64,000 nucleotides of DNA. Origin: Aeromicrobium sp. 9AM. GTDB lineage: Bacteria; Actinomycetota; Actinomycetes; Propionibacteriales; Nocardioidaceae. Under the pieces are notes generated by a model. That model had not been told where the DNA came from and searched no databases. It was given only the letters and a program-made list of their open reading frames with translations. A program made the translations under genes and the position numbers. Numbering within the stretch: position 1 is the first letter of the stretch; every line of letters starts with the position of its first letter. Shown here one piece after another: positions 1-64,000 of this stretch. The DNA is taken from contig NZ_LR733304.1 of assembly GCF_902506105.1 (NCBI RefSeq), forward strand, positions 744,001 through 808,000. The letters run 5' to 3'.

Positions 1-2
1 GC

Positions 3-818
3 TACGTCGGCGACGGCATGCTCGATGCGGTCGCGGTCGGTGAGGTCTTCACGTCCCCGTCGTCGAGGATGTTCCTCGATGCCATCCGCGCTGCCGACTC
101 GGGCCACGGCGTCGCGTGTCTCTACGGCAACTACGCCGGCGACAACCTCAACGTCCGCATGGCGATCCGGCAGGCCGAGAAGGAGGGGATCCGGGTCGGC
201 GTCGTCGTGGCCAACGACGACGTCCTGTCGGCTCCCCTTGCCGATCGTCACCTTCGACGGGGTGTGGCGGGCGAGATCCTCATGTGGAAGGTCGCGGCGG
301 CCTGCGCGCGCGACGGGGGCTCGCTCGACGACGTCCTGGCTGCGGCCCAGCGAGCGATCGACGCGACACGCAGCGTCGGCGTCGGGCTGTCCAGCTGTGT
401 CATCCCCGCGGTCGGCAAGCCGAACTTTACGGTCGAGCCGGGGCAGATGGAGGTCGGCATCGGCCACCACGGCGAGCCCGGGCAGGAGGTCGTGGCTCTC
501 GAGCCCTCCGAGCGCATCGCGTCACGCATGACGTCGGCCGTGCTCGGCGAGCTCGACCGTGCCGACGGCACTGCCCTCGTCGTGCTCGTGTCGGGTCTCG
601 GGGCGACCCCCGTCATGGAGACCTACATCGCCTACGCCGACATCAGTCGGCAGATCGAGGCCACCGGGTTCACGGTCCACCGTGCGCTCGTCGGCAACTA
701 CTTCACCTCGCTGGAGATGATGGGCGTGAGCCTGACCGTGATGCAGATCGACGACTCGCTGGCTCGATGGGTCGACGCACCCGCGGACTGCGTCTCCTTC
801 CAAGGGCTCGGCGCATGA
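3..818 (+). CDS. dhaK: Dihydroxyacetone kinase subunit DhaK-like (5' end outside window)
   Basis: This is the C-terminal 271 residues of a DhaK-type, ketose-binding kinase subunit; the reading frame is already open at base 3 and no start lies in the window. The visible part begins in the conserved region around GDGMLDAV and contains the motif GIGHHGEPG (about bases 457-483). In the DhaK family the histidine of this loop binds the keto substrate covalently as a hemiaminal. The protein would act in the cytoplasm with the nucleotide-binding DhaL subunit, whose gene overlaps the stop codon by the ATGA arrangement. Relatives phosphorylate dihydroxyacetone but also erythrulose and other short ketoses, so the true substrate is open. 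The third gene of the operon, an orotidine-decarboxylase-superfamily enzyme, suggests the phosphorylated product is processed further. The family assignment is strong and the substrate unknown. Confidence 0.9.
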   Translation, partial: YVGDGMLDAVAVGEVFTSPSSRMFLDAIRAADSGHGVACLYGNYAGDNLNVRMAIRQAEKEGIRVGVVVANDDVLSAPLADRHLRRGVAGEILMWKVAAACARDGGSLDDVLAAAQRAIDATRSVGVGLSSCVIPAVGKPNFTVEPGQMEVGIGHHGEPGQEVVALEPSERIASRMTSAVLGELDRADGTALVVLVSGLGATPVMETYIAYADISRQIEATGFTVHRALVGNYFTSLEMMGVSLTVMQIDDSLARWVDAPADCVSFQGLGA

Positions 819-1474
819 GCCGGGAGGTCGTCCCGAGCCTGATCGGGCCCGAAGTGGTGAATCAGCTGGCGCACGACATCGCTGAAGCAGCGCCCTACCT
901 CAGCGAGCTCGACGGCGCGACCGGCGACGGCGACCACGGCATCAACATGACCAAAGGTTTCTCGCTCGCGGCATCGAGAGTCGACGCGAGCTCGAACCTC
1001 AGCGCGTGCCTCGACGTCTTGTCGGGGACCCTGATCGACGACGTCGGCGGCGCGATGGGTCCGCTCTACGGAGTCTTCTTCGAGGCGCTCGCCGCGGAGG
1101 CTTCCGGGCACGAGTGGATCGACGCGGCGACGTTCGCCGCGATGCTGGAGTCCGCCGTCCGCGCCGTTCTGGAGATTGGAGGCGCGACGCTCGGAGACAA
1201 GACCTTGGCGGACGTGCTAATCCCGAGCCTGGACGACGTGTCCACGCGGCTGGCGGCCGGCGACCCGTTCGACGAGATTCTCGTGTCGATGTCGGCAACT
1301 GCGGAGCAGAGCCGCGACGCGACGAAGGACCTCGTCGCCCGACTGGGACGCGCGAGCCGCGTCGCGGAGCGTTCGCGCGGCCACATCGACGCCGGAGCGG
1401 CCTCGTGCGCCGTGATCCTGCAAAGCCTCGCCGTCACGTTGCGTAGGCGCCTCACCGTCCAGCCCCAGATCTAG
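815..1474 (+). CDS. dhaL: Dihydroxyacetone kinase subunit DhaL-like
   Basis: The 219-residue protein is the nucleotide-binding subunit of a DhaKL-type kinase. The signature GATGDGDHGINM carries Asp33, Asp38 and Asp40, the three aspartates that hold the two magnesium ions and the nucleotide in DhaL proteins. Further family motifs are GGAMGPLYG near residue 75 and the C-terminal GHIDAGA loop. The length fits the family (about 210 residues). The ATG start at 815 overlaps the TGA of dhaK by four bases, so translation is probably coupled. The same frame is open upstream to base 116, but that stretch lies inside dhaK and is not coding. Whether the phosphoryl donor is ATP or a PTS protein (DhaM) cannot be told here; no dhaM lies nearby, which favours ATP. 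The gene is followed after 22 bases by a HUMPS-family enzyme. Confidence 0.9.
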   Translation: MSREVVPSLIGPEVVNQLAHDIAEAAPYLSELDGATGDGDHGINMTKGFSLAASRVDASSNLSACLDVLSGTLIDDVGGAMGPLYGVFFEALAAEASGHEWIDAATFAAMLESAVRAVLEIGGATLGDKTLADVLIPSLDDVSTRLAAGDPFDEILVSMSATAEQSRDATKDLVARLGRASRVAERSRGHIDAGAASCAVILQSLAVTLRRRLTVQPQI

Positions 1475-1496
1475 ACCCCACCTCAAGGAGAACGTC

Positions 1497-2174
1497 ATGG
1501 CCATCCACTCCGACGTCGAACGCCCCGTAGTGCAACTCTGTATCGACGTGACCTCGGTCGACACCGCGATCGAGGTCGGCCGCATGGGCCTGCGTGCGGG
1601 CGTGGACTGGCTCGAGCTGGGGACACCACTCGTCGCGTTCGCCGGGATCAACTCCTTCGGTGAGTTCGCCGAAGCCTTCCCCGACACCGTGACGTTCCTG
1701 GACGGCAAGGTTATGGACGCATCGGGCCGCTACATGGAGTCGGCGGCAGAGCTCGGCATCGACCTCGTGTGCCTGTGTGCGAGCGCGACCGACGCGACGT
1801 TTCGCGTCGCGATCGCAGCGGGTCGCACCTCGGGCGTCAAGGTCGTCGCCGACCTCTACGGCATCGACACCCCGGTCGCACGGGCCACGGAGCTTGCCGC
1901 GCTCGGCGTCGACTACATCTACCTCCACTATGGCTACGACCAGCAGAACGAGACGCCGGAAGGCAACCGGACGATCGACCAGATCCGCGAGATCAAGGAC
2001 GCCGTCGACGTGCCGGTTGGGGTCGTCACGTTCGATCCCGAGACGGGTGTGAGAGCCGTCGAGGCAGGTGCCGACATCCTTCTGGTGAGCCACCCCTATC
2101 TTGTCGGCGACGGCGCCGAGGCGGGACTGGCCGACTACGTCCAGCAGGTCAAGGCCGCCGGGTCTCGACGCTAG
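1497..2174 (+). CDS. HUMPS/orotidine-5'-phosphate decarboxylase superfamily enzyme (hexulose-6-phosphate synthase-like)
   Basis: This 225-residue TIM-barrel protein belongs to the family that includes 3-hexulose-6-phosphate synthase and 3-keto-L-gulonate-6-phosphate decarboxylase. The catalytic D-x-K-x-x-D motif is present as DGKVMD (Asp69, Lys71, Asp74), preceded by a strand ending in CID with Asp17. HYGYDQQ near residue 147 matches the family's H-x-G-x-D-x-Q segment. Enzymes of this family either condense formaldehyde with ribulose-5-phosphate or decarboxylate 3-keto-sugar phosphates. The ribosome site AAGGAG lies just before the ATG. It follows dhaKL by 22 bases, so the kinase product is a likely substrate or partner. 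No 6-phospho-3-hexuloisomerase gene is visible, which argues against a complete RuMP formaldehyde cycle here. A decarboxylase or aldolase acting on a phosphorylated keto compound is equally possible. Confidence 0.8.
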   Translation: MAIHSDVERPVVQLCIDVTSVDTAIEVGRMGLRAGVDWLELGTPLVAFAGINSFGEFAEAFPDTVTFLDGKVMDASGRYMESAAELGIDLVCLCASATDATFRVAIAAGRTSGVKVVADLYGIDTPVARATELAALGVDYIYLHYGYDQQNETPEGNRTIDQIREIKDAVDVPVGVVTFDPETGVRAVEAGADILLVSHPYLVGDGAEAGLADYVQQVKAAGSRR

Positions 2175-2178
2175 GTCG

Positions 2179-2793
2179 TCAGGCCGCGGGGTCCGAGCTC
2201 GGCAGCGATTCCATCAGGGCGAGCAGCCCGGCCCGAAGGCCTTGGAATTCGGCCCGCTCTGGCGATGCCAGACGGTAGAGGCCGAAGCCGTCCGCAAGGG
2301 CCGCCAGGATGGGTGCGGCCCATCCGAGGTCCTTGCGCCTCGAGGCGGTGACCAAGGTGTTGCCGGGCCGGTGCGTGGTGGCCAAGGCCTTCTCGACCTC
2401 GACGCGCAGAGCGGGCTTCTGGTCGGCGAACATGTAGCCCTCGAACTGCAACTTGTCGTACTTGGGAGCGGCCGCGACGATGTGCTTGATGTAGGCGTCG
2501 ACGGCGTCCTCGCGGCTCATGTCCTCGGTCTCTATGCGTTCGGCCAGTGCTGCGAGACCCGAAAGCATATCCTCCATGATGGTGCGGAACGCCTCGACGA
2601 TCAGGTCGTCGATCGAGGGGAAGAAGTAGCTCGGTGCCGAGGGTGTCACGCCCGCGCGCTTGGCCACGGCCCGGTGCGTGACGCCGGCGATGCCGGACTC
2701 GTAGATGAGGTCGACAGTCGCGTTCAGGATCTCCGCACGCCGTGCCTCTCCGGGGGCGTAGCGCACAGTGGGTCTCGATGGCATGGCCGACAT
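2179..2793 (-). CDS. TetR-family transcriptional regulator, probable regulator of the F420 catabolic cluster
   Basis: The 204-residue protein has a TetR N-terminal helix-turn-helix (about residues 15-60, with GVTHRAVAKRAGVTPSAPSY and the FF-S-DDL segment typical of the DNA-binding domain) and a divergent ligand-binding C-terminal half. It ends five bases from the convergent HUMPS gene and is transcribed away from the first ABC importer operon. A copy of the cluster's 16-bp inverted repeat lies 22 bases upstream of its start (2815-2830) and a second sits in the promoter of the divergent operon (2878-2893). This is the usual layout for an autoregulated TetR repressor. It is therefore the best candidate to bind all ten copies of the repeat, but that is inference. 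An ATG at 2784 is an alternative start; both have an AGGA upstream. Confidence 0.85.
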   Translation of the reverse strand: MSAMPSRPTVRYAPGEARRAEILNATVDLIYESGIAGVTHRAVAKRAGVTPSAPSYFFPSIDDLIVEAFRTIMEDMLSGLAALAERIETEDMSREDAVDAYIKHIVAAAPKYDKLQFEGYMFADQKPALRVEVEKALATTHRPGNTLVTASRRKDLGWAAPILAALADGFGLYRLASPERAEFQGLRAGLLALMESLPSSDPAA

Positions 2794-2814
2794 CCTAGTC
2801 CTGAAATGGCAAAC

Positions 2815-2830
2815 TTGGACACGCCGCCTC
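2815..2830. promoter_or_regulatory. Cluster operator site 1 (upstream of the TetR gene)
   Basis: TTGGACACGCCGCCTC matches the cluster consensus TMGGACRNNYGNCCKA at most positions. It lies directly upstream of the TetR gene start at 2793. It is the weakest copy (last base and one core base differ), and no good -35 box faces the TetR gene. Confidence 0.5.
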
Positions 2831-2867
2831 TATTCACGAGAACGGTGAGTGGATCGCCGGCAACTGC

Positions 2868-2897
2868 TTGACAAATATCGGATGACTGCCCTAGATT
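2868..2897 (+). promoter_or_regulatory. Promoter of ABC importer 1 with cluster operator site 2
   Basis: A perfect -35 box TTGACA (2868-2873) is followed after 18 bases by TAGATT (2892-2897). The operator TCGGATGACTGCCCTA occupies 2878-2893, between the two boxes, with its last two bases being the first two of the -10 box. A repressor bound here would block RNA polymerase. Confidence 0.75.
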
Positions 2898-3047
2898 CAT
2901 GACACTTGCTGGCCGGACGACATCAATCGTGCGGCGTCCGCCCAGACGAGCCCACGCATCCGAACTGCATGTTGGAGAGGGACTGATGATGTCGAGAATC
3001 CCTTGTCTAGGGCCATGGCTGCGGGGCCACGAGCGGAGGTCGGCCCT

Positions 3048-3995
3048 GTGATCGCCTACGTCGTCCGCCGCCTCGCGCTCAGCGTGGTCGTCGTGTGGGG
3101 ACTCGCGACCGTGACCTTCTTCATGCTCCACCTCTTGGTGCCCGGCGACCCGGTCAGACGAGCGCTCGGGCCTCGAGCGTCCGAGGAGACGATCAGCAAC
3201 CTGCGTCACCAGCTCGGCTTCGACCGCCCGGTCCTGGAGCAGTACGGCAGTTTCCTTGGAGGTCTGCTTCATGGTGACCTCGGGACGTCGCTCTCGCTCA
3301 GTGCGCCGGTGTCGCAGATCCTGGGGGACCGCATCCTGCCGAGCGCGCTGCTCATCGCTTACGGCTTGGTAGTGGCGTTTGCGATCGGACTCCCTCTGGG
3401 CATCCTGTCGGCGATCCGGCCCAATGGGACGGCGGATCACGGTGTCCGGATCGGAACGACCTTCGTCTTCGGCATGCCGGTGTTCTGGCTGGGGCTGATC
3501 CTGGCGCTCGTCTTCGGGCTCAAGCTGGGCTGGTTCCCGGTGTCGGGCTATCGCAGCGGTGTGGGCGGCACCTTCAAGACTCTCACGCTGCCTGCCTTGA
3601 CGCTCGGACTATCACTCGTCGTCATCGTCACGCGCACGCTGAGGTCCAACCTGATCAACGTCCTCAAGTCCGAGTACATCGAGGCCGCGAGATCACGCGG
3701 GCTGTCCGAGCGCCGCATCATCGGCAAGCTCGCGATGCGGAACGCGATCATGCCGACGTTCACGATCCTTGGCGCCCTGATCGGCTACCTGATCGGCGGG
3801 ACCGTCGTGATCGAGCAGGTCTATCAAATCCCGGGCGCCGGCTCGCTGCTCGTCCGCTCGATCCTCCAGAGGGACTTCCAGACGGTGCTTGCCGTCACCC
3901 TCATCTCCGGCGCAGCCGTTGTCACGGTGAGCTTCCTGACCGACGTCCTGCAAGCCGTGCTCGATCCACGAGTCCGTCTGGAAGGCAAATCATGA
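3048..3995 (+). CDS. ABC transporter permease, peptide/nickel (DppB) type
   Basis: The 315-residue inner-membrane protein is the first permease of a peptide/opine/nickel-type importer. It opens with VIAYVVRRLAL followed by a long hydrophobic segment, has about six membrane spans, and carries the cytoplasmic EAA loop (YIEAARSRGLSERRI) that docks onto the ATPases. I chose the GTG at 3048 because GGAGGT lies seven bases upstream and because DppB proteins normally start right at this first transmembrane helix. The frame is open from a TTG at 3003. The gene is first in a four-gene operon (3048-6692) whose members overlap by four bases each, and it is driven by the operator-bearing promoter at 2868-2897. 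The matching binding protein is encoded on the other strand at 6852-8465. The substrate is unknown. Confidence 0.92.
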   Translation: MIAYVVRRLALSVVVVWGLATVTFFMLHLLVPGDPVRRALGPRASEETISNLRHQLGFDRPVLEQYGSFLGGLLHGDLGTSLSLSAPVSQILGDRILPSALLIAYGLVVAFAIGLPLGILSAIRPNGTADHGVRIGTTFVFGMPVFWLGLILALVFGLKLGWFPVSGYRSGVGGTFKTLTLPALTLGLSLVVIVTRTLRSNLINVLKSEYIEAARSRGLSERRIIGKLAMRNAIMPTFTILGALIGYLIGGTVVIEQVYQIPGAGSLLVRSILQRDFQTVLAVTLISGAAVVTVSFLTDVLQAVLDPRVRLEGKS

Positions 3996-4858
3996 CGTCT
4001 GAGATGCACGTCCTCGCCGGTCCACAGGCGTCCGTCCGTCGGCGACGACGCCACTGGCCGGTCTCGGCCGTCGTGGGGCTGGGCATCATCGGCACGATCG
4101 TGCTGCTGGCGGTGCTGGCGCCAATCATCGCGCCCTACGATCCCAACAAGCTCGACTTCGCGTCCCCCACGCTCGCGCCCTCGTGGCACCACCTGATGGG
4201 CACCGATCAGAATGGGCGCGACCTCTTTAGTCGCACCCTCTACGGCTTGCGGCTCGACCTTGCGGTCGTTGCGGTTGTCACCTTCGTCCCTCTGCCCATC
4301 GGGGTGGTGATCGGATCGGTCGCCGGCTACTTCGGCGGCAAGCTCGACGCCGTCATCTCCCGTCTGGTCGACATCGTCATCTCCTTTCCCTTCATGGTGC
4401 TGGTGATCTCGATCATCGCGATGGTCGGCCCGGGCCTCAAGGGCATCCTGATCGGCGTGCCGATCGTGTCGTGGTCGCTCTACACGAGGCTCGCTCGCGC
4501 CGACATGCTGGTCATTCGGGAGCTGCCTTACATGGAGGCGTGCGTCGCGCTCGGATACTCGCGATCGCGCACCATCTTCCGGCACGCCATCCCCAACCTC
4601 GTGAGGAACAGCCTCGTGTTCTCGACCGTCGACGTCATGGGCAACCTGCTGCTGCTGGCCGGGGTGTCCTACCTCGGTCTCGGGGCACAACCGCCGACCC
4701 CCGAGCTCGGCTCGATCATCGCCGAAGGCCAGGCCTACATGCTGACCGCCTGGTGGGTGGTGACCCTGCCCGCGCTGGTGCTGGTGGTGTTCGGCGTGGG
4801 CATTGGCATCCTCGGCGACAGCCTCTCCGACGGTCGACTCTCGGGGGTCGTCGAATGA
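3992..4858 (+). CDS. ABC transporter permease, peptide/nickel (DppC) type
   Basis: This 288-residue membrane protein is the second permease of importer 1. A short cytoplasmic N-terminus rich in arginine precedes the first membrane helix, and the DppC-type segment with LMGTDQNGRDLFSR follows, which is the periplasm-facing signature of this subfamily. The EAA loop is near residue 180 (MEACVALGYSRSRT). The ATG overlaps the stop of the upstream permease by four bases, and its own stop overlaps the next ATPase start, so the four proteins are probably made in stoichiometric amounts. It would form the transmembrane channel with the 3048-3995 product. Nothing in the sequence indicates the transported compound. 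Confidence 0.92.
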   Translation: MTSEMHVLAGPQASVRRRRRHWPVSAVVGLGIIGTIVLLAVLAPIIAPYDPNKLDFASPTLAPSWHHLMGTDQNGRDLFSRTLYGLRLDLAVVAVVTFVPLPIGVVIGSVAGYFGGKLDAVISRLVDIVISFPFMVLVISIIAMVGPGLKGILIGVPIVSWSLYTRLARADMLVIRELPYMEACVALGYSRSRTIFRHAIPNLVRNSLVFSTVDVMGNLLLLAGVSYLGLGAQPPTPELGSIIAEGQAYMLTAWWVVTLPALVLVVFGVGIGILGDSLSDGRLSGVVE

Positions 4859-5868
4859 GTCTCCTCACGATCTCCGGTCTCGGAGTCGAGTTCGGGCCCC
4901 GGGCGGCCCCGCTCAGCGCGGTGCGCGATGTCAGCCTGACGGTCGATCCTGGAGAGGTCATCGGCCTGGTGGGCGAGTCCGGATCGGGCAAGAGTCTCAC
5001 GAGTCGCGCCATCATGCGGATGGTCCCCTCGCCCGGACGCATCAGCGCGGGCGAGATCTACTTCGACGGTCGTGACGTGATGGCGATGTCGAGCAAGGAG
5101 CTGAGGTCGTTCCGTGCACACGACGTCGGCATGATCTTCCAAGACCCCTTCAGCTCGCTCAACCCGGTCTTCAAGGTCGGGGCCCAGATCACCGAGACCT
5201 TGCGTGCCAACCTGGGCCTCGGTCGGGCCGAGGCCAGGTCGACAGCCATCGATATGCTCGAGCGAGTCGGGATCCCGCGGCCTGAGCAGCACTTCAGCTC
5301 CTATCCGCACGAGCTCAGCGGCGGCATGCGGCAGCGGGTCATGATCGCCCTGGCGACGGCGTCCCGTCCGCGGTTCCTGCTCGCTGACGAGCCCACGACG
5401 GCACTCGACGTGACGACGCAGAAGCAGATCCTGACGTTGCTGGCGACGATGCGTCGCGACTTCGACATGGCAATGCTCCTCGTGTCGCACGACTTCGGCG
5501 TGATCGCCCAGATGTGCGACCGGGTTGCCGTGATGTACGGGGGCCAGATCGTTGAGAGCGGACCCGTGGAAGCCATCTACAGGACGCCTCAGCACCCCTA
5601 CACGAGGGCGTTGCTCGCTTCGGTGCCCGAGCTCGACGCTGTCGACCAGCGGTCGCGTCCAACGCCTCTCGAGGGGTATCCGCCCGAGATCGGACCGGTG
5701 CGCGACGAGTGTGTCTTCGTCGAGCGCTGTCCCTCCGCGAGGCCCGACTGCCGCAGCGGTCGAATGTCCCTCGAGCAAGTGGGGACCCGACACCACTCCG
5801 CGTGCCCGTTCGAGGGACGGCCCGCGGAGGGTGCTCAGTCACCTGTTGCCAAGGAGCGTGTCGTATGA
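4855..5868 (+). CDS. ABC transporter ATP-binding protein, DppD/OppD type
   Basis: The 337-residue cytoplasmic ATPase of importer 1 contains Walker A GESGSGKS (about residue 40), the Q-loop in MIFQDPFSSLNP, the ABC signature LSGGMRQR, and Walker [13 protein letters not shown]. The C-terminal extension HPYTRALLASVPEL plus the cysteine-rich tail (CVFVERCPSARPDC) is typical of OppD/DppD proteins, where such a cysteine cluster can hold an iron-sulfur centre. The start overlaps the upstream permease gene by ATGA, and the stop overlaps the next gene in the same way. It pairs with the product of 5865-6692 to power uptake. The length is normal for the family. Confidence 0.93.
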   Translation: MSLLTISGLGVEFGPRAAPLSAVRDVSLTVDPGEVIGLVGESGSGKSLTSRAIMRMVPSPGRISAGEIYFDGRDVMAMSSKELRSFRAHDVGMIFQDPFSSLNPVFKVGAQITETLRANLGLGRAEARSTAIDMLERVGIPRPEQHFSSYPHELSGGMRQRVMIALATASRPRFLLADEPTTALDVTTQKQILTLLATMRRDFDMAMLLVSHDFGVIAQMCDRVAVMYGGQIVESGPVEAIYRTPQHPYTRALLASVPELDAVDQRSRPTPLEGYPPEIGPVRDECVFVERCPSARPDCRSGRMSLEQVGTRHHSACPFEGRPAEGAQSPVAKERVV

Positions 5869-6692
5869 CTTCACCGCACGACGTAGTGCTATCCGTGGAT
5901 TCCATCACCAAGGACTTCCGCCTGAGGCGCGGCGCGGAGGGTCGCGGCGGCACCACGTCCCACCGCGCGGTCGACGGCGTCTCGTTCAACCTGCAGCGCG
6001 GCGAGATTCTCGGGCTGGCCGGCGGGTCCGGCAGCGGCAAGACGACCCTCGCGAGATGCATCATCCGCCTCGTCGAGCCCGACTCAGGAAGTGTCCTTCT
6101 CGATGGCTCCGACGTGCTGAGCCTGAAAGGCAAGGAGCTGCGGAGGATGCGGCGCCGCATCCAAATGGTGTTCCAAGACCCCTACTCGTCGCTCAATCCG
6201 CGGCTCTCGATCGGGTCAGCCATCCTCGAGGTTGGTCGTGTTCACTCCCGTCCCGGCGCCGACGACGGCGACCAGTTTGTGCGCGAGATGCTCGACCGGG
6301 TGCAGCTCTCACCGGCGCTCGCGCTCCGCATGCCCCGTGAGCTGTCCGGCGGGCAGCGCCAGCGCGTCGCCATCGCCCGCGCGCTCGCCGCCGGCCCCGA
6401 CGTCCTGATCGCTGACGAGGCGGTCAGCGCGTTGGACGTCTCGGTCCAAGCTCAGCTGCTCAATCTGTTCAGCAACCTAAGGGACGAGCTCGGGCTCTCG
6501 ATCATCTTCGTCGCCCATCAGCTCGCCGTCCTGGCCTCGATCGCTGACCGAGTCGCGGTCATGAGCGCAGGGGAGCTCGTCGAGCTCGGGACGACCAAGG
6601 ACGTGTTTCAGTCGCCTCAGCACGACTACACCAAGGCTCTGCTCGATGCCCACCCGCGGGCTGATCCGACCCAGCGCATCGACCCCCGCTGA
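5865..6692 (+). CDS. ABC transporter ATP-binding protein, DppF/OppF type
   Basis: The 275-residue second ATPase of importer 1 shows Walker A GGSGSGKT, the Q-loop MVFQDPYSSLNP, the signature LSGGQRQR, and Walker B VLIADEAVSALD. In the Walker B region alanine-valine replaces the usual proline-threonine, a known and harmless variant. AAGGAG lies nine bases before the ATG at 5865, which overlaps the stop of the upstream ATPase gene. It is a little shorter than most OppF proteins (about 320 residues) because the C-terminal oligopeptide-type tail is reduced. It is the last gene of the operon; a strong hairpin follows 15 bases after the stop. Confidence 0.92.
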   Translation: MTSPHDVVLSVDSITKDFRLRRGAEGRGGTTSHRAVDGVSFNLQRGEILGLAGGSGSGKTTLARCIIRLVEPDSGSVLLDGSDVLSLKGKELRRMRRRIQMVFQDPYSSLNPRLSIGSAILEVGRVHSRPGADDGDQFVREMLDRVQLSPALALRMPRELSGGQRQRVAIARALAAGPDVLIADEAVSALDVSVQAQLLNLFSNLRDELGLSIIFVAHQLAVLASIADRVAVMSAGELVELGTTKDVFQSPQHDYTKALLDAHPRADPTQRIDPR

Positions 6693-6706
6693 CCTGGCGG
6701 GTGCTT

Positions 6707-6739
6707 ACTAGGGCCCGGCACTTGGTGCCGGGCCCTAGT
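6707..6739 (+). terminator. Terminator hairpin after ABC importer 1 operon
   Basis: A perfect 14-bp stem (6707-6720 with 6726-6739) closes a five-base loop, 15 bases after the stop of the last importer gene. It lacks a clear U-tract, as is common in actinobacteria. Confidence 0.8.
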
Positions 6740-6800
6740 GGCTGTCGCGACGAGTGTTTGCCTACCCGTTGCTCGCCATGCGCGGGGGAAGCTGATGAGA

Positions 6801-6843
6801 AAGAACCCGCCCGCGACGTATTTAACGTCGCGGGCGGGTTCTT
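6801..6843 (-). terminator. Terminator hairpin after the binding-protein gene
   Basis: A perfect 19-bp stem (6801-6819 with 6825-6843) has the loop ATTTA. Read on the minus strand it begins nine bases after the stop codon of the binding-protein gene and is followed by a T-rich stretch (CTTTCTC), the classical intrinsic terminator layout. Confidence 0.85.
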
Positions 6844-6851
6844 GTCTCCTG

Positions 6852-8465
6852 CTACTTGCTGACTAGCCATGCCTCCTGGAGTTGGTCGACGCCGAGGGCG
6901 TTGACTCCCGTTCCGCACACAGTCGTGTCGTGTGCGACGAAGAACGGCAGGTTCAAGATGTTGATCGACGGGAGCTCGTCGTTGAACAGCTTTTGGATGA
7001 CCGGCCACTGCTCGGCACGAGCCGCATCGTCGGGCGTCGAGATGAACTCCTTCACCTTGGCCGCGACGTCTGCGTTCTTCCAGCTGGTGTGGAATGCGTT
7101 GTTCGTCTCAGGGAGTCCGTAGAAGACGGCGTACTCGTCCGGCACGGCGATGTCGCTGCTGACGCCGGGGAAGGCGAACGTCACGTCGTACTTCTCGTCG
7201 CGCCAGTCCTCAACCATCGTCGCAGGGTCGATCTTCTTGAGGCTGACCTTGATGCCAATCTGAGCCAGCTGCTGCTGAACTGCGAGCGAGACCTGGTTGA
7301 AGAACTCTGTTCCGGCCGGAAAGGCGAGTTCGGTCGAGAAGCCATCCGGAAAACCCGACTCGGACATCAACTTCTTGGCCTTCGCGACATCCTTAGTGAA
7401 GGCGGGCACCTCGCTGGTTGGGGCGTCGTAGCGCAGTTTGGCGAACACGCTGTTCGGCACGGTGGCCAGACCGCCGAAGATCTGCTTGTTGATCGACTCT
7501 CGATCGAGGACAGCGTTGATAGCCTGACGCACCTTCTTGTCGGCGAACTCGTCCTTCTTCTCGTTGAGGAACAGCGCGATCCATTGGGGGCCGGGCTCAC
7601 CCTTCAGGCCTAGCTTGGGATTTTTGTTGACCTTGTCGATCTGGGCTGGCTCGATGCCATCAGCCATCTGCGCGTCACCGCTTTGGAGCGCGAGGAGTCG
7701 GCTGTTGGAGTCGGTGGCGAAGTTAAAGGTCACGTCGTCAATGTAGGGCTTGCCATCCTCCCAGTAGTGCTCGTTCCGGGTCAGTTCCAGGCGCGAACCG
7801 CCGGCGAAGTTCTTGACCGCGTAGGGCCCGGAGCCGACGGGCTTCTTCCAGAAGTTGTCGCCCTGCTCCTCGACGAGTTTCTTCGGAACGATGAATGCCG
7901 GGAAGACCGCGATGTTGTCGAGGAACGAAGGGACGGTCTGCGTCAAGCTGATCTGGACCGAGTCGTCGGCGAGGATCTTGGACGAGTCGTAGCCGACCGC
8001 GAGGTTGCCCAGGACCTGGTTGATGTCCGGATTGCCGAAACGGTCGAGACTGAACTTCACGTCTTCAGCGGTGACCGGGTCGCCGTTGGAGAACTTGACA
8101 TCCTTACGGAGGTGAAAGGTGTAGGTCTTGCCGTCGGGCGAGACCTTCCACGTGTCGGAGACACCGCCGACGATCTTGTCGGTTCCCTTGGGGTCGTACC
8201 GCACGAGACCTTCGTAGATGAGGCCGTCCGCGAAGATGTCGCCGTTTCCACTGCGGATCGCGATGGGGTTGAGCGTAAGGGTCTCCTGCGAACGCGCGTA
8301 CGTGAGGCTGCCACCACTGACGGGCGCGGCTTTGCACGCCGTGTTGTCCTTCGAGTCGGGTGCGGCGGTCTTCTTGTCGTCTGAGGAGCCTCCTGAACAG
8401 GCGGCCACCCCCAGCAGTGCTGCTACCAACGTTGCCGTCAGCATGGCGCGGCGTCTAATCCTCAT
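6852..8465 (-). CDS. ABC transporter substrate-binding lipoprotein, family 5 (importer 1)
   Basis: The 537-residue protein has an arginine-rich N-terminus, a hydrophobic stretch and the lipobox GVAACS at about residue 23, so it should be exported and lipid-anchored outside the membrane. The mature part reads as an SBP_bac_5 (DppA/OppA) protein: SLTYARSQETLTLNP near the N-terminus, GLVRYDPKGTDKIVGGVSDTW, and TYTFHLRKDVKFSNGDPVTAEDVKFSLDR are characteristic. It would capture the substrate for the importer encoded at 3048-6692, whose operon lacks a binding-protein gene. It is transcribed convergently to that operon from its own operator-bearing promoter (8654-8682). Separation of the binding protein from its permeases is unusual and allows much higher expression of this component. 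The ligand cannot be read from the sequence. Confidence 0.92.
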   Translation of the reverse strand: MRIRRRAMLTATLVAALLGVAACSGGSSDDKKTAAPDSKDNTACKAAPVSGGSLTYARSQETLTLNPIAIRSGNGDIFADGLIYEGLVRYDPKGTDKIVGGVSDTWKVSPDGKTYTFHLRKDVKFSNGDPVTAEDVKFSLDRFGNPDINQVLGNLAVGYDSSKILADDSVQISLTQTVPSFLDNIAVFPAFIVPKKLVEEQGDNFWKKPVGSGPYAVKNFAGGSRLELTRNEHYWEDGKPYIDDVTFNFATDSNSRLLALQSGDAQMADGIEPAQIDKVNKNPKLGLKGEPGPQWIALFLNEKKDEFADKKVRQAINAVLDRESINKQIFGGLATVPNSVFAKLRYDAPTSEVPAFTKDVAKAKKLMSESGFPDGFSTELAFPAGTEFFNQVSLAVQQQLAQIGIKVSLKKIDPATMVEDWRDEKYDVTFAFPGVSSDIAVPDEYAVFYGLPETNNAFHTSWKNADVAAKVKEFISTPDDAARAEQWPVIQKLFNDELPSINILNLPFFVAHDTTVCGTGVNALGVDQLQEAWLVSK

Positions 8466-8653
8466 CGGTTTCCCTTCGGGGTGAGTGTCGTGTCGGCTGA
8501 ACTACTTGAATACAGGGCGCCTGACGTAGCAGGGCTGACTGTTTTTGGTGCATCGACCACACCCCCGAGTACGCGACCGACGAGCTCGCACACCCGCGAC
8601 GCGAGCGGCGTACTGATTGGTGTCCGCACGTGTCGAGGGTGACGTGTCGACTG

Positions 8654-8682
8654 AATCTAGGCCGCGTGACCTAGATTGTCAA
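8654..8682 (-). promoter_or_regulatory. Promoter of the binding-protein gene with cluster operator site 3
   Basis: On the minus strand TTGACA (8682-8677), a 17-base spacer and TAGATT (8659-8654) form a near-consensus promoter. The operator TAGGTCACGCGGCCTA (8673-8658) fills the spacer and is one of the most symmetrical copies. Confidence 0.8.
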
Positions 8683-8778
8683 TAGGTGCGAGAAGGGCAA
8701 AAATCGCCCATTTCACCGCCATTTCGAACAGGTTTCTACGAGCCGTCGCCGTCCGCGCTGTCCGCTAGGCCATCGTCT

Positions 8779-8803
8779 CAATATGGGGCGGACGACCTAG
8801 TTT
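8779..8803 (+). promoter_or_regulatory. Promoter of cofC with cluster operator site 4
   Basis: The operator copy TGGGGCGGACGACCTA (8784-8799) runs into the -10-like TAGTTT (8798-8803), about 35 bases before the GTG of cofC. The -35 region is poor. The 374 bases between 8465 and 8839 hold this site and the divergent promoter at 8654-8682; I see nothing else there. Confidence 0.6.
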
Positions 8804-8838
8804 GGGGTAGGTTGAGGGCCGACGAAAGGGTGGGCGAC

Positions 8839-9477
8839 GTGCTCGGATGGACTGTGGTGCTTCCCGTCAAGCCGTGGTCGTTGGCCAAGGCTCGGCTGCT
8901 CGTCCCTGACTCTGTCCGACCTCTCCTTGCCCGCGCGTTCGCGTTGGATGTCCTCGACGCTCTGCGCAGGTCGCCGGACGTCGGTCATGTCGTGATCGTC
9001 ACCGCAGAGGGAGGGCTTCGCTCGGAGGCTCGACACGACACGACGGTGCTGGTCGATCGCCCACTCGTGACCGTTGACCCGCTGAACGCAGCGATCCTGA
9101 TTGGTCGCGCCTGGGCGCTGACCCGGCGACAGTGTCAGCCGATCGTCGTGGTCCCGAGCGATGTGGCCTGCCTGACTCCCGAGGCTCTGGCGAACGTGTT
9201 CGCAGAGGCAGCAGGTCGACGCGGCATCGTCGTGGACGCTGCGGGCGTGGGGACCGCGATGCTCCTGGCGCCGCGCCCCGCGCAGCTCCTGCCCGCCTAC
9301 GGGCCGGGTTCGGCCGAGGCCCATCGTTTGCTGGGCTATGTCGAGGTGGCACGTCATGAGCGCAGGGCGCGCCTGGACGTCGACACCCTCAGTGACCTGA
9401 GCGAGGCGCGAAGGCTCGGTCTGGGGGCACGAGCTTCCGAGACCGAACCTAGGACATTCCACCTAGATTCGGTATAG
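8839..9477 (+). CDS. cofC: Phosphoenolpyruvate/2-phospho-L-lactate guanylyltransferase (CofC/FbiD)
   Basis: The 212-residue protein has the nucleotidyltransferase fold of CofC/FbiD, which activates phosphoenolpyruvate (in actinobacteria) or 2-phospholactate with GTP for coupling to FO during F420 synthesis. Visible family features are VVLPVKPWSLAKARL at the N-terminus (nucleotide-binding loop), VVVPSDVACLTPEAL in the position of the metal-binding Asp segment, and AYGPGSAEAHRLLG in the substrate loop. I chose the GTG at 8839 because it matches the family's start and because the operator-bearing -10 box at 8798-8803 lies only 35 bases upstream; the frame is open from 8686. A cofC copy inside a catabolic cluster means the cell raises F420 synthesis together with the pathway. 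The fbiA and fbiB steps are not in this window. Confidence 0.88.
   Translation: MLGWTVVLPVKPWSLAKARLLVPDSVRPLLARAFALDVLDALRRSPDVGHVVIVTAEGGLRSEARHDTTVLVDRPLVTVDPLNAAILIGRAWALTRRQCQPIVVVPSDVACLTPEALANVFAEAAGRRGIVVDAAGVGTAMLLAPRPAQLLPAYGPGSAEAHRLLGYVEVARHERRARLDVDTLSDLSEARRLGLGARASETEPRTFHLDSV
9446..9469 (+). promoter_or_regulatory. Promoter of the FMO-glutarate operon with cluster operator site 5
   Basis: TAGGACATTCCACCTA (9450-9465) overlaps the -10 box TAGATT (9464-9469) at the very end of cofC. The -35 position (GACCGA, 9441-9446) is weak. A second -10-like TATAGT follows at 9473-9478. The first gene starts at 9551. Confidence 0.65.
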
Positions 9478-9550
9478 TCGCATCCGGATGCTTCTCCACC
9501 CCGGGCGTCCGTGAGACGGAGTGATCCCGTCACGATCCGAGAGGGCAGCC

Positions 9551-11347
9551 ATGAGTCGTCAAGTCGAAGGCGTCGGCGCGGTGGAGCGATGGGTGACCGA
9601 GCTCGACTCGGCAGCAGCGACAGAGGATGTCGAGGCCATCGTCTCCCTCTTCGCAGTCGACTCCTTCTGGCGCGATCTCGTCGCATTCACCTGGAACATC
9701 ACGACGGTAGAGGGGCACGCCGGGATCGCACACATGCTGCGGCACACGCTGGCCCATACCCGTCCGCATGCCTTCGAGGTCGACCACGATCGTCCGTTGC
9801 CGGCGGCCCGCGCGGGTGTCGAACAGGGTTGGATACGGTTCTCGACCAGCGCAGGCTCGGCTGTCGGCCTGGTGCGGCTCGTCGATGGGAAGGCTTGGAC
9901 GTTGCTCACGGCCCTGCGTGAGCTCGACGGGCACGAGGAGTCGTTGCGTGAGCGGCGGCCATGGGGTGCCGACCATGGGGTCCACACCGAACGTAAGTCG
10001 TGGTCCGAGACCATCGCGCAGGAGCGCCTCGAGATGGGTCGTGTGCGACAGCCTGATGTTCTTGTCGTGGGTGGGAGCCAAGGGGGGCTCGCGCTCGCTG
10101 CACGACTTCGCCAGCTGGACGTCGCGACGATCGTCGTCGACAGCACGGATCGGCCGGGGGACACCTGGCGGAACCGTTACAAGTCGCTCTGCCTCCACGA
10201 TCCTGTGTGGTTCGACCATCTCCCGTACCTTCCGTTCCCCGAGAACTGGCCCGTGTACACACCGAAGGACAAGCTCGCCGACTGGCTCGACCTCTATGCC
10301 AGCGCGATGGAGATCAACTTCTGGGGTGGGACGACGTGCACCGCGGCCAGCTGGGACGAGGAGTCCGGGCGGTGGGACGTCACGCTCGATCGGAGCGGCA
10401 AGACGGAGATCGTCCGACCGGCGAACCTCGTGCTCGCGACAGGCTTGAACGGTCGTCCGCGCCATCCGGTGTTCGAGGGCGCCGATGACTTCGCCGGGGA
10501 GCAACATCACTCCAGCGAGCACCCTGGTCCCGAGTCCTACCGCGACAAGAAGGTCGTTATCGTCGGGGCCAACAACTCAGCTCACGACATCGCTGCCGCG
10601 CTGTGCGAGTCCGGCGCCGACGTGACGATGATTCAGCGGTCCTCGACCCTGGTGATCAAGGCGGAAACGAGTCGAGAGCGGTCGTTCGGGACGCTCTACT
10701 CGGAGAGCGCGGTCTCGGCCGGGATCACCGCCGACACGGCAGACCTGATCCAGGCGGCCACGCCCTATCGTCTCGTGCCCGAGATGCAGATCCCCATGTG
10801 GGACGAGATCCGTGCCGCGGACCAGGAGTTCTACGACGCGCTGACGAAGGCCGGGTTCGCGCTGGACTTCGGCGAGGACGGCTCGGGCCTGACGATGAAG
10901 TTCCTGACCCGAGGAGGCGGCTACTACATCGACGTCGGCGCCTCCGGGCTCGTCGCCGACGGGTCGATCCGGCTGCGGTCCGGCCGGCAGATCTCGCGTC
11001 TCGACCGGGACGGACTCGTCCTCGACGACGGCGAGCACCTCGACGCCGACGTCATCGTGTACGCAACAGGGTTCAGCCCCGCGCAGGATTCCCTCGCGCA
11101 CATCGTGTCGCCGGAGATCGCAGCACGGGTCGGAAGGATCTGGGGCCTGGGGTCCGGCCGGGAGGGGGATCCTGGACCGTGGGTAGGCGAGCTGAGGAAT
11201 ATGTGGAGACCCACGGCGCAGGACGGGCTGTGGGTTCATGGTGGCAATCTGCAGATGTCGCGAAGCTACTCGACCTATCTCGCGCTTCAGCTCAAGGCTC
11301 GCCTCGTCGGTCTGCCGACCCCTGTCTACGAGCCTGACCATGGTTGA
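9551..11347 (+). CDS. Flavin-containing monooxygenase with N-terminal NTF2/SnoaL-like domain
   Basis: The 598-residue protein has two parts. Residues 1-150 look like an NTF2/SnoaL-type small alpha/beta barrel (ERWVTELDSAAATEDVEAIVSLFAVDSFWRDLVAFTWN). The rest is a class B FAD/NADPH monooxygenase with a first dinucleotide motif around VLVVGGSQGGLALAARL, the downstream PGDTWRNRYKSLCLHDP segment and a second Rossmann motif KVVIVGANNSAHDIAAAL. The YATGF motif near residue 510 is typical of FMO and Baeyer-Villiger-related enzymes. It would insert one oxygen atom into a substrate (N- or C-oxidation, or Baeyer-Villiger) in the cytoplasm. The start at 9551 has GAGAGGG nine bases upstream. It is first in a six-gene operon leading to glutaryl-CoA. 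The substrate is unknown; the Baeyer-Villiger fingerprint is not complete, so simple FMO or YUCCA-like chemistry is as likely. Confidence 0.85.
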   Translation: MSRQVEGVGAVERWVTELDSAAATEDVEAIVSLFAVDSFWRDLVAFTWNITTVEGHAGIAHMLRHTLAHTRPHAFEVDHDRPLPAARAGVEQGWIRFSTSAGSAVGLVRLVDGKAWTLLTALRELDGHEESLRERRPWGADHGVHTERKSWSETIAQERLEMGRVRQPDVLVVGGSQGGLALAARLRQLDVATIVVDSTDRPGDTWRNRYKSLCLHDPVWFDHLPYLPFPENWPVYTPKDKLADWLDLYASAMEINFWGGTTCTAASWDEESGRWDVTLDRSGKTEIVRPANLVLATGLNGRPRHPVFEGADDFAGEQHHSSEHPGPESYRDKKVVIVGANNSAHDIAAALCESGADVTMIQRSSTLVIKAETSRERSFGTLYSESAVSAGITADTADLIQAATPYRLVPEMQIPMWDEIRAADQEFYDALTKAGFALDFGEDGSGLTMKFLTRGGGYYIDVGASGLVADGSIRLRSGRQISRLDRDGLVLDDGEHLDADVIVYATGFSPAQDSLAHIVSPEIAARVGRIWGLGSGREGDPGPWVGELRNMWRPTAQDGLWVHGGNLQMSRSYSTYLALQLKARLVGLPTPVYEPDHG

Positions 11348-12551
11348 GACCGCAGGCGAGCATGAGCGGCCGCTCGAGGGGATCATCGTCGCGGACTTCA
11401 GCCGAGTCCTTGCCGGCCCGCTCGCCACCATGATGCTGGCCGACCTGGGGGCGACGGTCATCAAGGTGGAGCGCCCGGGCGTCGGTGACGACACCCGGCA
11501 CTGGGGTCCGCCCTGGACCTCGACGAGCTCGTCGTACTTCGAGGGTGTCAACCGGTCGAAGTCCAGCGTTGCACTCGATCTCAACGATGTCGACGACCGA
11601 CGTCGGGCGAGGGAACTGGCGCGCCGTGCGGACGTGTTCATCCACAACTTCCGCTCAGGGGCTCTCGAGCGGCATGGTCTCGGATATCGCGACGTCGCGA
11701 GGTCCAATCCGGCGGTCGTCTACTGCTCGATCAGTGGGTTCGGATCTGACGGCGGTGCGGACATCCCGGGCTACGACTTCGTGGTGCAGGCGGTCGGCGG
11801 ACTCATGAGCGTCACGGGTGATGTTGGCGGCGACCCGATGAAGGTGGGAGTTGCTCTGGTCGACGTCCTGACGGGAAAGGACGCTGTCATCGGCGTCCTT
11901 GCGGCACTGCGCGGTCGCGACCTCAGTGGGGTTGGCGAACATGTCGAGGTGAACCTGTTGTCGAGCCTGCTCAGTGGCATGGTCAATCAAGCAATGTCCT
12001 ACCTGGCGACTGGTGTCGCTCCAGGTAGAATGGGCAATCAGCACCCCTCCATCGCGCCGTACGAGACGCTGCGCTGCTCCGACCGCCACGTGGCGGTAGC
12101 GTGCGGCAACGACGCTCAGTTCCGCAAGATGGCCGCTGCCCTTGGAGTCCCCGGGTTGGCAGACGATCCTCGATTCCGCCGCAACGAGGACCGCGTCGCT
12201 CACCGGGACGAGATGGTGCTCGCACTCGAGGCTCGCCTGATGTCGGAGACGGCGGCGACGTGGGAGTCGCGACTCACTGAGGCAGGCGTGCCGGCTGGGG
12301 TGGTGGGCGATCTCGGCTCAGCCTTTCGCCGTGCTGCAGAACTCGGTCTCGCCCCGCGGTGGGTGATGCCCGACGGGCATCCCGATCAGGTGGCGCACCC
12401 CATCTCCTACTCGCGAACTCGACTCAGGCCTCCCTATCCGCCCCCCTTGGTCGGCGAACAGACCGAGACGATCGCGCGCTGGCTGGACGAGGCGCTGGAC
12501 AGGCCAGCGCCCACCCTCGAAACCGATCTACCGGAGGAAATGCCCCGATGA
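11340..12551 (+). CDS. CaiB/BaiF family CoA-transferase (probably glutarate-activating)
   Basis: The 403-residue protein is a family III CoA-transferase. The start region PLEGIIVADFSRVLAGPLATMMLADLGATVIKVE is the diagnostic CaiB/BaiF opening, and the catalytic aspartate lies in KVGVALVDVLTGKDA near residue 177. Such enzymes move CoA between carboxylic acids through an aspartyl anhydride. The gene overlaps the monooxygenase stop by eight bases and is directly followed by a glutaryl-CoA-dehydrogenase-type gene. This pairing is known for succinyl-CoA:glutarate CoA-transferases in glutarate degradation. I therefore infer that glutarate is the acceptor, with succinyl-CoA the likely donor; other dicarboxylates remain possible. 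Length and motifs are complete. Confidence 0.85.
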   Translation: MVETAGEHERPLEGIIVADFSRVLAGPLATMMLADLGATVIKVERPGVGDDTRHWGPPWTSTSSSYFEGVNRSKSSVALDLNDVDDRRRARELARRADVFIHNFRSGALERHGLGYRDVARSNPAVVYCSISGFGSDGGADIPGYDFVVQAVGGLMSVTGDVGGDPMKVGVALVDVLTGKDAVIGVLAALRGRDLSGVGEHVEVNLLSSLLSGMVNQAMSYLATGVAPGRMGNQHPSIAPYETLRCSDRHVAVACGNDAQFRKMAAALGVPGLADDPRFRRNEDRVAHRDEMVLALEARLMSETAATWESRLTEAGVPAGVVGDLGSAFRRAAELGLAPRWVMPDGHPDQVAHPISYSRTRLRPPYPPPLVGEQTETIARWLDEALDRPAPTLETDLPEEMPR

Positions 12552-13750
12552 GCACAGCAACGACGAAGACAGCCCGACGACAGACGCTCGACCCGCTCGA
12601 CTTGGTAGGAATCGACCAGCTTTTGTCCGGAGATGAGAGGGCAGTCCGCTCCACGGTGCGCGCGATGTGCGCAGAGCTCGTCGATCCGTTCGTCGCGGAC
12701 TGGTACGAGCGCGGGACGATCGACGACGTTCGTGAGCTGGTGCGGTCGCTTGGGCGCGGAGGCTTGCTCGGCATGCATCTTGAGGGCTACGGATGCGCGG
12801 GAATGTCAGCGGTCGACTACGGGCTGGCATGTCTCGAGCTCGAGGCGTCTGACTCGGGTCTGCGATCCCTCGTGTCGGTCCAAGGATCGCTCGCGATGTT
12901 CGCGATCCACCAGTGGGGTTCTCCCGAGCACAAGGACGAGTGGTTGCCGAGAATGGCCGCCGGCGACGCCGTAGGGTGCTTTGGCTTGACTGAGCCCGAC
13001 TCAGGGTCGGATCCCGCGTCGATGCGGACCAGAGCGCGACAAGATGGGGACGACTGGGTCATCGATGGCAGGAAGATGTGGATCACCAACGGGTCGATCG
13101 CCGATGTCGCCGTCGTCTGGGCAGGCACTGACGATGGGATCCGCGGATTCGTCGTCCCGACCACCTCGCCTGGATTCTCGGCTCCGCTGATCAAGCACAA
13201 GATGTCGCTGCGAGCCTCGGTCACCAGCGAGCTCGTCCTCGACGGAGTTCGGGTGCCTGCATCGGCGGCCTTCCCAGAGGTGCGGGGCCTGAGGGGGCCG
13301 CTCTCGTGCCTGAACGAGGCGCGCTACGGAATCTTGTGGGGATCGCTGGGTGCAGCCCGCTCGTCCTTGCATGCGGCACTTGAGTACGCGAGCACGCGCG
13401 AGCAGTTCGGCCGACCGATCTCCAGCTTCCAGCTGACTCAGCAGAAGCTGGTGGACATGTCGATCGAGCTGTCCAAGGGGGCCTTGCTGGCACTGACGAT
13501 CGGTCGGGCGAAGGACGACGGTCGACTTGACCCGGTGCAGGTCAGTGTTGGCAAGCTCAACAACGTCCGCTCTGCGCTCGAGATCTGTCGTACGTCGCGA
13601 ACCATCCTGGGTGCCAACGGGATCTCGCTCGAGTATCCGGTCATGCGGCACATGAACAACCTCGAGTCGGTCTTGACGTACGAGGGCACCTCCGAGATGC
13701 ACACGCTGATCGTGGGTCAGGCGATGACCGGCCGGTCGGCATTCGCATGA
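12548..13750 (+). CDS. gcdH: Acyl-CoA dehydrogenase, glutaryl-CoA dehydrogenase type
   Basis: The 400-residue flavoprotein resembles glutaryl-CoA dehydrogenases over its length: YGLACLELEASDSGLRSLVSVQ, GCFGLTEPDSGSDPASM (FAD/substrate loop), KHKMSLRASVTSELVLDGV, LNEARYGILWG, and the C-terminal LTYEGTSEMHTLIVGQAMTG. The catalytic base is Glu379 in YEGT, the position used by this subfamily. The enzyme oxidises and decarboxylates glutaryl-CoA to crotonyl-CoA and CO2, passing electrons to ETF. GGAGGAA lies nine bases before the ATG, which overlaps the preceding stop by four bases. It directly follows the CoA-transferase and precedes a semialdehyde-dehydrogenase-like gene, giving a consistent C5 dicarboxylate route. 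A non-decarboxylating glutaryl-CoA dehydrogenase cannot be excluded by eye. Confidence 0.87.
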   Translation: MSTATTKTARRQTLDPLDLVGIDQLLSGDERAVRSTVRAMCAELVDPFVADWYERGTIDDVRELVRSLGRGGLLGMHLEGYGCAGMSAVDYGLACLELEASDSGLRSLVSVQGSLAMFAIHQWGSPEHKDEWLPRMAAGDAVGCFGLTEPDSGSDPASMRTRARQDGDDWVIDGRKMWITNGSIADVAVVWAGTDDGIRGFVVPTTSPGFSAPLIKHKMSLRASVTSELVLDGVRVPASAAFPEVRGLRGPLSCLNEARYGILWGSLGAARSSLHAALEYASTREQFGRPISSFQLTQQKLVDMSIELSKGALLALTIGRAKDDGRLDPVQVSVGKLNNVRSALEICRTSRTILGANGISLEYPVMRHMNNLESVLTYEGTSEMHTLIVGQAMTGRSAFA

Positions 13751-15198
13751 TCCGGCTCAATCTCATCGATGGTGAGTGGGTCGGCGGTGCCGGGGAGCGG
13801 CCGAACATCAATCCGTCCGACACTCGAGATGTCGTGAGCACTCACGCGCAAGCCAATGGCGACCAGGCTCGGCAAGCCGTCGGTGCGGCGAGCGCTGCCT
13901 TGAAGACCTGGCGTTGGACGACCGGCTTTCAGCGGTCCGAGATTCTCGACCGCGCCGGCGGCGAGATACTCCGACGCCAGGACGAACTAGGAGACCTTCT
14001 CGCTCGCGAGGAAGGCAAGACGCTTCGCGAAGCAGTCGGCGAAGTCGTCCGGGCGGGGCAGATCTTCAAGTTCTTTGCAGGCGAAGCCGTTCGCTCCGGA
14101 GGAGACCACGTCGACTCGATCCGGCCAGGTCTCGATGTCGACATCTCCCGGGAGCCGGTCGGTGTGGTGTCGGTCATCACTCCGTGGAACTTTCCGATCG
14201 CGATCCCAGCCTGGAAGATCGCGCCAGCACTGGCGTTCGGCAACACGGTCGTGTTCAAGCCCGCCGAGCCGGTCCCGGGATGTGCGTGGGCGCTCGCGGA
14301 CATCCTCGACCGGTCCGGGTTGCCGGCCGGGGTGCTCAACCTCGTCGTCGGCTCAGGACGCGTCGTGGGCGACGAGCTGACAGGCTCGCCTCTGGTGGAT
14401 GCTGTCACTTTCACGGGATCGACTGACGTCGGAGCCCACGTGCTGGCCGCGGCGCAGAGTCATCGCGCCAAGGTGCAGCTCGAGATGGGCGGCAAGAATC
14501 CCCTGGTCGTCGCGGACGATTGCGACATCGACCTGGCTGTGAGGGTCGCGCTCGAGGGCGCGTTCGGCTCGACAGGTCAACGGTGCACTGCCTCCTCACG
14601 TTTGGTCGTCGTGGAGTCCGTGCACGACGAGTTCGTCGACCGTCTTGACCGGGCGCGGCAAGGGCTGGTGGTTGGTGACGCGCGAGCCGAGGGTACGACG
14701 ATCGGCCCGGTGGTCGATGCGGCTCAGCTCGATCAAGACCTGCGATACATCTCGGTCGCCCTCAACGAGGGGGCCCACGTGCTGGGCGGTGAGCGGGTCG
14801 AGACGGGGGTTCCCGGGCACTATCTACGGCCGGCGTTGCTCGTCGGTACGAAGAACGCGGACACCGTCAACCGCGAAGAGGTCTTCGGGCCGGTCGCATC
14901 GGTCATCAAGGTGACGGACTACGACGAGGCACTCGCGGTCGCCAATGACACGGAGTTCGGGCTAGCGGCCGGTATCGTGACGCGGTCGTTGAGGACCGCC
15001 ACCCACTTCAAGGCGCACGTGCGGGCGGGGATGGTCATGGTCAACGTACCGACGGCAGGCGTCGACTTTCACGTCCCGTTCGGCGGGAGCCGAGCCTCGT
15101 CGTACGGACCCCGCGAGCAAGGCAGCTATGCGCGTGAGTTCTACACAACAGTCAAGACGTCCTACACGGATGCGTTCGAAGGAAGAGGAAGAGCATGA
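13747..15198 (+). CDS. Aldehyde dehydrogenase, semialdehyde dehydrogenase type
   Basis: The 483-residue NAD(P)-dependent enzyme shows the ALDH landmarks: [21 protein letters not shown] (coenzyme and active-site Asn), FTGSTDVG, the general-base glutamate in LEMGGKNP, and the catalytic cysteine in [22 protein letters not shown] and [15 protein letters not shown] lie near the C-terminus. The pattern is closest to succinate/alpha-ketoglutarate-semialdehyde dehydrogenases. In this operon it would oxidise a C5 semialdehyde (5-oxopentanoate) to glutarate, the substrate of the two upstream gene products. That role is inferred from context. It overlaps the upstream stop by ATGA and is followed by pdxS with a four-base overlap. 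Confidence 0.87.
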
Positions 15199-16088
15199 AC
15201 GAGGTCACGACCGTCGGCACGTCACGCGTGAAGCGGGGTATGGCCGAGATGCTCAAGGGGGGGGTGATCATGGACGTGGTCAACGCCGAGCAGGCGCGGA
15301 TTGCCGAGGATGCCGGTGCGGTGGCGGTGATGGCGCTGGAGCGGGTGCCGGCCGACATCCGTTCGCAGGGCGGTGTGGCGCGGATGTCGGATCCTGACCT
15401 GATCGACGGGATCGTGGCGGAGGTGTCCATCCCGGTGATGGCCAAGGCGCGCATCGGTCACTTCGTCGAGGCGCAGGTGCTGCAGTCGTTGGGTGTGGAC
15501 TACGTCGATGAGTCCGAGGTGCTGACGCCGGCCGACTACGTGAACCACATCGACAAGTGGGGCTTCACGGTTCCGTTCGTGTGTGGTGCGACCAACCTGG
15601 GCGAGGCGCTGCGTCGCATCACCGAGGGTGCGGCGATGATCCGCTCCAAGGGCGAGGCCGGCACGGGTGATGTGTCAAACGCGACCGGTCACATGCGCAA
15701 GGTCGGTGGTGAGATCCGTCGCCTGCAGTCGCTGAGCGAGGACGAGCTGTACGTCGCGGCCAAGGAGCTGCAGGCGCCGTTCGATCTGGTCAAGGAGGTT
15801 GCAGAGGCCGGCAAGCTGCCTGTGGTGCTTTTCACCGCCGGTGGCATCGCGACCCCGGCGGACGCCGCGATGATGATGCAGTTGGGTGCTGAGGGCGTAT
15901 TCGTGGGCTCGGGCATCTTCAAGTCGGGCAACCCTGCCGAGCGCGCCGCTGCCGTGGTCAAGGCGACGACGTTCTACGACGATCCCGACGTCGTCGCCAA
16001 GGTCTCGCGCGGGCTGGGCGAGGCGATGGTCGGCATCAACGTCGACGACATCCCCGAGCCCCACCGTCTCGCCGAGAGGGGCTGGTAG
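15195..16088 (+). CDS. pdxS: Pyridoxal 5'-phosphate synthase lyase subunit PdxS, without a PdxT gene nearby
   Basis: The 297-residue protein is a full, canonical Pdx[21 protein letters not shown] (Asp27), [10 protein letters not shown] with the first Schiff-base lysine Lys84, and [12 protein letters not shown] with the second, Lys152, plus [16 protein letters not shown]. PdxS builds PLP from ribose 5-phosphate, glyceraldehyde 3-phosphate and ammonia that the glutaminase PdxT normally supplies. No pdxT is present within the window, and the gene sits inside a catabolic operon, overlapping the aldehyde dehydrogenase stop. GAGGAAGAG precedes the ATG. PdxS alone can use free ammonium. A pathway that releases ammonia could therefore feed it, or an accessory PLP supply may be needed. 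A second, housekeeping pdxST pair elsewhere is expected but not visible. Confidence 0.95.
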
Positions 16089-16091
16089 ATC

Positions 16092-17198
16092 ATGCGTGAG
16101 ATCACTGCGGCAGTACTGGAACGGGCCGCGGCAGCGCGGCCCTACAGCACCTCGCGTCCAATTTCCGTTTGCCAGCTGGAGCTGGAGTCGCCCGGGCCGG
16201 GCGAGGTCTTGGTGAAGATCGAGGCAGCAAGCGTCTGCCATTCTGACCTCTCGACAGTCGATGGTTCGCGGATCCGTCCGCTTCCCATGGTGATCGGGCA
16301 CGAGGTCGCTGGTCGAGTACTCGAGCTTGGCGACGGCATCGATGACCTGCGGGTCGAGGACAGAGTCGTCATCACCTTCATGCCACGGTGCGGATCATGC
16401 TCGGCTTGCAGCGGCACGGGGCAGGAACCTTGCGCAGCCGGTAAAGGTGCGAACGGGCGCGGCGAGCTGATGGGGGGCGGTACCCGACTGCGACGCGCCG
16501 GTGAGCCGGTGATGCACCACCTAGGCGTCTCCGGGTTTGCAACTCATGCAGTGGTCGACCGAAGCTGTCTAGTTCCGGTCCCGTCCGATGTTCCTGCAGA
16601 TGTTGCAGCCGTCATTGGCTGCGCGGTCCTGACAGGCGGGGGTGCGATCCTCAACGTTGCCAGGCTCGTGCCTGGCATGCGTGTGGCGGTTGTTGGAGTG
16701 GGGGGTGTGGGCCTCGCGGCGATCATCACGGCACTAAGTCAACCCGGGATCGAGGTCGCCGCGATCGATGCCGATCGCGGCAAGCATGAGGTCGCGCTTC
16801 GTGCCGGAGCGAATGTCGCCGTCACGCCGAGCGAGGCCATCAAGACTGGTCTGAAGGGGGATGTTGTCATCGAGGCAGTCGGTACAGTCCGCGGCTTCGA
16901 GACGGCGGTGGCATCGACAGCGGCGGGTGGCGTGACAGTCGCCGTTGGTCTTCCGGAACCATCACAGGCGGCTCAGATATCGCCCTTCTCGCTCGTCGCT
17001 GATGGACGCTCGATCGTCGGCAGCTACCTCGGTTCCAGCGTTCCGGCGCGAGACATCCCGATTTTTGTCGAGATGTGGCGTGAGGGAAGGCTCAACGTTG
17101 AGGCGCTCATCACCTCACGAATCGCACTTTCTGCGATCAATGAGGCAATGGACGATCTCGCTGATGGGAAGGCGCTTCGACAGGTGATCATGTTCTAG
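16092..17198 (+). CDS. Zinc-dependent alcohol dehydrogenase (medium-chain MDR family)
   Basis: The 368-residue protein is a medium-chain zinc alcohol dehydrogenase. SVCHSDLS carries the first catalytic zinc cysteine, GHEVAG the histidine and glutamate, and GCAVLTGGGA the third ligand cysteine. The structural zinc loop is complete with four cysteines in CGSCSACSGTGQEPC. The Rossmann motif VAVVGVGGVGLAAI binds NAD(P). The layout matches class III-like bacterial enzymes that interconvert alcohols and aldehydes. It is the last gene of the operon, three bases after pdxS. It would oxidise an alcohol to the aldehyde used by the upstream aldehyde dehydrogenase, or reduce the aldehyde when flux is high. 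A weak hairpin-like TGGGGA/TCCCCA pair follows the stop (17209-17232). Confidence 0.88.
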   Translation: MREITAAVLERAAAARPYSTSRPISVCQLELESPGPGEVLVKIEAASVCHSDLSTVDGSRIRPLPMVIGHEVAGRVLELGDGIDDLRVEDRVVITFMPRCGSCSACSGTGQEPCAAGKGANGRGELMGGGTRLRRAGEPVMHHLGVSGFATHAVVDRSCLVPVPSDVPADVAAVIGCAVLTGGGAILNVARLVPGMRVAVVGVGGVGLAAIITALSQPGIEVAAIDADRGKHEVALRAGANVAVTPSEAIKTGLKGDVVIEAVGTVRGFETAVASTAAGGVTVAVGLPEPSQAAQISPFSLVADGRSIVGSYLGSSVPARDIPIFVEMWREGRLNVEALITSRIALSAINEAMDDLADGKALRQVIMF

Positions 17199-17259
17199 CG
17201 GCGGGGGTGGGGAGCGGCGGCCCTTCCCCAGCCGGCGTGAGCGCGACTGGCTCGAGAGG

Positions 17260-18192
17260 TCACGCTAGACGTCTAACAACTTCGCGGAACTCGTCTACGG
17301 CTGGCTGCTGAATCGTGTAGTAGCTGTAACCCCAACGTTCGCGTCGCTCATGAAGACGCTCAAGAATCTCGTCGACGCTTCCGATGAGGATGACAGGCGA
17401 TGCCAGGATCTCATCGGTTGTTGTTCCGTACTGGCCTGTTAGCTTTTCCGCTTCCGTATGTGCGTCGGCGGTGACCTTCGCAACCTTGAGCCACGCATGA
17501 AACTCAATCTGATCGAAACGCTCGCCTGCGGCATCGCGGATCCAAGTGAATTTTTCGTCAATCGCGTTTGGTAGCGCGTCTGGCAGGGACTGTGCGCGGT
17601 CCAGACTCGAGGATAGGGCCGGGTTCACGCCGATGATGTTGGCGTGGCGGGCTGCGAACCTCAGCATCCGCTTGCCTCCGCCCGCGACGAAGATGGGTGG
17701 GCCGCCAGGGGTGAACGGCTTGGGCGTGCCGTTCAGTTCGTTGATGGTGTAGTGCTCGCCGGCGAAGGAAAATGGCTCGTCACCGAACAGGCCCTTCAGA
17801 ACCTTGACGTGCTCGATCATTCGGTCCACGCGTACCTTCGGCACGTTCATCGTCACGCCAGAGCTGTTGTAGTCGTTCACCTGGTAACCCGCCCCGATCC
17901 CAACTTCGAGACGGCCCTGGGACAGCAGATCGATAGATGCGAGCTCGCGGGCGAGGACCGCAGGATGGCGGAAGTCAGCCGCGAACACTGCGGTGGCCAC
18001 GTGGAGCGAGGTCGTTGCCGCGGCTGCAGTCGCCATCGCAGTGATCGGACCGAACCCTTCATCCAGGTGGTCCGGAGCGAACATCGTGGAGAATCCGCTG
18101 TCCTCGAGATCTCGAGCTGTCTCGGCCCACGTCAGTCCCTCAAAGGGCTCCATCATCTCGACACCGATGCGAATTTTCCTGGGCTCAGCCAT
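17260..18192 (-). CDS. LLM-class F420-dependent oxidoreductase, MSMEG_2516-like
   Basis: The 310-residue protein has the luciferase-like monooxygenase fold. Features include RIGVEMMEPFEGLTWAETARDLEDSG at the start, FAPDHLDEGFGP with the active-site histidine, GRLEVGIGAGY at the flavin/deazaflavin phosphate site, and a C-terminal WGYSYYTIQ segment that I associate with the mycobacterial MSMEG_2516 subgroup of F420-dependent enzymes. The ATG at 18192 has GAAGGAAG eight bases upstream; the longer frame to 18303 crosses the promoter and is not used. It is transcribed divergently from the cyclase-family gene from a shared operator region (18230-18258). Its base composition is slightly less GC-rich than its neighbours. 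Within this cluster it is the most likely F420H2-using reductase or hydride transferase acting on the substrate, but an FMN-dependent monooxygenase cannot be excluded. Confidence 0.83.
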   Translation of the reverse strand: MAEPRKIRIGVEMMEPFEGLTWAETARDLEDSGFSTMFAPDHLDEGFGPITAMATAAAATTSLHVATAVFAADFRHPAVLARELASIDLLSQGRLEVGIGAGYQVNDYNSSGVTMNVPKVRVDRMIEHVKVLKGLFGDEPFSFAGEHYTINELNGTPKPFTPGGPPIFVAGGGKRMLRFAARHANIIGVNPALSSSLDRAQSLPDALPNAIDEKFTWIRDAAGERFDQIEFHAWLKVAKVTADAHTEAEKLTGQYGTTTDEILASPVILIGSVDEILERLHERRERWGYSYYTIQQPAVDEFREVVRRLA

Positions 18193-18229
18193 ATCGGGCG
18201 ACTTCCTTCGGTAGCTTGATGTTGGACAA

Positions 18230-18258
18230 AAGTTAGGACGAGTGCCCGATATTGTCAA
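18230..18258. promoter_or_regulatory. Divergent promoter region with cluster operator site 6
   Basis: Minus strand: TTGACA (18258-18253), 17 bases, TAACTT (18235-18230) drives the LLM gene. The operator, TAGGACGAGTGCCCGA on the plus strand (18234-18249), fills the spacer. The same site lies about 55 bases upstream of the divergent cyclase-family gene, whose own -35/-10 pair (TTGGAC near 18223, GATATT near 18248) is weak. Confidence 0.72.
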
Positions 18259-18302
18259 ACGACGCTTCGGCTGCTTACACCACGAGACGGGAAGTCCGCA
18301 CA

Positions 18303-19268
18303 ATGAATCAGAGGCCTAGGTATCAGGATCTTCCGCAGCTGCCTTCCGGGGCCAGATCGGGATGGCACGTGTTTGGGGACGACGACCAGGTGGGTCTGGT
18401 GAACCTGCAGACGAGCGATCGCGTCCTCGAGGCCTCGGGCGCCGTCGTCTCGGGTGAGGTCTTCGCGCTAAGCGCGGAGGTCGGCCTAATCAACCCGGCG
18501 ATGTTCGGTCGCCGCCGCCCTCGTCACCTGGTCGTCGACGAGGGAACGGGGTGCGACTTCGACGACGTCCTCGACGACTTCAACCCCCAAGCCTCTAGCC
18601 AGTGGGACTCACTCGCGCACGTGGGCTACGCCCGTGACATGTTCTACAACGGCGCGACCGCCGCCGAGGTGGCCGCCGGCCGGCGAAACACGATCGATCA
18701 TTGGGCGCGCCGGGGCATCGTCGGACGAGGCGTGGTCATCGACGTCGAGGCGCTCTACCTGGGCCGGGACGGTGTGTACGACCCGGGGGAGACGACGCGA
18801 GTGACGGTTGAAGACCTCGAGGCTGCGCGAGTGGCCGCCGGCGTCGAGTGGCGCACGGGTGACGTGATGATCCTTCACACAGGCTTCCTGGGCTGGTACG
18901 TCGATGCGGATCAGGGCGTTCGCGATCGGTATGCGTCGCCCGACATGACGGCGTTGACGTCGGCCGGGCTCGACCGTGGTCCCACGATGCTCGAGTACCT
19001 CTGGGACGCCGGCCTCTCGGCCGTCGTCGCCGACAATCCTGGTGTCGAGGCGATGCCGTTCGACGCTGGACAGGACGCGTGGCCATTCGGGTTCTTGCAC
19101 CACTGTCTGATCGGTCAGCTGGGCATGGCGCTCGGGGAGCTCTGGTGGCTTCGTGACCTGGCGCACGTCTGTCGCCGTGACGGCAGGCACGAGACACTGC
19201 TTGTCTCAGCGCCGCTGCACGTCGCCGGAGGCATCGGGTCGCCGGCCAACGCCATTGCGCTGAGATGA
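18303..19268 (+). CDS. Cyclase-family metal hydrolase (kynurenine formamidase/isatin hydrolase superfamily)
   Basis: The 321-residue protein belongs to the cyclase family (PF04199), metal-dependent hydrolases that open amide or lactam bonds, such as kynurenine formamidase and isatin hydrolase. The segment SSQWDSLAHVGY near residue 98 is the diagnostic metal-binding motif of the long-form members, and GRGVVIDVEAL plus GDVMILHTGF follow in the expected order. The start at 18303 has GGGAAG upstream; the frame is open from 18252 but that part overlaps the promoter. It is divergent from the LLM gene and precedes the fgd/FO-synthase operon, which has its own promoter. In this cluster it would hydrolyse a cyclic or open-chain amide formed after reduction or oxygenation. 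The substrate is inferred, not seen. Confidence 0.8.
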   Translation: MNQRPRYQDLPQLPSGARSGWHVFGDDDQVGLVNLQTSDRVLEASGAVVSGEVFALSAEVGLINPAMFGRRRPRHLVVDEGTGCDFDDVLDDFNPQASSQWDSLAHVGYARDMFYNGATAAEVAAGRRNTIDHWARRGIVGRGVVIDVEALYLGRDGVYDPGETTRVTVEDLEAARVAAGVEWRTGDVMILHTGFLGWYVDADQGVRDRYASPDMTALTSAGLDRGPTMLEYLWDAGLSAVVADNPGVEAMPFDAGQDAWPFGFLHHCLIGQLGMALGELWWLRDLAHVCRRDGRHETLLVSAPLHVAGGIGSPANAIALR

Positions 19269-19276
19269 GCGCGCAT

Positions 19277-19306
19277 TGACAAACATAGGACAGGCGCCCT
19301 AGGTTC
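19277..19306 (+). promoter_or_regulatory. Promoter of the fgd/FO-synthase operon with cluster operator site 7
   Basis: TTGACA (19277-19282), an 18-base spacer and TAGGTT (19301-19306) lie 26 bases before the fgd start. The operator TAGGACAGGCGCCCTA (19287-19302) fills the spacer exactly as at 2868 and 26224. Confidence 0.8.
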
Positions 19307-19332
19307 ACGTGTACCAGGGACAAGGAGCGATC

Positions 19333-20343
19333 ATGAAGTTCGGGTACAAGGCGTCGAATGAGCAGTTCGGCCCGGTAGAGCTCCTTCGCTACGGCGTCAT
19401 CGCCGAGGAGGTCGGGTTCGACTCGGTCTTCGTGTCAGACCACTTGCAGCCCTGGCGGCACGACGGTGGCCACGCCCCGTTCTCGCTGTCGTGGCTGGGC
19501 GCTCTGGGCGCCCGCACCGAGCGGGTGACGATCGGCACCAGCGTGCTCACGCCAACCTTCCGCTACCACCCGGCCATCGTCGCGCAGGCGTTCGCGACGC
19601 TCGGCTGCCTGTTCCCGGGGCGCGTCATCCTCGGGATGGGCACCGGCGAGTCGATGAACGAGGTGCCGCTCGGACTCGAGTGGCCGGAGGGCAAGGAACG
19701 ATTCGCACGGTTCCGCGAGGCAGTCAAGCTAATCCGTCAGCTGTGGGCCGAGGACAGGGTGACGTTCGAGGGTGAGTACTACCAGACCGTGAACGCCACG
19801 ATCTACGACCGTCCGGACGAACAGGTCCCCCTCTTCCTTGCTGCATCCGGGCCTGCGGTGACCCGTTTTGCAGGGCGGCAGGGCGATGGCTACATCACGA
19901 CGTCGGGCAAGGATCCCTCGCTCTACACCGAGACGCTGCTGCCTGCAGTCCGCGAGGGCGCGGCCAGGGCCGGTCGCGAGGCGAGCGACATCGAGATGAT
20001 GATCGAGGTCAAAGTGTCCTTCGACCCGAACCGCGAGGCTGCGAAGGAGGCCACTCGCTTCTGGGGTGCCTTGGCGCTGAGCCCCGAGGAGAAGTGGGGC
20101 GTCGAGGACCCGGTCGAGATGCAGCGGCTCGCGGACGCGTTGCCGGTCGATCGTGCGGCGGCGCGCTTCATCGTGTCGGACGACCCTGACGAGCACGTGG
20201 CCGCGATCCAGCGCTACATCGACCTGGGCTTCACTCACCTGGTGTTCCATGCACCCGGTCCCGATCAGGCTGCCTTCCTGCGCCGCTATGGCGACGAGAT
20301 CCTGCCGCGTCTCCGGTCCCTCGGACCGGGAGTCGACGTGTGA
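19333..20343 (+). CDS. fgd: F420-dependent glucose-6-phosphate dehydrogenase paralogue (Fgd-like)
   Basis: The 336-residue LLM protein matches mycobacterial Fgd1 closely from end to end: [62 protein letters not shown]. The catalytic His37, Trp41 and Glu106 correspond to Fgd1 His40, Trp44 and Glu109. The sugar-phosphate-binding residues also appear kept: Lys193 (TTSGK), Lys254 (SPEEK) and Arg278 (AARFIV), matching Fgd1 Lys198, Lys259 and Arg283. The enzyme should oxidise glucose 6-phosphate (or a similar phosphate ester) and reduce F420, so it supplies F420H2 for the cluster. The ATG at 19333 has AAGGAG nine bases upstream. The gene overlaps the FO synthase start by four bases (GTGA). A dedicated Fgd copy in a catabolic cluster is unusual. 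Confidence 0.88.
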
Positions 20344-22853
20344 CAGCCACGCTGCGAGAGATCGACCGCGCCGTCACGCGGGTCGAGGCGGCGAAGGCGG
20401 TCGACCGGACCGAGGCGCAGGCGTTGCTCCAGGCGCGGGGTGACCACCTCGCGCGACTCATGGCGGTAGCGCGTCGCGTGCGCGACGCGGGACTGGTCGA
20501 CGCAGGTCGAGCAGGCATAGTGACCTACAGCAAGAAGGTCTTCATCCCCCTGACCCGGCTGTGCCGTGACAGGTGCCACTACTGCACCTTCGTGACCACA
20601 CCCACTCACCTCGCCAAGGCGGGACAGGCGCCGTTCCTCTCGGCCGACGAGGTTCTCGCTATCGCTCGCGACGGCGCACAGCTGGGTTGCAAGGAGGCGT
20701 TGTTCACCCTCGGTGACCGCCCGGAGGGGCGCTGGCCCGAAGCGCGCACGTGGCTCGACGAGGCCGGCTACGACTCGACACTGCACTACCTACGGGCGAT
20801 GGCCGTCATGGTGCTCGAGGAGACCGGTCTGCTGCCCCACCTCAACCCGGGCGTCATGACGTGGTCCGAGATGTCGCAGCTCAAGCCTGTCGCACCGTCG
20901 ATGGGGATGATGCTGGAGACCACGTCACGCCGCCTCTACGAGACGCGGGGGGAGGCTCACTACAAGTCGCCCGACAAGGATCCCGACGTGAGGCTGCGCG
21001 TCCTGGAGGACGCCGGACGGATCAACATCCCGTTCACCACCGGGCTGCTGATCGGCATCGGCGAGAACCTGGAGGAGCGGGCGGACAGCATCTTCGCGTT
21101 GCGCCGTGTGGCCCGCGAGTATGGCTCGATCCAAGAGGTCATCGTGCAGAACTTCCGCACCAAACCCGACACCCCGATGCGGCACCGCGACGATCTCGAT
21201 CTGGACGAGTACCTCGCTGCGATCGCCACGACCCGGGTGCTCCTCGGGCCGGGCGCGCGCGTCCAGGCGCCACCCAACCTCGTCGACCTGGCGGTCTGTC
21301 GTGCGCTGCTTGATGCGGGCGTCGACGACTTCGGAGGGATCAGCCCACTCACGCCCGATCACGTCAACCCCGAGCGGCCATGGCCGCAGATCGAAGACGT
21401 CGAGAGGGTATGCGCCGAGGCTGGACTGGTTCTGCGAGAGCGGTTGACGATCCATCCTCCCTACCTGTCAGCCCCGTGGCTCGATCCGCGCCTGCGGGCT
21501 CACGTGCTGGCGCTCGCCGACCCGCGCGGCCTGGCCGATCCTTCGATCCTGCCGGTGGGCCTGCCCTGGCAGGAGCCCGATGGCGGTTGGTCCGACCAGG
21601 GACGGACCGACCTCCATCGCGCAATCGACGTCGAGGGGCGTGCGAATGACCGTCGCTCTGACTTCGAAGACGTCTATGGCGACTGGTCGACGATCAAGGA
21701 GAGGGCGCGGCGGGACGCACAGCCACAGCGGCTGACAGCCGATGTCACCGCGGCCCTCCGAGCAGCCTGGACCGACCCGGCCGGCATCTCGATCGAGCAA
21801 GCCAAGGTCTTGATGACCGCCGAGGCGGGCCCTCCGCTCGAGGCGGTGACGGAGCTGGCCGACGTATTGCGCCGCGACGCGGTCGGTGACGACGTCACCT
21901 ACGTCGTCAACCGCAACATCAACTTCACGAACATCTGCTACACGGGTTGCCGGTTCTGCGCGTTTGCCCAGCGCAAGAGCGACGCCGACGCCTACTCGTT
22001 GAGCCTGGCCGAGATAGCGTCGCGGGCGACCGAGGCGGTGACGGCGGGAGCGACCGAGGTCTGCCTCCAGGGCGGCATCGACCCGGAGCTGCCGGGCACG
22101 GCGTACTTTGACATCGCGGCGGCAGTGAGACGAGCCGAGCCCGGGCTGCACGTGCACGCATTCAGCCCCATGGAGGTCATGAACGGCGTCGCGCGCACCG
22201 GCATGTCCGTGCACGACTTCCTCGTGCGGCTCAAGGAGTCGGGCGTCGACTCGCTGCCAGGCACGGCGGCGGAGATCCTCGACGACGACATTCGATGGGT
22301 CCTCACCAAAGGCAAGCTGCCCACTCAGCAGTGGGTCGACGTCGTGACCACGGCACACCGGGTCGGCCTTCCGACGAGCTCCACGATGATGTACGGCCAC
22401 GTCGATCACCCGGGGCACTGGGTCAACCATTTGCGAACGCTGGCGGCCATCCAGCGGGAGACCGGCGGGTTCACGGAATTCGTCCCGCTGCCGTTCATCC
22501 ACCAGTCGAGCCCGATCTACCTCGCTGGCGTGGCGCGACCCGGACCGTCGGAGCGTGACAACCGCGCTGTCCACGCCGTGGCGCGGATCATGCTGCACGG
22601 ATTGATCGACAACATCCAGTGCTCCTGGGTCAAGCTCGGACCCGAGCAGTGCACGCAGGTTCTCCGAGGCGGGGCCAATGACCTCGGTGGCACGTTGATG
22701 GAGGAGACGATCAGCAGGATGGCAGGGTCGACCAACGGCTCACGCCGAGAGGTCGCCGAGCTCGAAGACATGGCCGCGGCGGCAGGTCGCCCATCGCGGC
22801 AGCGGACGACTGTCTACGGCTCGACTCGTCGCAGCAGTGCCGCAGCCGGCTGA
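20340..22853 (+). CDS. fbiC: FO synthase, fused CofG-CofH radical SAM protein (FbiC)
   Basis: The 837-residue protein carries two radical SAM domains, as in actinobacterial FbiC. The CofG half has its [4Fe-4S] cysteines at Cys75, Cys79 and Cys82 (LCRDRCHYC). The CofH half has Cys533, Cys537 and Cys540 (CYTGCRFC). Together they join tyrosine and 5-amino-6-ribitylaminouracil to make FO, the chromophore of F420. Length agrees with known FbiC proteins (about 850). The GTG start overlaps the stop of the Fgd-like gene, so F420 synthesis and reduction are co-expressed. With cofC at 8839-9477 the cluster carries the FO and phosphoenolpyruvate-activation steps but not fbiA/fbiB. This looks like an extra supply rather than the only pathway, though the rest of the genome is not visible. 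Confidence 0.95.
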
Positions 22854-23843
22854 GACCGATCAGTCGACGTTCGACCTGCGTCACGCGCGGTTGGTGGCTG
22901 GGCCGGGAGCGGGCGACGTAGCGAGGCGCCTCGGCGTGCACCCGATGACGGTGCTCAGGTGGGAGAGACGGGACAGACGTCCCGGGTCGGCGACGACCAA
23001 GGCATTGTCGAGCCTGCTGCAGGTGAATCTCGACGAGGTGTCAAGGTTCTTCTTTCGCGGCGTCTCGCCGGTGCGCAAGACCGGACTGCCGGGCACCGGC
23101 CTACGCTCGCTCCGCGAGCGCAACGGTGTGAGCGCGTAAACGATGGCCACCTGCCTGGGAGTGCCGATGCACACCGTCTACAACTGGGAGGCCGGGCGGG
23201 TCAGGATCCCGAAGGCGCGCGTCCAGGCCATCGCCAACTGCCTGGAGACAAGCCCTCGTGTGCTCGTCGCGGTGCTGGTCGCCGGTCCGCCCGCCGGCGC
23301 GGCGCCGGCCAGCGACGACAGTCCCCTGCATCTGGCCCGCCGCGCCGCCGGGCTGTCGGTCGCTGGGCTGGCTGCCGAGGTCGGGTCGTCGGCGTGCTCC
23401 GTGCGTAGGTGGGAGCTCGGGCGTTGCGCGCCCCAGGTCCGCGATCAGGCGACTCGCCGATGTATTCGGGATCGGGCTCAACGCGGCCGCCGCTCTGGTC
23501 GGCGTGCCCGTGCCGGACGACGTCCGCACCGGGGCGTGGCGTCACGGCCCCCTGCGTGTTGCGGCTCCTCCGCGAGTGGGCCGGAATGTCTCAGACTGAC
23601 GTCGCGCGGTCATGTGGTTGCAGCGTCGCATCGGTCCGAGCGTGGGAGGCGGGACGAACCGTGCCGGCCTTGCGCAACCGGACCGCGCTCGAACGCCTCC
23701 ACGCCTTGGTGCCAGGGTTCTTGGACCCTGCGCGCAGAGGATATGGCTCCCTTGGCCCAAAATTGGACCAGCGCCCGAGATTCGTGGTTGGATGTCGCGG
23801 ACGCCCCGTGGATCGATGCCAAGGAGAAGAATCATGCTCGTGA
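22837..23843 (+). pseudogene. Broken regulator with four XRE/HTH domains (one stop, two frameshifts)
   Basis: Four successive Cro/XRE-type helix-turn-helix units can be read, each with the LR..R...G.S...VA...G....V..WE.GR..P pattern: GDVARRLGVHPMTVLRWE, ATCLGVPMHTVYNWEAGR, AGLAAEVGSSACSVRRWELG, and SQTDVARSCGCSVASVRAWE. Unit 2 is cut by an in-frame TAA at 23138-23140 (sense CAA would restore a perfect HTH). Unit 3 changes frame near 23435 and unit 4 changes again near 23558, each shift equal to +1 or -2. The first ATG lies inside the end of the FO synthase gene, so the intact gene was probably the third member of that operon. The ancestral product would have been a multi-HTH DNA-binding regulator of about 300 residues. 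It is clearly non-functional unless the reads contain errors. The last frame runs past the aroE-like start. Confidence 0.8.
23752..23782 (+). promoter_or_regulatory. Promoter of the AroE-like gene with cluster operator site 8
   Basis: TTGGACCAGCGCCCGA (23763-23778) matches the operator consensus and ends in the -10-like GAGATT (23777-23782). A -35-like TTGGCC lies at 23752-23757. The site sits in the tail of the broken XRE gene, 56 bases before the AroE-like start. Confidence 0.6.
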
Positions 23844-24625
23844 TCACCGGAAAGACCATGGTCTACCTGTGCGTGGGACATCCGACCGACCACGTCAAGG
23901 CGCCTGAGGTGTTCAATGATCTGTTCCGTGACAGAGGCATCGATGCCGTGACGATTGCGGTGGACGTCGCTCCCGAGGATCTCGCCGCGTTCGTCGAGGC
24001 CACGAAAGGGTGGCGCAACCTGATCGGGTTCGGGCTCACGATCCCTCACAAGGAGGCGGTTGTCCCCCTGCTGGACGAGCTTGATCCCACGGCCCAGCGC
24101 ACCCGCGCGGTCAACACGGTCCGGCGGCTTCCGTCGGGACGACTCGTGGGCGGCCTCTTCGACGGGCTCGGGTTCGTGCAAGGCCTGCGCGACGCTGGAC
24201 GCGATCCGCGAGGCATGTCCGTCCTGGTGGTAGGAGCCGGCGGCGTCGGTCGGGCCATCGCATTCGCGCTGGCCGAGGCGGGCGCCTCGAGCATGGCCAT
24301 CGCCAACCGGTCGCGCCCGAGGGCCGAACGCCTGGTGGACGACATCGCCCAGATCGTGCCGGGCGTGAGCGTCGACGTCGGTAGCATCGGGTCGGGGCGT
24401 TACGACCTCGTGGTGAACGCGACCTCGCTGGGTATGCACGAGGACGACGATCTGCCGTTCGCTCTCGACTCGCTCGCCCCCGGCACCGTGGTGGCCGAGG
24501 CTGTGATGTCGCCCGAGGTGACCGCGCTCCTGGTCGAGGCTGAGCGTCGAGGCCTCACGCCTCACCGAGGCCGTGCGATGCGGGATGCGCAGATGGACGT
24601 CGTTGCGCGATTCATCGGGGTGTGA
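23834..24625 (+). CDS. Shikimate/quinate dehydrogenase-like protein (AroE family)
   Basis: The 263-residue protein has the two-domain AroE layout: an N-terminal substrate domain with GFGLTIPHKEA (the catalytic lysine of the N-V-T-x-P-x-K motif) and a C-terminal Rossmann domain with VLVVGAGGVGRAIAFALAEAGA followed by ANRSRPRAERL. The usual N-T-D catalytic motif is replaced by LFDGLGF, keeping the aspartate but not the Asn-Thr. MVYLCVGHPTDHVKAPEVFN replaces the normal S-x-S substrate-carboxylate motif. These changes suggest a substrate other than shikimate. AAGGAG precedes the ATG at 23834 by seven bases. The gene has its own operator-type promoter (23752-23782), so it belongs to the cluster's regulon. 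It could act as an NAD(P)-dependent dehydrogenase on a hydroxy-acid intermediate. The housekeeping aroE would lie elsewhere. Confidence 0.8.
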   Translation: MLVITGKTMVYLCVGHPTDHVKAPEVFNDLFRDRGIDAVTIAVDVAPEDLAAFVEATKGWRNLIGFGLTIPHKEAVVPLLDELDPTAQRTRAVNTVRRLPSGRLVGGLFDGLGFVQGLRDAGRDPRGMSVLVVGAGGVGRAIAFALAEAGASSMAIANRSRPRAERLVDDIAQIVPGVSVDVGSIGSGRYDLVVNATSLGMHEDDDLPFALDSLAPGTVVAEAVMSPEVTALLVEAERRGLTPHRGRAMRDAQMDVVARFIGV

Positions 24626-24637
24626 CGACCGCCGGTT

Positions 24638-24973
24638 TCACGGTGCAGGGTGGGATCCGACGAGTTGAGACGCGTTGCTTGCTGCCTCGATGACCGAGGG
24701 GATTAGTCGCTCTTCGCGCCGGCGTGACGTGATCGCCGTCAGTGTGCCCACGCTGATGGCGCCTACGGGGGTTCCGGTGTCGTCGACGATCGAGGCGCCT
24801 ACGCCCATGCCCTGACGATCGACCTCGCACCTGCTGATGTACGCCGTGGGCGAGATGTTCTCGCTCGACCGGCTGGCCGAGCACTGTGCACAGGTCGGCG
24901 CGTACGACGGCATGATCGTGTGGGACCACCGGGTCGCGGCAGTCGCGGGCGACGTCCCTGCGCTGGAGGTCAT
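24638..24973 (-). pseudogene. Remnant of a second IclR-family regulator (C-terminal end)
   Basis: On the minus strand, bases 24838-24638 encode ISRCEVDRQGMGVGASIVDD followed by a stretch containing GAISVGTLTAITS. It aligns with the C-terminus of the intact IclR protein next to it (ISCGEVDYKGM...GAISVGTLTAATS). No IclR DNA-binding domain or other matching part is found in any frame between 24840 and 25160, so this is a truncated, decayed copy. Its start at 24973 is only the first ATG in the frame. The 538 bases between the AroE-like gene and the intact IclR gene hold nothing else I can identify. Confidence 0.6.
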
Positions 24974-25162
24974 GCCGTTCGACGAGGATGACGTAGCCGA
25001 GCAACGGGATCAGGGCGTAGTGGAGGAAGCCATCGACGCGCTTGCGCGCCAGGAGCTCGCGGCGGCCGGCTCGTTCAACTCGCCGGGCCTGCGTCAGCGC
25101 ACCGTTGAACAAGCGCGGTGGCATTGGCTCACCGCCCAACGCTGTCGCGATCGTCTGACCAC

Positions 25163-25942
25163 TCATGCTGCGGGGGGCTCGACGGCCGCCGACGCCTGCT
25201 CGGCGGCGCGGACGACCCACGGCACCAGCTCGGCGACGCGCTCGGGCGAGGTGGCCGCGGTCAACGTGCCGACGCTGATCGCGCCGATCGTACAACCAGA
25301 GGTGTCGACTATCGGTGCACCGATGCTCATGCCCTTATAGTCGACCTCGCCGCAACTGATCACCACGCCGGTCCGACGGGTTCGTGCCACGTCGGCGTAC
25401 ACCGTCGCGACTGAGAGCTCGGACGACGTGTCCAACAGTTCACGCGCAGACTGATAGTCCCAGATCTCGCGATCCGACAGACCGGCGAGCATGACGCGCG
25501 GCGCGGCGCCCAAGTGCATCGGAAGGGTGCCGCCAGCACGCACCGTGATGTCCGAGGCGAACCGTCCGTCGAGGACTTCGAGGCAGTGGGCGCGACCGTC
25601 GCGATGCGAGAAGAGGAACACGTTCTCGTCGGTGGCCGACCTCAGCTCCGCCATCGCGTCGCGCGACGTGGAGCGCAGCATGTGGTCGTCGGTGTGCAGA
25701 GTCTCGACGCCGCGCCCGGCGTAGGCGGCCGCGCGGTAGTGTCCGCGCGATGTCTGCTCCACGAGGCCGCCGAAGACCAACGTGCCCAAGATCCGGTGGC
25801 ACGTGGCTTTGCTCAGGCCGAGTGTCGTCGCCACGTCCCGCAACCGGAACTCGTCGCCCTCCGACAAGAGCTGGAGGACATCCATCGCCTTGAGGAGCAC
25901 GAGGACATGGGTGCGGGAAGCGGACGGGGAGTCGTGATGCAT
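25163..25942 (-). CDS. IclR-family transcriptional regulator
   Basis: The 259-residue protein has an N-terminal winged helix (VLVLLKAMDVLQLLSEGDEF, LRDVATTLGLSKATCHRIL) and a GAF-like effector domain ending in the IclR signature region (SCGEVDYKGMSIGAPIVD, GAISVGTLTAATS). IclR proteins often control degradation pathways and bind a small carboxylate or aromatic effector. I prefer the ATG at 25942 to that at 25948 because AGAGG lies seven bases before it but touches the first. It is divergent from the second ABC importer. A copy of the cluster operator (26039-26054) and a separate inverted repeat (26071-26093) lie upstream. It may act locally on the importer, while the TetR gene product acts on the common operators; which one binds which site is open. 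Confidence 0.88.
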   Translation of the reverse strand: MHHDSPSASRTHVLVLLKAMDVLQLLSEGDEFRLRDVATTLGLSKATCHRILGTLVFGGLVEQTSRGHYRAAAYAGRGVETLHTDDHMLRSTSRDAMAELRSATDENVFLFSHRDGRAHCLEVLDGRFASDITVRAGGTLPMHLGAAPRVMLAGLSDREIWDYQSARELLDTSSELSVATVYADVARTRRTGVVISCGEVDYKGMSIGAPIVDTSGCTIGAISVGTLTAATSPERVAELVPWVVRAAEQASAAVEPPAA

Positions 25943-26038
25943 GGTCATACCTCTGTCACCAGCGTGTGTGCAGGTCGGGTGATGCCCTCGGTGGACAGCC
26001 CCATCGTAGGTGTGGCAAGCCCTTCTGGCTACTGGAAG

Positions 26039-26054
26039 TCGGATGAATGCCCGA
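26039..26054 (-). promoter_or_regulatory. Cluster operator site 9 (upstream of the IclR gene)
   Basis: TCGGATGAATGCCCGA is a near-perfect inverted repeat with both TCGG-type half-sites. It lies 97 bases upstream of the IclR start. The -10 (CGACTT on the minus strand) is poor and no good -35 box is seen. Confidence 0.6.
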
Positions 26055-26070
26055 TATTTGGTCGGGTCAA

Positions 26071-26093
26071 AACGTTCTAGATCGTGGAACGTT
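26071..26093. promoter_or_regulatory. Inverted repeat AACGTTC-N9-GAACGTT, possible IclR site
   Basis: Perfect 7-bp arms (26071-26077 and 26087-26093) with a nine-base centre lie in the IclR/importer-2 intergenic region. IclR-type operators are often short palindromes of this size. The rest of the 429-base gap (26094-26223) shows nothing I can name. Confidence 0.35.
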
Positions 26094-26223
26094 GTCCCCG
26101 CGTCGAGGCGCCGCGCGAAGGGGTCGAGCGCGTCGGCTATCGCGACGTTCTACATGCCGAAACATCGCCGATCTCGCGCGAAAACTCGGGGAAACAAGCG
26201 GTGTCCCGAGCACTTTTCGTCGC

Positions 26224-26253
26224 TTGACAGATCTAGGACACGCGTTCTAGGTT
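26224..26253 (+). promoter_or_regulatory. Promoter of ABC importer 2 with cluster operator site 10
   Basis: TTGACA (26224-26229), an 18-base spacer and TAGGTT (26248-26253). The operator TAGGACACGCGTTCTA (26234-26249) fills the spacer. The leader to the GTG start at 26371 is about 110 bases. Confidence 0.8.
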
Positions 26254-26370
26254 GCGGAAGTCGTACCAGTGCGACCGGGGATCGGCCGACAGGCAGACCC
26301 GCCGGACACCGCTGGCGGGTGGGTGCTCACGGGGGTCCCGCGTGAAGACCGGACTGCTTGGAAGGACAAC

Positions 26371-28353
26371 GTGGCACTCTTCGAGCTGAAGGACCTGACC
26401 GTGGATGTGCACGGGCCGAACGGGGACATCCGTCTCGCGGATGGCATTTCGTTGTCGGTCGAGGCCGGAGAGACGCTGTGCGTTGTCGGAGAGTCCGGCA
26501 GTGGGAAGAGCGTCACGATGCTGTCGGCGATGCGGCTACTCGAGTTCACGGCACCACTGACCGTCTCGGGGTCGGCCGTGCTCGGCGGCACCGACCTGCT
26601 GAGCTTGAGCCAGCAGGCCATGACCGCGGTCAGAGGCCACCGCGTCGGCATGGTCTTTCAGGAGGCCATGGACGCGCTCAACCCGACCCAGACCGTCATG
26701 GCGCAGCTGTGCGAGGCGTACCTCCTGTCGAACGACCTCGGCCGGACCTCGGGTCGACGAGAACGCGCTGCCCAGCGGAGCGCCGCGCGTCGGAGCGCTA
26801 TGAGCCTCGTCAAAGAAGTCGGGCTCGAGGAATCCGTCGCCGACCTCTATCCGCACCAGATGTCCGGCGGGATGCAGCAGCGAATCATGATCGCGATGGC
26901 CCTCATGGGGGAGCCGGAGATGTTGATCGCGGACGAGCCGACGACGGCCCTTGACGTCACGGTCCAGGCCGAGATCCTCAAGCTGCTGCAGAGGCTTCAG
27001 CGTGATCGTCAGATGTCGTGCGTCTTTGTGACGCACGACATGGGAGTTGCGGCCGAGATCTCCGACCGCATCGCGGTGCTCTACGCCGGACAGGTCGTCG
27101 AGATCGGACCGACGAGTCAGATCCTCGGGGCACCCCAGCATCCGTACACGAAGGCACTGCTCGAGTGCGTCCCACGCCCCAACACTCGCCTCGTCGGGCT
27201 GATGCGGACGATCCCCGGATCGGTTCCGGAGCCCGGCCACTACCCGGCCGGCGATCGCTTCGCACCGCGCAACGCGCTCGCGTCGCAGCAGGACCTCGAC
27301 GACCCGCCACCGGTTGTCACCTCGGCAGACGGGCGGCATTCCGTGCGGGCGTGGCGACCAGTCGAGCACTGGACTGACGAGATGGTCGACGCCCTGACCG
27401 GTCACCCGGGCGACCAGGTAGTGGCGGAGCGATCGCGCCCAGCGGGCGACGGGGAGCCCGTCGTGGTGCTCGAGAACGTCTCGAAGACGTACGGGACCAG
27501 ACCCGTGTCGGGCTGGATCAGGCGGGTGACCCACTCCGGTCGCGAGGGCAAGACCAACAGGACGCGCGCGGCCGTCGCGGGAGTCAACCTGACGGTCTAC
27601 AAAGGCGAGTTCTTCGGGGTCGTCGGCGAGACTGGGTCGGGCAAAAGCACGCTGGGCAAGCTGATGCTCGATCTCGAGCAGGCCGACGCCGGCTCCAAAA
27701 TCACGGTGAGTGGGCTCGACCTGGGACAGGCACGTGGTCTCGTCGAGGAGCGGCAGCTGCGTCGTCACGTGCAGATGGTCTTCCAGAACCCACAGGACAC
27801 GCTGGACCCGCGACGTTCCGTCGCCGACGCGATCGCCGAACCGCTGTGGGCGCTGACCGACCTCGGTCGTGAGGGCGTCGAGGCACGTGTACGAGAGATG
27901 CTCGAAGCCGTGCGGCTCCCCTCGAACGCGGGTGCCAAGTTCGCCTCCGAGCTGTCGGGTGGCCAGCGTCAGCGGGTGGCCATCGCCCGAGCCATCGCGC
28001 CCGGCCCGGACGTCGTGGTGGCCGACGAGCCCACCAGCGCGCTGGATGTCTCGGTCCAGGGGCAGGTCATGAACCTGCTCCTGGAGCTGCAGCGCGAGCT
28101 CAACCTCACGTACGTCTTCATCACCCACAACCTCAGCCTCGTGACCTCCGTCGCGGACCGGGTCGGCGTGATGCGACGGGGAGAGCTCGTCGAGGTGCTG
28201 ACCGCCGACGAGCTCATTGCGGGCGCCTCCCACCCGTACACGCGTGCGCTGGCCGCGGCGAATCCCGATCCCTTCAAGGGTCTCGGCGCGGTCGCGTCGG
28301 TGGCGTCAACCACGAACCACCAAACCGTCACACCGATAGAGGAGAAGACATGA
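26371..28353 (+). CDS. Fused dual ATP-binding protein of a peptide/nickel-type ABC importer (DppD-DppF fusion)
   Basis: The 660-residue protein joins both ATPases of an importer in one chain. Domain 1 (about residues 1-330) has Walker A GESGSGKS, signature MSGGMQQR and Walker [13 protein letters not shown]. Domain 2 (about 365-650) has [16 protein letters not shown] and [12 protein letters not shown]. Each is followed by the HPYTKALLE or HPYTRALAA segment of the oligopeptide subfamily. A charged linker separates them. The GTG at 26371 has GGAAGGAC eight bases upstream and matches the family start [10 protein letters not shown]. The frame is open to 26269. It is the first gene of a five-gene operon (ATPase, binding protein, two permeases, dimethylformamidase-like hydrolase) driven by operator site 10. 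The cysteine-rich tail of normal DppD proteins is missing. Confidence 0.92.
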
Positions 28354-29960
28354 TCAGGCCCCTCAGGCAACGCCCTCGCGCTCTGGCCCGTGCCATCACA
28401 GCCATCATCGCGGCTGTGGCACTCGTCGGTTGTACCGGGACGAGCACCTCCGGCGGCGGCACGCCCGTCAAGGGTGGGACCGTCACCGCTGCGCTGTCCG
28501 GCGATCCACAGACGCTCGACACCGGCCTGGCGACTGGTCAGCTGTCGCAGATCCCGGGTCAGAACATCTTCGAGCAGCTTTTCGCACGGGACAAGAAGTT
28601 CAACCCGCAGCCCATGCTGGCGAAGTCGTTCGAGCTGTCGAAGGATCGGCGGACCTACACGATTCCGTTGCGCGAGGGCATCACGTTCCACAACGGGGCG
28701 AAGCTCACGTCGGCCGACGTGAAAGCAAGCATTGAGCGATGGCTCGAGATTTCCGCGACGGGCCAGCAGGTCAGCAAGGACGTCGACGCCTTGGAGACAC
28801 CGGACGACCTGACGTTCGTCATCAAGCTCAAACGTCCGCGCTACTCCCTCATCGCCGACCTGGCCTGGACCGTGCAGGCAGCCATCATCCTGCCGGCCGA
28901 CATCGCCAAGGCGGCAGGCAAGTCGCCACTCAAGAATGAGCAGGTCATCGGGACCGGCCCGTACAAGCTAGACAGCTACAAGGCCGGCCAGCGCATCCAG
29001 CTCGTGCGATTCGACGAATACAAGAGCCTCGACCAGGACTTTGGTGGGTTCGCCGGCAAGAAGACAGCGCACGCCGACAAGCTTGTGTTCGTCTTCGTCG
29101 CGGACGCGTCACAGCGCCTCAATGGGCTGAAGACTGGTCAGTGGGACTGGGTCCAGGAGATCAACGGCGACGATATCGATGCCGCCAAGAAGGACTCGTC
29201 CCTGACAGTGCGGGCATCGGCCGTGAAGTACTCCAACGTCCTGCTACTCAACAGTGACGACTCGTCGGCCTTCGCCAGCGTCGACGCGCGCCAGGCCATG
29301 AACACCCTCCTTGACAAGGAGGAGATCGCGAAGGCGACGTTCGGTCCCTCCTGGCTCTGGAAGCCGCTCAACGGTGCACTCGCTGCAACCAGCAATGCTG
29401 CGCTCTACACCAAGGCTGGGATCGAGTCGTTCCCCGGTGGCGATCCTGACGCCGCCAAGGCACTGTTCAAAAAGGCGGGTGTGGGCAGCAAGCCGATCCG
29501 TATCTTGACGTCCAAGACGTATCCCTACATGTACCAGTGGGCGGTTGCGGCGCAGGCCGCTCTAAAGGACATCGGCATCCCGTCGAAGGTGAGCGTCTTC
29601 GACTTCCCGACCATGTACGAGCGTCTGGGCACGTCGCCCGGGTCGTGGGACCTGAGCGTCACCTACCTGTCCGGCATGGCCGGCTCGCCGGGACAGATCC
29701 CGTGGTTCGGCAAGGAGCAGCCGGGAAGCTACTACCGCGGTGACTACGGCAGCACGGTCGACACCCTGCTCGCGAAGTACCAGGACTCGACGTCGGCCGA
29801 GGAGGCCAACGGCGTGATGGGCGAGCTGCAGACGAAGTTCTACGAGACGATGCCGGGCGTCCCCCTGGGCGGGGTGAGCGCAGTTGGCGTCTACAGCGCC
29901 AAGCTCACGGTACCGAACGACTTCACGTACGTGCTGTGGAGCGCGTACAAGACGAACTAG
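28350..29960 (+). CDS. ABC transporter substrate-binding lipoprotein, family 5 (importer 2)
   Basis: The 536-residue protein starts with a basic stretch, a hydrophobic segment and the lipobox ALVGC (Cys28), followed by a serine/glycine-rich linker, so it is a surface lipoprotein. The mature part is of the SBP_bac_5 type (GGTVTAALSGDPQTLDTG, RTYTIPLREGITFHNGAKLTSADVKASIERW). It overlaps the ATPase gene by ATGA. It differs clearly from the binding protein of importer 1, which suggests the two systems take up different but related compounds, such as substrate and intermediate. A strong hairpin directly after the stop (29965-29997) could protect the upstream message and limit permease expression. 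Confidence 0.92.
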   Translation: MIRPLRQRPRALARAITAIIAAVALVGCTGTSTSGGGTPVKGGTVTAALSGDPQTLDTGLATGQLSQIPGQNIFEQLFARDKKFNPQPMLAKSFELSKDRRTYTIPLREGITFHNGAKLTSADVKASIERWLEISATGQQVSKDVDALETPDDLTFVIKLKRPRYSLIADLAWTVQAAIILPADIAKAAGKSPLKNEQVIGTGPYKLDSYKAGQRIQLVRFDEYKSLDQDFGGFAGKKTAHADKLVFVFVADASQRLNGLKTGQWDWVQEINGDDIDAAKKDSSLTVRASAVKYSNVLLLNSDDSSAFASVDARQAMNTLLDKEEIAKATFGPSWLWKPLNGALAATSNAALYTKAGIESFPGGDPDAAKALFKKAGVGSKPIRILTSKTYPYMYQWAVAAQAALKDIGIPSKVSVFDFPTMYERLGTSPGSWDLSVTYLSGMAGSPGQIPWFGKEQPGSYYRGDYGSTVDTLLAKYQDSTSAEEANGVMGELQTKFYETMPGVPLGGVSAVGVYSAKLTVPNDFTYVLWSAYKTN

Positions 29961-29964
29961 TCGT

Positions 29965-29997
29965 GCGGCCCGGTCGAACGTGCCTCGACCGGGCCGC
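29965..29997 (+). promoter_or_regulatory. Intercistronic hairpin between binding protein and permease genes
   Basis: A perfect 13-bp stem (29965-29977 with 29985-29997) with a seven-base loop lies four bases after the binding-protein stop and 30 bases before the next gene. Such hairpins in transporter operons stabilise the upstream mRNA or partly terminate transcription, giving more binding protein than permease. Confidence 0.65.
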
Positions 29998-30027
29998 TCT
30001 CTGCGTCGACCCCCAAGGAGCGAGATC

Positions 30028-30972
30028 GTGACGTCACTCATCATCCGCAGGATCAGGGACATGGTCGTCGTCCTCGTGTTCGTGACCACGGCTATGTTCT
30101 TCATCCTGCACTCGATCCCGGGCAGCCCGGCGATCGCGATCCTCGGGCAGGAGGCCTCGGCCGAGCAGATCGCCGCACTCAACCACGAGCTCGGCTTCGA
30201 CAAGCCCCTGCTCGCGCAGTACCTATCCTTCATGGGGCATGCGTTCCGCGGCGACCTCGGCTACTCGGTGTCCCAGTCGGGTGGCGTCATGCACGCCGTC
30301 CTGTCCTACTTGGGGCCGACCTTGCTCATCGCGACGTCGGCCACGGTGCTCGGCGTGCTCGTTGCGGTGCCACTCGCGGTGCGCACCGTTTCGAGGCCAC
30401 GGTCTCTGTTGTCGCGCTTCTTGATGGGCGCGAGCTCGTTCGGACTGGCGATCCCCAGCTTCTGGCTCGCACTGATCCTTGTGCTGCTGCTCGCCGTGCG
30501 GACCCGGGTCTTCCCCGTCACCGGTTACGTCTCCCCGCTTGAGAGTCCAGCACGTGCCGCGAGCTTCCTCGCCCTACCCATCATCGTCATCATGGCCCAC
30601 CAGGTCGCCTTGCTGGTCATCACGCTGCGTGAGAGCCTCGCCGCCGAGATGCTCAACCCCTACGTGCGCACCGCGCGTGCCAAGGGGGCCTCCGAGAGAC
30701 GTGTCATGTACCGCCACGTACTGCCCAACGGGCTCCTGCCCGCCGTCACCGTGATCGGCGGCAACTTCGGCTCGTTGCTCGGAGGCGTGGTGATCATCGA
30801 GACGGTCTTCCTGATTCCCGGTATCGGATATCTCCTCTACGGCGGGGTCCAAGCGCGTGACTACAACCTGATCCTCGGAATCACGATCATCACCGCCGCC
30901 CTTATTGTCCTGGTCAACCTCGCCGTGGACCTCGTGTACGCCGTCCTCGACCCGAGAGTGAGGCTCCAATGA
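30028..30972 (+). CDS. ABC transporter permease, DppB type (importer 2)
   Basis: The 314-residue inner-membrane permease begins with TSLIIRRIRDMVVVLVFVTTAMFFIL, the usual DppB opening, and has about six membrane spans. The EAA-type loop is near residue 205 (LNPYVRTARAKGASERRVMYRH). The GTG at 30028 is preceded by AAGGAG nine bases upstream; the open frame back to 29884 lies inside the preceding gene and the hairpin and is not coding. It forms the channel with the product of 30969-31907. Its stop overlaps the next start (ATGA). Confidence 0.92.
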   Translation: MTSLIIRRIRDMVVVLVFVTTAMFFILHSIPGSPAIAILGQEASAEQIAALNHELGFDKPLLAQYLSFMGHAFRGDLGYSVSQSGGVMHAVLSYLGPTLLIATSATVLGVLVAVPLAVRTVSRPRSLLSRFLMGASSFGLAIPSFWLALILVLLLAVRTRVFPVTGYVSPLESPARAASFLALPIIVIMAHQVALLVITLRESLAAEMLNPYVRTARAKGASERRVMYRHVLPNGLLPAVTVIGGNFGSLLGGVVIIETVFLIPGIGYLLYGGVQARDYNLILGITIITAALIVLVNLAVDLVYAVLDPRVRLQ

Positions 30973-31907
30973 GTACTCCCGTAACCACAGCGGCCCGCAG
31001 GATCGCCCAGGAGTGGCACCGCAATAGAAGCTTCATCGTGTGGTTCACGGTGCTGGTCCTGCTCATAGTCGTCTCGATCGCGGGGCCGTGGGTCCTGCCC
31101 TCGCCTTCGTCCCAAGAGCTGGCCATCCGCCTGCAGGGGCCGTCGCTCGACCACGTGCTCGGCACGGACGACTATGGCCGAGACATCCTCAGCCGTGTGG
31201 TGTCGGCGGGCCGCATCTCGCTCGGCCTGAGCGCCCTCATCACGATGCTCGCCGTCGGCCTAGGCTCGGTGGTCGGCCTCGTGGCCGGCTTCTACACGGG
31301 CACGTCGAGCATCCTGATGCGCATCATGGACTCGCTCATGGCGTTCCCGGCGATCGTGCTGGCGATCGCCCTGGTTGTGGCGCTCAGCTCGAAGCCGGGC
31401 GCGCTGGCTGAGACGATCGCCCTGACGGTCGTGTTCACGCCGTACGTCGCGCGTGTTGTGCGGTCCAGGGCGCTGACGATCTCGCAACGAGGATTCGTCA
31501 CTGCGGCGCGCGCGGCGGGCGTTCGCGGCGTCCGCATCCTCGTGGTCCACGTCCTGCCCAATGCCCTGCCGACCATCATGGTTCAGGCCACCTTTGTGTG
31601 CGCGTCCGCGTTGCTCGCCGATGCGTCGCTGAGCTTCCTCGGCCTTGGTGTCGCTCCGCCCACCCCCACCTGGGGAAACATGATCGCCGACGCCAAGCCG
31701 TACATCAGCAGCTCGCCGCTGTTCATCGTCGCCCCTGGCACGGCGATCGTCATCGCCGTCATGGCGTTCAATCTCGCCGGCGACGGCATCAGGTCCCTCG
31801 TCGACCCGCGGGCCAAGGCCGTCCTCAACCTCCAGGCACGCGAGCGACGCCAAGCCAAGGACTCCGGTATCCGTGGGTCCCAGGCCGCCTCTCCGCCGCA
31901 CCAATAG
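30969..31907 (+). CDS. ABC transporter permease, DppC type (importer 2)
   Basis: The 312-residue permease has a short cytoplasmic N-terminus, then membrane spans, the DppC signature VLGTDDYGRDILSRV near residue 60, and an EAA-type loop (FVTAARAAGVRGVRILVVHVLPNALPT). The C-terminal tail is long and charged (ARERRQAKDSGIRGSQ), a little longer than usual. It overlaps the upstream permease by four bases and is followed after 52 bases by the dimethylformamidase-like gene, which shares the operon. Confidence 0.92.
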   Translation: MSTPVTTAARRIAQEWHRNRSFIVWFTVLVLLIVVSIAGPWVLPSPSSQELAIRLQGPSLDHVLGTDDYGRDILSRVVSAGRISLGLSALITMLAVGLGSVVGLVAGFYTGTSSILMRIMDSLMAFPAIVLAIALVVALSSKPGALAETIALTVVFTPYVARVVRSRALTISQRGFVTAARAAGVRGVRILVVHVLPNALPTIMVQATFVCASALLADASLSFLGLGVAPPTPTWGNMIADAKPYISSSPLFIVAPGTAIVIAVMAFNLAGDGIRSLVDPRAKAVLNLQARERRQAKDSGIRGSQAASPPHQ

Positions 31908-31959
31908 ACGGCCGTTGTCCGACGGTCACGACACCTCAACCCGGAAAGAGCCAACCACC

Positions 31960-34191
31960 GTGAGTTCAGCGCCAACCATCACCGGATACCTCGACCGCCT
32001 GACCTATCGGGCTGGCGACCCTGTCACGCTCTTCGCGGCCGGCCAGAATCAGCGAGCCGAGGTCAGGCTCGTTCGACTCGGCCGCTCGCCAGTGCCGGGG
32101 AGGACGGCTCGCGCCGCGGTCGAGGACATCGCGTGGGACGGTGCGGGCCCCGTGGAGGTATCGACCCAGAGCAGCTGCGTGGGATCGTTCGCGACCACGA
32201 CCCTTATCCCGCGGCTAACGAGTCGTCAAGGACTCACGCTGGGTGTCTGCATCTGGACGACCGTCGCTGACTGGGACGACCCTCAGACGATCCTCGACCT
32301 GACAGGTGGGGGTGGCGCCCTGCGCCTCGAGCTCGTCGACTCGCACATTGTTCTCGTCGTCGGCGAGGATCGACTCGTGAGCGAGAGCCCTGTCGGCAAC
32401 CGCTCATGGACGTCGGTACGGGTGAACCTTTCGACGGGTCATGCCTCCCTGCAGCTGATCGCGCATGACGAGCTCTATGGAGCGTCGTCTCGTGTCAAGA
32501 CGGCGCTGTCGAGTGACTTCGAGTCGGAAGCGCCGACGCTCACCCTGGCCGCGCAAGCTGCGCGAGACGTCGTGCATTGCGACGGCTACGCGCGGGGTCG
32601 GGCGGAGCACCATTTCACCGGCAAGATCGCCGACCCGTTCGTCCTGTACGGCACCCAGAGCAGAGACTTGCGCAGCGTCAGCGAGATCCGCGGAGCGGTG
32701 ACCACTATCGGTGGTGCCGCATGGTCGCTCTCTCCCGTCGACTCCGGCCCCACCCGGTTCCTCTGCCGGACGTACGCGGGCAAGGCGGACCCGATGGTCC
32801 TGGTCAATCTTCCGAACCAAGGCGTGACGGGGCCGAGCTGGGACGGTACCGCCGTCTCGTTCCGGGAGAAGCCCGATCACTACGCGGCCGCGCACTTCCA
32901 CTCCACGGACCTCGTCGACGCCGGTTGGGCGCAGACCATGACGGAGGCTCTCCCCGAGAGCCTCCGCAGTGGTGTCTACGGGATTGAGCTCACGGGCGCG
33001 GACGGCACCCAGGACACGATCCCGCTATTCGTGCCCGCCAACCCGGGTGTGAGGACGGCCAAGGTGTGCTTCATGCTGCCGACGTTCAGCTACCTCGCGT
33101 ACGCCAACGAGGACTTGGTGAGCCACTTCGCCAACGCCGTGGGACACCGCTTCCAGGACCCCGAGGTGCTCAAGGAGGCGCAGAGTCGACAGGTTTACCA
33201 CGGGCGTGAGTTCGGCCGGTCCCTCTACGACCGGCACATCGATGGCAGCGGCGTGCACTACTCGAGCGCCCTCCGGCCAATCCTCGACATGCGAGCTGAG
33301 TATGGGTTCTGGAGCTACCCGGAGGGGTCGGGCCGCGCATTCTCGGGCGACATGTATCTCGTGGAGTGGCTCGAGACGTTCGGCTACGACTTCGACGTCG
33401 TGACGGAGGAACAGCTTCATGTCGAAGGCGCCGCGGCGCTCGACGGCTATGACGTCGTGCTGACCGGATCGCATCCTGAGTACCCCTCGACCGAGATCCT
33501 CGATGCCATCGAGAGCTATCGAGCGGCCGGCGGCAACTTGTTCTACCTGGGCGGCAACGGGTACTACTGGGTGACGGGTGTCATCAACGCACACGCGCCA
33601 ATCATCGAGACCCGCCGGGGCAACGCTGGCGTGCGTTCGTGGGACTCGCCTCCCGGGGAGATTGACCTGGTGTCGTCGTGGGAGCCCGGCGGGCTCTGGC
33701 GGCATCGTGGCCGAGCCCCGCAGAAGCTGTTCGGTGTCGGCATGGCGGCGGCCGGCGGCATGTCCAGGCCTTTCCGGATGTCGACTGACGAGTCGGTGCG
33801 TCGCGAGTTCGCGTGGTTCTACGACGGGCTGGAGGGTGACCTCATTGGGGACCAAGGGTTTGTGCGTGGCGGTGCTTCTGGTGACGAGATGGACCGAGTC
33901 GACTTCGCGCTGGGGACTCCGCCGGGCACCACCGTGCTCGCGTCGTCCTGGGGGCACGACGAGGGGGCGCAGCGTGCGACAGAAGAAGTCTTGCAGCCGT
34001 ATCACGGCTCGACGAGTGGACCGAACGATCCAGAGATCCACGCAGACATGATCTATTTCAAGACGCCTGCTGGGGGGGCGGTGTTCGCGACGGGCTCGAT
34101 CGCGTACTTCGGTGCCCTCCTGGTGGACGGCGGAGATAACAACGCATCGCGGGCGTTGCGCAACGTACTTGACCACGTGATGGGCGACTGA
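31960..34191 (+). CDS. N,N-dimethylformamidase large-subunit-like protein
   Basis: The 743-residue protein resembles the beta (large) subunit of bacterial N,N-dimethylformamidase, an iron amidohydrolase that splits formamides into amine and formate. The N-terminal 300 residues look like a beta-sandwich/LamG-type domain (GLTLGVCIWTTVADWDD, GYARGRAEHHFTGKIADPF). The C-terminal 400 residues form the catalytic region with CFMLPTFSYLAYAN, FWSYPEGSGR, WLETFGYDFDVVTEEQLH and TGSHPEYPST. His505 and Glu507 in the S-H-P-E motif, with nearby tyrosines, would match the published tyrosine/carboxylate iron site. The GTG at 31960 is preceded by GAAAGAG; the length agrees with known large subunits (about 760). 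No gene for the small alpha subunit is visible. In this operon the enzyme would cleave an amide taken up by importer 2 or made by the pathway. Confidence 0.8.
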   Translation: MSSAPTITGYLDRLTYRAGDPVTLFAAGQNQRAEVRLVRLGRSPVPGRTARAAVEDIAWDGAGPVEVSTQSSCVGSFATTTLIPRLTSRQGLTLGVCIWTTVADWDDPQTILDLTGGGGALRLELVDSHIVLVVGEDRLVSESPVGNRSWTSVRVNLSTGHASLQLIAHDELYGASSRVKTALSSDFESEAPTLTLAAQAARDVVHCDGYARGRAEHHFTGKIADPFVLYGTQSRDLRSVSEIRGAVTTIGGAAWSLSPVDSGPTRFLCRTYAGKADPMVLVNLPNQGVTGPSWDGTAVSFREKPDHYAAAHFHSTDLVDAGWAQTMTEALPESLRSGVYGIELTGADGTQDTIPLFVPANPGVRTAKVCFMLPTFSYLAYANEDLVSHFANAVGHRFQDPEVLKEAQSRQVYHGREFGRSLYDRHIDGSGVHYSSALRPILDMRAEYGFWSYPEGSGRAFSGDMYLVEWLETFGYDFDVVTEEQLHVEGAAALDGYDVVLTGSHPEYPSTEILDAIESYRAAGGNLFYLGGNGYYWVTGVINAHAPIIETRRGNAGVRSWDSPPGEIDLVSSWEPGGLWRHRGRAPQKLFGVGMAAAGGMSRPFRMSTDESVRREFAWFYDGLEGDLIGDQGFVRGGASGDEMDRVDFALGTPPGTTVLASSWGHDEGAQRATEEVLQPYHGSTSGPNDPEIHADMIYFKTPAGGAVFATGSIAYFGALLVDGGDNNASRALRNVLDHVMGD

Positions 34192-34642
34192 AAGTGCGGG
34201 TCACCGACCGGGCTTGGTTCTGACATCAAGATCGAGCCCATGTGAGACTATTTCGGCACACCTGCTCGATCTTCGAAGGTGCCGCCAGCGCTGAGCATTC
34301 CGCGGACGAGCTGAGCCCCGATGATCGCGGATCAGGTCAAGGCGATTCCTGATGCAATTGCTTGACCGCACCCCCGGCGCACCCCGACCGCGAAATCAGC
34401 GAATTTGTGGGTCGATAATCCACCGAAATGGCAGATGCAACTGGCCGTCGGAATCACTAGGGGCGAGAGTGTCACCTCTGCATCCCTTGCCTGCCGTGAC
34501 AAAGCTGAAATGCGGCAGGAATGGCCAGCGAACCTCTGGGCATCCGAGCGAAGTGTTCTGCGAGCGCTGTTCGCTTTGGTCTTCGATTCCGCTCTCTGGT
34601 GGCGTTTCCAGGAGTAGGCTGCCGGCCATCGGGAGGCTGAGC
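34192..34642. other. Gene-free stretch before the PLD gene, with one inverted repeat
   Basis: No supported gene lies in these 451 bases. The only structure noted is an inverted repeat with 10-bp arms (34228-34237 and 34264-34273, AAGATCGAGC) around 26 bases. Composition is a little lower in GC than the neighbouring genes. It separates the catabolic cluster from the PLD gene and could be a junction of acquired segments. Confidence 0.4.
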
Positions 34643-36451
34643 ATGCGTTTCAAATCAAGCACCGTTGGTGGACTTCAGGTCTTTGCCGTGTCCGGCACGA
34701 ACACCGTGTCGTTCGGAATTCGAGCGACCGCTGCGGCTCGCGACGGTTTGCTCGGCTTCGCGGTCGAGCGCGTCGATCTGGCCACGGGCAAGGGTCACTT
34801 CGTTGACGGGTACAAGGTCTTCCGGTCGATCATCAAGAACCCCAAGCCCGACACCTTGGTGTCGACGTTCGACCATCCGGTACAGAGCCTGGTTTGGGAC
34901 GACTTCGTCGCCGAGCCCGGCCATGCGTACGACTATGTGTTCCACCCCCTCAAGGGCCAACCCGGGAATCTGGACCGGTCGACACCGCCAGTGCGGATCT
35001 CGGTGGACACCGAGCCGCTGACCGGTGGGGTGCACGACATCTTCTTCAATCGCGGTGTGACGGGGAGCCAGTTCTACGCGAAGAACTTCGACAACCTGGC
35101 TCCGGACAAACTGCAGGGCGCGAAGAAGGCGAAGGCATTGGCCTGGCTCAGTCGCGACCTCGATGAAGCCATCATCGACTTCATCACGTCCGCGAAGAAG
35201 GGCGACGCCATCCGCGGATGCTTCTACGAGTTCCGTTTCACCCCGGTGCTCAAAGCCCTCAAGGACGCCATCGACCGCGGAGTCGACGTCCAGCTGATCA
35301 TCGACGAGAAGGTCAACGAACGCACCATCAAGCCGAACGCCAAGAACAAGCTCAAGAAGCCCCAACACATCAAAAGCAATCCCCGCGAAGAGAACCTCAA
35401 GGCGATCCAGAAGATCGGTTTCCCCGACGGCTCCATCATTGCTCGCGAAGCCCGCAAGGACGACATCCAGCACAACAAGTTCATGGTGCTACTGCGCGGC
35501 AAGACCGCACGCAAACCCACCGAGGTATGGACCGGATCGACGAACCTGACCGATGGTGGCTTCTACGGTCAGGCGAACGTCGGGCACCGTTTCACAGACG
35601 AGGCGGCCGCCGCCTTGTTCCTGCGCTACTGGACCCTGCTGAAGGACGATCCGGGAGGACCCACGGACGCCAAGAAGAACCCGCTGAACATCGCCTTCCA
35701 GGCCGAGGTCGGTCAGCTCACGCCCTCCCCGAAGACGTTGAAGGACATTCCGCCAGGCGTCACCCCGCTGTTCAGCCCCCGGGCCGACCAGCGTCCGCTC
35801 GAGCTCTACATGAGGCTGCTCGCTGGGGCGAAGAAGATGTCGTGCGGCACCTTCGCCTTCGGCATCCCCCGACCGTTCCGCGAGGCGATCAGCGCCAACG
35901 GGAAGTCCGGGCCGTTGTGCTTCCTGCTGCTCGAGGAGAAGGATGTGCCAACGCAGACCAAGAAGAACCCCCAGCCCCTGATCTTCCTCAACTCCAGGAA
36001 CAACACCTACAAGGCATCAGGCTCTGAGCTGCACACCCCGCTGGGTCGATGGGTCGCGGAGACCAACAACAAGAAGATCGGCCTCAATGTGCACGTCACG
36101 TACGTCCACCTGAAGTTCATCCTGAGCGACCCGCTCGGACCCGACCCGATCGTGGTTACCGGATCGGCGAACTTCAGCGAGGCATCCACGATCGAGAACG
36201 ACGAGAACATGATCCTCGTCCGCGGCGATCGGCGCGTCGCGGACATCTACTTCACCGAGTTCAACCGCCTCTGGGGGCATTTCTACTACCGATCCGTGGT
36301 CGAGGCGACCACCAAAAGCAAACCTCCGCCAAGCTCTCCGGCCCCGCACAGCTACCAGGACCTGTGGGAGAGCACCGACTGGCAGAAGGACTACGCCCCG
36401 GGCACCCTCAGGTCCAAACGTGTCGACCAGTACGTGAACATGACGATCTGA
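34643..36451 (+). CDS. Phospholipase D-like protein with two HKD motifs
   Basis: The 602-residue protein contains two phospholipase D-type motifs: H277-N-K279 followed by the GSTN strand (WTGSTNLTDGG), and H489-L-K491 with Asp496 followed by VVTGSANFSEAS. In the first motif the conserved aspartate after K-x4 is replaced by leucine; the second is complete. PLD-family proteins work as phosphodiesterases on lipids or nucleic acids through a covalent phosphohistidine. The N-terminal 100 residues look like a beta-rich, Fn3-like domain (GFAVERVDLATGKGHFVDGYKVF). No signal peptide or membrane segment is seen, so it is cytosolic. The ATG at 34643 follows GGGAGG by seven bases; the open frame back to 34352 does not look coding. 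Lysine is more common than in its neighbours, which suggests different ancestry. It stands alone between two segments, followed by a hairpin and a tRNA-like end. The role is unknown; a defence or DNA-processing function is only a guess. Confidence 0.82.
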   Translation: MRFKSSTVGGLQVFAVSGTNTVSFGIRATAAARDGLLGFAVERVDLATGKGHFVDGYKVFRSIIKNPKPDTLVSTFDHPVQSLVWDDFVAEPGHAYDYVFHPLKGQPGNLDRSTPPVRISVDTEPLTGGVHDIFFNRGVTGSQFYAKNFDNLAPDKLQGAKKAKALAWLSRDLDEAIIDFITSAKKGDAIRGCFYEFRFTPVLKALKDAIDRGVDVQLIIDEKVNERTIKPNAKNKLKKPQHIKSNPREENLKAIQKIGFPDGSIIAREARKDDIQHNKFMVLLRGKTARKPTEVWTGSTNLTDGGFYGQANVGHRFTDEAAAALFLRYWTLLKDDPGGPTDAKKNPLNIAFQAEVGQLTPSPKTLKDIPPGVTPLFSPRADQRPLELYMRLLAGAKKMSCGTFAFGIPRPFREAISANGKSGPLCFLLLEEKDVPTQTKKNPQPLIFLNSRNNTYKASGSELHTPLGRWVAETNNKKIGLNVHVTYVHLKFILSDPLGPDPIVVTGSANFSEASTIENDENMILVRGDRRVADIYFTEFNRLWGHFYYRSVVEATTKSKPPPSSPAPHSYQDLWESTDWQKDYAPGTLRSKRVDQYVNMTI

Positions 36452-36461
36452 GGCACAACCT

Positions 36462-36495
36462 CGGCCAGCAGCCACTTGGGGTGGTGAGCTGGCCG
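36462..36495 (+). terminator. Terminator hairpin after the PLD gene
   Basis: CGGCCAGC (36462-36469) pairs with GCTGGCCG (36488-36495), with an inner CCAC/GTGG pairing, ten bases after the PLD stop codon. There is no U-tract. Confidence 0.6.
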
Positions 36496-36513
36496 GCTGG
36501 CAGAGACATTCGT

Positions 36514-36656
36514 GAGCACATTTTGAGCACAAACGCTCGTGATCCACCTGCGATTGCCGTGATCTACGTGAGACGCATTCGCTGGAATTACAGCACAAAA
36601 CCGCATCGTCGCAGGTCGGCAAAGGGCGCGAATAGGGTTCGACCCCCACCGGGAGC
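36514..36656. other. Possible attachment-site scar: direct repeats and a tRNA-3'-end-like sequence
   Basis: Bases 36634-36656 read AGGGTTCGACCCCCACC followed by GGGAGCA, resembling a T-arm and acceptor 3' half of a tRNA, but no matching 5' half (GCTCCC...) is present nearby. Two GAGCACA direct repeats lie at 36514-36520 and 36525-36531. Fragments like this are left where elements integrate into tRNA genes. The T-stem is imperfect, so coincidence is possible. Confidence 0.35.
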
Positions 36657-36675
36657 ACGTGCGCAGGAGCAATGC

Positions 36676-37329
36676 TCAGGCGTCGCGGCTGACGAAGCCC
36701 GTCTCGTAGGCGAGGACGACCGCTTGCACGCGGTCGCGTATGGCCAGCTTGGTGAGGATGCGCGCCACGTGGGTCTTGACGGTCGTCTCGGCAACCATCA
36801 TCTCTTCGGCGATCTCCGCGTTGGACAGGGCTCGCGCGATCAGGCGGAGCACGTCGAGCTCGCGTTCGGTGAGCTGCGCGAACTGGACTGGTATGCCGGG
36901 CGCGGCTGCTGGCTCCGCAAATCGCTCCACCAGTCGCTGCGTGATGGACGGCTCGATGAGTGAGTCGCCGGTGGCCGCGGCGCGGACTGCGGCGATGAGT
37001 CGGGACGACGGCGCGTCCTTGAGCAGGAAGCCCGCGGCACCGGCGCGGAGTGCGCGATAGATGTACTCGTTCTGGTCGAACGTGGTGAGGACGACGATCG
37101 TCGGCGGGTCTGGTTGTTGCAGGATCTGCTCGGTCGCGGCGAGCCCATCGAGCTCGGGCATACGGATGTCCATCAGGATGACCTGCGGCTTGGCCAGTGC
37201 TGCCTGCCGGATCGCCTCGTGGCCGTTCCGGGCCTCGGCGACGACCTCGATGTCGCCTTCGGACTCCAGGATCACCCGGAAGCCGGTGCGCACGAGTTCT
37301 TGGTCGTCGGCAATGAGGACCCTGATCAC
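36676..37329 (-). CDS. NarL/LuxR-type response regulator
   Basis: The 217-residue protein has a receiver domain with the acidic pair Asp8-Asp9, the phosphoacceptor Asp54 (ILMDIRMPELDG), and conserved Thr and Lys (VVLTTFDQNEY, FLLKDA). The LuxR-type helix-turn-helix at the C-terminus reads LTERELDVLRLIARALSNAEIAEEMMVAETTVKTHV. It is divergent from the sensor genes at 37485-40320, which include a HisKA_3-type kinase, the usual partner of NarL regulators. An inverted repeat in the intergenic region (37372-37404) may be its binding site. The regulated process is unknown. Confidence 0.93.
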   Translation of the reverse strand: MIRVLIADDQELVRTGFRVILESEGDIEVVAEARNGHEAIRQAALAKPQVILMDIRMPELDGLAATEQILQQPDPPTIVVLTTFDQNEYIYRALRAGAAGFLLKDAPSSRLIAAVRAAATGDSLIEPSITQRLVERFAEPAAAPGIPVQFAQLTERELDVLRLIARALSNAEIAEEMMVAETTVKTHVARILTKLAIRDRVQAVVLAYETGFVSRDA

Positions 37330-37371
37330 GGCTTCATTGTGCCGACCCGAACGCCGCAGCGGGGTCGTTCT

Positions 37372-37404
37372 TGAGGATGAGGCCGGGCAGGAAGTTCATC
37401 CTCA
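37372..37404. promoter_or_regulatory. Inverted repeat in the response-regulator/sensor intergenic region
   Basis: TGAGGATGA (37372-37380) and TCATCCTCA (37396-37404) are perfect 9-bp arms separated by 15 bases. They lie between the divergent response regulator and sensor genes and could be the regulator's operator. Confidence 0.45.
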
Positions 37405-37484
37405 GTGCCGACGCCGACGACGGCATCCAGCTGGGACCGTGAGGCCAGCGGGGTCACTCAGACGCCCGGTCGGAAGGAACGAAG

Positions 37485-38024
37485 ATGGACATCGTCAAGA
37501 ACATCCGCCCCCTCGACTACGTGTTGGCGGCGGTGATGGTCGCGCTTGCTGCTTTCATCGGGATCGCGAACGTCAATGCCGGGGCCGACGCGGACCTGGA
37601 GCACGCGCTCGACTCGCACTCGGCCCTCATGATCCCGGTCTTCATCGCCGCGGCACTCCCGATCCTGTGGCGGCGGCGCGGGATCCTGGCCGCGATCGGC
37701 GTCTCCCTCGTCATCCTGGCTGCCAGTGTGCCGGCATTCGGGTGGGTCACCCGGTGCGGATTCGCGTTGCCCCTGTCATTCGCGATGGCGTACGCCGTGG
37801 CACGGTTCGCGGGCGCCAGGCAGAACCACCTCGTCGGCCTCGTCGGGATCGTCGCGCTCCAGTTCGTCACACTGATCAAGGATTCTTCGACGGGTGGCCT
37901 GTCGGCCTTGACGTTCTCCGTGCCGGTCGCCGCGGTCTTCTACGGCATCGGGCTGTTCGTGCAGAATCACGTCGAGAAGCGGGTCGCCGAGCCTACTCTG
38001 GACATCACGCGCGTCAGCGCCTGA
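37485..38024 (+). CDS. Membrane protein, stand-alone copy of the sensor domain of the adjacent kinase
   Basis: The 179-residue protein has about five membrane segments and no catalytic domain. It aligns with the N-terminal membrane part of the next gene product: IRPLDYVLA versus IRPVDWVLA, ALDSHSALMIPVF versus ALTSHSWLMVPAF, and FGWVTRCGFALPLSFAMAY versus FGWVTRCGAGLPLAFVLAY. It is therefore a paralogue that kept only the membrane domain. GGAAGGAAC precedes the ATG. It is 11 bases from the degenerate kinase gene, in an apparent three-gene operon. It may sense a membrane signal together with the kinases or modulate them. Confidence 0.75.
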   Translation: MDIVKNIRPLDYVLAAVMVALAAFIGIANVNAGADADLEHALDSHSALMIPVFIAAALPILWRRRGILAAIGVSLVILAASVPAFGWVTRCGFALPLSFAMAYAVARFAGARQNHLVGLVGIVALQFVTLIKDSSTGGLSALTFSVPVAAVFYGIGLFVQNHVEKRVAEPTLDITRVSA

Positions 38025-38035
38025 GAGGTCGAGCC

Positions 38036-39205
38036 ATGAGTGAGGGCTTCAGCGAGGTGTTCCGGGGGATCCGTCCTGTGGACTGGGTCCTGGCGGGAGC
38101 CCTCACCGCCCTGGGCCTCTGGCTCATGGTCGAGAACGTCCAGTTCACCGACGAGCATGCTTCGTCGGCGATCGCTGAGGGCACGATGGTGCATGCTCTG
38201 ACGTCCCACTCGTGGCTGATGGTGCCCGCTTTCATGCTCGCCACGGTCCCGGTGCTGTGGTGGCGGCGCAGCGTCGTCGCCGTCACCGCGATCTCGCTCG
38301 CTGCCATGGTGCTCCACGACCTGCTCTTCGGCTGGGTCACGAGGTGTGGTGCCGGGCTACCGCTGGCGTTCGTCCTGGCCTACCTGGGCGCCGTGGCGCT
38401 GGAGCGTCGAGGAGCAGCGATCGTCCTGGCCCTCGTCACCCTGCTGACAGTCGCGGTCGCCGCCGTCGACGCGACAACCGGGTTCGAGGTGCTCGTGGTC
38501 GCGTTCCCGATCGTGGTGATCGTCTTCGGAATCGGACGCGCCGTCCGCCACCGGACCGCCTTGAGCGTCGAGCTCAAGGCGCGCACGAGTGACCTTCGGC
38601 AGCTGCGGGACAAGCGAGTCGCGCTCGAGGTCGCGGGCGACCGTGCCCGGCTCTCGCACGAGCTCGACGGACTCCTGCTCGAACGTCTCGCCCAGCTGAC
38701 GGCCGCCGCGGAGACAGGCCACGATCTCGACCCCGGCAGCGCGAGGACGCTCTTCGAGTCGATCGAGAGCGACAGCCGCACCACCCTCGACGGCATGCGC
38801 GAGATCGTCGGCCTCCTGCGTGGCGGCGACGTCACGCTGACCCCGGCACCCACGGTTGCCCACCTCGACGCCCTGCTGGCCCGGCACACCCGGGCGGACT
38901 CGCGGCTCATCGTGACGGGCGACCCCCGCTCCTTGCCGGCAACGGTCGAGCTCTCGGCCTACCGGATTGTCGAGCACCTGGTGAACGTCCTTGCCGACGA
39001 GCCGGAGTCCCGCATTGAGGTCGGCATGCGCTTCGACGACGACGCGCTGGAGATCCGTGTGAACGGGCCGGTGGTCAAGTCGTCCGACATCAAGGCTGCG
39101 GTGGCCAGAGCCCGGGAACGGGCCAGCTTCCTCGGCGGGTCGCTGGAGGCCAAGGTGGCCCGGGGTCATGCCGACGTGGTGGCCATGCTGCCGGTGCTCG
39201 GATAG
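38036..39205 (+). CDS. Degenerate sensor histidine kinase (phosphoacceptor histidine replaced)
   Basis: The 389-residue protein has an N-terminal membrane domain of about five spans (1-165), then a HisKA_3-like helix and an HATPase-like end. In the dimerisation helix the segment RARLSHELDG aligns with RTRIASELHD of the following kinase, so Asp211 stands where the phosphoacceptor histidine should be. The ATP-binding part is also reduced: N-box VEHLVNVLAD is recognisable, the G1 motif D-x-G-x-G is reduced to VNGP and the G2 region is poor. It probably cannot autophosphorylate and may act as a regulatory partner of the active kinase at 39217-40320. The ATG at 38036 lies 11 bases after the preceding gene. 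The longer frame upstream to 37061 is not coding. Confidence 0.75.
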   Translation: MSEGFSEVFRGIRPVDWVLAGALTALGLWLMVENVQFTDEHASSAIAEGTMVHALTSHSWLMVPAFMLATVPVLWWRRSVVAVTAISLAAMVLHDLLFGWVTRCGAGLPLAFVLAYLGAVALERRGAAIVLALVTLLTVAVAAVDATTGFEVLVVAFPIVVIVFGIGRAVRHRTALSVELKARTSDLRQLRDKRVALEVAGDRARLSHELDGLLLERLAQLTAAAETGHDLDPGSARTLFESIESDSRTTLDGMREIVGLLRGGDVTLTPAPTVAHLDALLARHTRADSRLIVTGDPRSLPATVELSAYRIVEHLVNVLADEPESRIEVGMRFDDDALEIRVNGPVVKSSDIKAAVARARERASFLGGSLEAKVARGHADVVAMLPVLG

Positions 39206-39216
39206 GAGCGACCGGT

Positions 39217-40320
39217 ATGCGCCGACTCGAGCAAGGAGCGATCGCGCTGGCGGTCGTGCTGCTCATGGCGCTGCCCACCGCTCTGCACGGTTGGCCGACG
39301 ACGGTCCGCGGCAACGTATTCATCGCGTGCCTCCTGATCGGGGGGCTGGCACTCATGTGGTGGCGCACCCACCCGCGCGTCGCTTCGGTGCTGGCCCTGG
39401 CACTGTTTCTCGCCGCCATGGTCGTCGACGGCTGGTTCCCCGATGTGGGCGTCGCGGTGTTCTCCGCCAGCTTCGCGGTGCTGGCGCTCGGCTGGTCCGG
39501 GCGCGCTGCTTGGTTGGTGGCGCTCTGCGGCGCCGCGTACCTGGTGCCGTTCTGCTACCTCGGCGATCTCGGCACCTGGGTGCCAGCAGTGATGTTCACG
39601 GCGCCGCCGTTCGCGGCCGGAACCATCCTGCGACTTCGCCGGGAGACCGGAGCCGAGCTTGCCGTGCGCGCCCAGGAGCTCGAGGACGAACGTGAGCTGT
39701 TCGCCGAGCTGGCTCTGCGGCACGAACGAACGCGGATCGCCAGTGAGCTGCACGACATTGTCGGCCATGCCATCAGCGTGATGGTGATCCAGGCCATCGC
39801 CGGGCAGCGGCTGGTCGACACGGACCCCGCCCGTGCCAAGGAGGCGTTCGCGGCCATCTCGGAGTCAGCGCGGCAGGGTCGCAAGGACCTCGAACGACTC
39901 GTCGAGCTCCTGGGCGGCCGACAGGACACCGGGACGGATCTGTCCTTGGTCGATGAGGTCGTGACCCGCGCGGGCCGCAGCGGCCTGAACGTCACCTGTC
40001 GCTTCGAGGGCGACCGCGACGGAGTACCGGAACCGGTGGCTCATCTCGCGTTTCGTGTGGTGCAGGAGAGCCTCACCAACGCGCTCAGGTATGCACCCGG
40101 CGCGGAGGTTCGCATCGTGATCAGTGTCGACGAGGGCGGTCGTGGCCTGGCTGTGCGTGTCGAGAACGACCGCGCCGCACCCCACGACCCGCCGATCGAG
40201 GGCACTGGGTCCGGCCTGATCGGGCTGCGCGAACGCATCCAGACGCTGGGGGGCCAGCTGAGCGCGGGAACCACCCGAGTGGGCGGGTGGTCGGTCGAGG
40301 CGCGCCTCCCGGGTCGGTGA
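39217..40320 (+). CDS. Sensor histidine kinase, NarL-partner (HisKA_3) type
   Basis: The 367-residue membrane kinase has four to five N-terminal spans (about 8-135), a coiled-coil linker (RRETGAELAVRAQELEDEREL), and the HisKA_3 motif RTRIASELHDIVGHAISVMV with His179 as phosphoacceptor. The ATPase domain shows FRVVQESLTNALRYAP (N box) and GTGSGLIGLRERIQTLGGQL (G2). It should phosphorylate the divergent NarL-type regulator at 36676-37329. AGGAG precedes the ATG by nine bases. It is last in the three-gene sensor operon. The signal is not known. Confidence 0.92.
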   Translation: MRRLEQGAIALAVVLLMALPTALHGWPTTVRGNVFIACLLIGGLALMWWRTHPRVASVLALALFLAAMVVDGWFPDVGVAVFSASFAVLALGWSGRAAWLVALCGAAYLVPFCYLGDLGTWVPAVMFTAPPFAAGTILRLRRETGAELAVRAQELEDERELFAELALRHERTRIASELHDIVGHAISVMVIQAIAGQRLVDTDPARAKEAFAAISESARQGRKDLERLVELLGGRQDTGTDLSLVDEVVTRAGRSGLNVTCRFEGDRDGVPEPVAHLAFRVVQESLTNALRYAPGAEVRIVISVDEGGRGLAVRVENDRAAPHDPPIEGTGSGLIGLRERIQTLGGQLSAGTTRVGGWSVEARLPGR

Positions 40321-40376
40321 AGCGCCGCGCAGGCTGGGAATATTGATAAGACGTCACATGTCTCTTGTGACAAAGG

Positions 40377-40388
40377 TCATACGTATGA
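40377..40388. promoter_or_regulatory. 12-bp perfect palindrome upstream of the beta-helix gene
   Basis: TCATACGTATGA is fully symmetric, and GTCACA...TGTGAC (40354-40372) is a second small repeat just upstream. They lie in an AT-richer stretch 54 bases before the gene, a probable promoter/operator. A hairpin with GGGGC/GCCCC arms follows at about 40405-40420. Confidence 0.4.
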
Positions 40389-40441
40389 TAAATCTTACTC
40401 TCGGGGGGCATCGACGCCCCGATGAGAGAAAGCGATCGACC

Positions 40442-42499
40442 ATGAAGTTGACGTCATACTCGCGGACAGCGACGGGGCGAGGGGGCCGCAGGTCTGCGGC
40501 ACTTGCGCTGCTGGGCACAGGGATCGTCCTTGTGTCGGCACTCGTCCCGAACTCCGCACAAGCCAACCCAGCGACGACCTACTACGCGTCGCCCGATGGG
40601 AAGGACGGGGGACACTGCAGCCAGTCGAAGCCGTGCTCCCTCGAGCGCGCGCAGCACGTCGTACGTCCGGCCGCCAAGCACGGCGACGTGACCGTCCAGC
40701 TCGCCGACGGCACCTACCGGCTGTCCGACCCGCTGAAATTCGACGCGGACGACGACGGCGGGGACCACACGATCCAGTGGGTCGCTGCGCCGGGCGCTCA
40801 ACCGGTCATCACCGGCGCCTCGAAGGTCTCCGGCTGGACCAAGTCGGACGCCGGTTCGGGCATCTGGCAGGCGAAGACACCCAAGGGTCTCGACACCCGT
40901 CAGCTGTACGTCGACGGCAAGATCGCGCCTCGGGCGGCGATTCGCCTGGCCAACGCCGACGTCACGCCGACGGCGAAGGGCCTGACGATCAAGAACTCCG
41001 CACTCAGCTACCTCGCCTCGCTCCCGGACCAGGGACGGATCGAGTTCGAGTCGCTCGGCGACTTCACCAACCGCTACTCACCGGTCAAGAGCATCAGCCC
41101 GACCGAGATCACGATGGCTCAGCCGGCCTGGGACAACAACACGTGGGGCTGGGACACCGTCCAGAACTCGTTCCTTGCCGGACCCAGCTGGTACCTCGAC
41201 AACTCGCTCAGCTTCCTGACGCAGGCCGGGCAGTGGTACATCGCCCCGAGCAAGGGCACGCTCTACTACAAGCCGGCAGACGGAGTCGATCCCAACAACC
41301 TGAGCATCGAGCTGCCCCGGCTGGAGTCGCTGATCAGCATCGGTGGGACGTACAAGAATCCCGTCGAGGGACTTGCCTTCAAGGGCATCCAGTTCTCCGG
41401 CACCTCGTGGCTCGGTCCCTCGACCCACGGCTACGCCGATCAGCAGAACGGGACCTTCATCAAGGACGCGTACGACTACCGTCCGGCTGACGCCTTCAGC
41501 AGCTGCTCGCGCGGCTGCGAGATGTTCGAGCGGGCCCGTACGAGCTGGTACCAGGAGCCCGCAGCGGTGCAGGTCTCGGCCGCCAGCCGGGTGTCCTTCA
41601 CCGGCAACACGTTCACCAACCTCGGCTCGTCCGCGCTCGGCATCGGCAACGACGCCAACGCGACCGTCAGCGGTGTCGGGCTCGGTGCCAGTGACATCAC
41701 CGTCGCAGCCAACCGGTTCATGGAGGACAGCGGGCACGGCGTCGTCGTCGGCGGCGTGCTGCCGGACGCGCACCACCCGAGCGACCCACGGATGACCAAC
41801 AAGGACATCCGGATCGAGAACAACACCGTCGACCGGGTCTCGGTGGACTACAAGGACAACAGCGGAATCCTCAGCACGTACGTGACGAACGCCCAGATCG
41901 TCCACAACGAGGTCTCGCACGTCCCCTACGACGGCATCGACACGGGATTCGGTTGGGGCATCAACGATGCGGGCGGCTCCAACGACTACGTCGACCGTGG
42001 CTACTACAAGTGGAACACGCTCTACACGACGCCGACCACGCTGAAGAACACCCAGGTGCAGGGCAACCTCGTCCACGACACCAAGGCGCGGTTCGCCGAC
42101 GGCGGCACGATCTACAACCTCTCCGCCAACCCCGGGGCGGTCGTGTCGAAGAACTACCTGTTCAACATCTCCGGCGTCGGGCTCTACCTCGACGAGGGGT
42201 CGCGGTCGATGACCTGGGAGAACAACGTCGTCCAGGGCGGCTCGTTCGTGTTCACCAACGCGTACAGCCTCCGCAACAACACGAGCGACAACGTGATCCA
42301 GAACAACTGGTACAACTCCGGCGGGGTCTCCGCCCCGAATGCCGCGGCGCACAACAACAAGCTGATCAACAACCTGAAGATCAGCGGGACCAACTGGCCC
42401 GCAGGTGCACAGGACGTGATCTGTGCAGCTGGTGTTGCGCCGCAGTACCGCACGGCGCTGAATGCCAACCAGTCAGGTTTCCCCGGTTGCCCTGGCTGA
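40442..42499 (+). CDS. Secreted right-handed beta-helix protein
   Basis: The 685-residue protein has a signal peptide (twin-arginine-free basic start, hydrophobic AALALLGTGIVLVSALV, then A-Q-A near residue 42). The mature protein begins like parallel beta-helix carbohydrate-active proteins (TYYASPDGKDGGHCSQSKPCSLERAQHVV). Many short repeats of the N-x-V/I pattern follow (VSFTGNTFTNLGSSALGIGN, IRIENNTVDRVSV, YKDNSGILSTYVTNAQIVHN), typical of pectate-lyase-like helices. It would act outside the cell on a polysaccharide, but no catalytic residues of a specific lyase family can be named. The ATG at 40442 follows GAGAGAAAG; earlier in-frame ATGs lie inside the promoter. Upstream palindromes suggest regulation by a sugar-responsive repressor. 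Confidence 0.8.
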   Translation: MKLTSYSRTATGRGGRRSAALALLGTGIVLVSALVPNSAQANPATTYYASPDGKDGGHCSQSKPCSLERAQHVVRPAAKHGDVTVQLADGTYRLSDPLKFDADDDGGDHTIQWVAAPGAQPVITGASKVSGWTKSDAGSGIWQAKTPKGLDTRQLYVDGKIAPRAAIRLANADVTPTAKGLTIKNSALSYLASLPDQGRIEFESLGDFTNRYSPVKSISPTEITMAQPAWDNNTWGWDTVQNSFLAGPSWYLDNSLSFLTQAGQWYIAPSKGTLYYKPADGVDPNNLSIELPRLESLISIGGTYKNPVEGLAFKGIQFSGTSWLGPSTHGYADQQNGTFIKDAYDYRPADAFSSCSRGCEMFERARTSWYQEPAAVQVSAASRVSFTGNTFTNLGSSALGIGNDANATVSGVGLGASDITVAANRFMEDSGHGVVVGGVLPDAHHPSDPRMTNKDIRIENNTVDRVSVDYKDNSGILSTYVTNAQIVHNEVSHVPYDGIDTGFGWGINDAGGSNDYVDRGYYKWNTLYTTPTTLKNTQVQGNLVHDTKARFADGGTIYNLSANPGAVVSKNYLFNISGVGLYLDEGSRSMTWENNVVQGGSFVFTNAYSLRNNTSDNVIQNNWYNSGGVSAPNAAAHNNKLINNLKISGTNWPAGAQDVICAAGVAPQYRTALNANQSGFPGCPG

Positions 42500-42646
42500 C
42501 GGTGCGGTGAGTTCCAGCCGCTGGCGGCCCTCCTCCTCCGGGGCCGTCAGCGGCTGCGTCACGTCCACTCCTGCTGGATCGACCGCCAGCACTGCCTGCT
42601 GAGCGCCGCCGTAGGCTGGACTTCCCCACGAACAAGGAGCACCACG

Positions 42647-43627
42647 ATGGACGTACGCACACTGGGTCGCACCGGCCGCGAGGTCTCGGTCGTGGGGCTC
42701 GGCACCTGGCAGCTCGGCGCCGACTGGGGCGATGTCACGCACGACGAGGCGATCGCGGTGCTCGACAGCGCGACCGATGCCGGCGTCACGTTCTTCGACA
42801 CTGCCGACGTCTACGGCGACGGCCGCAGCGAGCAGCTGATCGGCGAGTACCTGAAGGCCCGGCCCGACCTCAACGTCTTCGTGGCCACCAAGATGGGCCG
42901 CCGCGCCGAGCAGGACCCGGCCAACTTCACGCTCGACAACTTCCGCTCCTGGACCGACCGCTCCCGCGCCAACCTCGGCGTCGACACGCTCGACCTTGTG
43001 CAGCTGCACTGCCCGCCGACACCCGTGTTCTCCACCGACGAGGTCTTCGACGGCCTCGACCTGTTGGTGCAGGAAGGCGTGATGGCCTCGTACGGCGTGA
43101 GCGTCGAGACCGTCGCCGAGGCGTTGACCGCGATCGCCCGGCCCAACGTCGCGAGCGTCCAGATCATCTTCAACGCGTTCCGGCTCAAGCCGCTCGACGA
43201 GGTGCTGCCCGCCGCCAAGGAGGCCGGCGTCGGCATCATCGCGCGGGTCCCGCTCGCGTCCGGGCTGCTGTCGGGTCGCTACACGACCAGCACGACGTTC
43301 GCGCCCGACGACCACCGGACGTACAACCGCTCGGGCGAGGCCTTCGACGTCGGCGAGACGTTTTCTGGGGTCGATTTCGAGACCGGCGTGCGGGCGGCTC
43401 AGGAGTTCTCGGCCGCGGTCCCCGAAGGAGTGCACCCGGCCCAGGCGGCAATCGCCTGGATCCTGGCGCAGGACGGCGTCACGGCGGCGATCCCCGGCGC
43501 CCGCAACGTCAACCAGTCGCGCTCCAACGCAGCGGCCGCAGACGTGACACTGCCCGCCGGCTTCGACGAGACCGTGCACGACATCTACGACCGCAACCTG
43601 CGCGACGCGATCCACCCCCGCTGGTAA
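42647..43627 (+). CDS. Aldo/keto reductase
   Basis: The 326-residue protein is an NADPH-dependent aldo/keto reductase. FFDTADVYGDGRSE carries the catalytic Asp and Tyr, VATKMGR the lysine, and LDLVQLHCPP the histidine of the tetrad. GIIARVPLASGLLSGRY and AIPGARNVNQSRSNA near the C-terminus bind the coenzyme. It reduces aldehydes or ketones in the cytoplasm; the substrate is unknown. AAGGAG lies nine bases before the ATG. The next gene follows after 41 bases on the same strand. Confidence 0.92.
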   Translation: MDVRTLGRTGREVSVVGLGTWQLGADWGDVTHDEAIAVLDSATDAGVTFFDTADVYGDGRSEQLIGEYLKARPDLNVFVATKMGRRAEQDPANFTLDNFRSWTDRSRANLGVDTLDLVQLHCPPTPVFSTDEVFDGLDLLVQEGVMASYGVSVETVAEALTAIARPNVASVQIIFNAFRLKPLDEVLPAAKEAGVGIIARVPLASGLLSGRYTTSTTFAPDDHRTYNRSGEAFDVGETFSGVDFETGVRAAQEFSAAVPEGVHPAQAAIAWILAQDGVTAAIPGARNVNQSRSNAAAADVTLPAGFDETVHDIYDRNLRDAIHPRW

Positions 43628-43668
43628 CCACCAGTCCACGGCAACCGAGATCCCAAGGAGTCCGGCAC

Positions 43669-44445
43669 GTGTTCAGCAGGTACGTCGCGATCGGCGACAG
43701 TCTCACCGAAGGCCTCGGCGACACACCGTGGCCCGGAGACGTGCCGCGCGGGTGGGCCGACCGTCTCGCACAGCACCTCTCGGTGGAGGCCGGTCAGCCG
43801 GTCCACTACGCGAATCTTGCGGTGCGGGGGCAGAAGGCTGCGCAGGTGCGGGCGTCCCAGCTGCCCGCGGCACTCGCCGCTGGTCCTGATCTCGTCACCG
43901 TCACGGCGGGGATGAACGACCTGATGCGGCCCAAGGTCGACCTCGATGCGGTACGCGGCGAGCTCGACCACATGGCTGAGCGCCTGGTCGGCGACGGCAT
44001 CGTGACGGTCATGGTTCCGCTGCCCGACATGACCGGCCTGCTGCCGATCGGCGCCAGGATCAAGGGTCGGGTCGATGCCTTCAACGGCATGCTGACGGAC
44101 GTCGCGCGTGATCGCGGAGCCCTGCTCGCGCCACTCCCTCCGCGGTCGGTGTTCGGCCTTCCCGAGGCGTGGAGTGACGACCGCCTTCACCTCTCGCCGC
44201 TGGGTCACCAGCGGTTCGCGCTGGGGATCATGCACACCCTCGGGCTGCCGACCCCGTCGGTCTGGGACGAGCCGTTGGTCCCGGGCCCGACCCCCGGCTC
44301 AGCCCGGCGCATGGTCGGCGAGCTGCGCTGGTGGGCCGGGTTCGCCGGTCCGTGGATCGGGCGACGCCTGACGGGCCGTTCGTCCGGCGACGGCCGGACC
44401 GGCAAACGCCTGGAGCTCGAACCATGGACCGGTGCGACGGACTAG
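43669..44445 (+). CDS. SGNH/GDSL-type hydrolase
   Basis: The 258-residue protein starts with AIGDSLTEGLGD, the block I serine motif of SGNH hydrolases; NLAVRGQKAAQV gives block II, TVTAGMNDLM block III, and DRLHLSPLGHQRF the Asp-x-x-His of block V. Members are esterases or lipases acting on acyl groups. No signal peptide is seen. The GTG start at 43669 has AAGGAG nine bases upstream. About 70 C-terminal residues after block V are basic and have no known role. A second SGNH protein is encoded at 51053-51979. Confidence 0.88.
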   Translation: MFSRYVAIGDSLTEGLGDTPWPGDVPRGWADRLAQHLSVEAGQPVHYANLAVRGQKAAQVRASQLPAALAAGPDLVTVTAGMNDLMRPKVDLDAVRGELDHMAERLVGDGIVTVMVPLPDMTGLLPIGARIKGRVDAFNGMLTDVARDRGALLAPLPPRSVFGLPEAWSDDRLHLSPLGHQRFALGIMHTLGLPTPSVWDEPLVPGPTPGSARRMVGELRWWAGFAGPWIGRRLTGRSSGDGRTGKRLELEPWTGATD

Positions 44446-44467
44446 GCTGACGCGCAGCGAGGTGAGG

Positions 44468-44788
44468 ATGGACGCGGAGGCTCGGTTCGACGAGATCGTC
44501 GATGATCTGGCGCCTCGCGGCGTCCTGCCCGGAGCACTGTTCGGAGCCCGCTCCCTGACCCTCGACGGCACCGCATTCGCGTGCCTCAAGGGCGGACAGC
44601 TGGCGGTCAAGCTCGGCGCTGGGAGCGATGCCCACGCGGCGGCACTCGGCCTCGACGGCGCCTCGCTGTTCGATCCGTCCGGCAAGGGCCGACCGTTCAA
44701 GGACTGGGTCGCCGTACCGGCTGCCGACTCGGCCGAGTGGGAGCGGCTCGCCGAGGCCGGGCTCCAAGCGCTGGGCGGACCCGCATGA
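44468..44788 (+). CDS. TfoX N-terminal domain-like small protein
   Basis: The 106-residue protein resembles the TfoX N-terminal domain (RFDEIVDDLAPRG, GALFGARSLTLDGTAFACLKGGQLAVKLG, GKGRPFKDWVAVP), a small alpha/beta fold found in competence regulators and many stand-alone actinobacterial proteins of unknown role. I chose the ATG at 44468; the frame is open from an ATG at 44432 inside the lipase gene. The stop overlaps the acetyltransferase start by ATGA, so the two are co-translated. Confidence 0.72.
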   Translation: MDAEARFDEIVDDLAPRGVLPGALFGARSLTLDGTAFACLKGGQLAVKLGAGSDAHAAALGLDGASLFDPSGKGRPFKDWVAVPAADSAEWERLAEAGLQALGGPA

Positions 44789-45246
44789 TCTTCTCGTCGC
44801 CCGATCCGGCCTGCGACCCCTACTTCGCGGTGGCGCTGCTGCGACTGCAGAAGACCTCGTACGCCTTGGAGGCCGACCTGATCGGCGACGACCGCATCCC
44901 ACCGCTGCAGGAGGACGAGGTCGACCTGACGGCCTGGCGTGGTCGGTGGCTGATGGCGTGGGACGGCGTCGACCTGGCCGGCGCGATCGCGTGGTGGGAG
45001 GCCGGTGACCGTGTCGAGATCGAGAAGGTGATGGTCAACCCCGGACTGCTGCGTCGAGGCATCGCCAGTGCCCTGCTCGGTGAGGTGCTCGACCGGGCCT
45101 CGGGCCGCGAGGTCGTGGTGGCCACGGGGCGCGCCAACGCCCCGGCGGTCTCGCTGTATGCCAAGCACGGGTTCAGCGTCGATCGCGACGAAGAGGTCCC
45201 ACCCGGCATCTGGATCACCAGGCTGCGTTACCCGTCCGGCGGGTGA
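44785..45246 (+). CDS. GNAT-family N-acetyltransferase
   Basis: The 153-residue protein has the GNAT acetyl-CoA-binding motif A: VEIEKVMVNPGLLRRGIASALLGEVLDRA, with the R-x-x-G-x-A pyrophosphate loop. SLYAKHGFSVDRDEEVPPGIWITRLR forms motif B. It transfers an acetyl group to an unknown amine. It overlaps the TfoX-like gene by four bases and is convergent with the next minus-strand gene four bases away. Confidence 0.88.
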   Translation: MIFSSPDPACDPYFAVALLRLQKTSYALEADLIGDDRIPPLQEDEVDLTAWRGRWLMAWDGVDLAGAIAWWEAGDRVEIEKVMVNPGLLRRGIASALLGEVLDRASGREVVVATGRANAPAVSLYAKHGFSVDRDEEVPPGIWITRLRYPSGG

Positions 45247-45250
45247 GCGC

Positions 45251-45637
45251 TCAGCTCTGGAGGATGCGCATGGCGGCCCAGGTCTCGTCGAGCGCGATGC
45301 TCTCGACAGCGCTCCAGCCGTAGTCGCCGACGAGGTCCTGCAGCGTGCCTTCGTCGAGGTCGGAGTGACCGTTGCCCGGGTAGGTGATCCACACGATCGG
45401 GATCGAGCCGAGCTGCGGCAGCACCTCGTCGAAGTCGTCCGCGAGGGCCGTGCGGTTGTCGGTCACCAGGATCGCCGCGTCGACGTTCTCGGGCTCGTCC
45501 TCGTCGCGCTCCTCGATCGTCTCGGCCCCCTCGGGCATGGGGTCGAGCAAGGAGGTCTCCTCGACGCTGGCGCCGATGATCCAGACGACGAACCCGTCGC
45601 CGATGCGCAGCTTCTCGGCGTTGGTCGTCTCCGTCAT
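45251..45637 (-). CDS. Conserved hypothetical protein, possibly DUF3052-like
   Basis: The 128-residue soluble, acidic protein reads GDGFVVWIIGASVEETSLLD at its N-terminus, then an acidic linker, then VDAAILVTDNRTALADDFDEVL and IPIVWITYPGNGHSDLDEGTLQDLVGDYG. The second half resembles the DUF3052 pattern of actinobacterial proteins, but I am not sure. No catalytic motif is visible. It is ten bases from trmB and in the same direction, probably co-transcribed. Confidence 0.7.
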   Translation of the reverse strand: MTETTNAEKLRIGDGFVVWIIGASVEETSLLDPMPEGAETIEERDEDEPENVDAAILVTDNRTALADDFDEVLPQLGSIPIVWITYPGNGHSDLDEGTLQDLVGDYGWSAVESIALDETWAAMRILQS

Positions 45638-45646
45638 GACCTCATC

Positions 45647-46357
45647 CTATGGGTGGCGTCGTACGGCCGTGACGTCGCGGATCGTGCGGCCGACCCCGAG
45701 ACCCTTGCCCTCGAACCTCGTCTGCGGGCGCCCCTCGAACCGGTCGCCCCACTCGCCGCCGTCGAAGTCCGGCGAGTCGGTGATGACGGCGCGGATCTGC
45801 TCGGCGTAGTCCTCCCAGTCGGTCGCGAGGCGCCACACGCCGCCGGGCTCGAGCACGCGGGCCGCGAGCTGGGCGAACTCCGGCGTGACGAGCCGGCGCT
45901 TGTGGTGCCGCTTCTTGTGCCACGGATCGGGGAACCACACGCGGAGCTCATGGACCGACGCAGGGGCCAGCATCGTGGTCAGTGCCTCGGCGGCGTTGAC
46001 GACCATCAGGCGTACGTTCGTGACGCCGACATGGCGCACCGTCACGAGGGTCTGCGCGACTCCGGGGACGTAGACCTCCAGACCGAGGAAGTCGAGCTCC
46101 GGATGGTCCGCTGCGGCTTGCACGATCGCCTCGCCTCGCCCGCTGCCGATCTCGACAACCAGGGGAGCGGACCGCCCGAAGGCTGCACGGGGATCGAGCA
46201 CGTACGACGGGTCTACCGAGGTGCTCGGACCGTGCCGCGGGACCTCCAGCACGTACGTCTCGGAGAGCTCGTCCCAGGCGCTCTGCTGGCGCTCGGTCAG
46301 GCGTCCGCCGCGTCGGGTGAACGAGACCGGCTCGGTTCGGTACGGCGTGGGCTCCAC
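45647..46357 (-). CDS. trmB: tRNA (guanine-N7-)-methyltransferase
   Basis: The 236-residue protein is TrmB, which methylates G46 of the tRNA variable loop using SAM. VVEIGSGRGEAIVQAA is the SAM-binding motif I, DFLGLEVYVPGVA motif II, and the hallmark VWFPDPWHKKRHHKRRL is followed by WRLATDWEDYAEQI. The GTG at 46357 is used because upstream codons overlap the divergent DinB-like gene, and the N-terminus [19 protein letters not shown] fits the family. The divergent gene starts 19 bases away. Confidence 0.95.
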   Translation of the reverse strand: MEPTPYRTEPVSFTRRGGRLTERQQSAWDELSETYVLEVPRHGPSTSVDPSYVLDPRAAFGRSAPLVVEIGSGRGEAIVQAAADHPELDFLGLEVYVPGVAQTLVTVRHVGVTNVRLMVVNAAEALTTMLAPASVHELRVWFPDPWHKKRHHKRRLVTPEFAQLAARVLEPGGVWRLATDWEDYAEQIRAVITDSPDFDGGEWGDRFEGRPQTRFEGKGLGVGRTIRDVTAVRRHP

Positions 46358-46375
46358 TCGCGCTAGCGTAGACGC

Positions 46376-46894
46376 GTGGACATCGAACCTGACACCAAGG
46401 ACTGGACCTGGGTGCTCGACAAGGCGTGCCCCGAGTGCGGTCTGGTCGCCGGAGACGTGGCGCCGACCGAGGTCGCGCATCGTGTGCAGGCCGACCTGCC
46501 GCGTTGGTCCGCCATCCTGGAGCGCCCCGATGCCCGCGAGCGCCCGGCTCCGTCGACGTGGTCGCCGACCGAGTACGCCTGCCACGTGCGCGATGTGCAC
46601 GTCCTGTTCGCCGAGCGCATCCGGTTGATGCTCGACCAGGACGCGCCGCGATTCGCCAACTGGAACCAGGACGAGACCGCGCTCGCCGACGACTACGCGT
46701 CGCAGGACCCGGCGATCGTCGCGCCGCAGCTCGTCGACGCCGGCGAGGGGATGGTCGAGCTCCTCGAGTCGATCCTCGACGACGCCTGGGACCGCACCGG
46801 CTATCGCAGCGACGGCTCGGAGTTCACGGTCGCCACGCTCACGCAGTACTACCTGCACGACATCGTCCACCACCTCCACGACGTACGAGGCTGA
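46376..46894 (+). CDS. DinB-family protein
   Basis: The 172-residue protein matches the DinB/DfsB four-helix fold: PSTWSPTEYACHVRDVHVLFAERIRLML carries the conserved histidine-containing helix, and YYLHDIVHHLHDV the C-terminal metal-ligand histidines. It also has a short N-terminal Cys-x-x-Cys (CPEC). Such proteins are metal-dependent and often act as thiol-dependent transferases, but the function of this one is unknown. The GTG start lies in the short region divergent from trmB. The mobA-like gene follows after one base. Confidence 0.82.
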   Translation: MDIEPDTKDWTWVLDKACPECGLVAGDVAPTEVAHRVQADLPRWSAILERPDARERPAPSTWSPTEYACHVRDVHVLFAERIRLMLDQDAPRFANWNQDETALADDYASQDPAIVAPQLVDAGEGMVELLESILDDAWDRTGYRSDGSEFTVATLTQYYLHDIVHHLHDVRG

Positions 46895-46895
46895 G

Positions 46896-47471
46896 ATGCC
46901 GCCGACCGCCGACTGGGACGCGATCGTGCTGGCCGGTGGCCGAGGTTCACGGCTGGGTGGTGTCGACAAGGCGGCACTCGAGTTCGACGGTGAGACGCTG
47001 CTCGCCCGTACGCTCCGCGCTGTCGACGAGGCGGAGCGGATCATCGTCGTCGGCGAGCCAGGGTCGGTGCCCGACGGCACGATCGTCGTGCAGGAGCAAC
47101 CCCGGTTCGCGGGTCCCGCGGCAGCGATCGGGGCAGCGATGGCGGAGGTCCGTGAGGCGTACGTGTTCCTCGCAAGCTGCGACCACCCGTTCCTGGCCGA
47201 CGCGGTCGACCTGCTCCTCGACTCGGCATCCGGTGACGGGGTCATCGCGGTCGACGGTGACGGTCGCCGGCAATACCTCATGAGCGTCCTCGACGCGGCG
47301 GCGCTGAGGGCCTCGATCGCCACCCAGCCGACGCTGGTCGACCTCTCCGTACGCGCATTGCTGGCTCCGCTGGAGCTGATGGAGATCGAGATCCCTCCGC
47401 GAGCGGCGCTCGACATCGACACGTGGCACGATCAGGAGATAGCGCTGTCAGAAGGGAGCCATGATGGCTGA
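46896..47471 (+). CDS. mobA: Molybdenum cofactor guanylyltransferase (MobA-like)
   Basis: The 191-residue nucleotidyltransferase opens with VLAGGRGSRLGGVDKAALEFDGETLL, the GTP-binding loop of MobA, and has VFLASCDHPFLA with the metal-binding aspartate. It attaches GMP to molybdopterin in the cytoplasm. Its neighbours, a DUF6457-like protein and FdhD, also serve formate-dehydrogenase-type molybdoenzymes, which supports the assignment. It overlaps the next start by 11 bases. Confidence 0.85.
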   Translation: MPPTADWDAIVLAGGRGSRLGGVDKAALEFDGETLLARTLRAVDEAERIIVVGEPGSVPDGTIVVQEQPRFAGPAAAIGAAMAEVREAYVFLASCDHPFLADAVDLLLDSASGDGVIAVDGDGRRQYLMSVLDAAALRASIATQPTLVDLSVRALLAPLELMEIEIPPRAALDIDTWHDQEIALSEGSHDG

Positions 47472-47718
47472 CATCACGCTCGACGACTGGGTGGTCACGG
47501 TTGCCGCCGAGCTCGGCATCAAGGAGCTGGACCTCGACACCGAGTCGGTGCTCGACCTGGCTGCAGTCGCGGCGCACGCCGTCGTACGTCCGGCCGCTCC
47601 GCTCACGACGTTCCTCGCCGGCCTCGCCGCCGGGATGGCGGGCGGGTCCGAGACCAACCTGCGTGACGCGATCGAGACGGCGACGGCGCTCTGCGAACGG
47701 GTCGAGGAAGAGGGATAG
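47461..47718 (+). CDS. Small DUF6457-like protein between mobA and fdhD
   Basis: The 85-residue helical protein (ITLDDWVVTVAAELGIKELD, VLDLAAVAAHAVVRPAAPLTTFLAGLAAG) resembles small proteins annotated DUF6457 that sit next to molybdopterin genes in actinobacteria. It overlaps mobA and ends directly before fdhD (zero spacing), so it is part of the same operon. The role is unknown; a link to cofactor maturation is inferred from position. Confidence 0.7.
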   Translation: MMADITLDDWVVTVAAELGIKELDLDTESVLDLAAVAAHAVVRPAAPLTTFLAGLAAGMAGGSETNLRDAIETATALCERVEEEG

Positions 47719-48558
47719 ATGGCCGGCCGGCTGACACGACGCACCAAGGTCACCCGGTTCGCGCCGGACGGCTCGTCGACGGTCCGTGAGGATGCCCTGG
47801 CGGTCGAGGAACCGCTCGAGATCCGCGTCGGCGGCACGTCGTTCTCGGTCACGATGCGGTCGCCGGGCGACGACTTCGACCTCGTCGCCGGCTTCCTGGT
47901 GTCCGAAGGGGTCATCTGGTCGGCCGACCAGCTCGTGTCGATGCGGTTCTGCGCCGGCACCGACGAGAACGGTCTGCAGACATTCAACGTCATCGACGCT
48001 GAGCTGAGCGCCGACACTCCGCCGCTCGATCTCTCGCTGGAGCGCCACGTCTACACGTCGAGCTCGTGCGGCATCTGCGGCACGGCATCGATCGACGCGG
48101 TGCACAAGGCAGCGCACTTCGGCCGGCTCGACGACGCGACGTCGTGGTCGCACGAGCTGCTCGGGGCGCTGCCCGACCGGCTGCGGGAGGGACAGAAGGT
48201 GTTCGACCGCACCGGGGGAGTGCACGCCGCCGGACTGTTCGACGCAGACGGCGAGCTGCTGTGCCTGCGCGAGGATGTCGGCCGGCACAACGCGGTCGAC
48301 AAGGTGGTCGGCTGGGCCTTGCGCGAGGGCCGCCTGCCGCTGAGCGGCACGGTGCTCCAGGTCTCGGGCCGGGCCTCCTTCGAGCTGGTGCAGAAGGCGC
48401 ACATGGCCGGCATCCCGGTGCTCGCCGCTGTGTCGGCGCCCTCGTCGCTGGCCGTCGAGCATGCCGAGTCGGCCGGGCTGACGCTGCTGGGCTTCAGTCG
48501 CGACGGCGGCTTCAACGCGTACGCCGGTGCGCACCGCGTCTCCGCCTCCACTTCCTGA
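47719..48558 (+). CDS. fdhD: Formate dehydrogenase accessory sulfurtransferase FdhD
   Basis: The 279-residue protein has the FdhD signature SSSCGICGTASI with the paired cysteines that pass sulfur from a cysteine desulfurase to the molybdenum cofactor of formate dehydrogenase. DFDLVAGFLVSEGVI and FDADGELLCLREDVGRHNAVDKV are further family blocks; the latter binds the cofactor. It is last in the mobA operon. The formate dehydrogenase itself is not in the window. Confidence 0.95.
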   Translation: MAGRLTRRTKVTRFAPDGSSTVREDALAVEEPLEIRVGGTSFSVTMRSPGDDFDLVAGFLVSEGVIWSADQLVSMRFCAGTDENGLQTFNVIDAELSADTPPLDLSLERHVYTSSSCGICGTASIDAVHKAAHFGRLDDATSWSHELLGALPDRLREGQKVFDRTGGVHAAGLFDADGELLCLREDVGRHNAVDKVVGWALREGRLPLSGTVLQVSGRASFELVQKAHMAGIPVLAAVSAPSSLAVEHAESAGLTLLGFSRDGGFNAYAGAHRVSASTS

Positions 48559-48630
48559 GCTTTGTCGGGACACGCCGGGCCCGTCGTGCATCACGCGCGG
48601 TAGTGCGTATTGCGTGGTACTGTCCCATCC

Positions 48631-48972
48631 ATGGATGCCACCCAGCTGCTCAAGGGCGTGCTCGACGTCGCGGTCCTCGCGGTCGTCGAGGACGAGGACG
48701 GATACGGCTACGACGTCGTGCGCAGGCTGCGCGCCGCCGGCCTCGAGGAAGTCGGAGATGCCTCCGTCTACGGAACGCTGCGCCGGCTCTACACCGCGGG
48801 CGCCCTCACGTCGTACGTCGTGCCGTCCGAGGAGGGCCCGCACCGCAAGTACTACGGCATCAACGCCCAGGGGAGGGCCATGCTCGATCTCCAGCGCAAG
48901 GTCTGGACCGAGTTCTCCACCACCATGAACAACCTGCTCACGAGTTCGACCCAGCCAGGGGAGGCAGCATGA
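48631..48972 (+). CDS. PadR-family transcriptional regulator
   Basis: The 113-residue winged-helix protein reads LLKGVLDVAVLAVVEDEDGYGYDVVRRL, then DASVYGTLRRLYTAGALTSY and GPHRKYYGIN, the PadR pattern of recognition helix and beta wing. The ATG at 48631 lies directly behind a TACTGT -10-like box (48618-48623), so the mRNA may be leaderless or nearly so. It overlaps by four bases with a membrane protein gene. This pairing is common for PadR regulators that control an envelope-stress type protein. Confidence 0.9.
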   Translation: MDATQLLKGVLDVAVLAVVEDEDGYGYDVVRRLRAAGLEEVGDASVYGTLRRLYTAGALTSYVVPSEEGPHRKYYGINAQGRAMLDLQRKVWTEFSTTMNNLLTSSTQPGEAA

Positions 48973-49970
48973 CCACGTCCACCGTCACGCCCGAGATCGT
49001 CGCGTTCGCCCAAGGCGTCCGCGCCGCGCTGGCCGACCTGCCGGCCGAGGAGGTCGACGACCTGACCGAGGGGCTCGAGGCCGATCTCGCCGAGGCGTAC
49101 GCCGAGGACCTGCAGCGCGAGCTGCCCGACCCTGCGGCATACGCGACCGAGCTGCGGGCCGCGGCCGGACTGCCTGTGCGTACGAAGCCCAAGAGTGGAG
49201 TGCTCTCGAGCCTGACGCAGGGCTGGCACGACACGCGCGCCGACCTCAAGGTCGCGATCCGTCGCAACCCGGCTCTCGCGAGCGTCGTCGACTTCCTCGG
49301 CGAGCTCCGCCCGGCGTGGTGGATCGTCCGAGCCTGGCTGGCGGCGTGGCTCGTGGCGTCGTTCTTCGGCAATGAGCGCGGCTACGGCATGGCCGGCACG
49401 TGGTGGTTCGTGTTCGTCGCGTTCGCGGTCATCAGCGTGCAGTGGGGGCGCGGCCGTTGGCACGGTCCGGCCGTCCCGGCGCTCATCGCGGTCGGCAACG
49501 TCATCGCGGTGGTGGCGTTCCTCCCGGTCATGGCGGCAGCGGACGATCCTCGTAGCAGTGCTGGTGACTTCGACCGTGGCTTTGCCTCAGGCGTCGACGC
49601 GACGGTGAGTGACACCCCGGCGGAAGGTCTGTCCTTCAACGGGCACCTGGTCGAGAACATCTACGCATACGACGCGCAGGGCAAGCCGCTCAAGAACGTC
49701 CAGCTGTTCGACGTGAACGGCAAGCCGCTGGTCACGAATCGCGGCGGAGACGCCTCACCGCTGACCCCCTCGGCGGCCAGGCTCGAGACCGGATCCGATG
49801 CCTACAACGTCTATCCGCTCAAGGTCACGGAGATGATGTGGGACGAGAACGGCAACTACGTGCCTGATCCCTCGCCAGATCCGCGCAAGACCAGGGCGTT
49901 GGAGAACGGTCCGTTTCTCAAGGTTCCAGCCGTCGACGTCCCCAAGAAGGTTGCCAAGTCCAACGAGTGA
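48969..49970 (+). CDS. Membrane protein paired with PadR (DUF1700/HAAS-like)
   Basis: The 333-residue protein has a cytosolic N-terminal helix bundle (ALADLPAEEVDDLTEGLEADLAEAYAEDL) like the DUF1700/HAAS domain, then about three membrane spans (WWIVRAWLAAWLVASFF, WWFVFVAFAVISVQW, ALIAVGNVIAVVAFLPVM) and a long extracytoplasmic C-terminus of about 140 residues. Such proteins are regularly encoded next to PadR regulators. The stop and start overlap with the PadR gene means coupled expression. The function is unknown. Confidence 0.8.
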   Translation: MTTSTVTPEIVAFAQGVRAALADLPAEEVDDLTEGLEADLAEAYAEDLQRELPDPAAYATELRAAAGLPVRTKPKSGVLSSLTQGWHDTRADLKVAIRRNPALASVVDFLGELRPAWWIVRAWLAAWLVASFFGNERGYGMAGTWWFVFVAFAVISVQWGRGRWHGPAVPALIAVGNVIAVVAFLPVMAAADDPRSSAGDFDRGFASGVDATVSDTPAEGLSFNGHLVENIYAYDAQGKPLKNVQLFDVNGKPLVTNRGGDASPLTPSAARLETGSDAYNVYPLKVTEMMWDENGNYVPDPSPDPRKTRALENGPFLKVPAVDVPKKVAKSNE

Positions 49971-50054
49971 CTCGGGATCAAACGGGGTGTCTGCGACGTT
50001 GGATAGGGTGAAGGACAACGACTCCACTTTCGGAGCCATCCCACGGAGGGAATC

Positions 50055-50879
50055 ATGAAGAGCAGCAACCCCGTCTTCGCCCGCAGCGCCGAGTTCAACG
50101 GCCGCGGCGGCGCAGTCGCCACCGACCCGTCCCAGTGGCAGGTCGACCTCAACGGATCGCCCACGCACACCGAGCGTGGCGCCGGTCGCATGACGATCGA
50201 CACGACTGTCGAGAAGACCGCGATCACGCTGGGCGTGCTCATCGCGGCCGCAGCTGTCACCTGGATCGCATCCGGTGACCTCGGAGCCGACGGCTCAGCC
50301 GCCAGCAAGGCCTACGGCCTGGCGATGGGCGGAGCGATCATCGGTCTGGTCCTGTCGCTGGTCAACTCGTTCAAGAAGATCGTCAGCCCTCCGCTCGTCA
50401 TCGCGTACGCGGTGTTCGAGGGCGTGTTCGTCGGTGCCTTCTCCAAGATCATCGCCGCGTGGGTGGGCGACCCCAGCATCGTGTTCCAGGCTGTGGTCGG
50501 CACCATGGTGGCCTTCGGTGGCACGCTGGCTGCCTACAAGTTCTTCAACATCCAGGTCACCGCCAAGTTCCGCAAGATCGTCACGATCTCGATCTTCGCG
50601 TTCGTCGGAGCGACCCTCATCAACCTGGTGCTCAGCATGACCGGCGTCGTCGACGACGGTGGCATCCGTGGCTACAACACGCTCGGCCTGGTGGTTTCGG
50701 CTGCTGCGGTCGTGCTCGCGGTGTTCATGCTGATCATGGACTTCGACTACATCGAGCAGGGGGTCGCGGCCGGTCTCCCCGAGCGGGAGTCCTGGCGGGC
50801 AGCGTTCGGTCTCACGGTCACCCTCGTGTGGCTCTACATCGAGATCCTGCGCATCCTCGCGATCCTGCGTGGCGACTGA
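50055..50879 (+). CDS. Bax inhibitor-1/YccA family membrane protein
   Basis: The 274-residue protein has a charged N-terminus of about 50 residues and seven hydrophobic helices (including ITLGVLIAAAAVTWIA, GGAIIGLVLSLVNSF and IVTISIFAFVGATLINLVLSM), the layout of the actinobacterial YccA/BI-1 (DUF4870-unlike) group. The C-terminus FDYIEQGVAAGLPERESWRAAFGLTVTLVWLYIEILRIL is typical. Members may act as calcium or proton channels or protease modulators. GGAGGGAATC precedes the ATG. A strong terminator follows. Confidence 0.9.
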   Translation: MKSSNPVFARSAEFNGRGGAVATDPSQWQVDLNGSPTHTERGAGRMTIDTTVEKTAITLGVLIAAAAVTWIASGDLGADGSAASKAYGLAMGGAIIGLVLSLVNSFKKIVSPPLVIAYAVFEGVFVGAFSKIIAAWVGDPSIVFQAVVGTMVAFGGTLAAYKFFNIQVTAKFRKIVTISIFAFVGATLINLVLSMTGVVDDGGIRGYNTLGLVVSAAAVVLAVFMLIMDFDYIEQGVAAGLPERESWRAAFGLTVTLVWLYIEILRILAILRGD

Positions 50880-50897
50880 CCTCCAGCGCTAGACACA

Positions 50898-50932
50898 CGA
50901 ACGGCCGGCTCCCTCTCGGAGCCGGCCGTTCG
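50898..50932 (+). terminator. Terminator after the YccA-like gene
   Basis: A perfect 15-bp stem (50898-50912 with 50918-50932) closes the five-base loop CTCTC, 19 bases after the stop. The next gene is convergent, so it may serve both strands. Confidence 0.85.
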
Positions 50933-51052
50933 TCGTTGGTGGGACCGTCCTTCGCTCGCTCGTTCCTCGCTCGCTCCCGGTCGGCCGCGGGCGGCCGCCC
51001 CCTACTCGCAGAGCTCGTGGGGGGACCCCCACCTAGGAACCGGCGGTGAGCG

Positions 51053-51979
51053 TTACGAGGCGCGGCGGCGACGCAGGACTGAGGCGAACCGGCCGCCGGG
51101 TCCGGCATCGGGCGCGACCTGGGTGCCGGGGTGGTCGACCGACACGGCCGCAGCGTCGGCGACCGAGACGAGGTCGTGGGTCCGGCCCGCGTAGGCGTAC
51201 GAGGTCTGCTTCTGTCGCAGCGACGCCGTGATGGCCGGGATCAGCACCGACACCATGTTGGCGTAGCCGGTCTCGGACGGATGGAAGTGATCGGCCCCGA
51301 ACATGACGTCGCGCTTCTCGGTGAACAGCGTGCCGAGCAGGTCGCCGAGTGACACGGCCCGGCCGCCGGACTCGACGACCGCGATGGTCTGCTTGCGGGC
51401 AAGGGCCCGGCTCAGGCGCCGGGCGACGGCGCGCAACGGCTGCAGGATCGGCTGCACCGTGCCGAGGTCGGGGCACGTGCCGACGACGACGTCGCAGTCC
51501 TCCGCGACGAGCCGCTTGACGACCTTGCTGATCAGTCGCGCGGAGGTGCGAGGGGTGACGCTGTGCGTCACGTCGTTGGTGCCGACGACGATCACCGCGA
51601 CGTCCGGATGCCAATCGGGGTCGAGGTCGATCTGGCCCATGAGGTCGGCCGTCTGGGCGCCGACCACGGCGCGGCACTGCACCTCGACCGGTGCGTCCAT
51701 GACGTGGGCGAGGCCGACGCCGATCATCGCCGACGGGGTGGCGTCGGCGCGGGTCACGCCGTAGCCGACGGCTGCCGAGTCGCCGAGCACGAGGACGCGA
51801 ATCGTGTGGCCCGGCAGGTCGTCACCGTAAAGACCGTCGGGGGAGGGCGGCCGCTCGTCGGTCGTGCCGATCGCGCGGCGCGCGAGCATGGCCTCGCCGA
51901 CCAGGAACCCGTAGAAGCTCGAGAGTGTGGCACCGCCGCCGATCAGGGTGGCGGCGGCAATACGACGGGGACGAGGCAC
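51053..51979 (-). CDS. SGNH/GDSL-type hydrolase with N-terminal membrane anchor
   Basis: The 308-residue protein has one hydrophobic N-terminal segment (IAAATLIGGGATLSSFYGFLVGEA) and then the SGNH blocks VLVLGDSAAVGYGVT (I), VIVVGTNDVTHSV (III) and GADHFHPSETGYANM (V). It is probably anchored and acts on acyl esters at the cell surface. The start is divergent from the phosphatase gene at 52066. No lipobox is seen. Confidence 0.85.
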   Translation of the reverse strand: MPRPRRIAAATLIGGGATLSSFYGFLVGEAMLARRAIGTTDERPPSPDGLYGDDLPGHTIRVLVLGDSAAVGYGVTRADATPSAMIGVGLAHVMDAPVEVQCRAVVGAQTADLMGQIDLDPDWHPDVAVIVVGTNDVTHSVTPRTSARLISKVVKRLVAEDCDVVVGTCPDLGTVQPILQPLRAVARRLSRALARKQTIAVVESGGRAVSLGDLLGTLFTEKRDVMFGADHFHPSETGYANMVSVLIPAITASLRQKQTSYAYAGRTHDLVSVADAAAVSVDHPGTQVAPDAGPGGRFASVLRRRRAS

Positions 51980-52065
51980 TGTGTCATTTTACGTCGCGAG
52001 AATGACGGAAACACCCGAAAACAGCCGGTCAGGCATGTGTCCTTCGTTGCGCCTAGGGTGGCCAC

Positions 52066-52752
52066 GTGCGCGAATTCGTCCCCAACCTCCGAGATGTGGG
52101 CGGCGTCGAGGCGGCGGACGGTCGCATGGTCCAGCAGGATCGCATCCTGCGCAGCGCGATGCCGTCGCGCAAGGACCGCGCACCTGATGACATCGCGTGG
52201 CCGCCCGCGCTGGTGATCGACCTGCGATCGGCCAACGAGTCCGAGGGCATCCACCCGCTGGCCACGTCCGGCGCCCGCATCGTCAACCTCCCGCTCCTGA
52301 GTGCCCTGCAGCCCGGCACGGCACCGGCCGAGAGCCTTGCCGGCCTCTACCTGCTGCTGCTCGACCATGCGTCGATGTACCTCGTGGAGCTCGTACGCGA
52401 GGTGGGCACGGCTCGCGGGGCGACGCTGATCCATTGCGCGGCGGGCAAGGATCGCACCGGAGTGTCGGTCGCGCTCCTGCTGCGACTCGTCGGCGTCTCG
52501 CGCGAAGGCGTCATCGCCGACTTCCTCGAGAGCAGGCATGCCGAGCAGGCCATCTCGTCCCGCCTCCGCAAGATCCCCGGCCGCCATCACCGGGCGACGT
52601 TGCCGCCGGAGTTCCTTGCGGTCCCGGTCGAGGCGATCGAGGGCGTGCTCGACCAGTGGGACGCGCACGAGGGCGGCGTGGTGGGCTGGTTCCTCGAGAT
52701 CGGCGGCACCGCAGACATGGTCGAGCAGCTCCGACGTACGCTTCTGGCATGA
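52066..52752 (+). CDS. Tyrosine-protein phosphatase (MptpB/Y_phosphatase3 type)
   Basis: The 228-residue protein contains the C-x5-R phosphatase loop HCAAGKDRTG and the opening FVPNLRDVGG typical of bacterial lipid/tyrosine phosphatases related to mycobacterial PtpB. VIDLRSANESEG carries the general-acid region. It removes phosphate from tyrosine residues or phosphoinositides. The GTG start is the first in frame; the stop overlaps the pirin start (ATGA). Confidence 0.9.
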   Translation: MREFVPNLRDVGGVEAADGRMVQQDRILRSAMPSRKDRAPDDIAWPPALVIDLRSANESEGIHPLATSGARIVNLPLLSALQPGTAPAESLAGLYLLLLDHASMYLVELVREVGTARGATLIHCAAGKDRTGVSVALLLRLVGVSREGVIADFLESRHAEQAISSRLRKIPGRHHRATLPPEFLAVPVEAIEGVLDQWDAHEGGVVGWFLEIGGTADMVEQLRRTLLA

Positions 52753-53651
52753 CCTCGCTCGACCTGTCGCTGGATGCCCGGGAGGTCCCGCTCGGTGGGG
52801 TCCGTGGCATCACCGTCCACCGCACGCTTCCCCATCGAGGGCTGCCGACCGTCGGGCCCTGGTGCTTCGTCGACCATTTCGGGCCGACCACCGAGCACAT
52901 GAACGTGCTGCCGCACCCGCACACCGGACTGCAGACCGTGACCTGGCCGATGGCCGGCGAGATCCGGCACCGCGACAACCTCGGCAGCGACGTGGTCCTC
53001 AAGCCCGGCGAGCTCAACCTCATGACGTCAGGCGACGGCGTTGCCCACTCGGAGTTCTCGGTCGGCGACCCGGACGCTCCCATGCACGGCCTCCAGCTCT
53101 GGGTCGCCCTGCCCAACCTGCGACGCACGGGTGTCGCAGGCTTTGAGCACCACCCCGACCTGCCGGTTGCCGAGGGCAGGGGGTGGACGGCCAAGGTCTT
53201 GATGGGCGAGCTCGCCGACGCAGCGTCTCCGGCCACGACGTACTCACCGATGGTGGGGGCCGAGCTCACGATCCGTCCCGGTGGTGCGGTGATCCCGTTG
53301 CGAGCCGAGTTCGAGCACGCGGTCCTCGCGGTCGACGGCGAGGCCCTGGTGGCGGGCACCGAGATCGTGCACCGCCAGATGCGCTACCTCGCGCCCGGTC
53401 GTGACGAGCTCGCGTTGTTCGTGCCGGCCGAGACGACGCTCCTGCTGATCGGCGGCATGCCGTTCCAGGAAGAGCTCGTGATGTGGTGGAACTTCATCGG
53501 CCGTTCGCACGAGGACATCGTGCAGGCGCGCACCGAGTGGGAAGAGGCATCGGAGCGGTTCGGCGAGGTCGCCGGGCACAACGGCCAGCGCATCCCGGCG
53601 CCGCCGATGCCCGAGCTGCGTCTCAAGCCGCGCCGCCGCACGATCGCCTGA
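52749..53651 (+). CDS. Pirin family protein
   Basis: The 300-residue bicupin protein has pirin features: VGPWCFVDHFGP, LPHPHTGLQTVTWPMAGEIRHRDNLGS with the metal-binding histidines, and LNLMTSGDGVAHSEFS. Bacterial pirins bind iron and some have quercetinase activity; the role here is unknown. It is translationally coupled to the phosphatase by ATGA. The SoxR-type promoter for the next gene begins 15 bases after its stop. Confidence 0.92.
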   Translation: MTSLDLSLDAREVPLGGVRGITVHRTLPHRGLPTVGPWCFVDHFGPTTEHMNVLPHPHTGLQTVTWPMAGEIRHRDNLGSDVVLKPGELNLMTSGDGVAHSEFSVGDPDAPMHGLQLWVALPNLRRTGVAGFEHHPDLPVAEGRGWTAKVLMGELADAASPATTYSPMVGAELTIRPGGAVIPLRAEFEHAVLAVDGEALVAGTEIVHRQMRYLAPGRDELALFVPAETTLLLIGGMPFQEELVMWWNFIGRSHEDIVQARTEWEEASERFGEVAGHNGQRIPAPPMPELRLKPRRRTIA

Positions 53652-53665
53652 TCCACCTCGGCGGT

Positions 53666-53696
53666 TTGACCTCAACTCGGATTGAGGTCCTAGGTT
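53666..53696 (+). promoter_or_regulatory. SoxR-type promoter (19-bp spacer with CCTCAA-N6-TTGAGG dyad)
   Basis: TTGACC (53666-53671) and TAGGTT (53691-53696) are separated by 19 bases, the long spacer typical of MerR-family promoters. The spacer holds GACCTCAA (53668-53675) and TTGAGGTC (53682-53689), perfect 8-bp arms six bases apart. The core CCTCAA-N6-TTGAGG is the SoxR box arrangement. It drives the ABC exporter gene starting at 53751. Confidence 0.85.
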
Positions 53697-53750
53697 TGTC
53701 GTGCCTTGGGTGGACACTGAGCAGGGCGTACGCCGATCCAGGAGGACGAC

Positions 53751-55637
53751 ATGAGCATGGACGCCGCGGCATGGAACTCGCTGCACCGTGTGATGAACAC
53801 GCAGGACGGTCCTCAACGACTGACCAAGGAGACCCTCAAGCGCATCGGAGGCTTCGCCGCGCCGCACAAGCGCCGGCTGATCCACTTCCTGCTGCTGAGC
53901 GTCGTCTCGGCGTGCCTCGCGGTCGCCACGCCGGTCCTCGCCGGCAAGGTCGTCAACGCGATCGTCGACGGCGACTCGCGCAGCAAGGTCTTCGGCATCG
54001 CCGGCCTGATCGCCCTGATCGCGATTGCGGATGCCGCCCTGGCCATCTGGACGCGCTGGCTCTCCGCGACGATCGGCGAGGGCCTGATCCTCGACCTCCG
54101 CACGACAGTGTTCGACCACGTCCAGCGCATGCCGATCGCGTTCTTCACCCGCACCCGCACCGGTGCACTCGTGAGCCGGCTCAACAGTGATGTGCTCGGC
54201 GCCCAGCGGGCCTTCAGCGGCACGCTGTCGGGCGTCGTCAGCAACCTCGTGACCCTGACCCTGACGCTGGTCGTGATGCTCAGCATCTCGTGGCAGATCA
54301 CCGTCGTGGCCCTCGTCCTGCTGCCGGTCTTCGTCGTGCCGGCCCGCCGGATGGGCAGCCGACTGGCCGCGTTGTCCCGCGAGGCGGCCAACCACAACGC
54401 GGTCATGAGCACCCGGATGACCGAACGCTTCTCGGCGCCGGGCGCGACCCTCGTCAAGCTCTACGGGCGGCCCGACGAGGAGTCCGTCGAGTTCGCGGCC
54501 AGGGCAAGCCGGGTGCGCGACATCGGGGTGAAGTCGGCGATGTTGCAGTCGGTCTTCGTCACGGCGCTGACGACGGTGTCGGCCCTGGCGCTGGCTGTCG
54601 TCTACGGCCTGGGGGGCTTCTACGCGCTCAAGGGCTCCCTCGACCCGGGTGCGGTCGTGGCCCTCGCTCTGCTGCTGACCAGGCTGTACGCGCCGTTGAC
54701 CGCGCTGGCGAGTGCCCGCGTCGAGATCATGAGCGCGGTCGTCAGCTTCGAGCGGGTCTTCGAGGTGCTCGACCTGCAGCCGTTGATCCGCGAGAAGGCC
54801 GATGCGGTGGCCGTTCCCGATGGCCCCGTCTCGGTGGAGTTCTCACACGTGACGTTCGCCTACCCGTCGGCCGACAAGGTCTCGCTCGCGTCGCTCGAGG
54901 AGGTCGCGATGCTCGACAACCGCGGCGGCGTCGACGTGCTGCACGACGTGTCGTTCCGCGTCGAGCCGGGGCAGATGGTCGCGCTCGTCGGCACGTCGGG
55001 TGCCGGCAAGTCGACGATCGCCAGCCTCATCCCGCGCCTCTACGACGTCGACCGTGGTGCCGTACGCCTGGGTGGTGTCGACGTCAAGGATCTCTCGATG
55101 GCGTCACTGCGCGAGACCTTGGGCATGGCGACGCAGGACGGCCACCTGTTCCACGAGTCCGTGCGCGACAACCTCAAGCTGGCGCGGCCCGAGGCGACCG
55201 ATGCCGAGCTGTGGTCGGCACTGCACGACGCCAGACTGGACGACCTCGTCGCCTCGCTGTCCGACGGACTCGACACGATCGTGGGGGAGCGCGGCTACCG
55301 GCTCTCCGGCGGCGAGCGGCAACGGCTCACGATCGCCCGGCTGCTGCTCGCGCACCCGCGGGTCGTCATCCTCGACGAGGCGACGGCGCATCTCGACTCG
55401 ACGTCCGAGTCGGCCGTGCAGGAGGCCTTGGCGGTCGCGCTGGCCGGGCGTACGTCCGTCGTCATCGCGCACCGGTTGTCGACCGTACGAGCGGCGGACC
55501 GCATCCTCGTGATCGAGGACGGCCGGGTCGTGGAGCAGGGCACCCACCACGAGCTGCTGGCTCAGGGCGGGCGCTACGAGGAGCTGCACCGCACCCAGTT
55601 CGACGCCGGTCCGCTCGACCAGAGCCTACCGGGCTAA
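53751..55637 (+). CDS. ABC exporter, fused membrane and ATP-binding domains
   Basis: The 628-residue half-transporter has an N-terminal membrane domain of six spans (about 40-340) and a C-terminal ATPase: Walker A GTSGAGKS, Q-loop MATQDGHLFH, signature LSGGERQR, Walker B VVILDEATAHLD, and H-loop AHRLST. It is an exporter of the MsbA/multidrug type and would work as a dimer. The ATG at 53751 follows AGGAGG by seven bases. Expression is probably under SoxR control through the promoter at 53666-53696, pointing to export of redox-active or toxic compounds. Between residues 382 and 400 a short insert separates the first ATPase strand from Walker A. Confidence 0.93.
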   Translation: MSMDAAAWNSLHRVMNTQDGPQRLTKETLKRIGGFAAPHKRRLIHFLLLSVVSACLAVATPVLAGKVVNAIVDGDSRSKVFGIAGLIALIAIADAALAIWTRWLSATIGEGLILDLRTTVFDHVQRMPIAFFTRTRTGALVSRLNSDVLGAQRAFSGTLSGVVSNLVTLTLTLVVMLSISWQITVVALVLLPVFVVPARRMGSRLAALSREAANHNAVMSTRMTERFSAPGATLVKLYGRPDEESVEFAARASRVRDIGVKSAMLQSVFVTALTTVSALALAVVYGLGGFYALKGSLDPGAVVALALLLTRLYAPLTALASARVEIMSAVVSFERVFEVLDLQPLIREKADAVAVPDGPVSVEFSHVTFAYPSADKVSLASLEEVAMLDNRGGVDVLHDVSFRVEPGQMVALVGTSGAGKSTIASLIPRLYDVDRGAVRLGGVDVKDLSMASLRETLGMATQDGHLFHESVRDNLKLARPEATDAELWSALHDARLDDLVASLSDGLDTIVGERGYRLSGGERQRLTIARLLLAHPRVVILDEATAHLDSTSESAVQEALAVALAGRTSVVIAHRLSTVRAADRILVIEDGRVVEQGTHHELLAQGGRYEELHRTQFDAGPLDQSLPG

Positions 55638-55659
55638 CGTCATTATCTGATAGCCTCGG

Positions 55660-55684
55660 TTCCAGATACCGCCAGTATCTGGAA
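55660..55684. promoter_or_regulatory. 10-bp perfect inverted repeat upstream of the SDR gene
   Basis: TTCCAGATAC (55660-55669) and GTATCTGGAA (55675-55684) flank CGCCA, 14 bases before the SDR start, within a longer AGCCTC/GAGGCT pairing. It is likely a repressor operator, or a leader hairpin over the ribosome site. Confidence 0.6.
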
Positions 55685-55697
55685 TCGAGAGGCTCTC

Positions 55698-56516
55698 ATG
55701 TCCCACTTCACCGACAAGGTCGCCGTCGTGACCGGCGCCGGATCCGGCATCGGCCGCGCCCTGTCCGTCGAGCTCGCCCGCCGAGGAGCACGGCTCGCGA
55801 TCAGTGATGTTGATCCGCACGGTCTCGCCGAGACGGAGGCGCTGGTCAAGCAGGCCGGTGCCGAGGTCAAGGCCGATCACCTCGATGTCGCGCAGCGTGA
55901 GCTGGTCCTCGCGTACGCCGATGAGGTCGTCGCGCACTTCGGCACGGTCAATCTCGTGTTCAACAACGCCGGCATCGCCTTCACCGGTTCGGTCGAGGAG
56001 ATGTCGTTCAAGGACATCGACCGGGTCATGGACGTCGACTTCTGGGGTGTCGTCAACGGCACCAAGGCGTTCCTGCCGCACCTCGTCGAGTCCGGCGACG
56101 GTCACGTCATCAACATCTCGAGCATCTTCGGGCTCTTCTCCGTGCCGTCCCAGAGCGCCTACAACGCGGCGAAGTTCGCCGTGCGTGGGTTCACCGAGTC
56201 GCTGCGCCAGGAGATGGCCCTCGGCGACCGGCCGGTCAAGGTGACGTGCGTGCACCCCGGTGGCATCAAGACCAACATCGCCCGTAACAGCGAACAGGTC
56301 GAAAGCCGTGACCACGACAAGCTCGCGAGCTCGTTCGACAAGATGGCCCGGACGTCGCCCGAGAAGGCCGCCGAAGTGATCCTCAAGGGCGTCGAGAAGG
56401 ACAAGGCGCGGGTGCTGATCGGTGCCGACGCGTGGGTGCTCGACAAGTTCGTACGTCTGACCGGTGCCGGCTACCAGCGGGCGATCTCGGCCGTCAGCAG
56501 GCGAAGCGGACTCTGA
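55698..56516 (+). CDS. Short-chain dehydrogenase/reductase
   Basis: The 272-residue SDR has the classical NAD(P) motif VTGAGSGIGRALSVELA, FNNAGIA, the catalytic serine region INISSIFG, and YNAAKFAV (Tyr-x-x-x-Lys). The N-terminal DVDP after strand 2 favours NAD. It resembles actinobacterial 'classical' SDRs that oxidise alcohols of lipids or steroids; the substrate is unknown. The ATG at 55698 follows GAGAGGCTCTC. A perfect palindrome just upstream suggests specific repression, possibly by a TetR protein such as the one at 57072-57689. Confidence 0.9.
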   Translation: MSHFTDKVAVVTGAGSGIGRALSVELARRGARLAISDVDPHGLAETEALVKQAGAEVKADHLDVAQRELVLAYADEVVAHFGTVNLVFNNAGIAFTGSVEEMSFKDIDRVMDVDFWGVVNGTKAFLPHLVESGDGHVINISSIFGLFSVPSQSAYNAAKFAVRGFTESLRQEMALGDRPVKVTCVHPGGIKTNIARNSEQVESRDHDKLASSFDKMARTSPEKAAEVILKGVEKDKARVLIGADAWVLDKFVRLTGAGYQRAISAVSRRSGL

Positions 56517-56523
56517 AGCGAGG

Positions 56524-56982
56524 TCAGCTCGACGTGGGCTGGACGCCCAGCCGGTCGAGCAGCTCCTTGGCCTTCTTGACGTAGAGCTTGGGCAGGCCGA
56601 ACTCCCATGACGTACCGTCCGACAGCTGGAGCGAGAACGGCGACTGCAGCCCGCCCTCGTCGAGGGTGTACCCCGTCACCGCGGACCGGGGGATGCGGGC
56701 GATCTCGCCGTCGAGCTTGGGCCGGATGAGTCCCTGCTTGACGCGGACGAGGACGAGGACCTCTGGAGTGAGTGCGAGATAGGCCGCGAGCCACGAGCCG
56801 GAGGCCTCCGGCAGTGCGTCAGCAGACTTGCGGGCGACGTCGCCGTCGGCGGCGACGCCGATCATGCCGGAGCCGAGGTTGCGAGCGGCGGCACCACGGG
56901 CGATCGAGCCCGCGCTGCCTGGCGGATTGACGACGCAGCCGGCCTCGATCGGCGCGCCGACGAGCTCCTCGACGCCCTTCAT
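56524..56982 (-). CDS. Hypothetical protein, possible PH-like fold
   Basis: The 152-residue soluble protein shows no known catalytic motif. The second half (VLVLVRVKQGLIRPKLDGEIARIPRSAV, GLQSPFSLQLSDGTSWEFGLP, KAKELLDRLG) looks like a small beta-barrel of the PH type found in many actinobacterial proteins of unknown function. The N-terminal half is rich in glycine and alanine. It is convergent with the SDR gene (seven bases) and ends a small minus-strand segment. Confidence 0.65.
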   Translation of the reverse strand: MKGVEELVGAPIEAGCVVNPPGSAGSIARGAAARNLGSGMIGVAADGDVARKSADALPEASGSWLAAYLALTPEVLVLVRVKQGLIRPKLDGEIARIPRSAVTGYTLDEGGLQSPFSLQLSDGTSWEFGLPKLYVKKAKELLDRLGVQPTSS

Positions 56983-57071
56983 CGAGCAGTTCCGGACGTC
57001 GCCTCAGGATTCGTCATGCACGGAGGTTATCGGCGTTTGGGCGACGTGTCGGCGAAACGGCTGAAGTTGCT

Positions 57072-57689
57072 TCAGTCGGTCACGCCCGCCAGCGCCGGGG
57101 GTCGCGAGCCCTCCGGCAGGGCGAGCAGGGTGCTGAGCAATGCCTGGGCACACAGGTCGCGTACCTCGTCGCGGGTCGTGTCAGTGGAGTCGAGCCACTG
57201 GTGGCAGGCGTTGCGCATGAAGTGCAGCCAGCTGCGGACCGCGATCTGCATCAGCTCGGACGGCTGGCCGGCCGGTTCGACCCCCGCCGTGATGCGCTCC
57301 TGCTGGCGTTGCATGTCGTCCTCGATGATCGCCTGGATCTCGGGATCGGCGGACGCGGCGCCGTGGAAGATCGCCTTGACGCCCATCTTGTGGTCCTGGC
57401 AGTAGTCGAGATAGGCCTCGATGCCCTGACGCAGTCGGTCGAGGATCGGCAGCGACTCGTCCGGGGCGGTGATCTCCATCATCTGGCTCGACTCGCGCCT
57501 CACCATCGCCGCGAAGAACGCTCGCTTGGTGGGGAAGTAGTGATACAGCAGGCCGCGGGAGACGCCGGCGACCTCGGAGAGCTCCTCGATGTGGACGTCC
57601 TCGTAGGACCGGTCGGCGAACAGCTCTGCCCCGAGCTGGAGCAGCTGGTCCTGACGGGCCTCTCGGCTCATGCGGGTGCGGGTGGCCAT
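57072..57689 (-). CDS. TetR-family regulator divergent from a CYP102-like P450
   Basis: The 205-residue protein has the TetR HTH DVHIEELSEVAGVSRGLLYHYFPTKRAFFAAMV and an alpha-helical ligand domain. I chose the ATG at 57689 (MATRTRMSREARQ); the open frame to 57836 crosses the promoter and P450 start. It is divergent from the P450 gene. This is the arrangement of BM3R1, the TetR repressor next to P450 BM3 in Bacillus megaterium, which responds to fatty acids. The same relation is likely here, but the effector is not known. Confidence 0.9.
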   Translation of the reverse strand: MATRTRMSREARQDQLLQLGAELFADRSYEDVHIEELSEVAGVSRGLLYHYFPTKRAFFAAMVRRESSQMMEITAPDESLPILDRLRQGIEAYLDYCQDHKMGVKAIFHGAASADPEIQAIIEDDMQRQQERITAGVEPAGQPSELMQIAVRSWLHFMRNACHQWLDSTDTTRDEVRDLCAQALLSTLLALPEGSRPPALAGVTD

Positions 57690-57703
57690 GCGGCACAGAC
57701 TAC

Positions 57704-57731
57704 TTGACACCGGTTCAACAGGGGCTAGAGT
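57704..57731 (+). promoter_or_regulatory. Promoter of the P450 gene
   Basis: TTGACA (57704-57709), a 16-base spacer and TAGAGT (57726-57731). The spacer contains CCGGTTCAA next to TTGACAC, a partial dyad that may be the TetR operator. The GTG start lies at 57767, behind AAGGAG. Confidence 0.6.
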
Positions 57732-57766
57732 AGCACTACTGAATTGTTGTCCAATAAGGAGTCGCC

Positions 57767-59284
57767 GTGCGCAACGACTGGTCGGGTCAGACCTTCCCTC
57801 ATCCGTCGGGTCGCAAGCCGGTCGTCGGTGATGCACTCGGCACCGACGTCCGGGCGCCGCTGCAGAGCACGATGCGCCGGGCCGAGGGGCTCGGGCCGAT
57901 CTTCGAGATGCAGGTGTTCGACCAGAAGTTCGTGTTCGTGACCGGGGCCGAGCTTGCGGCCGAGCTCGCCGACGAGTCGCGATTCGAGAAGGCTCTCTCG
58001 CCCGCGCTGGTCGCGCTGCGCGAGTTCGCGGGGCAGGGGCTCTTCACGGCGTACAACGACGAGACCAACTGGACGCTGGCGCACGACCTGCTGCGGCCGG
58101 CCTTCACCAAGGCGGCGATGCAGCGCTACCACCCGGTGATGCTCGCGGCAGCGCAGGAGCTGTTCGACAGCTGGGACAGCCGGGAGGGTCCCGTCGACGT
58201 CTCGGCGGACATGACGAAGCTGACGATGGAGACCATCAGCCGTACGGCGTTCAGCACCGACTTCGGCTCGTTCAGCCGGGCCGAGCCGCACCCGTTCATC
58301 CCGGCGATGATCGCGGCTCTGCAGGCGGGGCAGCGCAAGGGCTCGCTCAACGCGATGCCGGGCGCCGGGCTGATGGCCAGGCGGATCGACCGCAAGAACG
58401 CCCACCACCAGGCGTACGTCGACTCGCTGCTCGACGGCATCATCGCCGAGCGGCGGACAGGTGAGGCCGACGACTGTGACCTGCTCGGCATCATGCTGCA
58501 CACCCCGCACCCGGAGACCGGCGAACGGCTCGACGACCTCAACATCCGGCACCAGATCCTGACGTTCCTGGTCGCCGGTCACGAGACGACCTCGGGTGCG
58601 CTGTCCTTCGCGCTCTACTACCTCTCCCGTGATCCCGCCGTACTGGCCAAGGCGCAGGCCGAGGTCGACGAGGTCCTGGGTCCCAATCGTGACACCGAGC
58701 CCACGTTCGAGCAGGTGGCGAAGTTCCGCTACCTGCGACGGGTGCTCGACGAGGGCCTACGCCTGTGGCCGACGGCGCCGGCGTTCACCCGCAGTCCGCG
58801 CGAGACGACGGTGCTGAGCACGGGGCACACGATGCGGCCCGAGGACTGGGCCATCGTGGTGCTGCCGATGATGCACCGCGATCCTGAGGTCTGGGGCGAG
58901 GATGCTGGGGAGTTCGACCCCGACCGGTTCCTGCCGGAGAACGCGCGGGGCCGGCTGCCCCACTCGTACAAGCCGTTCGGCACGGGCGAGCGGTCGTGCA
59001 TCGGCCGGCAGTTCGCCCTGCACGAGGCGATCCTGGTGCTGGCGCGCCTGCTGCACCGCTACGACATCGCGGGCGATCCGGACTACGAGCTGGAGATCGC
59101 GGAGCGGCTCACCCTGATGCCGCGGGGCTTCGAGCTGACGATCACCCCGCGTACGCCTGCACGCGTCGCGGCCGCGGCGGAGGCCGGTCAGGCCGAGCCG
59201 AGCGAGGTGTGCCCGGTCTCGTCGATCGACCAGCCGGGGTTCCAGGCGACTTCCCACGGGTGCCCGTCGGGATCGGCGAAGTAG
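57767..59284 (+). CDS. Cytochrome P450 related to the CYP102 haem domain, no fused reductase
   Basis: The 505-residue protein resembles the haem domain of P450 BM3: ESRFEKALSPALVALREFAG, FTAYNDETNWTLAHDLLRPAF, LVAGHETTSGALSFALYYL (oxygen-binding I-helix), EGLRLWPTAPAFTR (E-x-x-R), and FGTGERSCIGRQFALHEA with the haem cysteine. CYP102 enzymes hydroxylate long-chain fatty acids at subterminal positions. Here the chain ends about 40 residues after the haem domain, with a low-complexity tail instead of the diflavin reductase, so separate redox partners are needed. The last 97 bases overlap the minus-strand VOC gene. The GTG start follows AAGGAG by seven bases. Confidence 0.9.
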   Translation: MRNDWSGQTFPHPSGRKPVVGDALGTDVRAPLQSTMRRAEGLGPIFEMQVFDQKFVFVTGAELAAELADESRFEKALSPALVALREFAGQGLFTAYNDETNWTLAHDLLRPAFTKAAMQRYHPVMLAAAQELFDSWDSREGPVDVSADMTKLTMETISRTAFSTDFGSFSRAEPHPFIPAMIAALQAGQRKGSLNAMPGAGLMARRIDRKNAHHQAYVDSLLDGIIAERRTGEADDCDLLGIMLHTPHPETGERLDDLNIRHQILTFLVAGHETTSGALSFALYYLSRDPAVLAKAQAEVDEVLGPNRDTEPTFEQVAKFRYLRRVLDEGLRLWPTAPAFTRSPRETTVLSTGHTMRPEDWAIVVLPMMHRDPEVWGEDAGEFDPDRFLPENARGRLPHSYKPFGTGERSCIGRQFALHEAILVLARLLHRYDIAGDPDYELEIAERLTLMPRGFELTITPRTPARVAAAAEAGQAEPSEVCPVSSIDQPGFQATSHGCPSGSAK

Positions 59285-59616
59285 CCGGAGTAGCCACCCC
59301 ACGGCTGCTCCTCGCCGGGCTTGAGGATCCTGCCGCCGGCGGCCTCGGCCTGCGCGAGGATCTCGTCGACCTCGTCGTGTGACCGCGTGTTGAAGGCGAT
59401 GCTGATGCCGCTGAACGAGGCGCCGGTGTCGGTGACGCGGGCGTCCTGGGCCAGGTCGGGGCGCGTCCAGAGGGCGAGGACCAGGCCGTTGAGCTGGTAG
59501 AACGCGACCTCGTCCTCGGGGTTGCCCTTGGTCCAGCCGAGCCCGTCCTCGTAGAAGCGGCGGGCCCGGTCGAGATCTTCGACGCCGAGCGTGATCAGGC
59601 TGAGTCGTTGCTCCAT
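59188..59616 (-). CDS. VOC-family (glyoxalase/bleomycin resistance-like) protein
   Basis: The 142-residue protein has the VOC fold: LSLITLGVEDLDRARRFYEDGLGW, VAFYQLNGLVLALW, and GYSGYFADPDGHPWEVAWNPGW with the C-terminal metal-ligand glutamate. Members are metal enzymes or binding proteins of many kinds. Its 3' end overlaps the P450 gene on the other strand by 97 bases. A hairpin separates it from the qorB gene upstream in its direction. Confidence 0.88.
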   Translation of the reverse strand: MEQRLSLITLGVEDLDRARRFYEDGLGWTKGNPEDEVAFYQLNGLVLALWTRPDLAQDARVTDTGASFSGISIAFNTRSHDEVDEILAQAEAAGGRILKPGEEQPWGGYSGYFADPDGHPWEVAWNPGWSIDETGHTSLGSA

Positions 59617-59628
59617 GCCTCGACGTTA

Positions 59629-59660
59629 ACGCCGGGCCCGGACTGTTCCGGACCCGGCGT
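59629..59660 (-). terminator. Terminator between qorB and the VOC gene
   Basis: ACGCCGGGCCCGGA and TCCGGACCCGGCGT (59629-59642 and 59647-59660) pair with one mismatch around CTGT. It lies six bases after the qorB stop on the minus strand. Confidence 0.7.
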
Positions 59661-59665
59661 ACGCG

Positions 59666-60517
59666 TCAGGCGAGGCTGCGGAGCGTCTCGACGATCGGGG
59701 TCGTGGGACGGCCGATCAGCGAGCTCAGCTCGCCGGTGGCGAGCTCGAGGTCGCCCTGCTTGATCCCGGCGTCGACTCCCGTGATGAAGCCGATGAGGCC
59801 GGCATCGAGGCCTACCGAGGTGAGGATCGCGGACTGCTCGTCGGCGGACACGTTGGCGACCGAGACCGGCTTGCCGACGACCTCGGAGAGCGCAGCGGCG
59901 AGATCGTCGTGCGTCCAGGCGACGTCGCCGGCCAGCTCATAGACACGCTTGACCGGTCCGTCGGTGGTCAGGATGACGGCAGCGGCCTCGGCGAAGTCCT
60001 GGCGTGCAGCGCTGGCCACGCGACCGTCGCCGGCGCTGGTCAGGACCGAGCCGGTGGCGGCAGCGGTCTCGACGGCCGATGCGTAGTTCTCGTGGTACCA
60101 GTTGTTGCGCAGCACGACGTGATCCACGGCGGTCGAGGCGAGGTACTGCTCGGTCTCGAGGTGTTCGGGTGCGACAGGAAGCGTCGACGTGTCGACCTGG
60201 GGCGCGCTGGTGTAGACCACGCGTGAGACGTCGTTGGCGATCACAGCGTCGATCACGTTGCGGTGCTGCTGCGTGCGCTTGCCGAACTCGTTGCCCGAGA
60301 TCAGCAGCACCCGGTCGATGCCGGCGAGAGCGGCTTCGAGGGCGGCGGTGTCGTCGTAGCCCGCGATGCGTACGTCGACGCCCTTGGCGGCGAGCGGCTC
60401 GGCCTTGGCGGCGTCGCGCACGATCGCGACGATCTGGTCGGGAGTCGTACGTGCGAGCAGCGCGTCGACGACGAGCGTGCCCAGCTGTCCAGTGGCAGCG
60501 GTGACGGCGATGGTCAT
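59666..60517 (-). CDS. qorB: NAD(P)H:quinone oxidoreductase QorB-like (atypical SDR, NmrA type)
   Basis: The 283-residue protein has the NmrA-type dinucleotide motif TAATGQLGTLVVDALLAR and, downstream, VLLISGNEFGKRTQQHRNVIDAV and VLRNNWYHENY, close to E. coli QorB (YtfG). QorB reduces quinones with NADPH. It is divergent from an HxlR regulator, as qorB is in E. coli (ytfG/ytfH), which supports the name. The intergenic region holds repeated motifs at 60555-60603. Confidence 0.87.
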   Translation of the reverse strand: MTIAVTAATGQLGTLVVDALLARTTPDQIVAIVRDAAKAEPLAAKGVDVRIAGYDDTAALEAALAGIDRVLLISGNEFGKRTQQHRNVIDAVIANDVSRVVYTSAPQVDTSTLPVAPEHLETEQYLASTAVDHVVLRNNWYHENYASAVETAAATGSVLTSAGDGRVASAARQDFAEAAAVILTTDGPVKRVYELAGDVAWTHDDLAAALSEVVGKPVSVANVSADEQSAILTSVGLDAGLIGFITGVDAGIKQGDLELATGELSSLIGRPTTPIVETLRSLA

Positions 60518-60554
60518 GGGTGGTTCCTCTCGGTGGGTGTCGCTCTCGAACGTA

Positions 60555-60603
60555 CACTAACGATCAGAAAGCACAAACTTTGAGTAAGCACTAACGAAGT
60601 GCT
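60555..60603. promoter_or_regulatory. Repeated motifs between qorB and the HxlR regulator
   Basis: CACTAACGA occurs twice as a direct repeat (60555-60563 and 60589-60597), and AGCACT-N5-AGTGCT is an inverted repeat (60587-60603). A -35-like TTTGAG (about 60579) and -10-like TAGTCT (about 60603) surround them toward the HxlR gene, so they are probably its operator. Confidence 0.55.
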
Positions 60604-60630
60604 AGTCTGCGGTCAACAGGAGGACGCATC

Positions 60631-60996
60631 ATGGCTGAGGATCCGAGACGACCGTTCGACGTGTTCAACGGCGCATGCCCGTCGCGTGAGGTGCTCGAGC
60701 ACGTCACGAGCCGATGGGGTTCCCTCACGCTCGCGGCACTCAGTCCCGAGCCGGCGCGCTTCGGCGAGCTGCGGCGCTGCGTCGACGGCGTCAGCGACAA
60801 GATGCTGTCGCAGACGCTCAAGTCCCTGGAGGCCGACGGTCTGGTCGAGCGTCACGTGCAGTCGACGATGCCGCCCAACGTCGACTATCGCCTCACGCCT
60901 GACGGCGAGACGGTCGCCGAGGCGGTCAAGGCGCTGATCCTCGCGCTCTACGGCGTGATGCCTCACGTCATGAAGGCCAAGGCGAAGTCGGCCTGA
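60631..60996 (+). CDS. HxlR-family transcriptional regulator
   Basis: The 121-residue winged-helix protein reads CPSREVLEHVTSRWGSLTLAAL, FGELRRCVDGVSDKMLSQTLKSLEADGLVERHV and YRLTPDGETVAEAV, the HxlR pattern; Cys14 in the N-terminal part matches the redox-sensing cysteine used by several members. It probably represses qorB and itself and responds to quinones or other electrophiles. It is convergent with mug. Confidence 0.9.
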   Translation: MAEDPRRPFDVFNGACPSREVLEHVTSRWGSLTLAALSPEPARFGELRRCVDGVSDKMLSQTLKSLEADGLVERHVQSTMPPNVDYRLTPDGETVAEAVKALILALYGVMPHVMKAKAKSA

Positions 60997-61003
60997 CCAC
61001 CGC

Positions 61004-61567
61004 TCAGTCGGCGGGCTGGACCACGCCGGCCGCGACGGCCGCCTCGCGATAGGCGGCAGCCAGCGAGTCGACCGTCTCGTGGGCGTTCAGCCCGCTGGGA
61101 TTGGGCACGACCCACAGCTGCGCGTCGCCGATCGGCTCCTCCTGGCGGCCCGCGTGTGCGGCCTTGCGACCGAAGGCCGTGCGGTACGACGTGATGCCGG
61201 CGATCGCGACGATGCGGGGCCGATGCTCCTCGACGAATGCCTCGAGGCGAGCGCGGCCCTCCACCAGCTCGCTCGCGCTCAGCTCGTCGGCGCGAGCAGA
61301 GGCACGGGCGACGATGTTGGTGATGCCGACGCCGCGGCTCAGCAGAGCAGGCCTGGCGTCCTCCGGCGTCATGACGTCCGCGGGCAGGATGCCGGCAAGG
61401 CGCAGTGCGGGATAGAACCGGTTGCCCGCTCGGGCGAAGTGCAGTCCCGTCGCGGCGCTCACGAGGCCGGGGTTGATGCCGACGAACAGCAGCCGCAGGT
61501 CGTCACCGACCAGGTCGGGGATCGTGTGCCCGGCGTACGACAGCAGCTCGGCGCGGGTGAAGCCCAT
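61004..61567 (-). CDS. mug: G/U mismatch-specific DNA glycosylase
   Basis: The 187-residue protein matches Mug/TDG: LLFVGINPGLVSAATGLHFARAGNRFYPAL contains the catalytic-site G-I-N-P-G motif, and VVPNPSGLNAH the DNA-intercalating loop. It removes uracil or thymine-type bases mispaired with guanine. Tyrosine follows Arg-Phe where most members have tryptophan (NRFYP), a minor change. It is convergent with HxlR by eight bases. Confidence 0.92.
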   Translation of the reverse strand: MGFTRAELLSYAGHTIPDLVGDDLRLLFVGINPGLVSAATGLHFARAGNRFYPALRLAGILPADVMTPEDARPALLSRGVGITNIVARASARADELSASELVEGRARLEAFVEEHRPRIVAIAGITSYRTAFGRKAAHAGRQEEPIGDAQLWVVPNPSGLNAHETVDSLAAAYREAAVAAGVVQPAD

Positions 61568-61602
61568 CGGCCGAAACTAGCAGCGTCGGTCGGGGCCGGC
61601 CG

Positions 61603-61767
61603 TCATCCCTCGTCGAGGTCGGGCACGACGCGGTCCCCGTCGGGTACGAGGTCCTGGGCGTCATCGTCCGGCCACGCGCTCTCCGACTGTGCTGCCAGGT
61701 CGCCTTCGGCCACGTCGTCAGGGACCTAAGGCACGTCGTCTGGTTCGGGAGTGGGTGGCACGGTCAT
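61603..61767 (-). pseudogene. Small acidic ORF interrupted by an amber codon
   Basis: On the minus strand an ATG (61767) behind the strong ribosome site GAGGAGGAAG opens 54 codons ending at TGA (61603). Codon 14 is TAG (61728-61726). The product would be MTVPPTPEPDDVP, then stop, then VPDDVAEGDLAAQSESAWPD and an acidic tail ending DLDEG. Both halves are alike in acidic, proline-rich composition, so a single base change (for example GAG to TAG) seems to have broken a small acidic protein gene. The 342 bases between mug and the next gene hold little else. Confidence 0.5.
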
Positions 61768-61908
61768 GGCTTCCTCCTCAGTCGCTGATGTCAGGTCACG
61801 TACCCGCCGACGCGTGCAGGTAACGCCCGCCCGCGATTGCCCGCCGGTCGTCAGGGGTAGTCGCGCAACGTACGCGACGAGAGACGCTCGTCCGGAGTGG
61901 AGGACAAC

Positions 61909-62001
61909 ATGTCGGGCACACGCTGGCTGGCCCTCGCGTTCTTTCTCGCGTTCCTCACGATCGGGACGATCATCGTCGTGATCGCCGCGGAGACGTCGTA
62001 G
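61909..62001 (+). CDS. 30-residue single-span membrane protein
   Basis: The short gene encodes MSGTRWLALAFFLAFLTIG, then TIIVVIAAETS: one hydrophobic helix from about residue 6 to 26 with almost no soluble part. GGAGG lies seven bases before the ATG. It is tail-to-tail with the LysR gene (two bases apart). Such proteins often associate with larger membrane complexes; the function is unknown. Confidence 0.6.
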   Translation: MSGTRWLALAFFLAFLTIGTIIVVIAAETS

Positions 62002-62003
62002 CG

Positions 62004-62864
62004 TCAGGCGAGCGACACCAGGACGTCCAGCAGTGCGGCCGTCGGTGGCGGGTCGGGCGGTTCCCCGTACGTCGCCGCGTAGACGTGCCTCGGCGCCCCG
62101 GGGATCTCGTACGCTTTGATGTCGGGGTTGCGGTGTCCACGCAGAGCCAGGCCGGGGATCGTCGCCACCCCCATGCCGGCGGCGACCAGGGCCTGGATGC
62201 CGACCATGTCGTCGGTGGTGAAGGCGACCTCGGGCTCAAACCCCTCGCGACCGCACAGCTCGACGAGGTGTGCCCGGCAGCGGACGCATCCGGCGACCCA
62301 GCGGCTGTCGCGGTGCTGGGCGATCGTGCTGCGGTCGTCGGGCGTCAGGAGATAGGTCGGGTCGTCCTGCACGTGCGTCAACCGGATGCCGGGGGGATCT
62401 GGCTCGGTCTCGTCGTAGCGGAACACGACGGCCAGGTCGACCTCGCCGGCGCGCAGCATCGAGATGGCCTCGGGGGGATGTGTGTCGACGAGGTCCAGCT
62501 GCAGGCCGGGGTGCCGGTCCGCGAGCTGGGCCGAGACCTCGGGCATGAGGGCGACCAGCGCGGAGCCGAACACGGCGACCCGGACCCGGCCGGCGCTGAG
62601 CCCGACATGCGCGTCGAGCTCGGCCGAGGCCGACTCGACCCGGCCGAGGATCTCCGTCGCCCGCTCCGCCAGGACCAGCCCGGCCTCGGTGAGCCGGATG
62701 CCGCGGCCGACCCGTTGGAACAGCTGCGCACCCGTCTCGGCCTCGAGCCGGGCGAGGTGGTGACTGACCGACGGCTGGGAGTAGTGGAGCTCCTGCGCGG
62801 CGGCGGTCACCGATCCATGGCGGGCGACAGCGGCGAGGACGCGAAGGCGGTTGAGATCGAGCAT
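62004..62864 (-). CDS. LysR-family transcriptional regulator
   Basis: The 286-residue protein has the LysR HTH (LRVLAAVARHGSVTAAAQELHYSQPSVSHHLARLE) and a substrate-binding-type effector domain (VRVAVFGSALVALMPEVSAQL, FTTDDMVGIQALVAAGMGVATIPGLAL). It is divergent from the cysteine-dioxygenase-like gene across a short, AT-richer region and probably regulates it. The effector is unknown; a sulfur compound would fit the neighbour. Confidence 0.92.
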   Translation of the reverse strand: MLDLNRLRVLAAVARHGSVTAAAQELHYSQPSVSHHLARLEAETGAQLFQRVGRGIRLTEAGLVLAERATEILGRVESASAELDAHVGLSAGRVRVAVFGSALVALMPEVSAQLADRHPGLQLDLVDTHPPEAISMLRAGEVDLAVVFRYDETEPDPPGIRLTHVQDDPTYLLTPDDRSTIAQHRDSRWVAGCVRCRAHLVELCGREGFEPEVAFTTDDMVGIQALVAAGMGVATIPGLALRGHRNPDIKAYEIPGAPRHVYAATYGEPPDPPPTAALLDVLVSLA

Positions 62865-62938
62865 TCATCAACTCTATCGATGATTTGCTTCCCGAATTGG
62901 CATTGGACGTGATGAATCGGCGGATCCATCCTGAAGTC

Positions 62939-63562
62939 ATGAACTCCACGACATACCCGACACAGCCGGCCCGGGTGGGCCTGCCCGAGCTCCTGGACGG
63001 CATCCGGGACCAGACCGCGCGGGGTCTCGATCACCGCCGTACGGCGTTGGCGGTGGCCGACGTCCTGCGGGAACAGACGCCCGGCGTCGACCTGCTGACC
63101 GAGCAGGAACGCCTCGGCGACCCGGACGAGCTGATCAGCCACGTGCTGCACACCGAGGCGGCATTCTCGGTCAAGGCCGTCGTGTGGCAGCCGGGGCAGC
63201 TCACCGCGATCCACGACCACATCGCCTGGTGTGCGTTCGTCGTGCTGCAGGGCGTCGAGTACGAGACGCTCTACCGCGACCACGTCGACCACCTCACGGA
63301 GATCGGGAGGGCGGAGAACCGGGTCGGCGAGGCCAGTGGCTTCGCCCCTCCCGGCGACATCCACCGCGTGCACAACACCGGCGACGTCACCGCGATCTCG
63401 CTCCACGTCTACGGCGCCGACCTGGGCGCCGACGGAGCGAGCGTCCGGCGGGAGTACGACCTGCCGGTCCGCTGGCCGCGTCCTAGTCGCGACAACCTGC
63501 ACAGGATCTTCACGAGTCGACCCCGATTCCCGACCAGCGACGCTCATACGCTGATGGCATGA
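62939..63562 (+). CDS. Cysteine dioxygenase-like cupin
   Basis: The 207-residue protein has the thiol dioxygenase pattern: TAIHDHIAWCAFVVLQGVEYET supplies the iron ligands His92 and His94, and GDIHRVHN the third (His142). Such enzymes convert cysteine or related thiols to sulfinates with O2. I chose the ATG at 62939 (MNSTTY); an ATG at 62912 and a TTG at 62885 are alternatives, but they lie in the promoter region shared with the divergent LysR gene. The stop overlaps the next gene (ATGA). Confidence 0.83.
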   Translation: MNSTTYPTQPARVGLPELLDGIRDQTARGLDHRRTALAVADVLREQTPGVDLLTEQERLGDPDELISHVLHTEAAFSVKAVVWQPGQLTAIHDHIAWCAFVVLQGVEYETLYRDHVDHLTEIGRAENRVGEASGFAPPGDIHRVHNTGDVTAISLHVYGADLGADGASVRREYDLPVRWPRPSRDNLHRIFTSRPRFPTSDAHTLMA

Positions 63563-64000
63563 CCGCACCCCGCCGCATCCTCGTCGTCGAGGACGAGCCC
63601 ATCATCAACGGCGCGGTCACCGACCGGCTGGTCGCGGAGGGCTATGACGTGGTCCGCGCATGGGATGGACCCGGTGCCGTCGAGGCGTTCACGACGCACG
63701 AGCCCGACCTGGTGCTGCTGGACGTGATGCTGCCGGGCTTCGACGGCCACGAGGTGTGCCGCCGTATCCAGGCCGTGCGTCCGGTGCCGGTGCTGATGCT
63801 CACCGCGCGCGATGACGAGGCCGACATCCTCGTGGGCCTGGCGGTCGGCGCGGACGACTACCTCACCAAGCCGTTCCGCATGCGCGAGCTGGTCGCGCGG
63901 GTCGCAGCCCTACTGCGCCGGGTCGACCGCGCAGCCGAGCTCGCCGGTCAGGGCATGGCCGACCTCGGCGACCTGAGGGTCGACCCCGGTGCCAGGCGGG
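63559..64000 (+). CDS. OmpR/PhoB-type response regulator (3' end outside window)
   Basis: The visible 147 codons encode a full receiver domain: ILVVEDEP with the acidic pair, Asp55 in LVLLDVMLPG as phosphoacceptor, LMLTAR with threonine, and DDYLTKPF with the lysine. The following VAALLRRVDR leads into a winged-helix domain that runs off the window (FADLGDL-like start DLGDLRVDPGAR). It overlaps the dioxygenase gene by four bases; a histidine kinase gene probably follows. Confidence 0.92.
   Translation, partial: MTAPRRILVVEDEPIINGAVTDRLVAEGYDVVRAWDGPGAVEAFTTHEPDLVLLDVMLPGFDGHEVCRRIQAVRPVPVLMLTARDDEADILVGLAVGADDYLTKPFRMRELVARVAALLRRVDRAAELAGQGMADLGDLRVDPGARR

Follow-up and report, generated by a model that had tools for sequence, protein, structure and literature searches.

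MftR, a TetR-family repressor that responds to acyl-CoA, has a 27-bp palindromic operator and controls redox-cofactor supply (PMC8728441, excerpted text). F420-dependent hydride transfer by LLM-type enzymes takes part in actinobacterial catabolism in the npd pathway of picrate degradation, and the review describing it states, in the excerpt used here, that little is known about the roles of F420 in these actinobacteria beyond nitroaromatic remediation (PMC8498797). The local npd regulator, NpdR, belongs to the IclR family (PMC8222616, excerpted text). Among the results listed by a literature search covering titles and the openings of abstracts, we found no paper on a regulon that joins F420 biosynthesis to a catabolic pathway.

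The gene cluster analyzed here lies in a 64,000-nucleotide stretch of DNA from Aeromicrobium sp. 9AM (the window) and extends to its left. It resembles the MftR/mycofactocin system in that a palindromic operator, with a TetR-type protein as the candidate repressor, is placed over genes for redox-cofactor supply. The cofactor is a different one, however, and so is the operator, given as T-N2-GGCA-N5-TGCC-N2-A for MftR in the excerpted text, which has one mapped operator; the present cluster, unlike MftR, has 12 sites that cover import and catabolism as well. With the npd system it shares an F420-dependent LLM-type enzyme in actinobacterial catabolism and a local regulator, whereas NpdR is of the IclR type and has another motif. 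The cluster is a new case of a local regulon of an already known kind. Its gene set (FMO, CoA-transferase, cyclase, PdxS, two importers) is, to our knowledge, not the npd set.

A 24-bp dyad in the promoter regions of the cluster

The initial annotation had described a 16-bp inverted repeat as an operator with ten sites. A related dyad is indeed present at all ten places, but the repeat is 24 bp long and at least 12 sites exist. Alignment of the ten window sites yields RAnnTMGGACRNNYGnCCKAnnTT, with the outer arms [AG]A...TT; two further dyads are located at C7:741895-741918 and C7:741954-741977, about 2.1 and 2.0 kb to the left of window base 1. All 12 are imperfect dyads, and the perfect core GGACRNNYGTCC, which occurs four times in 574 kb of background, is found in none of them. 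The previously proposed 16-bp consensus TMGGACRNNYGNCCKA is exact only at 18234 and 19286 (0.09 expected), the latter position having been given as 19287. With up to two mismatches it has 39 matches versus 35.9 expected, and position 2815 is absent from these; since this is chance level, that string alone provides no statistical evidence.

The claim that the repeated placement of the sites is not due to chance is nevertheless borne out by a symmetrised scoring matrix built from the 12 sites. High-scoring sites include C7:741895, 8654, 9446, 2874 and 19282, with 26035 and 2811 scoring lower. The weakest window site scores 20.4 against 12.5 for the top non-site of the 64-kb window, and in a left-out test all 12 sites rank between 0 and 9 within 64 kb, nine being the number of other window sites. 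A pattern search of the genome allowing zero or one mismatch returned 11 rows (eight dyads), every one inside the cluster. Among 391 genomes of the order, an exact 20-mer occurs nine times in the source genome, always within the cluster. Two genomes of the same genus have four occurrences apiece, from two palindromic sites in each, and no other genome has more than three. As the matrix and the search patterns were designed on the 12 sites themselves, the cluster specificity is partly built in, and the left-out ranks are the fairer test. The initial annotation had stated that frequent occurrence of the motif at unrelated promoters would speak against a regulon; the dyad is specific to the cluster, and the regulon idea therefore survives this check. 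Two candidates outside the cluster, C7:1842067 with a score of 21.4, similar to that of weak cluster sites, and C7:1838794 with 16.4, have no promoter elements visible by eye and were left out of the count. That the operator is cluster-specific is well supported, and so is the view that one operator is common to nearly all transcription units of the cluster, including the F420-supply genes and two importers.

The annotated placement between TTGACA and a TAGRTT -10 box stands in part. An exact TTGACA, 17 or 18 bp from the outer arm, adjoins the dyad in six of the 12 sites, always in the orientation of the expected gene, but the other six lack an exact TTGACA at -35 spacing, and the presumed -10 box is the right outer arm of the dyad, mirrored on the left. 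A weak dyad (2811-2834) lies in the promoter of the tetR gene (2179-2793, minus strand; TetR_N 7.9e-9; PF00440 35.6 bits, cut-off 24; hereafter TetR-A), its center 30 bp before the ATG. The dyad at 2874-2897 (plus) has an exact TTGACA, 18-bp spacing and TAGATT in front of importer 1 (OppB, OppC and two ATPases; 3003-6692, plus), while that at 8654-8677 (minus) shows TTGACA-N17-TAGATT on the minus strand toward solute-binding protein 1 (SBP_bac_5; 6852-8465, minus). The -35 element is not clear at the next two sites, 8780-8803 (plus) upstream of cofC (8797-9477, plus, start approximate; F420 biosynthesis, TIGR03552 117.7 bits, cut-off 105) and 9446-9469 (plus) upstream of the catabolic operon encoding an FMO-like monooxygenase, a type III CoA-transferase, an acyl-CoA dehydrogenase, an ALDH, PdxS and a zinc ADH (9521-17198, plus). 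The dyad at 18230-18253 separates the divergent genes for an F420-dependent LLM oxidoreductase of family TIGR03621 (17260-18192, minus, exact TTGACA; 299 bits, cut-off 213) and a cyclase-family protein (18303-19268, plus, TGGACA; PF04199, scanned as 18252-19268).

An exact TTGACA also accompanies the dyad at 19282-19305 (plus), upstream of the genes for FGD (19333-20343, plus) and the FO synthase FbiC (CofGH; 20340-22853, plus). At 23759-23782 (plus), upstream of an AroE-like gene (23834-24625, plus; shikimate dehydrogenase family, under cut-offs), the -35 is weak. The lowest-scoring dyad of the window (26035-26058) has a clear -35 in neither direction, and its center is about 98 bp before the start of the gene for an IclR-family regulator (25163-25948, minus; PF09339, PF01614, HTH_IclR / IclR_C). 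The last window site, 26230-26253 (plus, exact TTGACA), precedes importer 2 (OppDF-SBP-B-C; 26269-31907, plus) and the gene for a DMFA2_C (N,N-dimethylformamidase-like) protein (31873-34191, plus). To the left, the dyad at C7:741954 belongs to an operon whose right-hand part (18-2174, plus) encodes a DhaK-like protein (from reading only), a Dak2-domain protein and an OMPdecase-type protein (both by Pfam).

The initial annotation had further placed F420 supply, transport and C5 catabolism in one circuit. Supply and importers are borne out, and CofC, CofGH and FGD all score above the cut-offs of curated models; the supposed C5 enzymes, however, fall under the glutarate-type NCBIfam cut-offs (CoA-transferase 335/750, acyl-CoA dehydrogenase 191/470, ALDH 497/750 bits). 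The C5 label for this cluster is a guess from the sequence.

Candidate regulators

We lean toward TetR-A, which the initial annotation had named as the simplest choice, as the most likely repressor of the dyad regulon. It has, besides the dyad at its own gene, a second one on the divergent importer, and phylogenetic footprinting supports it best, but two rivals, a second TetR protein and the IclR protein, are still live. With the source genome's own genes subtracted, the full count comprised 27 relatives of TetR-A (23 loci from genomic searches and four from plasmids), 29 of the second TetR and 21 of the IclR protein. Thinning by eye removed 11 near-duplicates of the TetR-A set (L113, L114, L119, L120, L122, L123, L125, L126, L127, L129, L132) and left 16 relatives; the other rows removed in the thinned count were L134 (own) and L136 of the second TetR and the own IclR.

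When the 120 bp upstream of these 16 were scanned with the 24-bp matrix, three reached p<=0.004 (Fisher 3.9e-5) with dyads centered 26-32 bp from the start: CCGGACATTTGTCCAG in L164 (38-39% identity to TetR-A), CTGGACACATGTCCAG in L166 (34-35%) and AATCTTGAAGATGTCTACAAGATT in L167 (30-31%). L131 and L133 are alike and were both kept; Fisher without L133 is 1.8e-5. The same number at p<=0.004 is found among all 27, which are non-independent (Fisher 7.5e-6), and with 250-bp windows Fisher is 0.002 for both 16 and 27. Without L167 the values are 0.0017 and, with 250-bp windows, 0.034. Twelve of the 16 relatives have p>=0.10 with the 24-bp matrix, and one more, at p=0.017, has a poor site. Scanning with the 16-bp matrix was less clear than with the 24-mer, being weak per site (best p 0.037). 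In 999 kb of background, from which the loci of the cluster itself had been removed along with L028 and L109/L110 and their copies, seven places score >=16; six lie in loci fetched by the motif, and the seventh is the L167 site. The locus with the highest identity in one search for TetR-A relatives (L115, 41%) carries a different dyad, TCTGGAAGATCTTCCAGA.

A motif search blind to the regulator led to a same-genus locus (L109) with two perfect sites and a 38.5% relative of TetR-A. Both sites precede alpha/beta hydrolases; in Streptomyces sp. NBC_00015, relatives of these (62 and 45%) form the operon L166, which also contains this core and encodes a relative of TetR-A. The core GGACANNTGTCC of the present cluster recurs beside a TetR-A relative in L109/L110 (two same-genus genomes) and in L166, with two dyads in L109 and one in L166, at the TetR promoter. 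These loci differ from the cluster in that the TetR is the only cluster protein matched in L109/L110 and that the 6.6 kb of L166 contain no annotated F420 or importer gene. Another same-genus genome (G100) has a 95.6% relative of the L109 TetR-A protein, yet no exact 20-mer genome-wide, and the site-bearing L109 hydrolases were not found on the contig of that relative. Plasmid searches with TetR-A, the second TetR, the IclR protein and the cyclase gave distant relatives only, and for none of the three regulators did the searches here yield an orthologue above 50% identity. The dyad also suggests an operator model for a group of TetR proteins, since in other actinobacteria similar dyads lie upstream of some of them.

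If the repressor were instead the second TetR (TetR-B; C7:739423-740028), whose gene lies some 2 kb to the left of the first site, operator and regulon would stay the same. We consider it an unlikely repressor. Its closest relative found (38-39%), encoded at L109 11341-12036 and, as the same gene, at L136 in the second same-genus genome, does have a 24-bp site that is perfect and centered 30 bp before its own start; this site scores 29.3, the level of the cluster sites, and adjoins a divergent hydrolase. It is this site that keeps TetR-B a candidate. Across the 29 loci of its relatives (eight of 38 matching genomes yielded no locus) Fisher is 6.6e-6 with 120 bp and 0.022 with 250 bp, but without the two same-genus loci the values are 0.0073 and 0.61, over loci that are related to one another; none of the other 27 reaches p<=0.005, and one has 0.029. 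Most promoters of TetR-B relatives have another common dyad, around ATACAGAACTGTAT, and TetR-B itself has no dyad at its own promoter or before the operon it ends. In Streptomyces, the operon that combines these hydrolases with the core encodes a relative of TetR-A, whereas nothing in the 6.6 kb fetched matches the TetR-B relative of L109.

Control of the same operator by the IclR protein, by analogy to NpdR in the F420-dependent picrate pathway, is in our judgment likewise unlikely. Its gene lies inside the regulon with a dyad in its promoter region, and the IclR group 2 consensus TGRAACAN1-2TGTTYCA shares the 16-bp layout and, by eye, five of seven half-site positions, while positions 2 and 4 differ; the PobR motif listed in the same excerpted source includes ATCGGACA (PMC8222616). 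At two related IclR loci (L188, L196), TCGGTCATATGGACTA scores 10.6, within the top 1% of background (16-bp scan, 250 bp). Against this stand the NpdR motif GTTCMRYATMRTGAWS (PMC8222616, excerpted text), which is unlike the dyad, the lowest score and distant position of the dyad at the iclR gene itself, and the motif locus L109, which has no match to this IclR. None of its 21 relatives has a 24-bp match at p<0.05 (Fisher 0.39 with 120 bp, 0.57 with 250 bp), a weak test because the relatives are distant (26-34%) and each window was measured from the match start, not the gene start.

That the dyads are an alternative sigma-factor promoter signature or a chance repeat family, not an operator, is very improbable: all sites are in promoter regions and half lie directly behind TTGACA, but the left-out ranking and the cluster specificity oppose chance, and we know of no reason to expect sigma-factor sites as 24-bp palindromes with arms conserved on both sides.

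Predicted regulation and relatives of the cluster

From the sites, their specificity, the promoter fit and the gene families, all read from the sequence, we infer repression by TetR-A and induction by a pathway compound. The dyad would be the operator of a dimeric repressor and span the promoter spacer and the -10 element; TetR-A would also shut off its own gene via the weak site. A pathway compound would bind the repressor, which would then leave the DNA and allow transcription of the whole set. This comprises both importers, which are of the peptide/nickel type, the operon of monooxygenase, CoA-transferase and dehydrogenase genes, the genes for the LLM enzyme and the cyclase and, to the left of the window, an operon with an aminotransferase gene, as well as the genes for CofC, the second FbiC and the second, F420-reducing FGD. 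With the F420-supply genes under this same repressor, cofactor supply would rise along with the pathway that uses it. Import and breakdown of a compound and the making of F420 are probably switched on together in this soil-type actinobacterium. The stronger proposition of on-demand supply, in which one ligand-sensing repressor would control CofC, the second FbiC/FGD, the PLP synthase PdxS, importers and enzymes while the other FbiC-FGD locus stays outside the switch, we consider evenly balanced. With 12 target sites of 24 bp defined and three regulators as candidates, the scheme is directly testable, and a list of induced genes would point to the substrate.

A cyclase-based search gave 20 loci (47-55%) and no sister cluster around them; scattered weak matches surround these loci (FMO 27%, ALDH 35-36%, CaiB 37-44%, ATPases, ADH). 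With the FMO, 52 of 293 genomes match, including the source, the best other protein being 56% identical. The other genomic copies of FGD (C7:625682-626680) and FbiC (C7:621988-624474) are 59 and 76% identical to those of the cluster, and a suspected internal stop in the former proved to be its terminal stop.

A common 24-bp dyad and its promoters

All ten inverted repeats reported in the initial annotation could be read and aligned as one common 24-bp dyad, [AG]A NN TMGGACR NN YGnCCKA NN TT. The 16-bp consensus originally given for them held less well: it is exact at two of the ten sites (0.09 expected), but with up to two mismatches it occurs at 39 places versus 35.9 expected, so that this string alone is not evidence. 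We built a symmetrised matrix from these ten sites and two further ones left of the window, which corresponds to C7:744001-808000 on the contig carrying the cluster; the two lie at C7:741895 and C7:741954. The window sites score 20.4 to 32.5, the top non-site in the 64 kb 12.5, and in leave-one-out runs over all 12 sites the omitted site is never outscored at more than nine places within the 64 kb, nine being the number of other window sites. None of the 12 sites has the perfect core GGACRNNYGTCC. That operator and regulon are real is, in our view, hardly in doubt.

The TAGRTT sequence previously read as the -10 box is the outer arm on the right side of the dyad and is mirrored on the left. 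Six of the 12 sites have an exact TTGACA separated by 17 or 18 bp from their outer arm: 2874 (+, toward importer 1), 8654 (-, toward binding protein 1), 18230 (-, toward the LLM gene), 19282 (+, toward FGD-FbiC), 26230 (+, toward importer 2) and C7:741954 (+, toward an aminotransferase operon left of the window). Near-matches to a -35 are TGGACA toward the cyclase gene and TTGGCA from C7:741895 toward a YczE-like gene; a clear -35 was sought at 2811, 8780, 9446, 23759 and 26035 and not found. A dimer bound to the dyad would cover the spacer and the -10 of the promoter, which makes repression by steric block the simplest reading of the regulation.

Distribution of the operator

Among the matches listed for the 4.19-Mb genome (9 contigs), the 24-mer RANNTMGGACRNNYGNCCKADRTT with no or one mismatch gives 11 rows, that is 8 distinct dyads, all confined to C7:741895-770253; two mismatches add more cluster sites and at least six places outside the cluster. 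Up to three mismatches yield 122 matches in total versus 41 for the reversed control. Across the order, the exact 20-mer is found in 90 of 391 genomes, mostly once; the source genome has nine, two genomes of the same genus four each (two palindromic sites apiece), and one further genome three, scattered. Far from the cluster, two operator-like dyads 3.3 kb apart (L028:12067-12090, C7:1842067, score 21.4, on par with weak cluster sites; L028:8794-8817, C7:1838794, score 16.4) flank a large gene labelled AAA/LuxR-like by reading.

Genes associated with the operator

FGD (TIGR03554), FbiC/CofGH, CofC (TIGR03552) and the LLM enzyme (TIGR03621) pass curated cut-offs, as does PdxS. Whether F420 supply is induced jointly with the pathway appears evenly balanced to us. 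Second copies of FbiC (76%) and FGD (59%) lie at C7:621988-626680, and a matrix scan of the surrounding 10 kb gave nothing above 12.1. The C5 catabolism proposed initially would rest on the CoA-transferase, acyl-CoA dehydrogenase and ALDH, which resemble glutarate-type enzymes; as all three score under their cut-offs, this route is conjectural. An operon that begins outside the window on its left side and encodes a class III aminotransferase and RpiB-like, DhaK-like, Dak2 and OMPdecase-like proteins bears the dyad as well; the RpiB, DhaK and YczE labels come from reading translations, with no model behind them. In kind this is probably one more local TetR-type regulon, a class already known, and its gene content is unusual. 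Excerpts of an F420 review (PMC8498797) and of the MftR paper (PMC8728441) served as background.

The full-length PdxS (PLP synthase lyase subunit; 15195-16088) lies within the catabolic operon, and no PdxT gene was noticed next to it. Between FbiC and the AroE-like gene, 22854-23760 holds remnants of a multi-helix-turn-helix protein over three frames, decayed in appearance and without a dyad of their own. An adjoining operon without operator (L027:8767-16028) comprises a second FMO and ALDH and a cyclase (labelled by reading), a D-threonate-kinase-like protein, PdxA and TetR-B; a third TetR adjoins its start.

Candidate repressors

For three candidates, TetR-A (2179-2793), TetR-B (C7:739423-740028) and IclR (25163-25948), relatives were gathered and matrix scores over their 120 bp upstream compared with those of 5,876 background windows. 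Three of 16 TetR-A relatives (L164, L166, L167) fall at p<=0.004, one at 0.017 and 12 at >=0.10 (Fisher 3.9e-5; Fisher values in these scans are not true probabilities because many rows are related). The dyad centres of these three lie 26-32 bp before the start, TetR-A's own site 30 bp. Among 28 TetR-B relatives, one reached p<=0.005 (the gene in L109) and one 0.029 (Fisher 2.7e-4). When dropped rows were put back and windows of 120 and 250 bp used, 27 TetR-A loci gave three and two at p<=0.005, respectively (Fisher 7.5e-6 and 0.0021); 29 TetR-B loci gave two matches, one gene in two genomes (6.6e-6 and 0.022), without which the values are 0.0073 and 0.61. By scan counts alone the two proteins are close, several partial matches standing against one perfect.

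The motif search led to L109/L110, where a member of the same genus carries the perfect site AACATCGGACANNTGTCCGATGTT twice and no IclR match was found. L109 encodes relatives of TetR-A (38.5%; 13719-14330) and TetR-B (38%; 11341-12036), and the perfect site in the promoter of the latter makes TetR-B a candidate repressor for the same operator. TetR-B, however, has no site at its own promoter, whereas TetR-A does. Moreover, the two hydrolases behind the L109 sites have counterparts (62% and 45% identity) in Streptomyces sp. NBC_00015 (L166): these two alpha/beta hydrolases come after a TetR-A relative whose promoter contains CTGGACACATGTCCAG, and no match to the TetR-B relative was found in these 6.6 kb. 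On account of this gene content we favour TetR-A, the protein named initially, as the probable repressor, with TetR-B and IclR as rivals. IclR stays among them because the IclR group 2 motif of a motif survey (PMC8222616) resembles the operator in layout, and a 16-bp scan placed two related loci (L188, L196) at 10.6, in the background's top 1%; yet 0/21 of its relatives fell below 0.05 in the 24-bp scan of 120 bp (Fisher 0.39) or, on repetition, at either window (0.39 and 0.57).

Two observations count against TetR-A. The promoter of its relative in L115 has a different dyad, and in G100 the exact motif is missing even though the TetR-A relative of L109 has a 95.6% counterpart there; neither hydrolase turned up on the 15.7-kb contig of this counterpart, and likeness to the TetR-B relative is limited to a 47-residue piece. 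The L115 promoter (genome G097) carries TCTGGAAGATCTTCCAGA together with another copy that matches it in part; the 16-bp layout is kept while the core differs, which may reflect a shift of specificity. Most TetR-B relatives examined (L137-L163), borne by a large-genome family that we take to be Kribbella, have a promoter dyad around ATACAGAACTGTAT, unlike the operator studied here.
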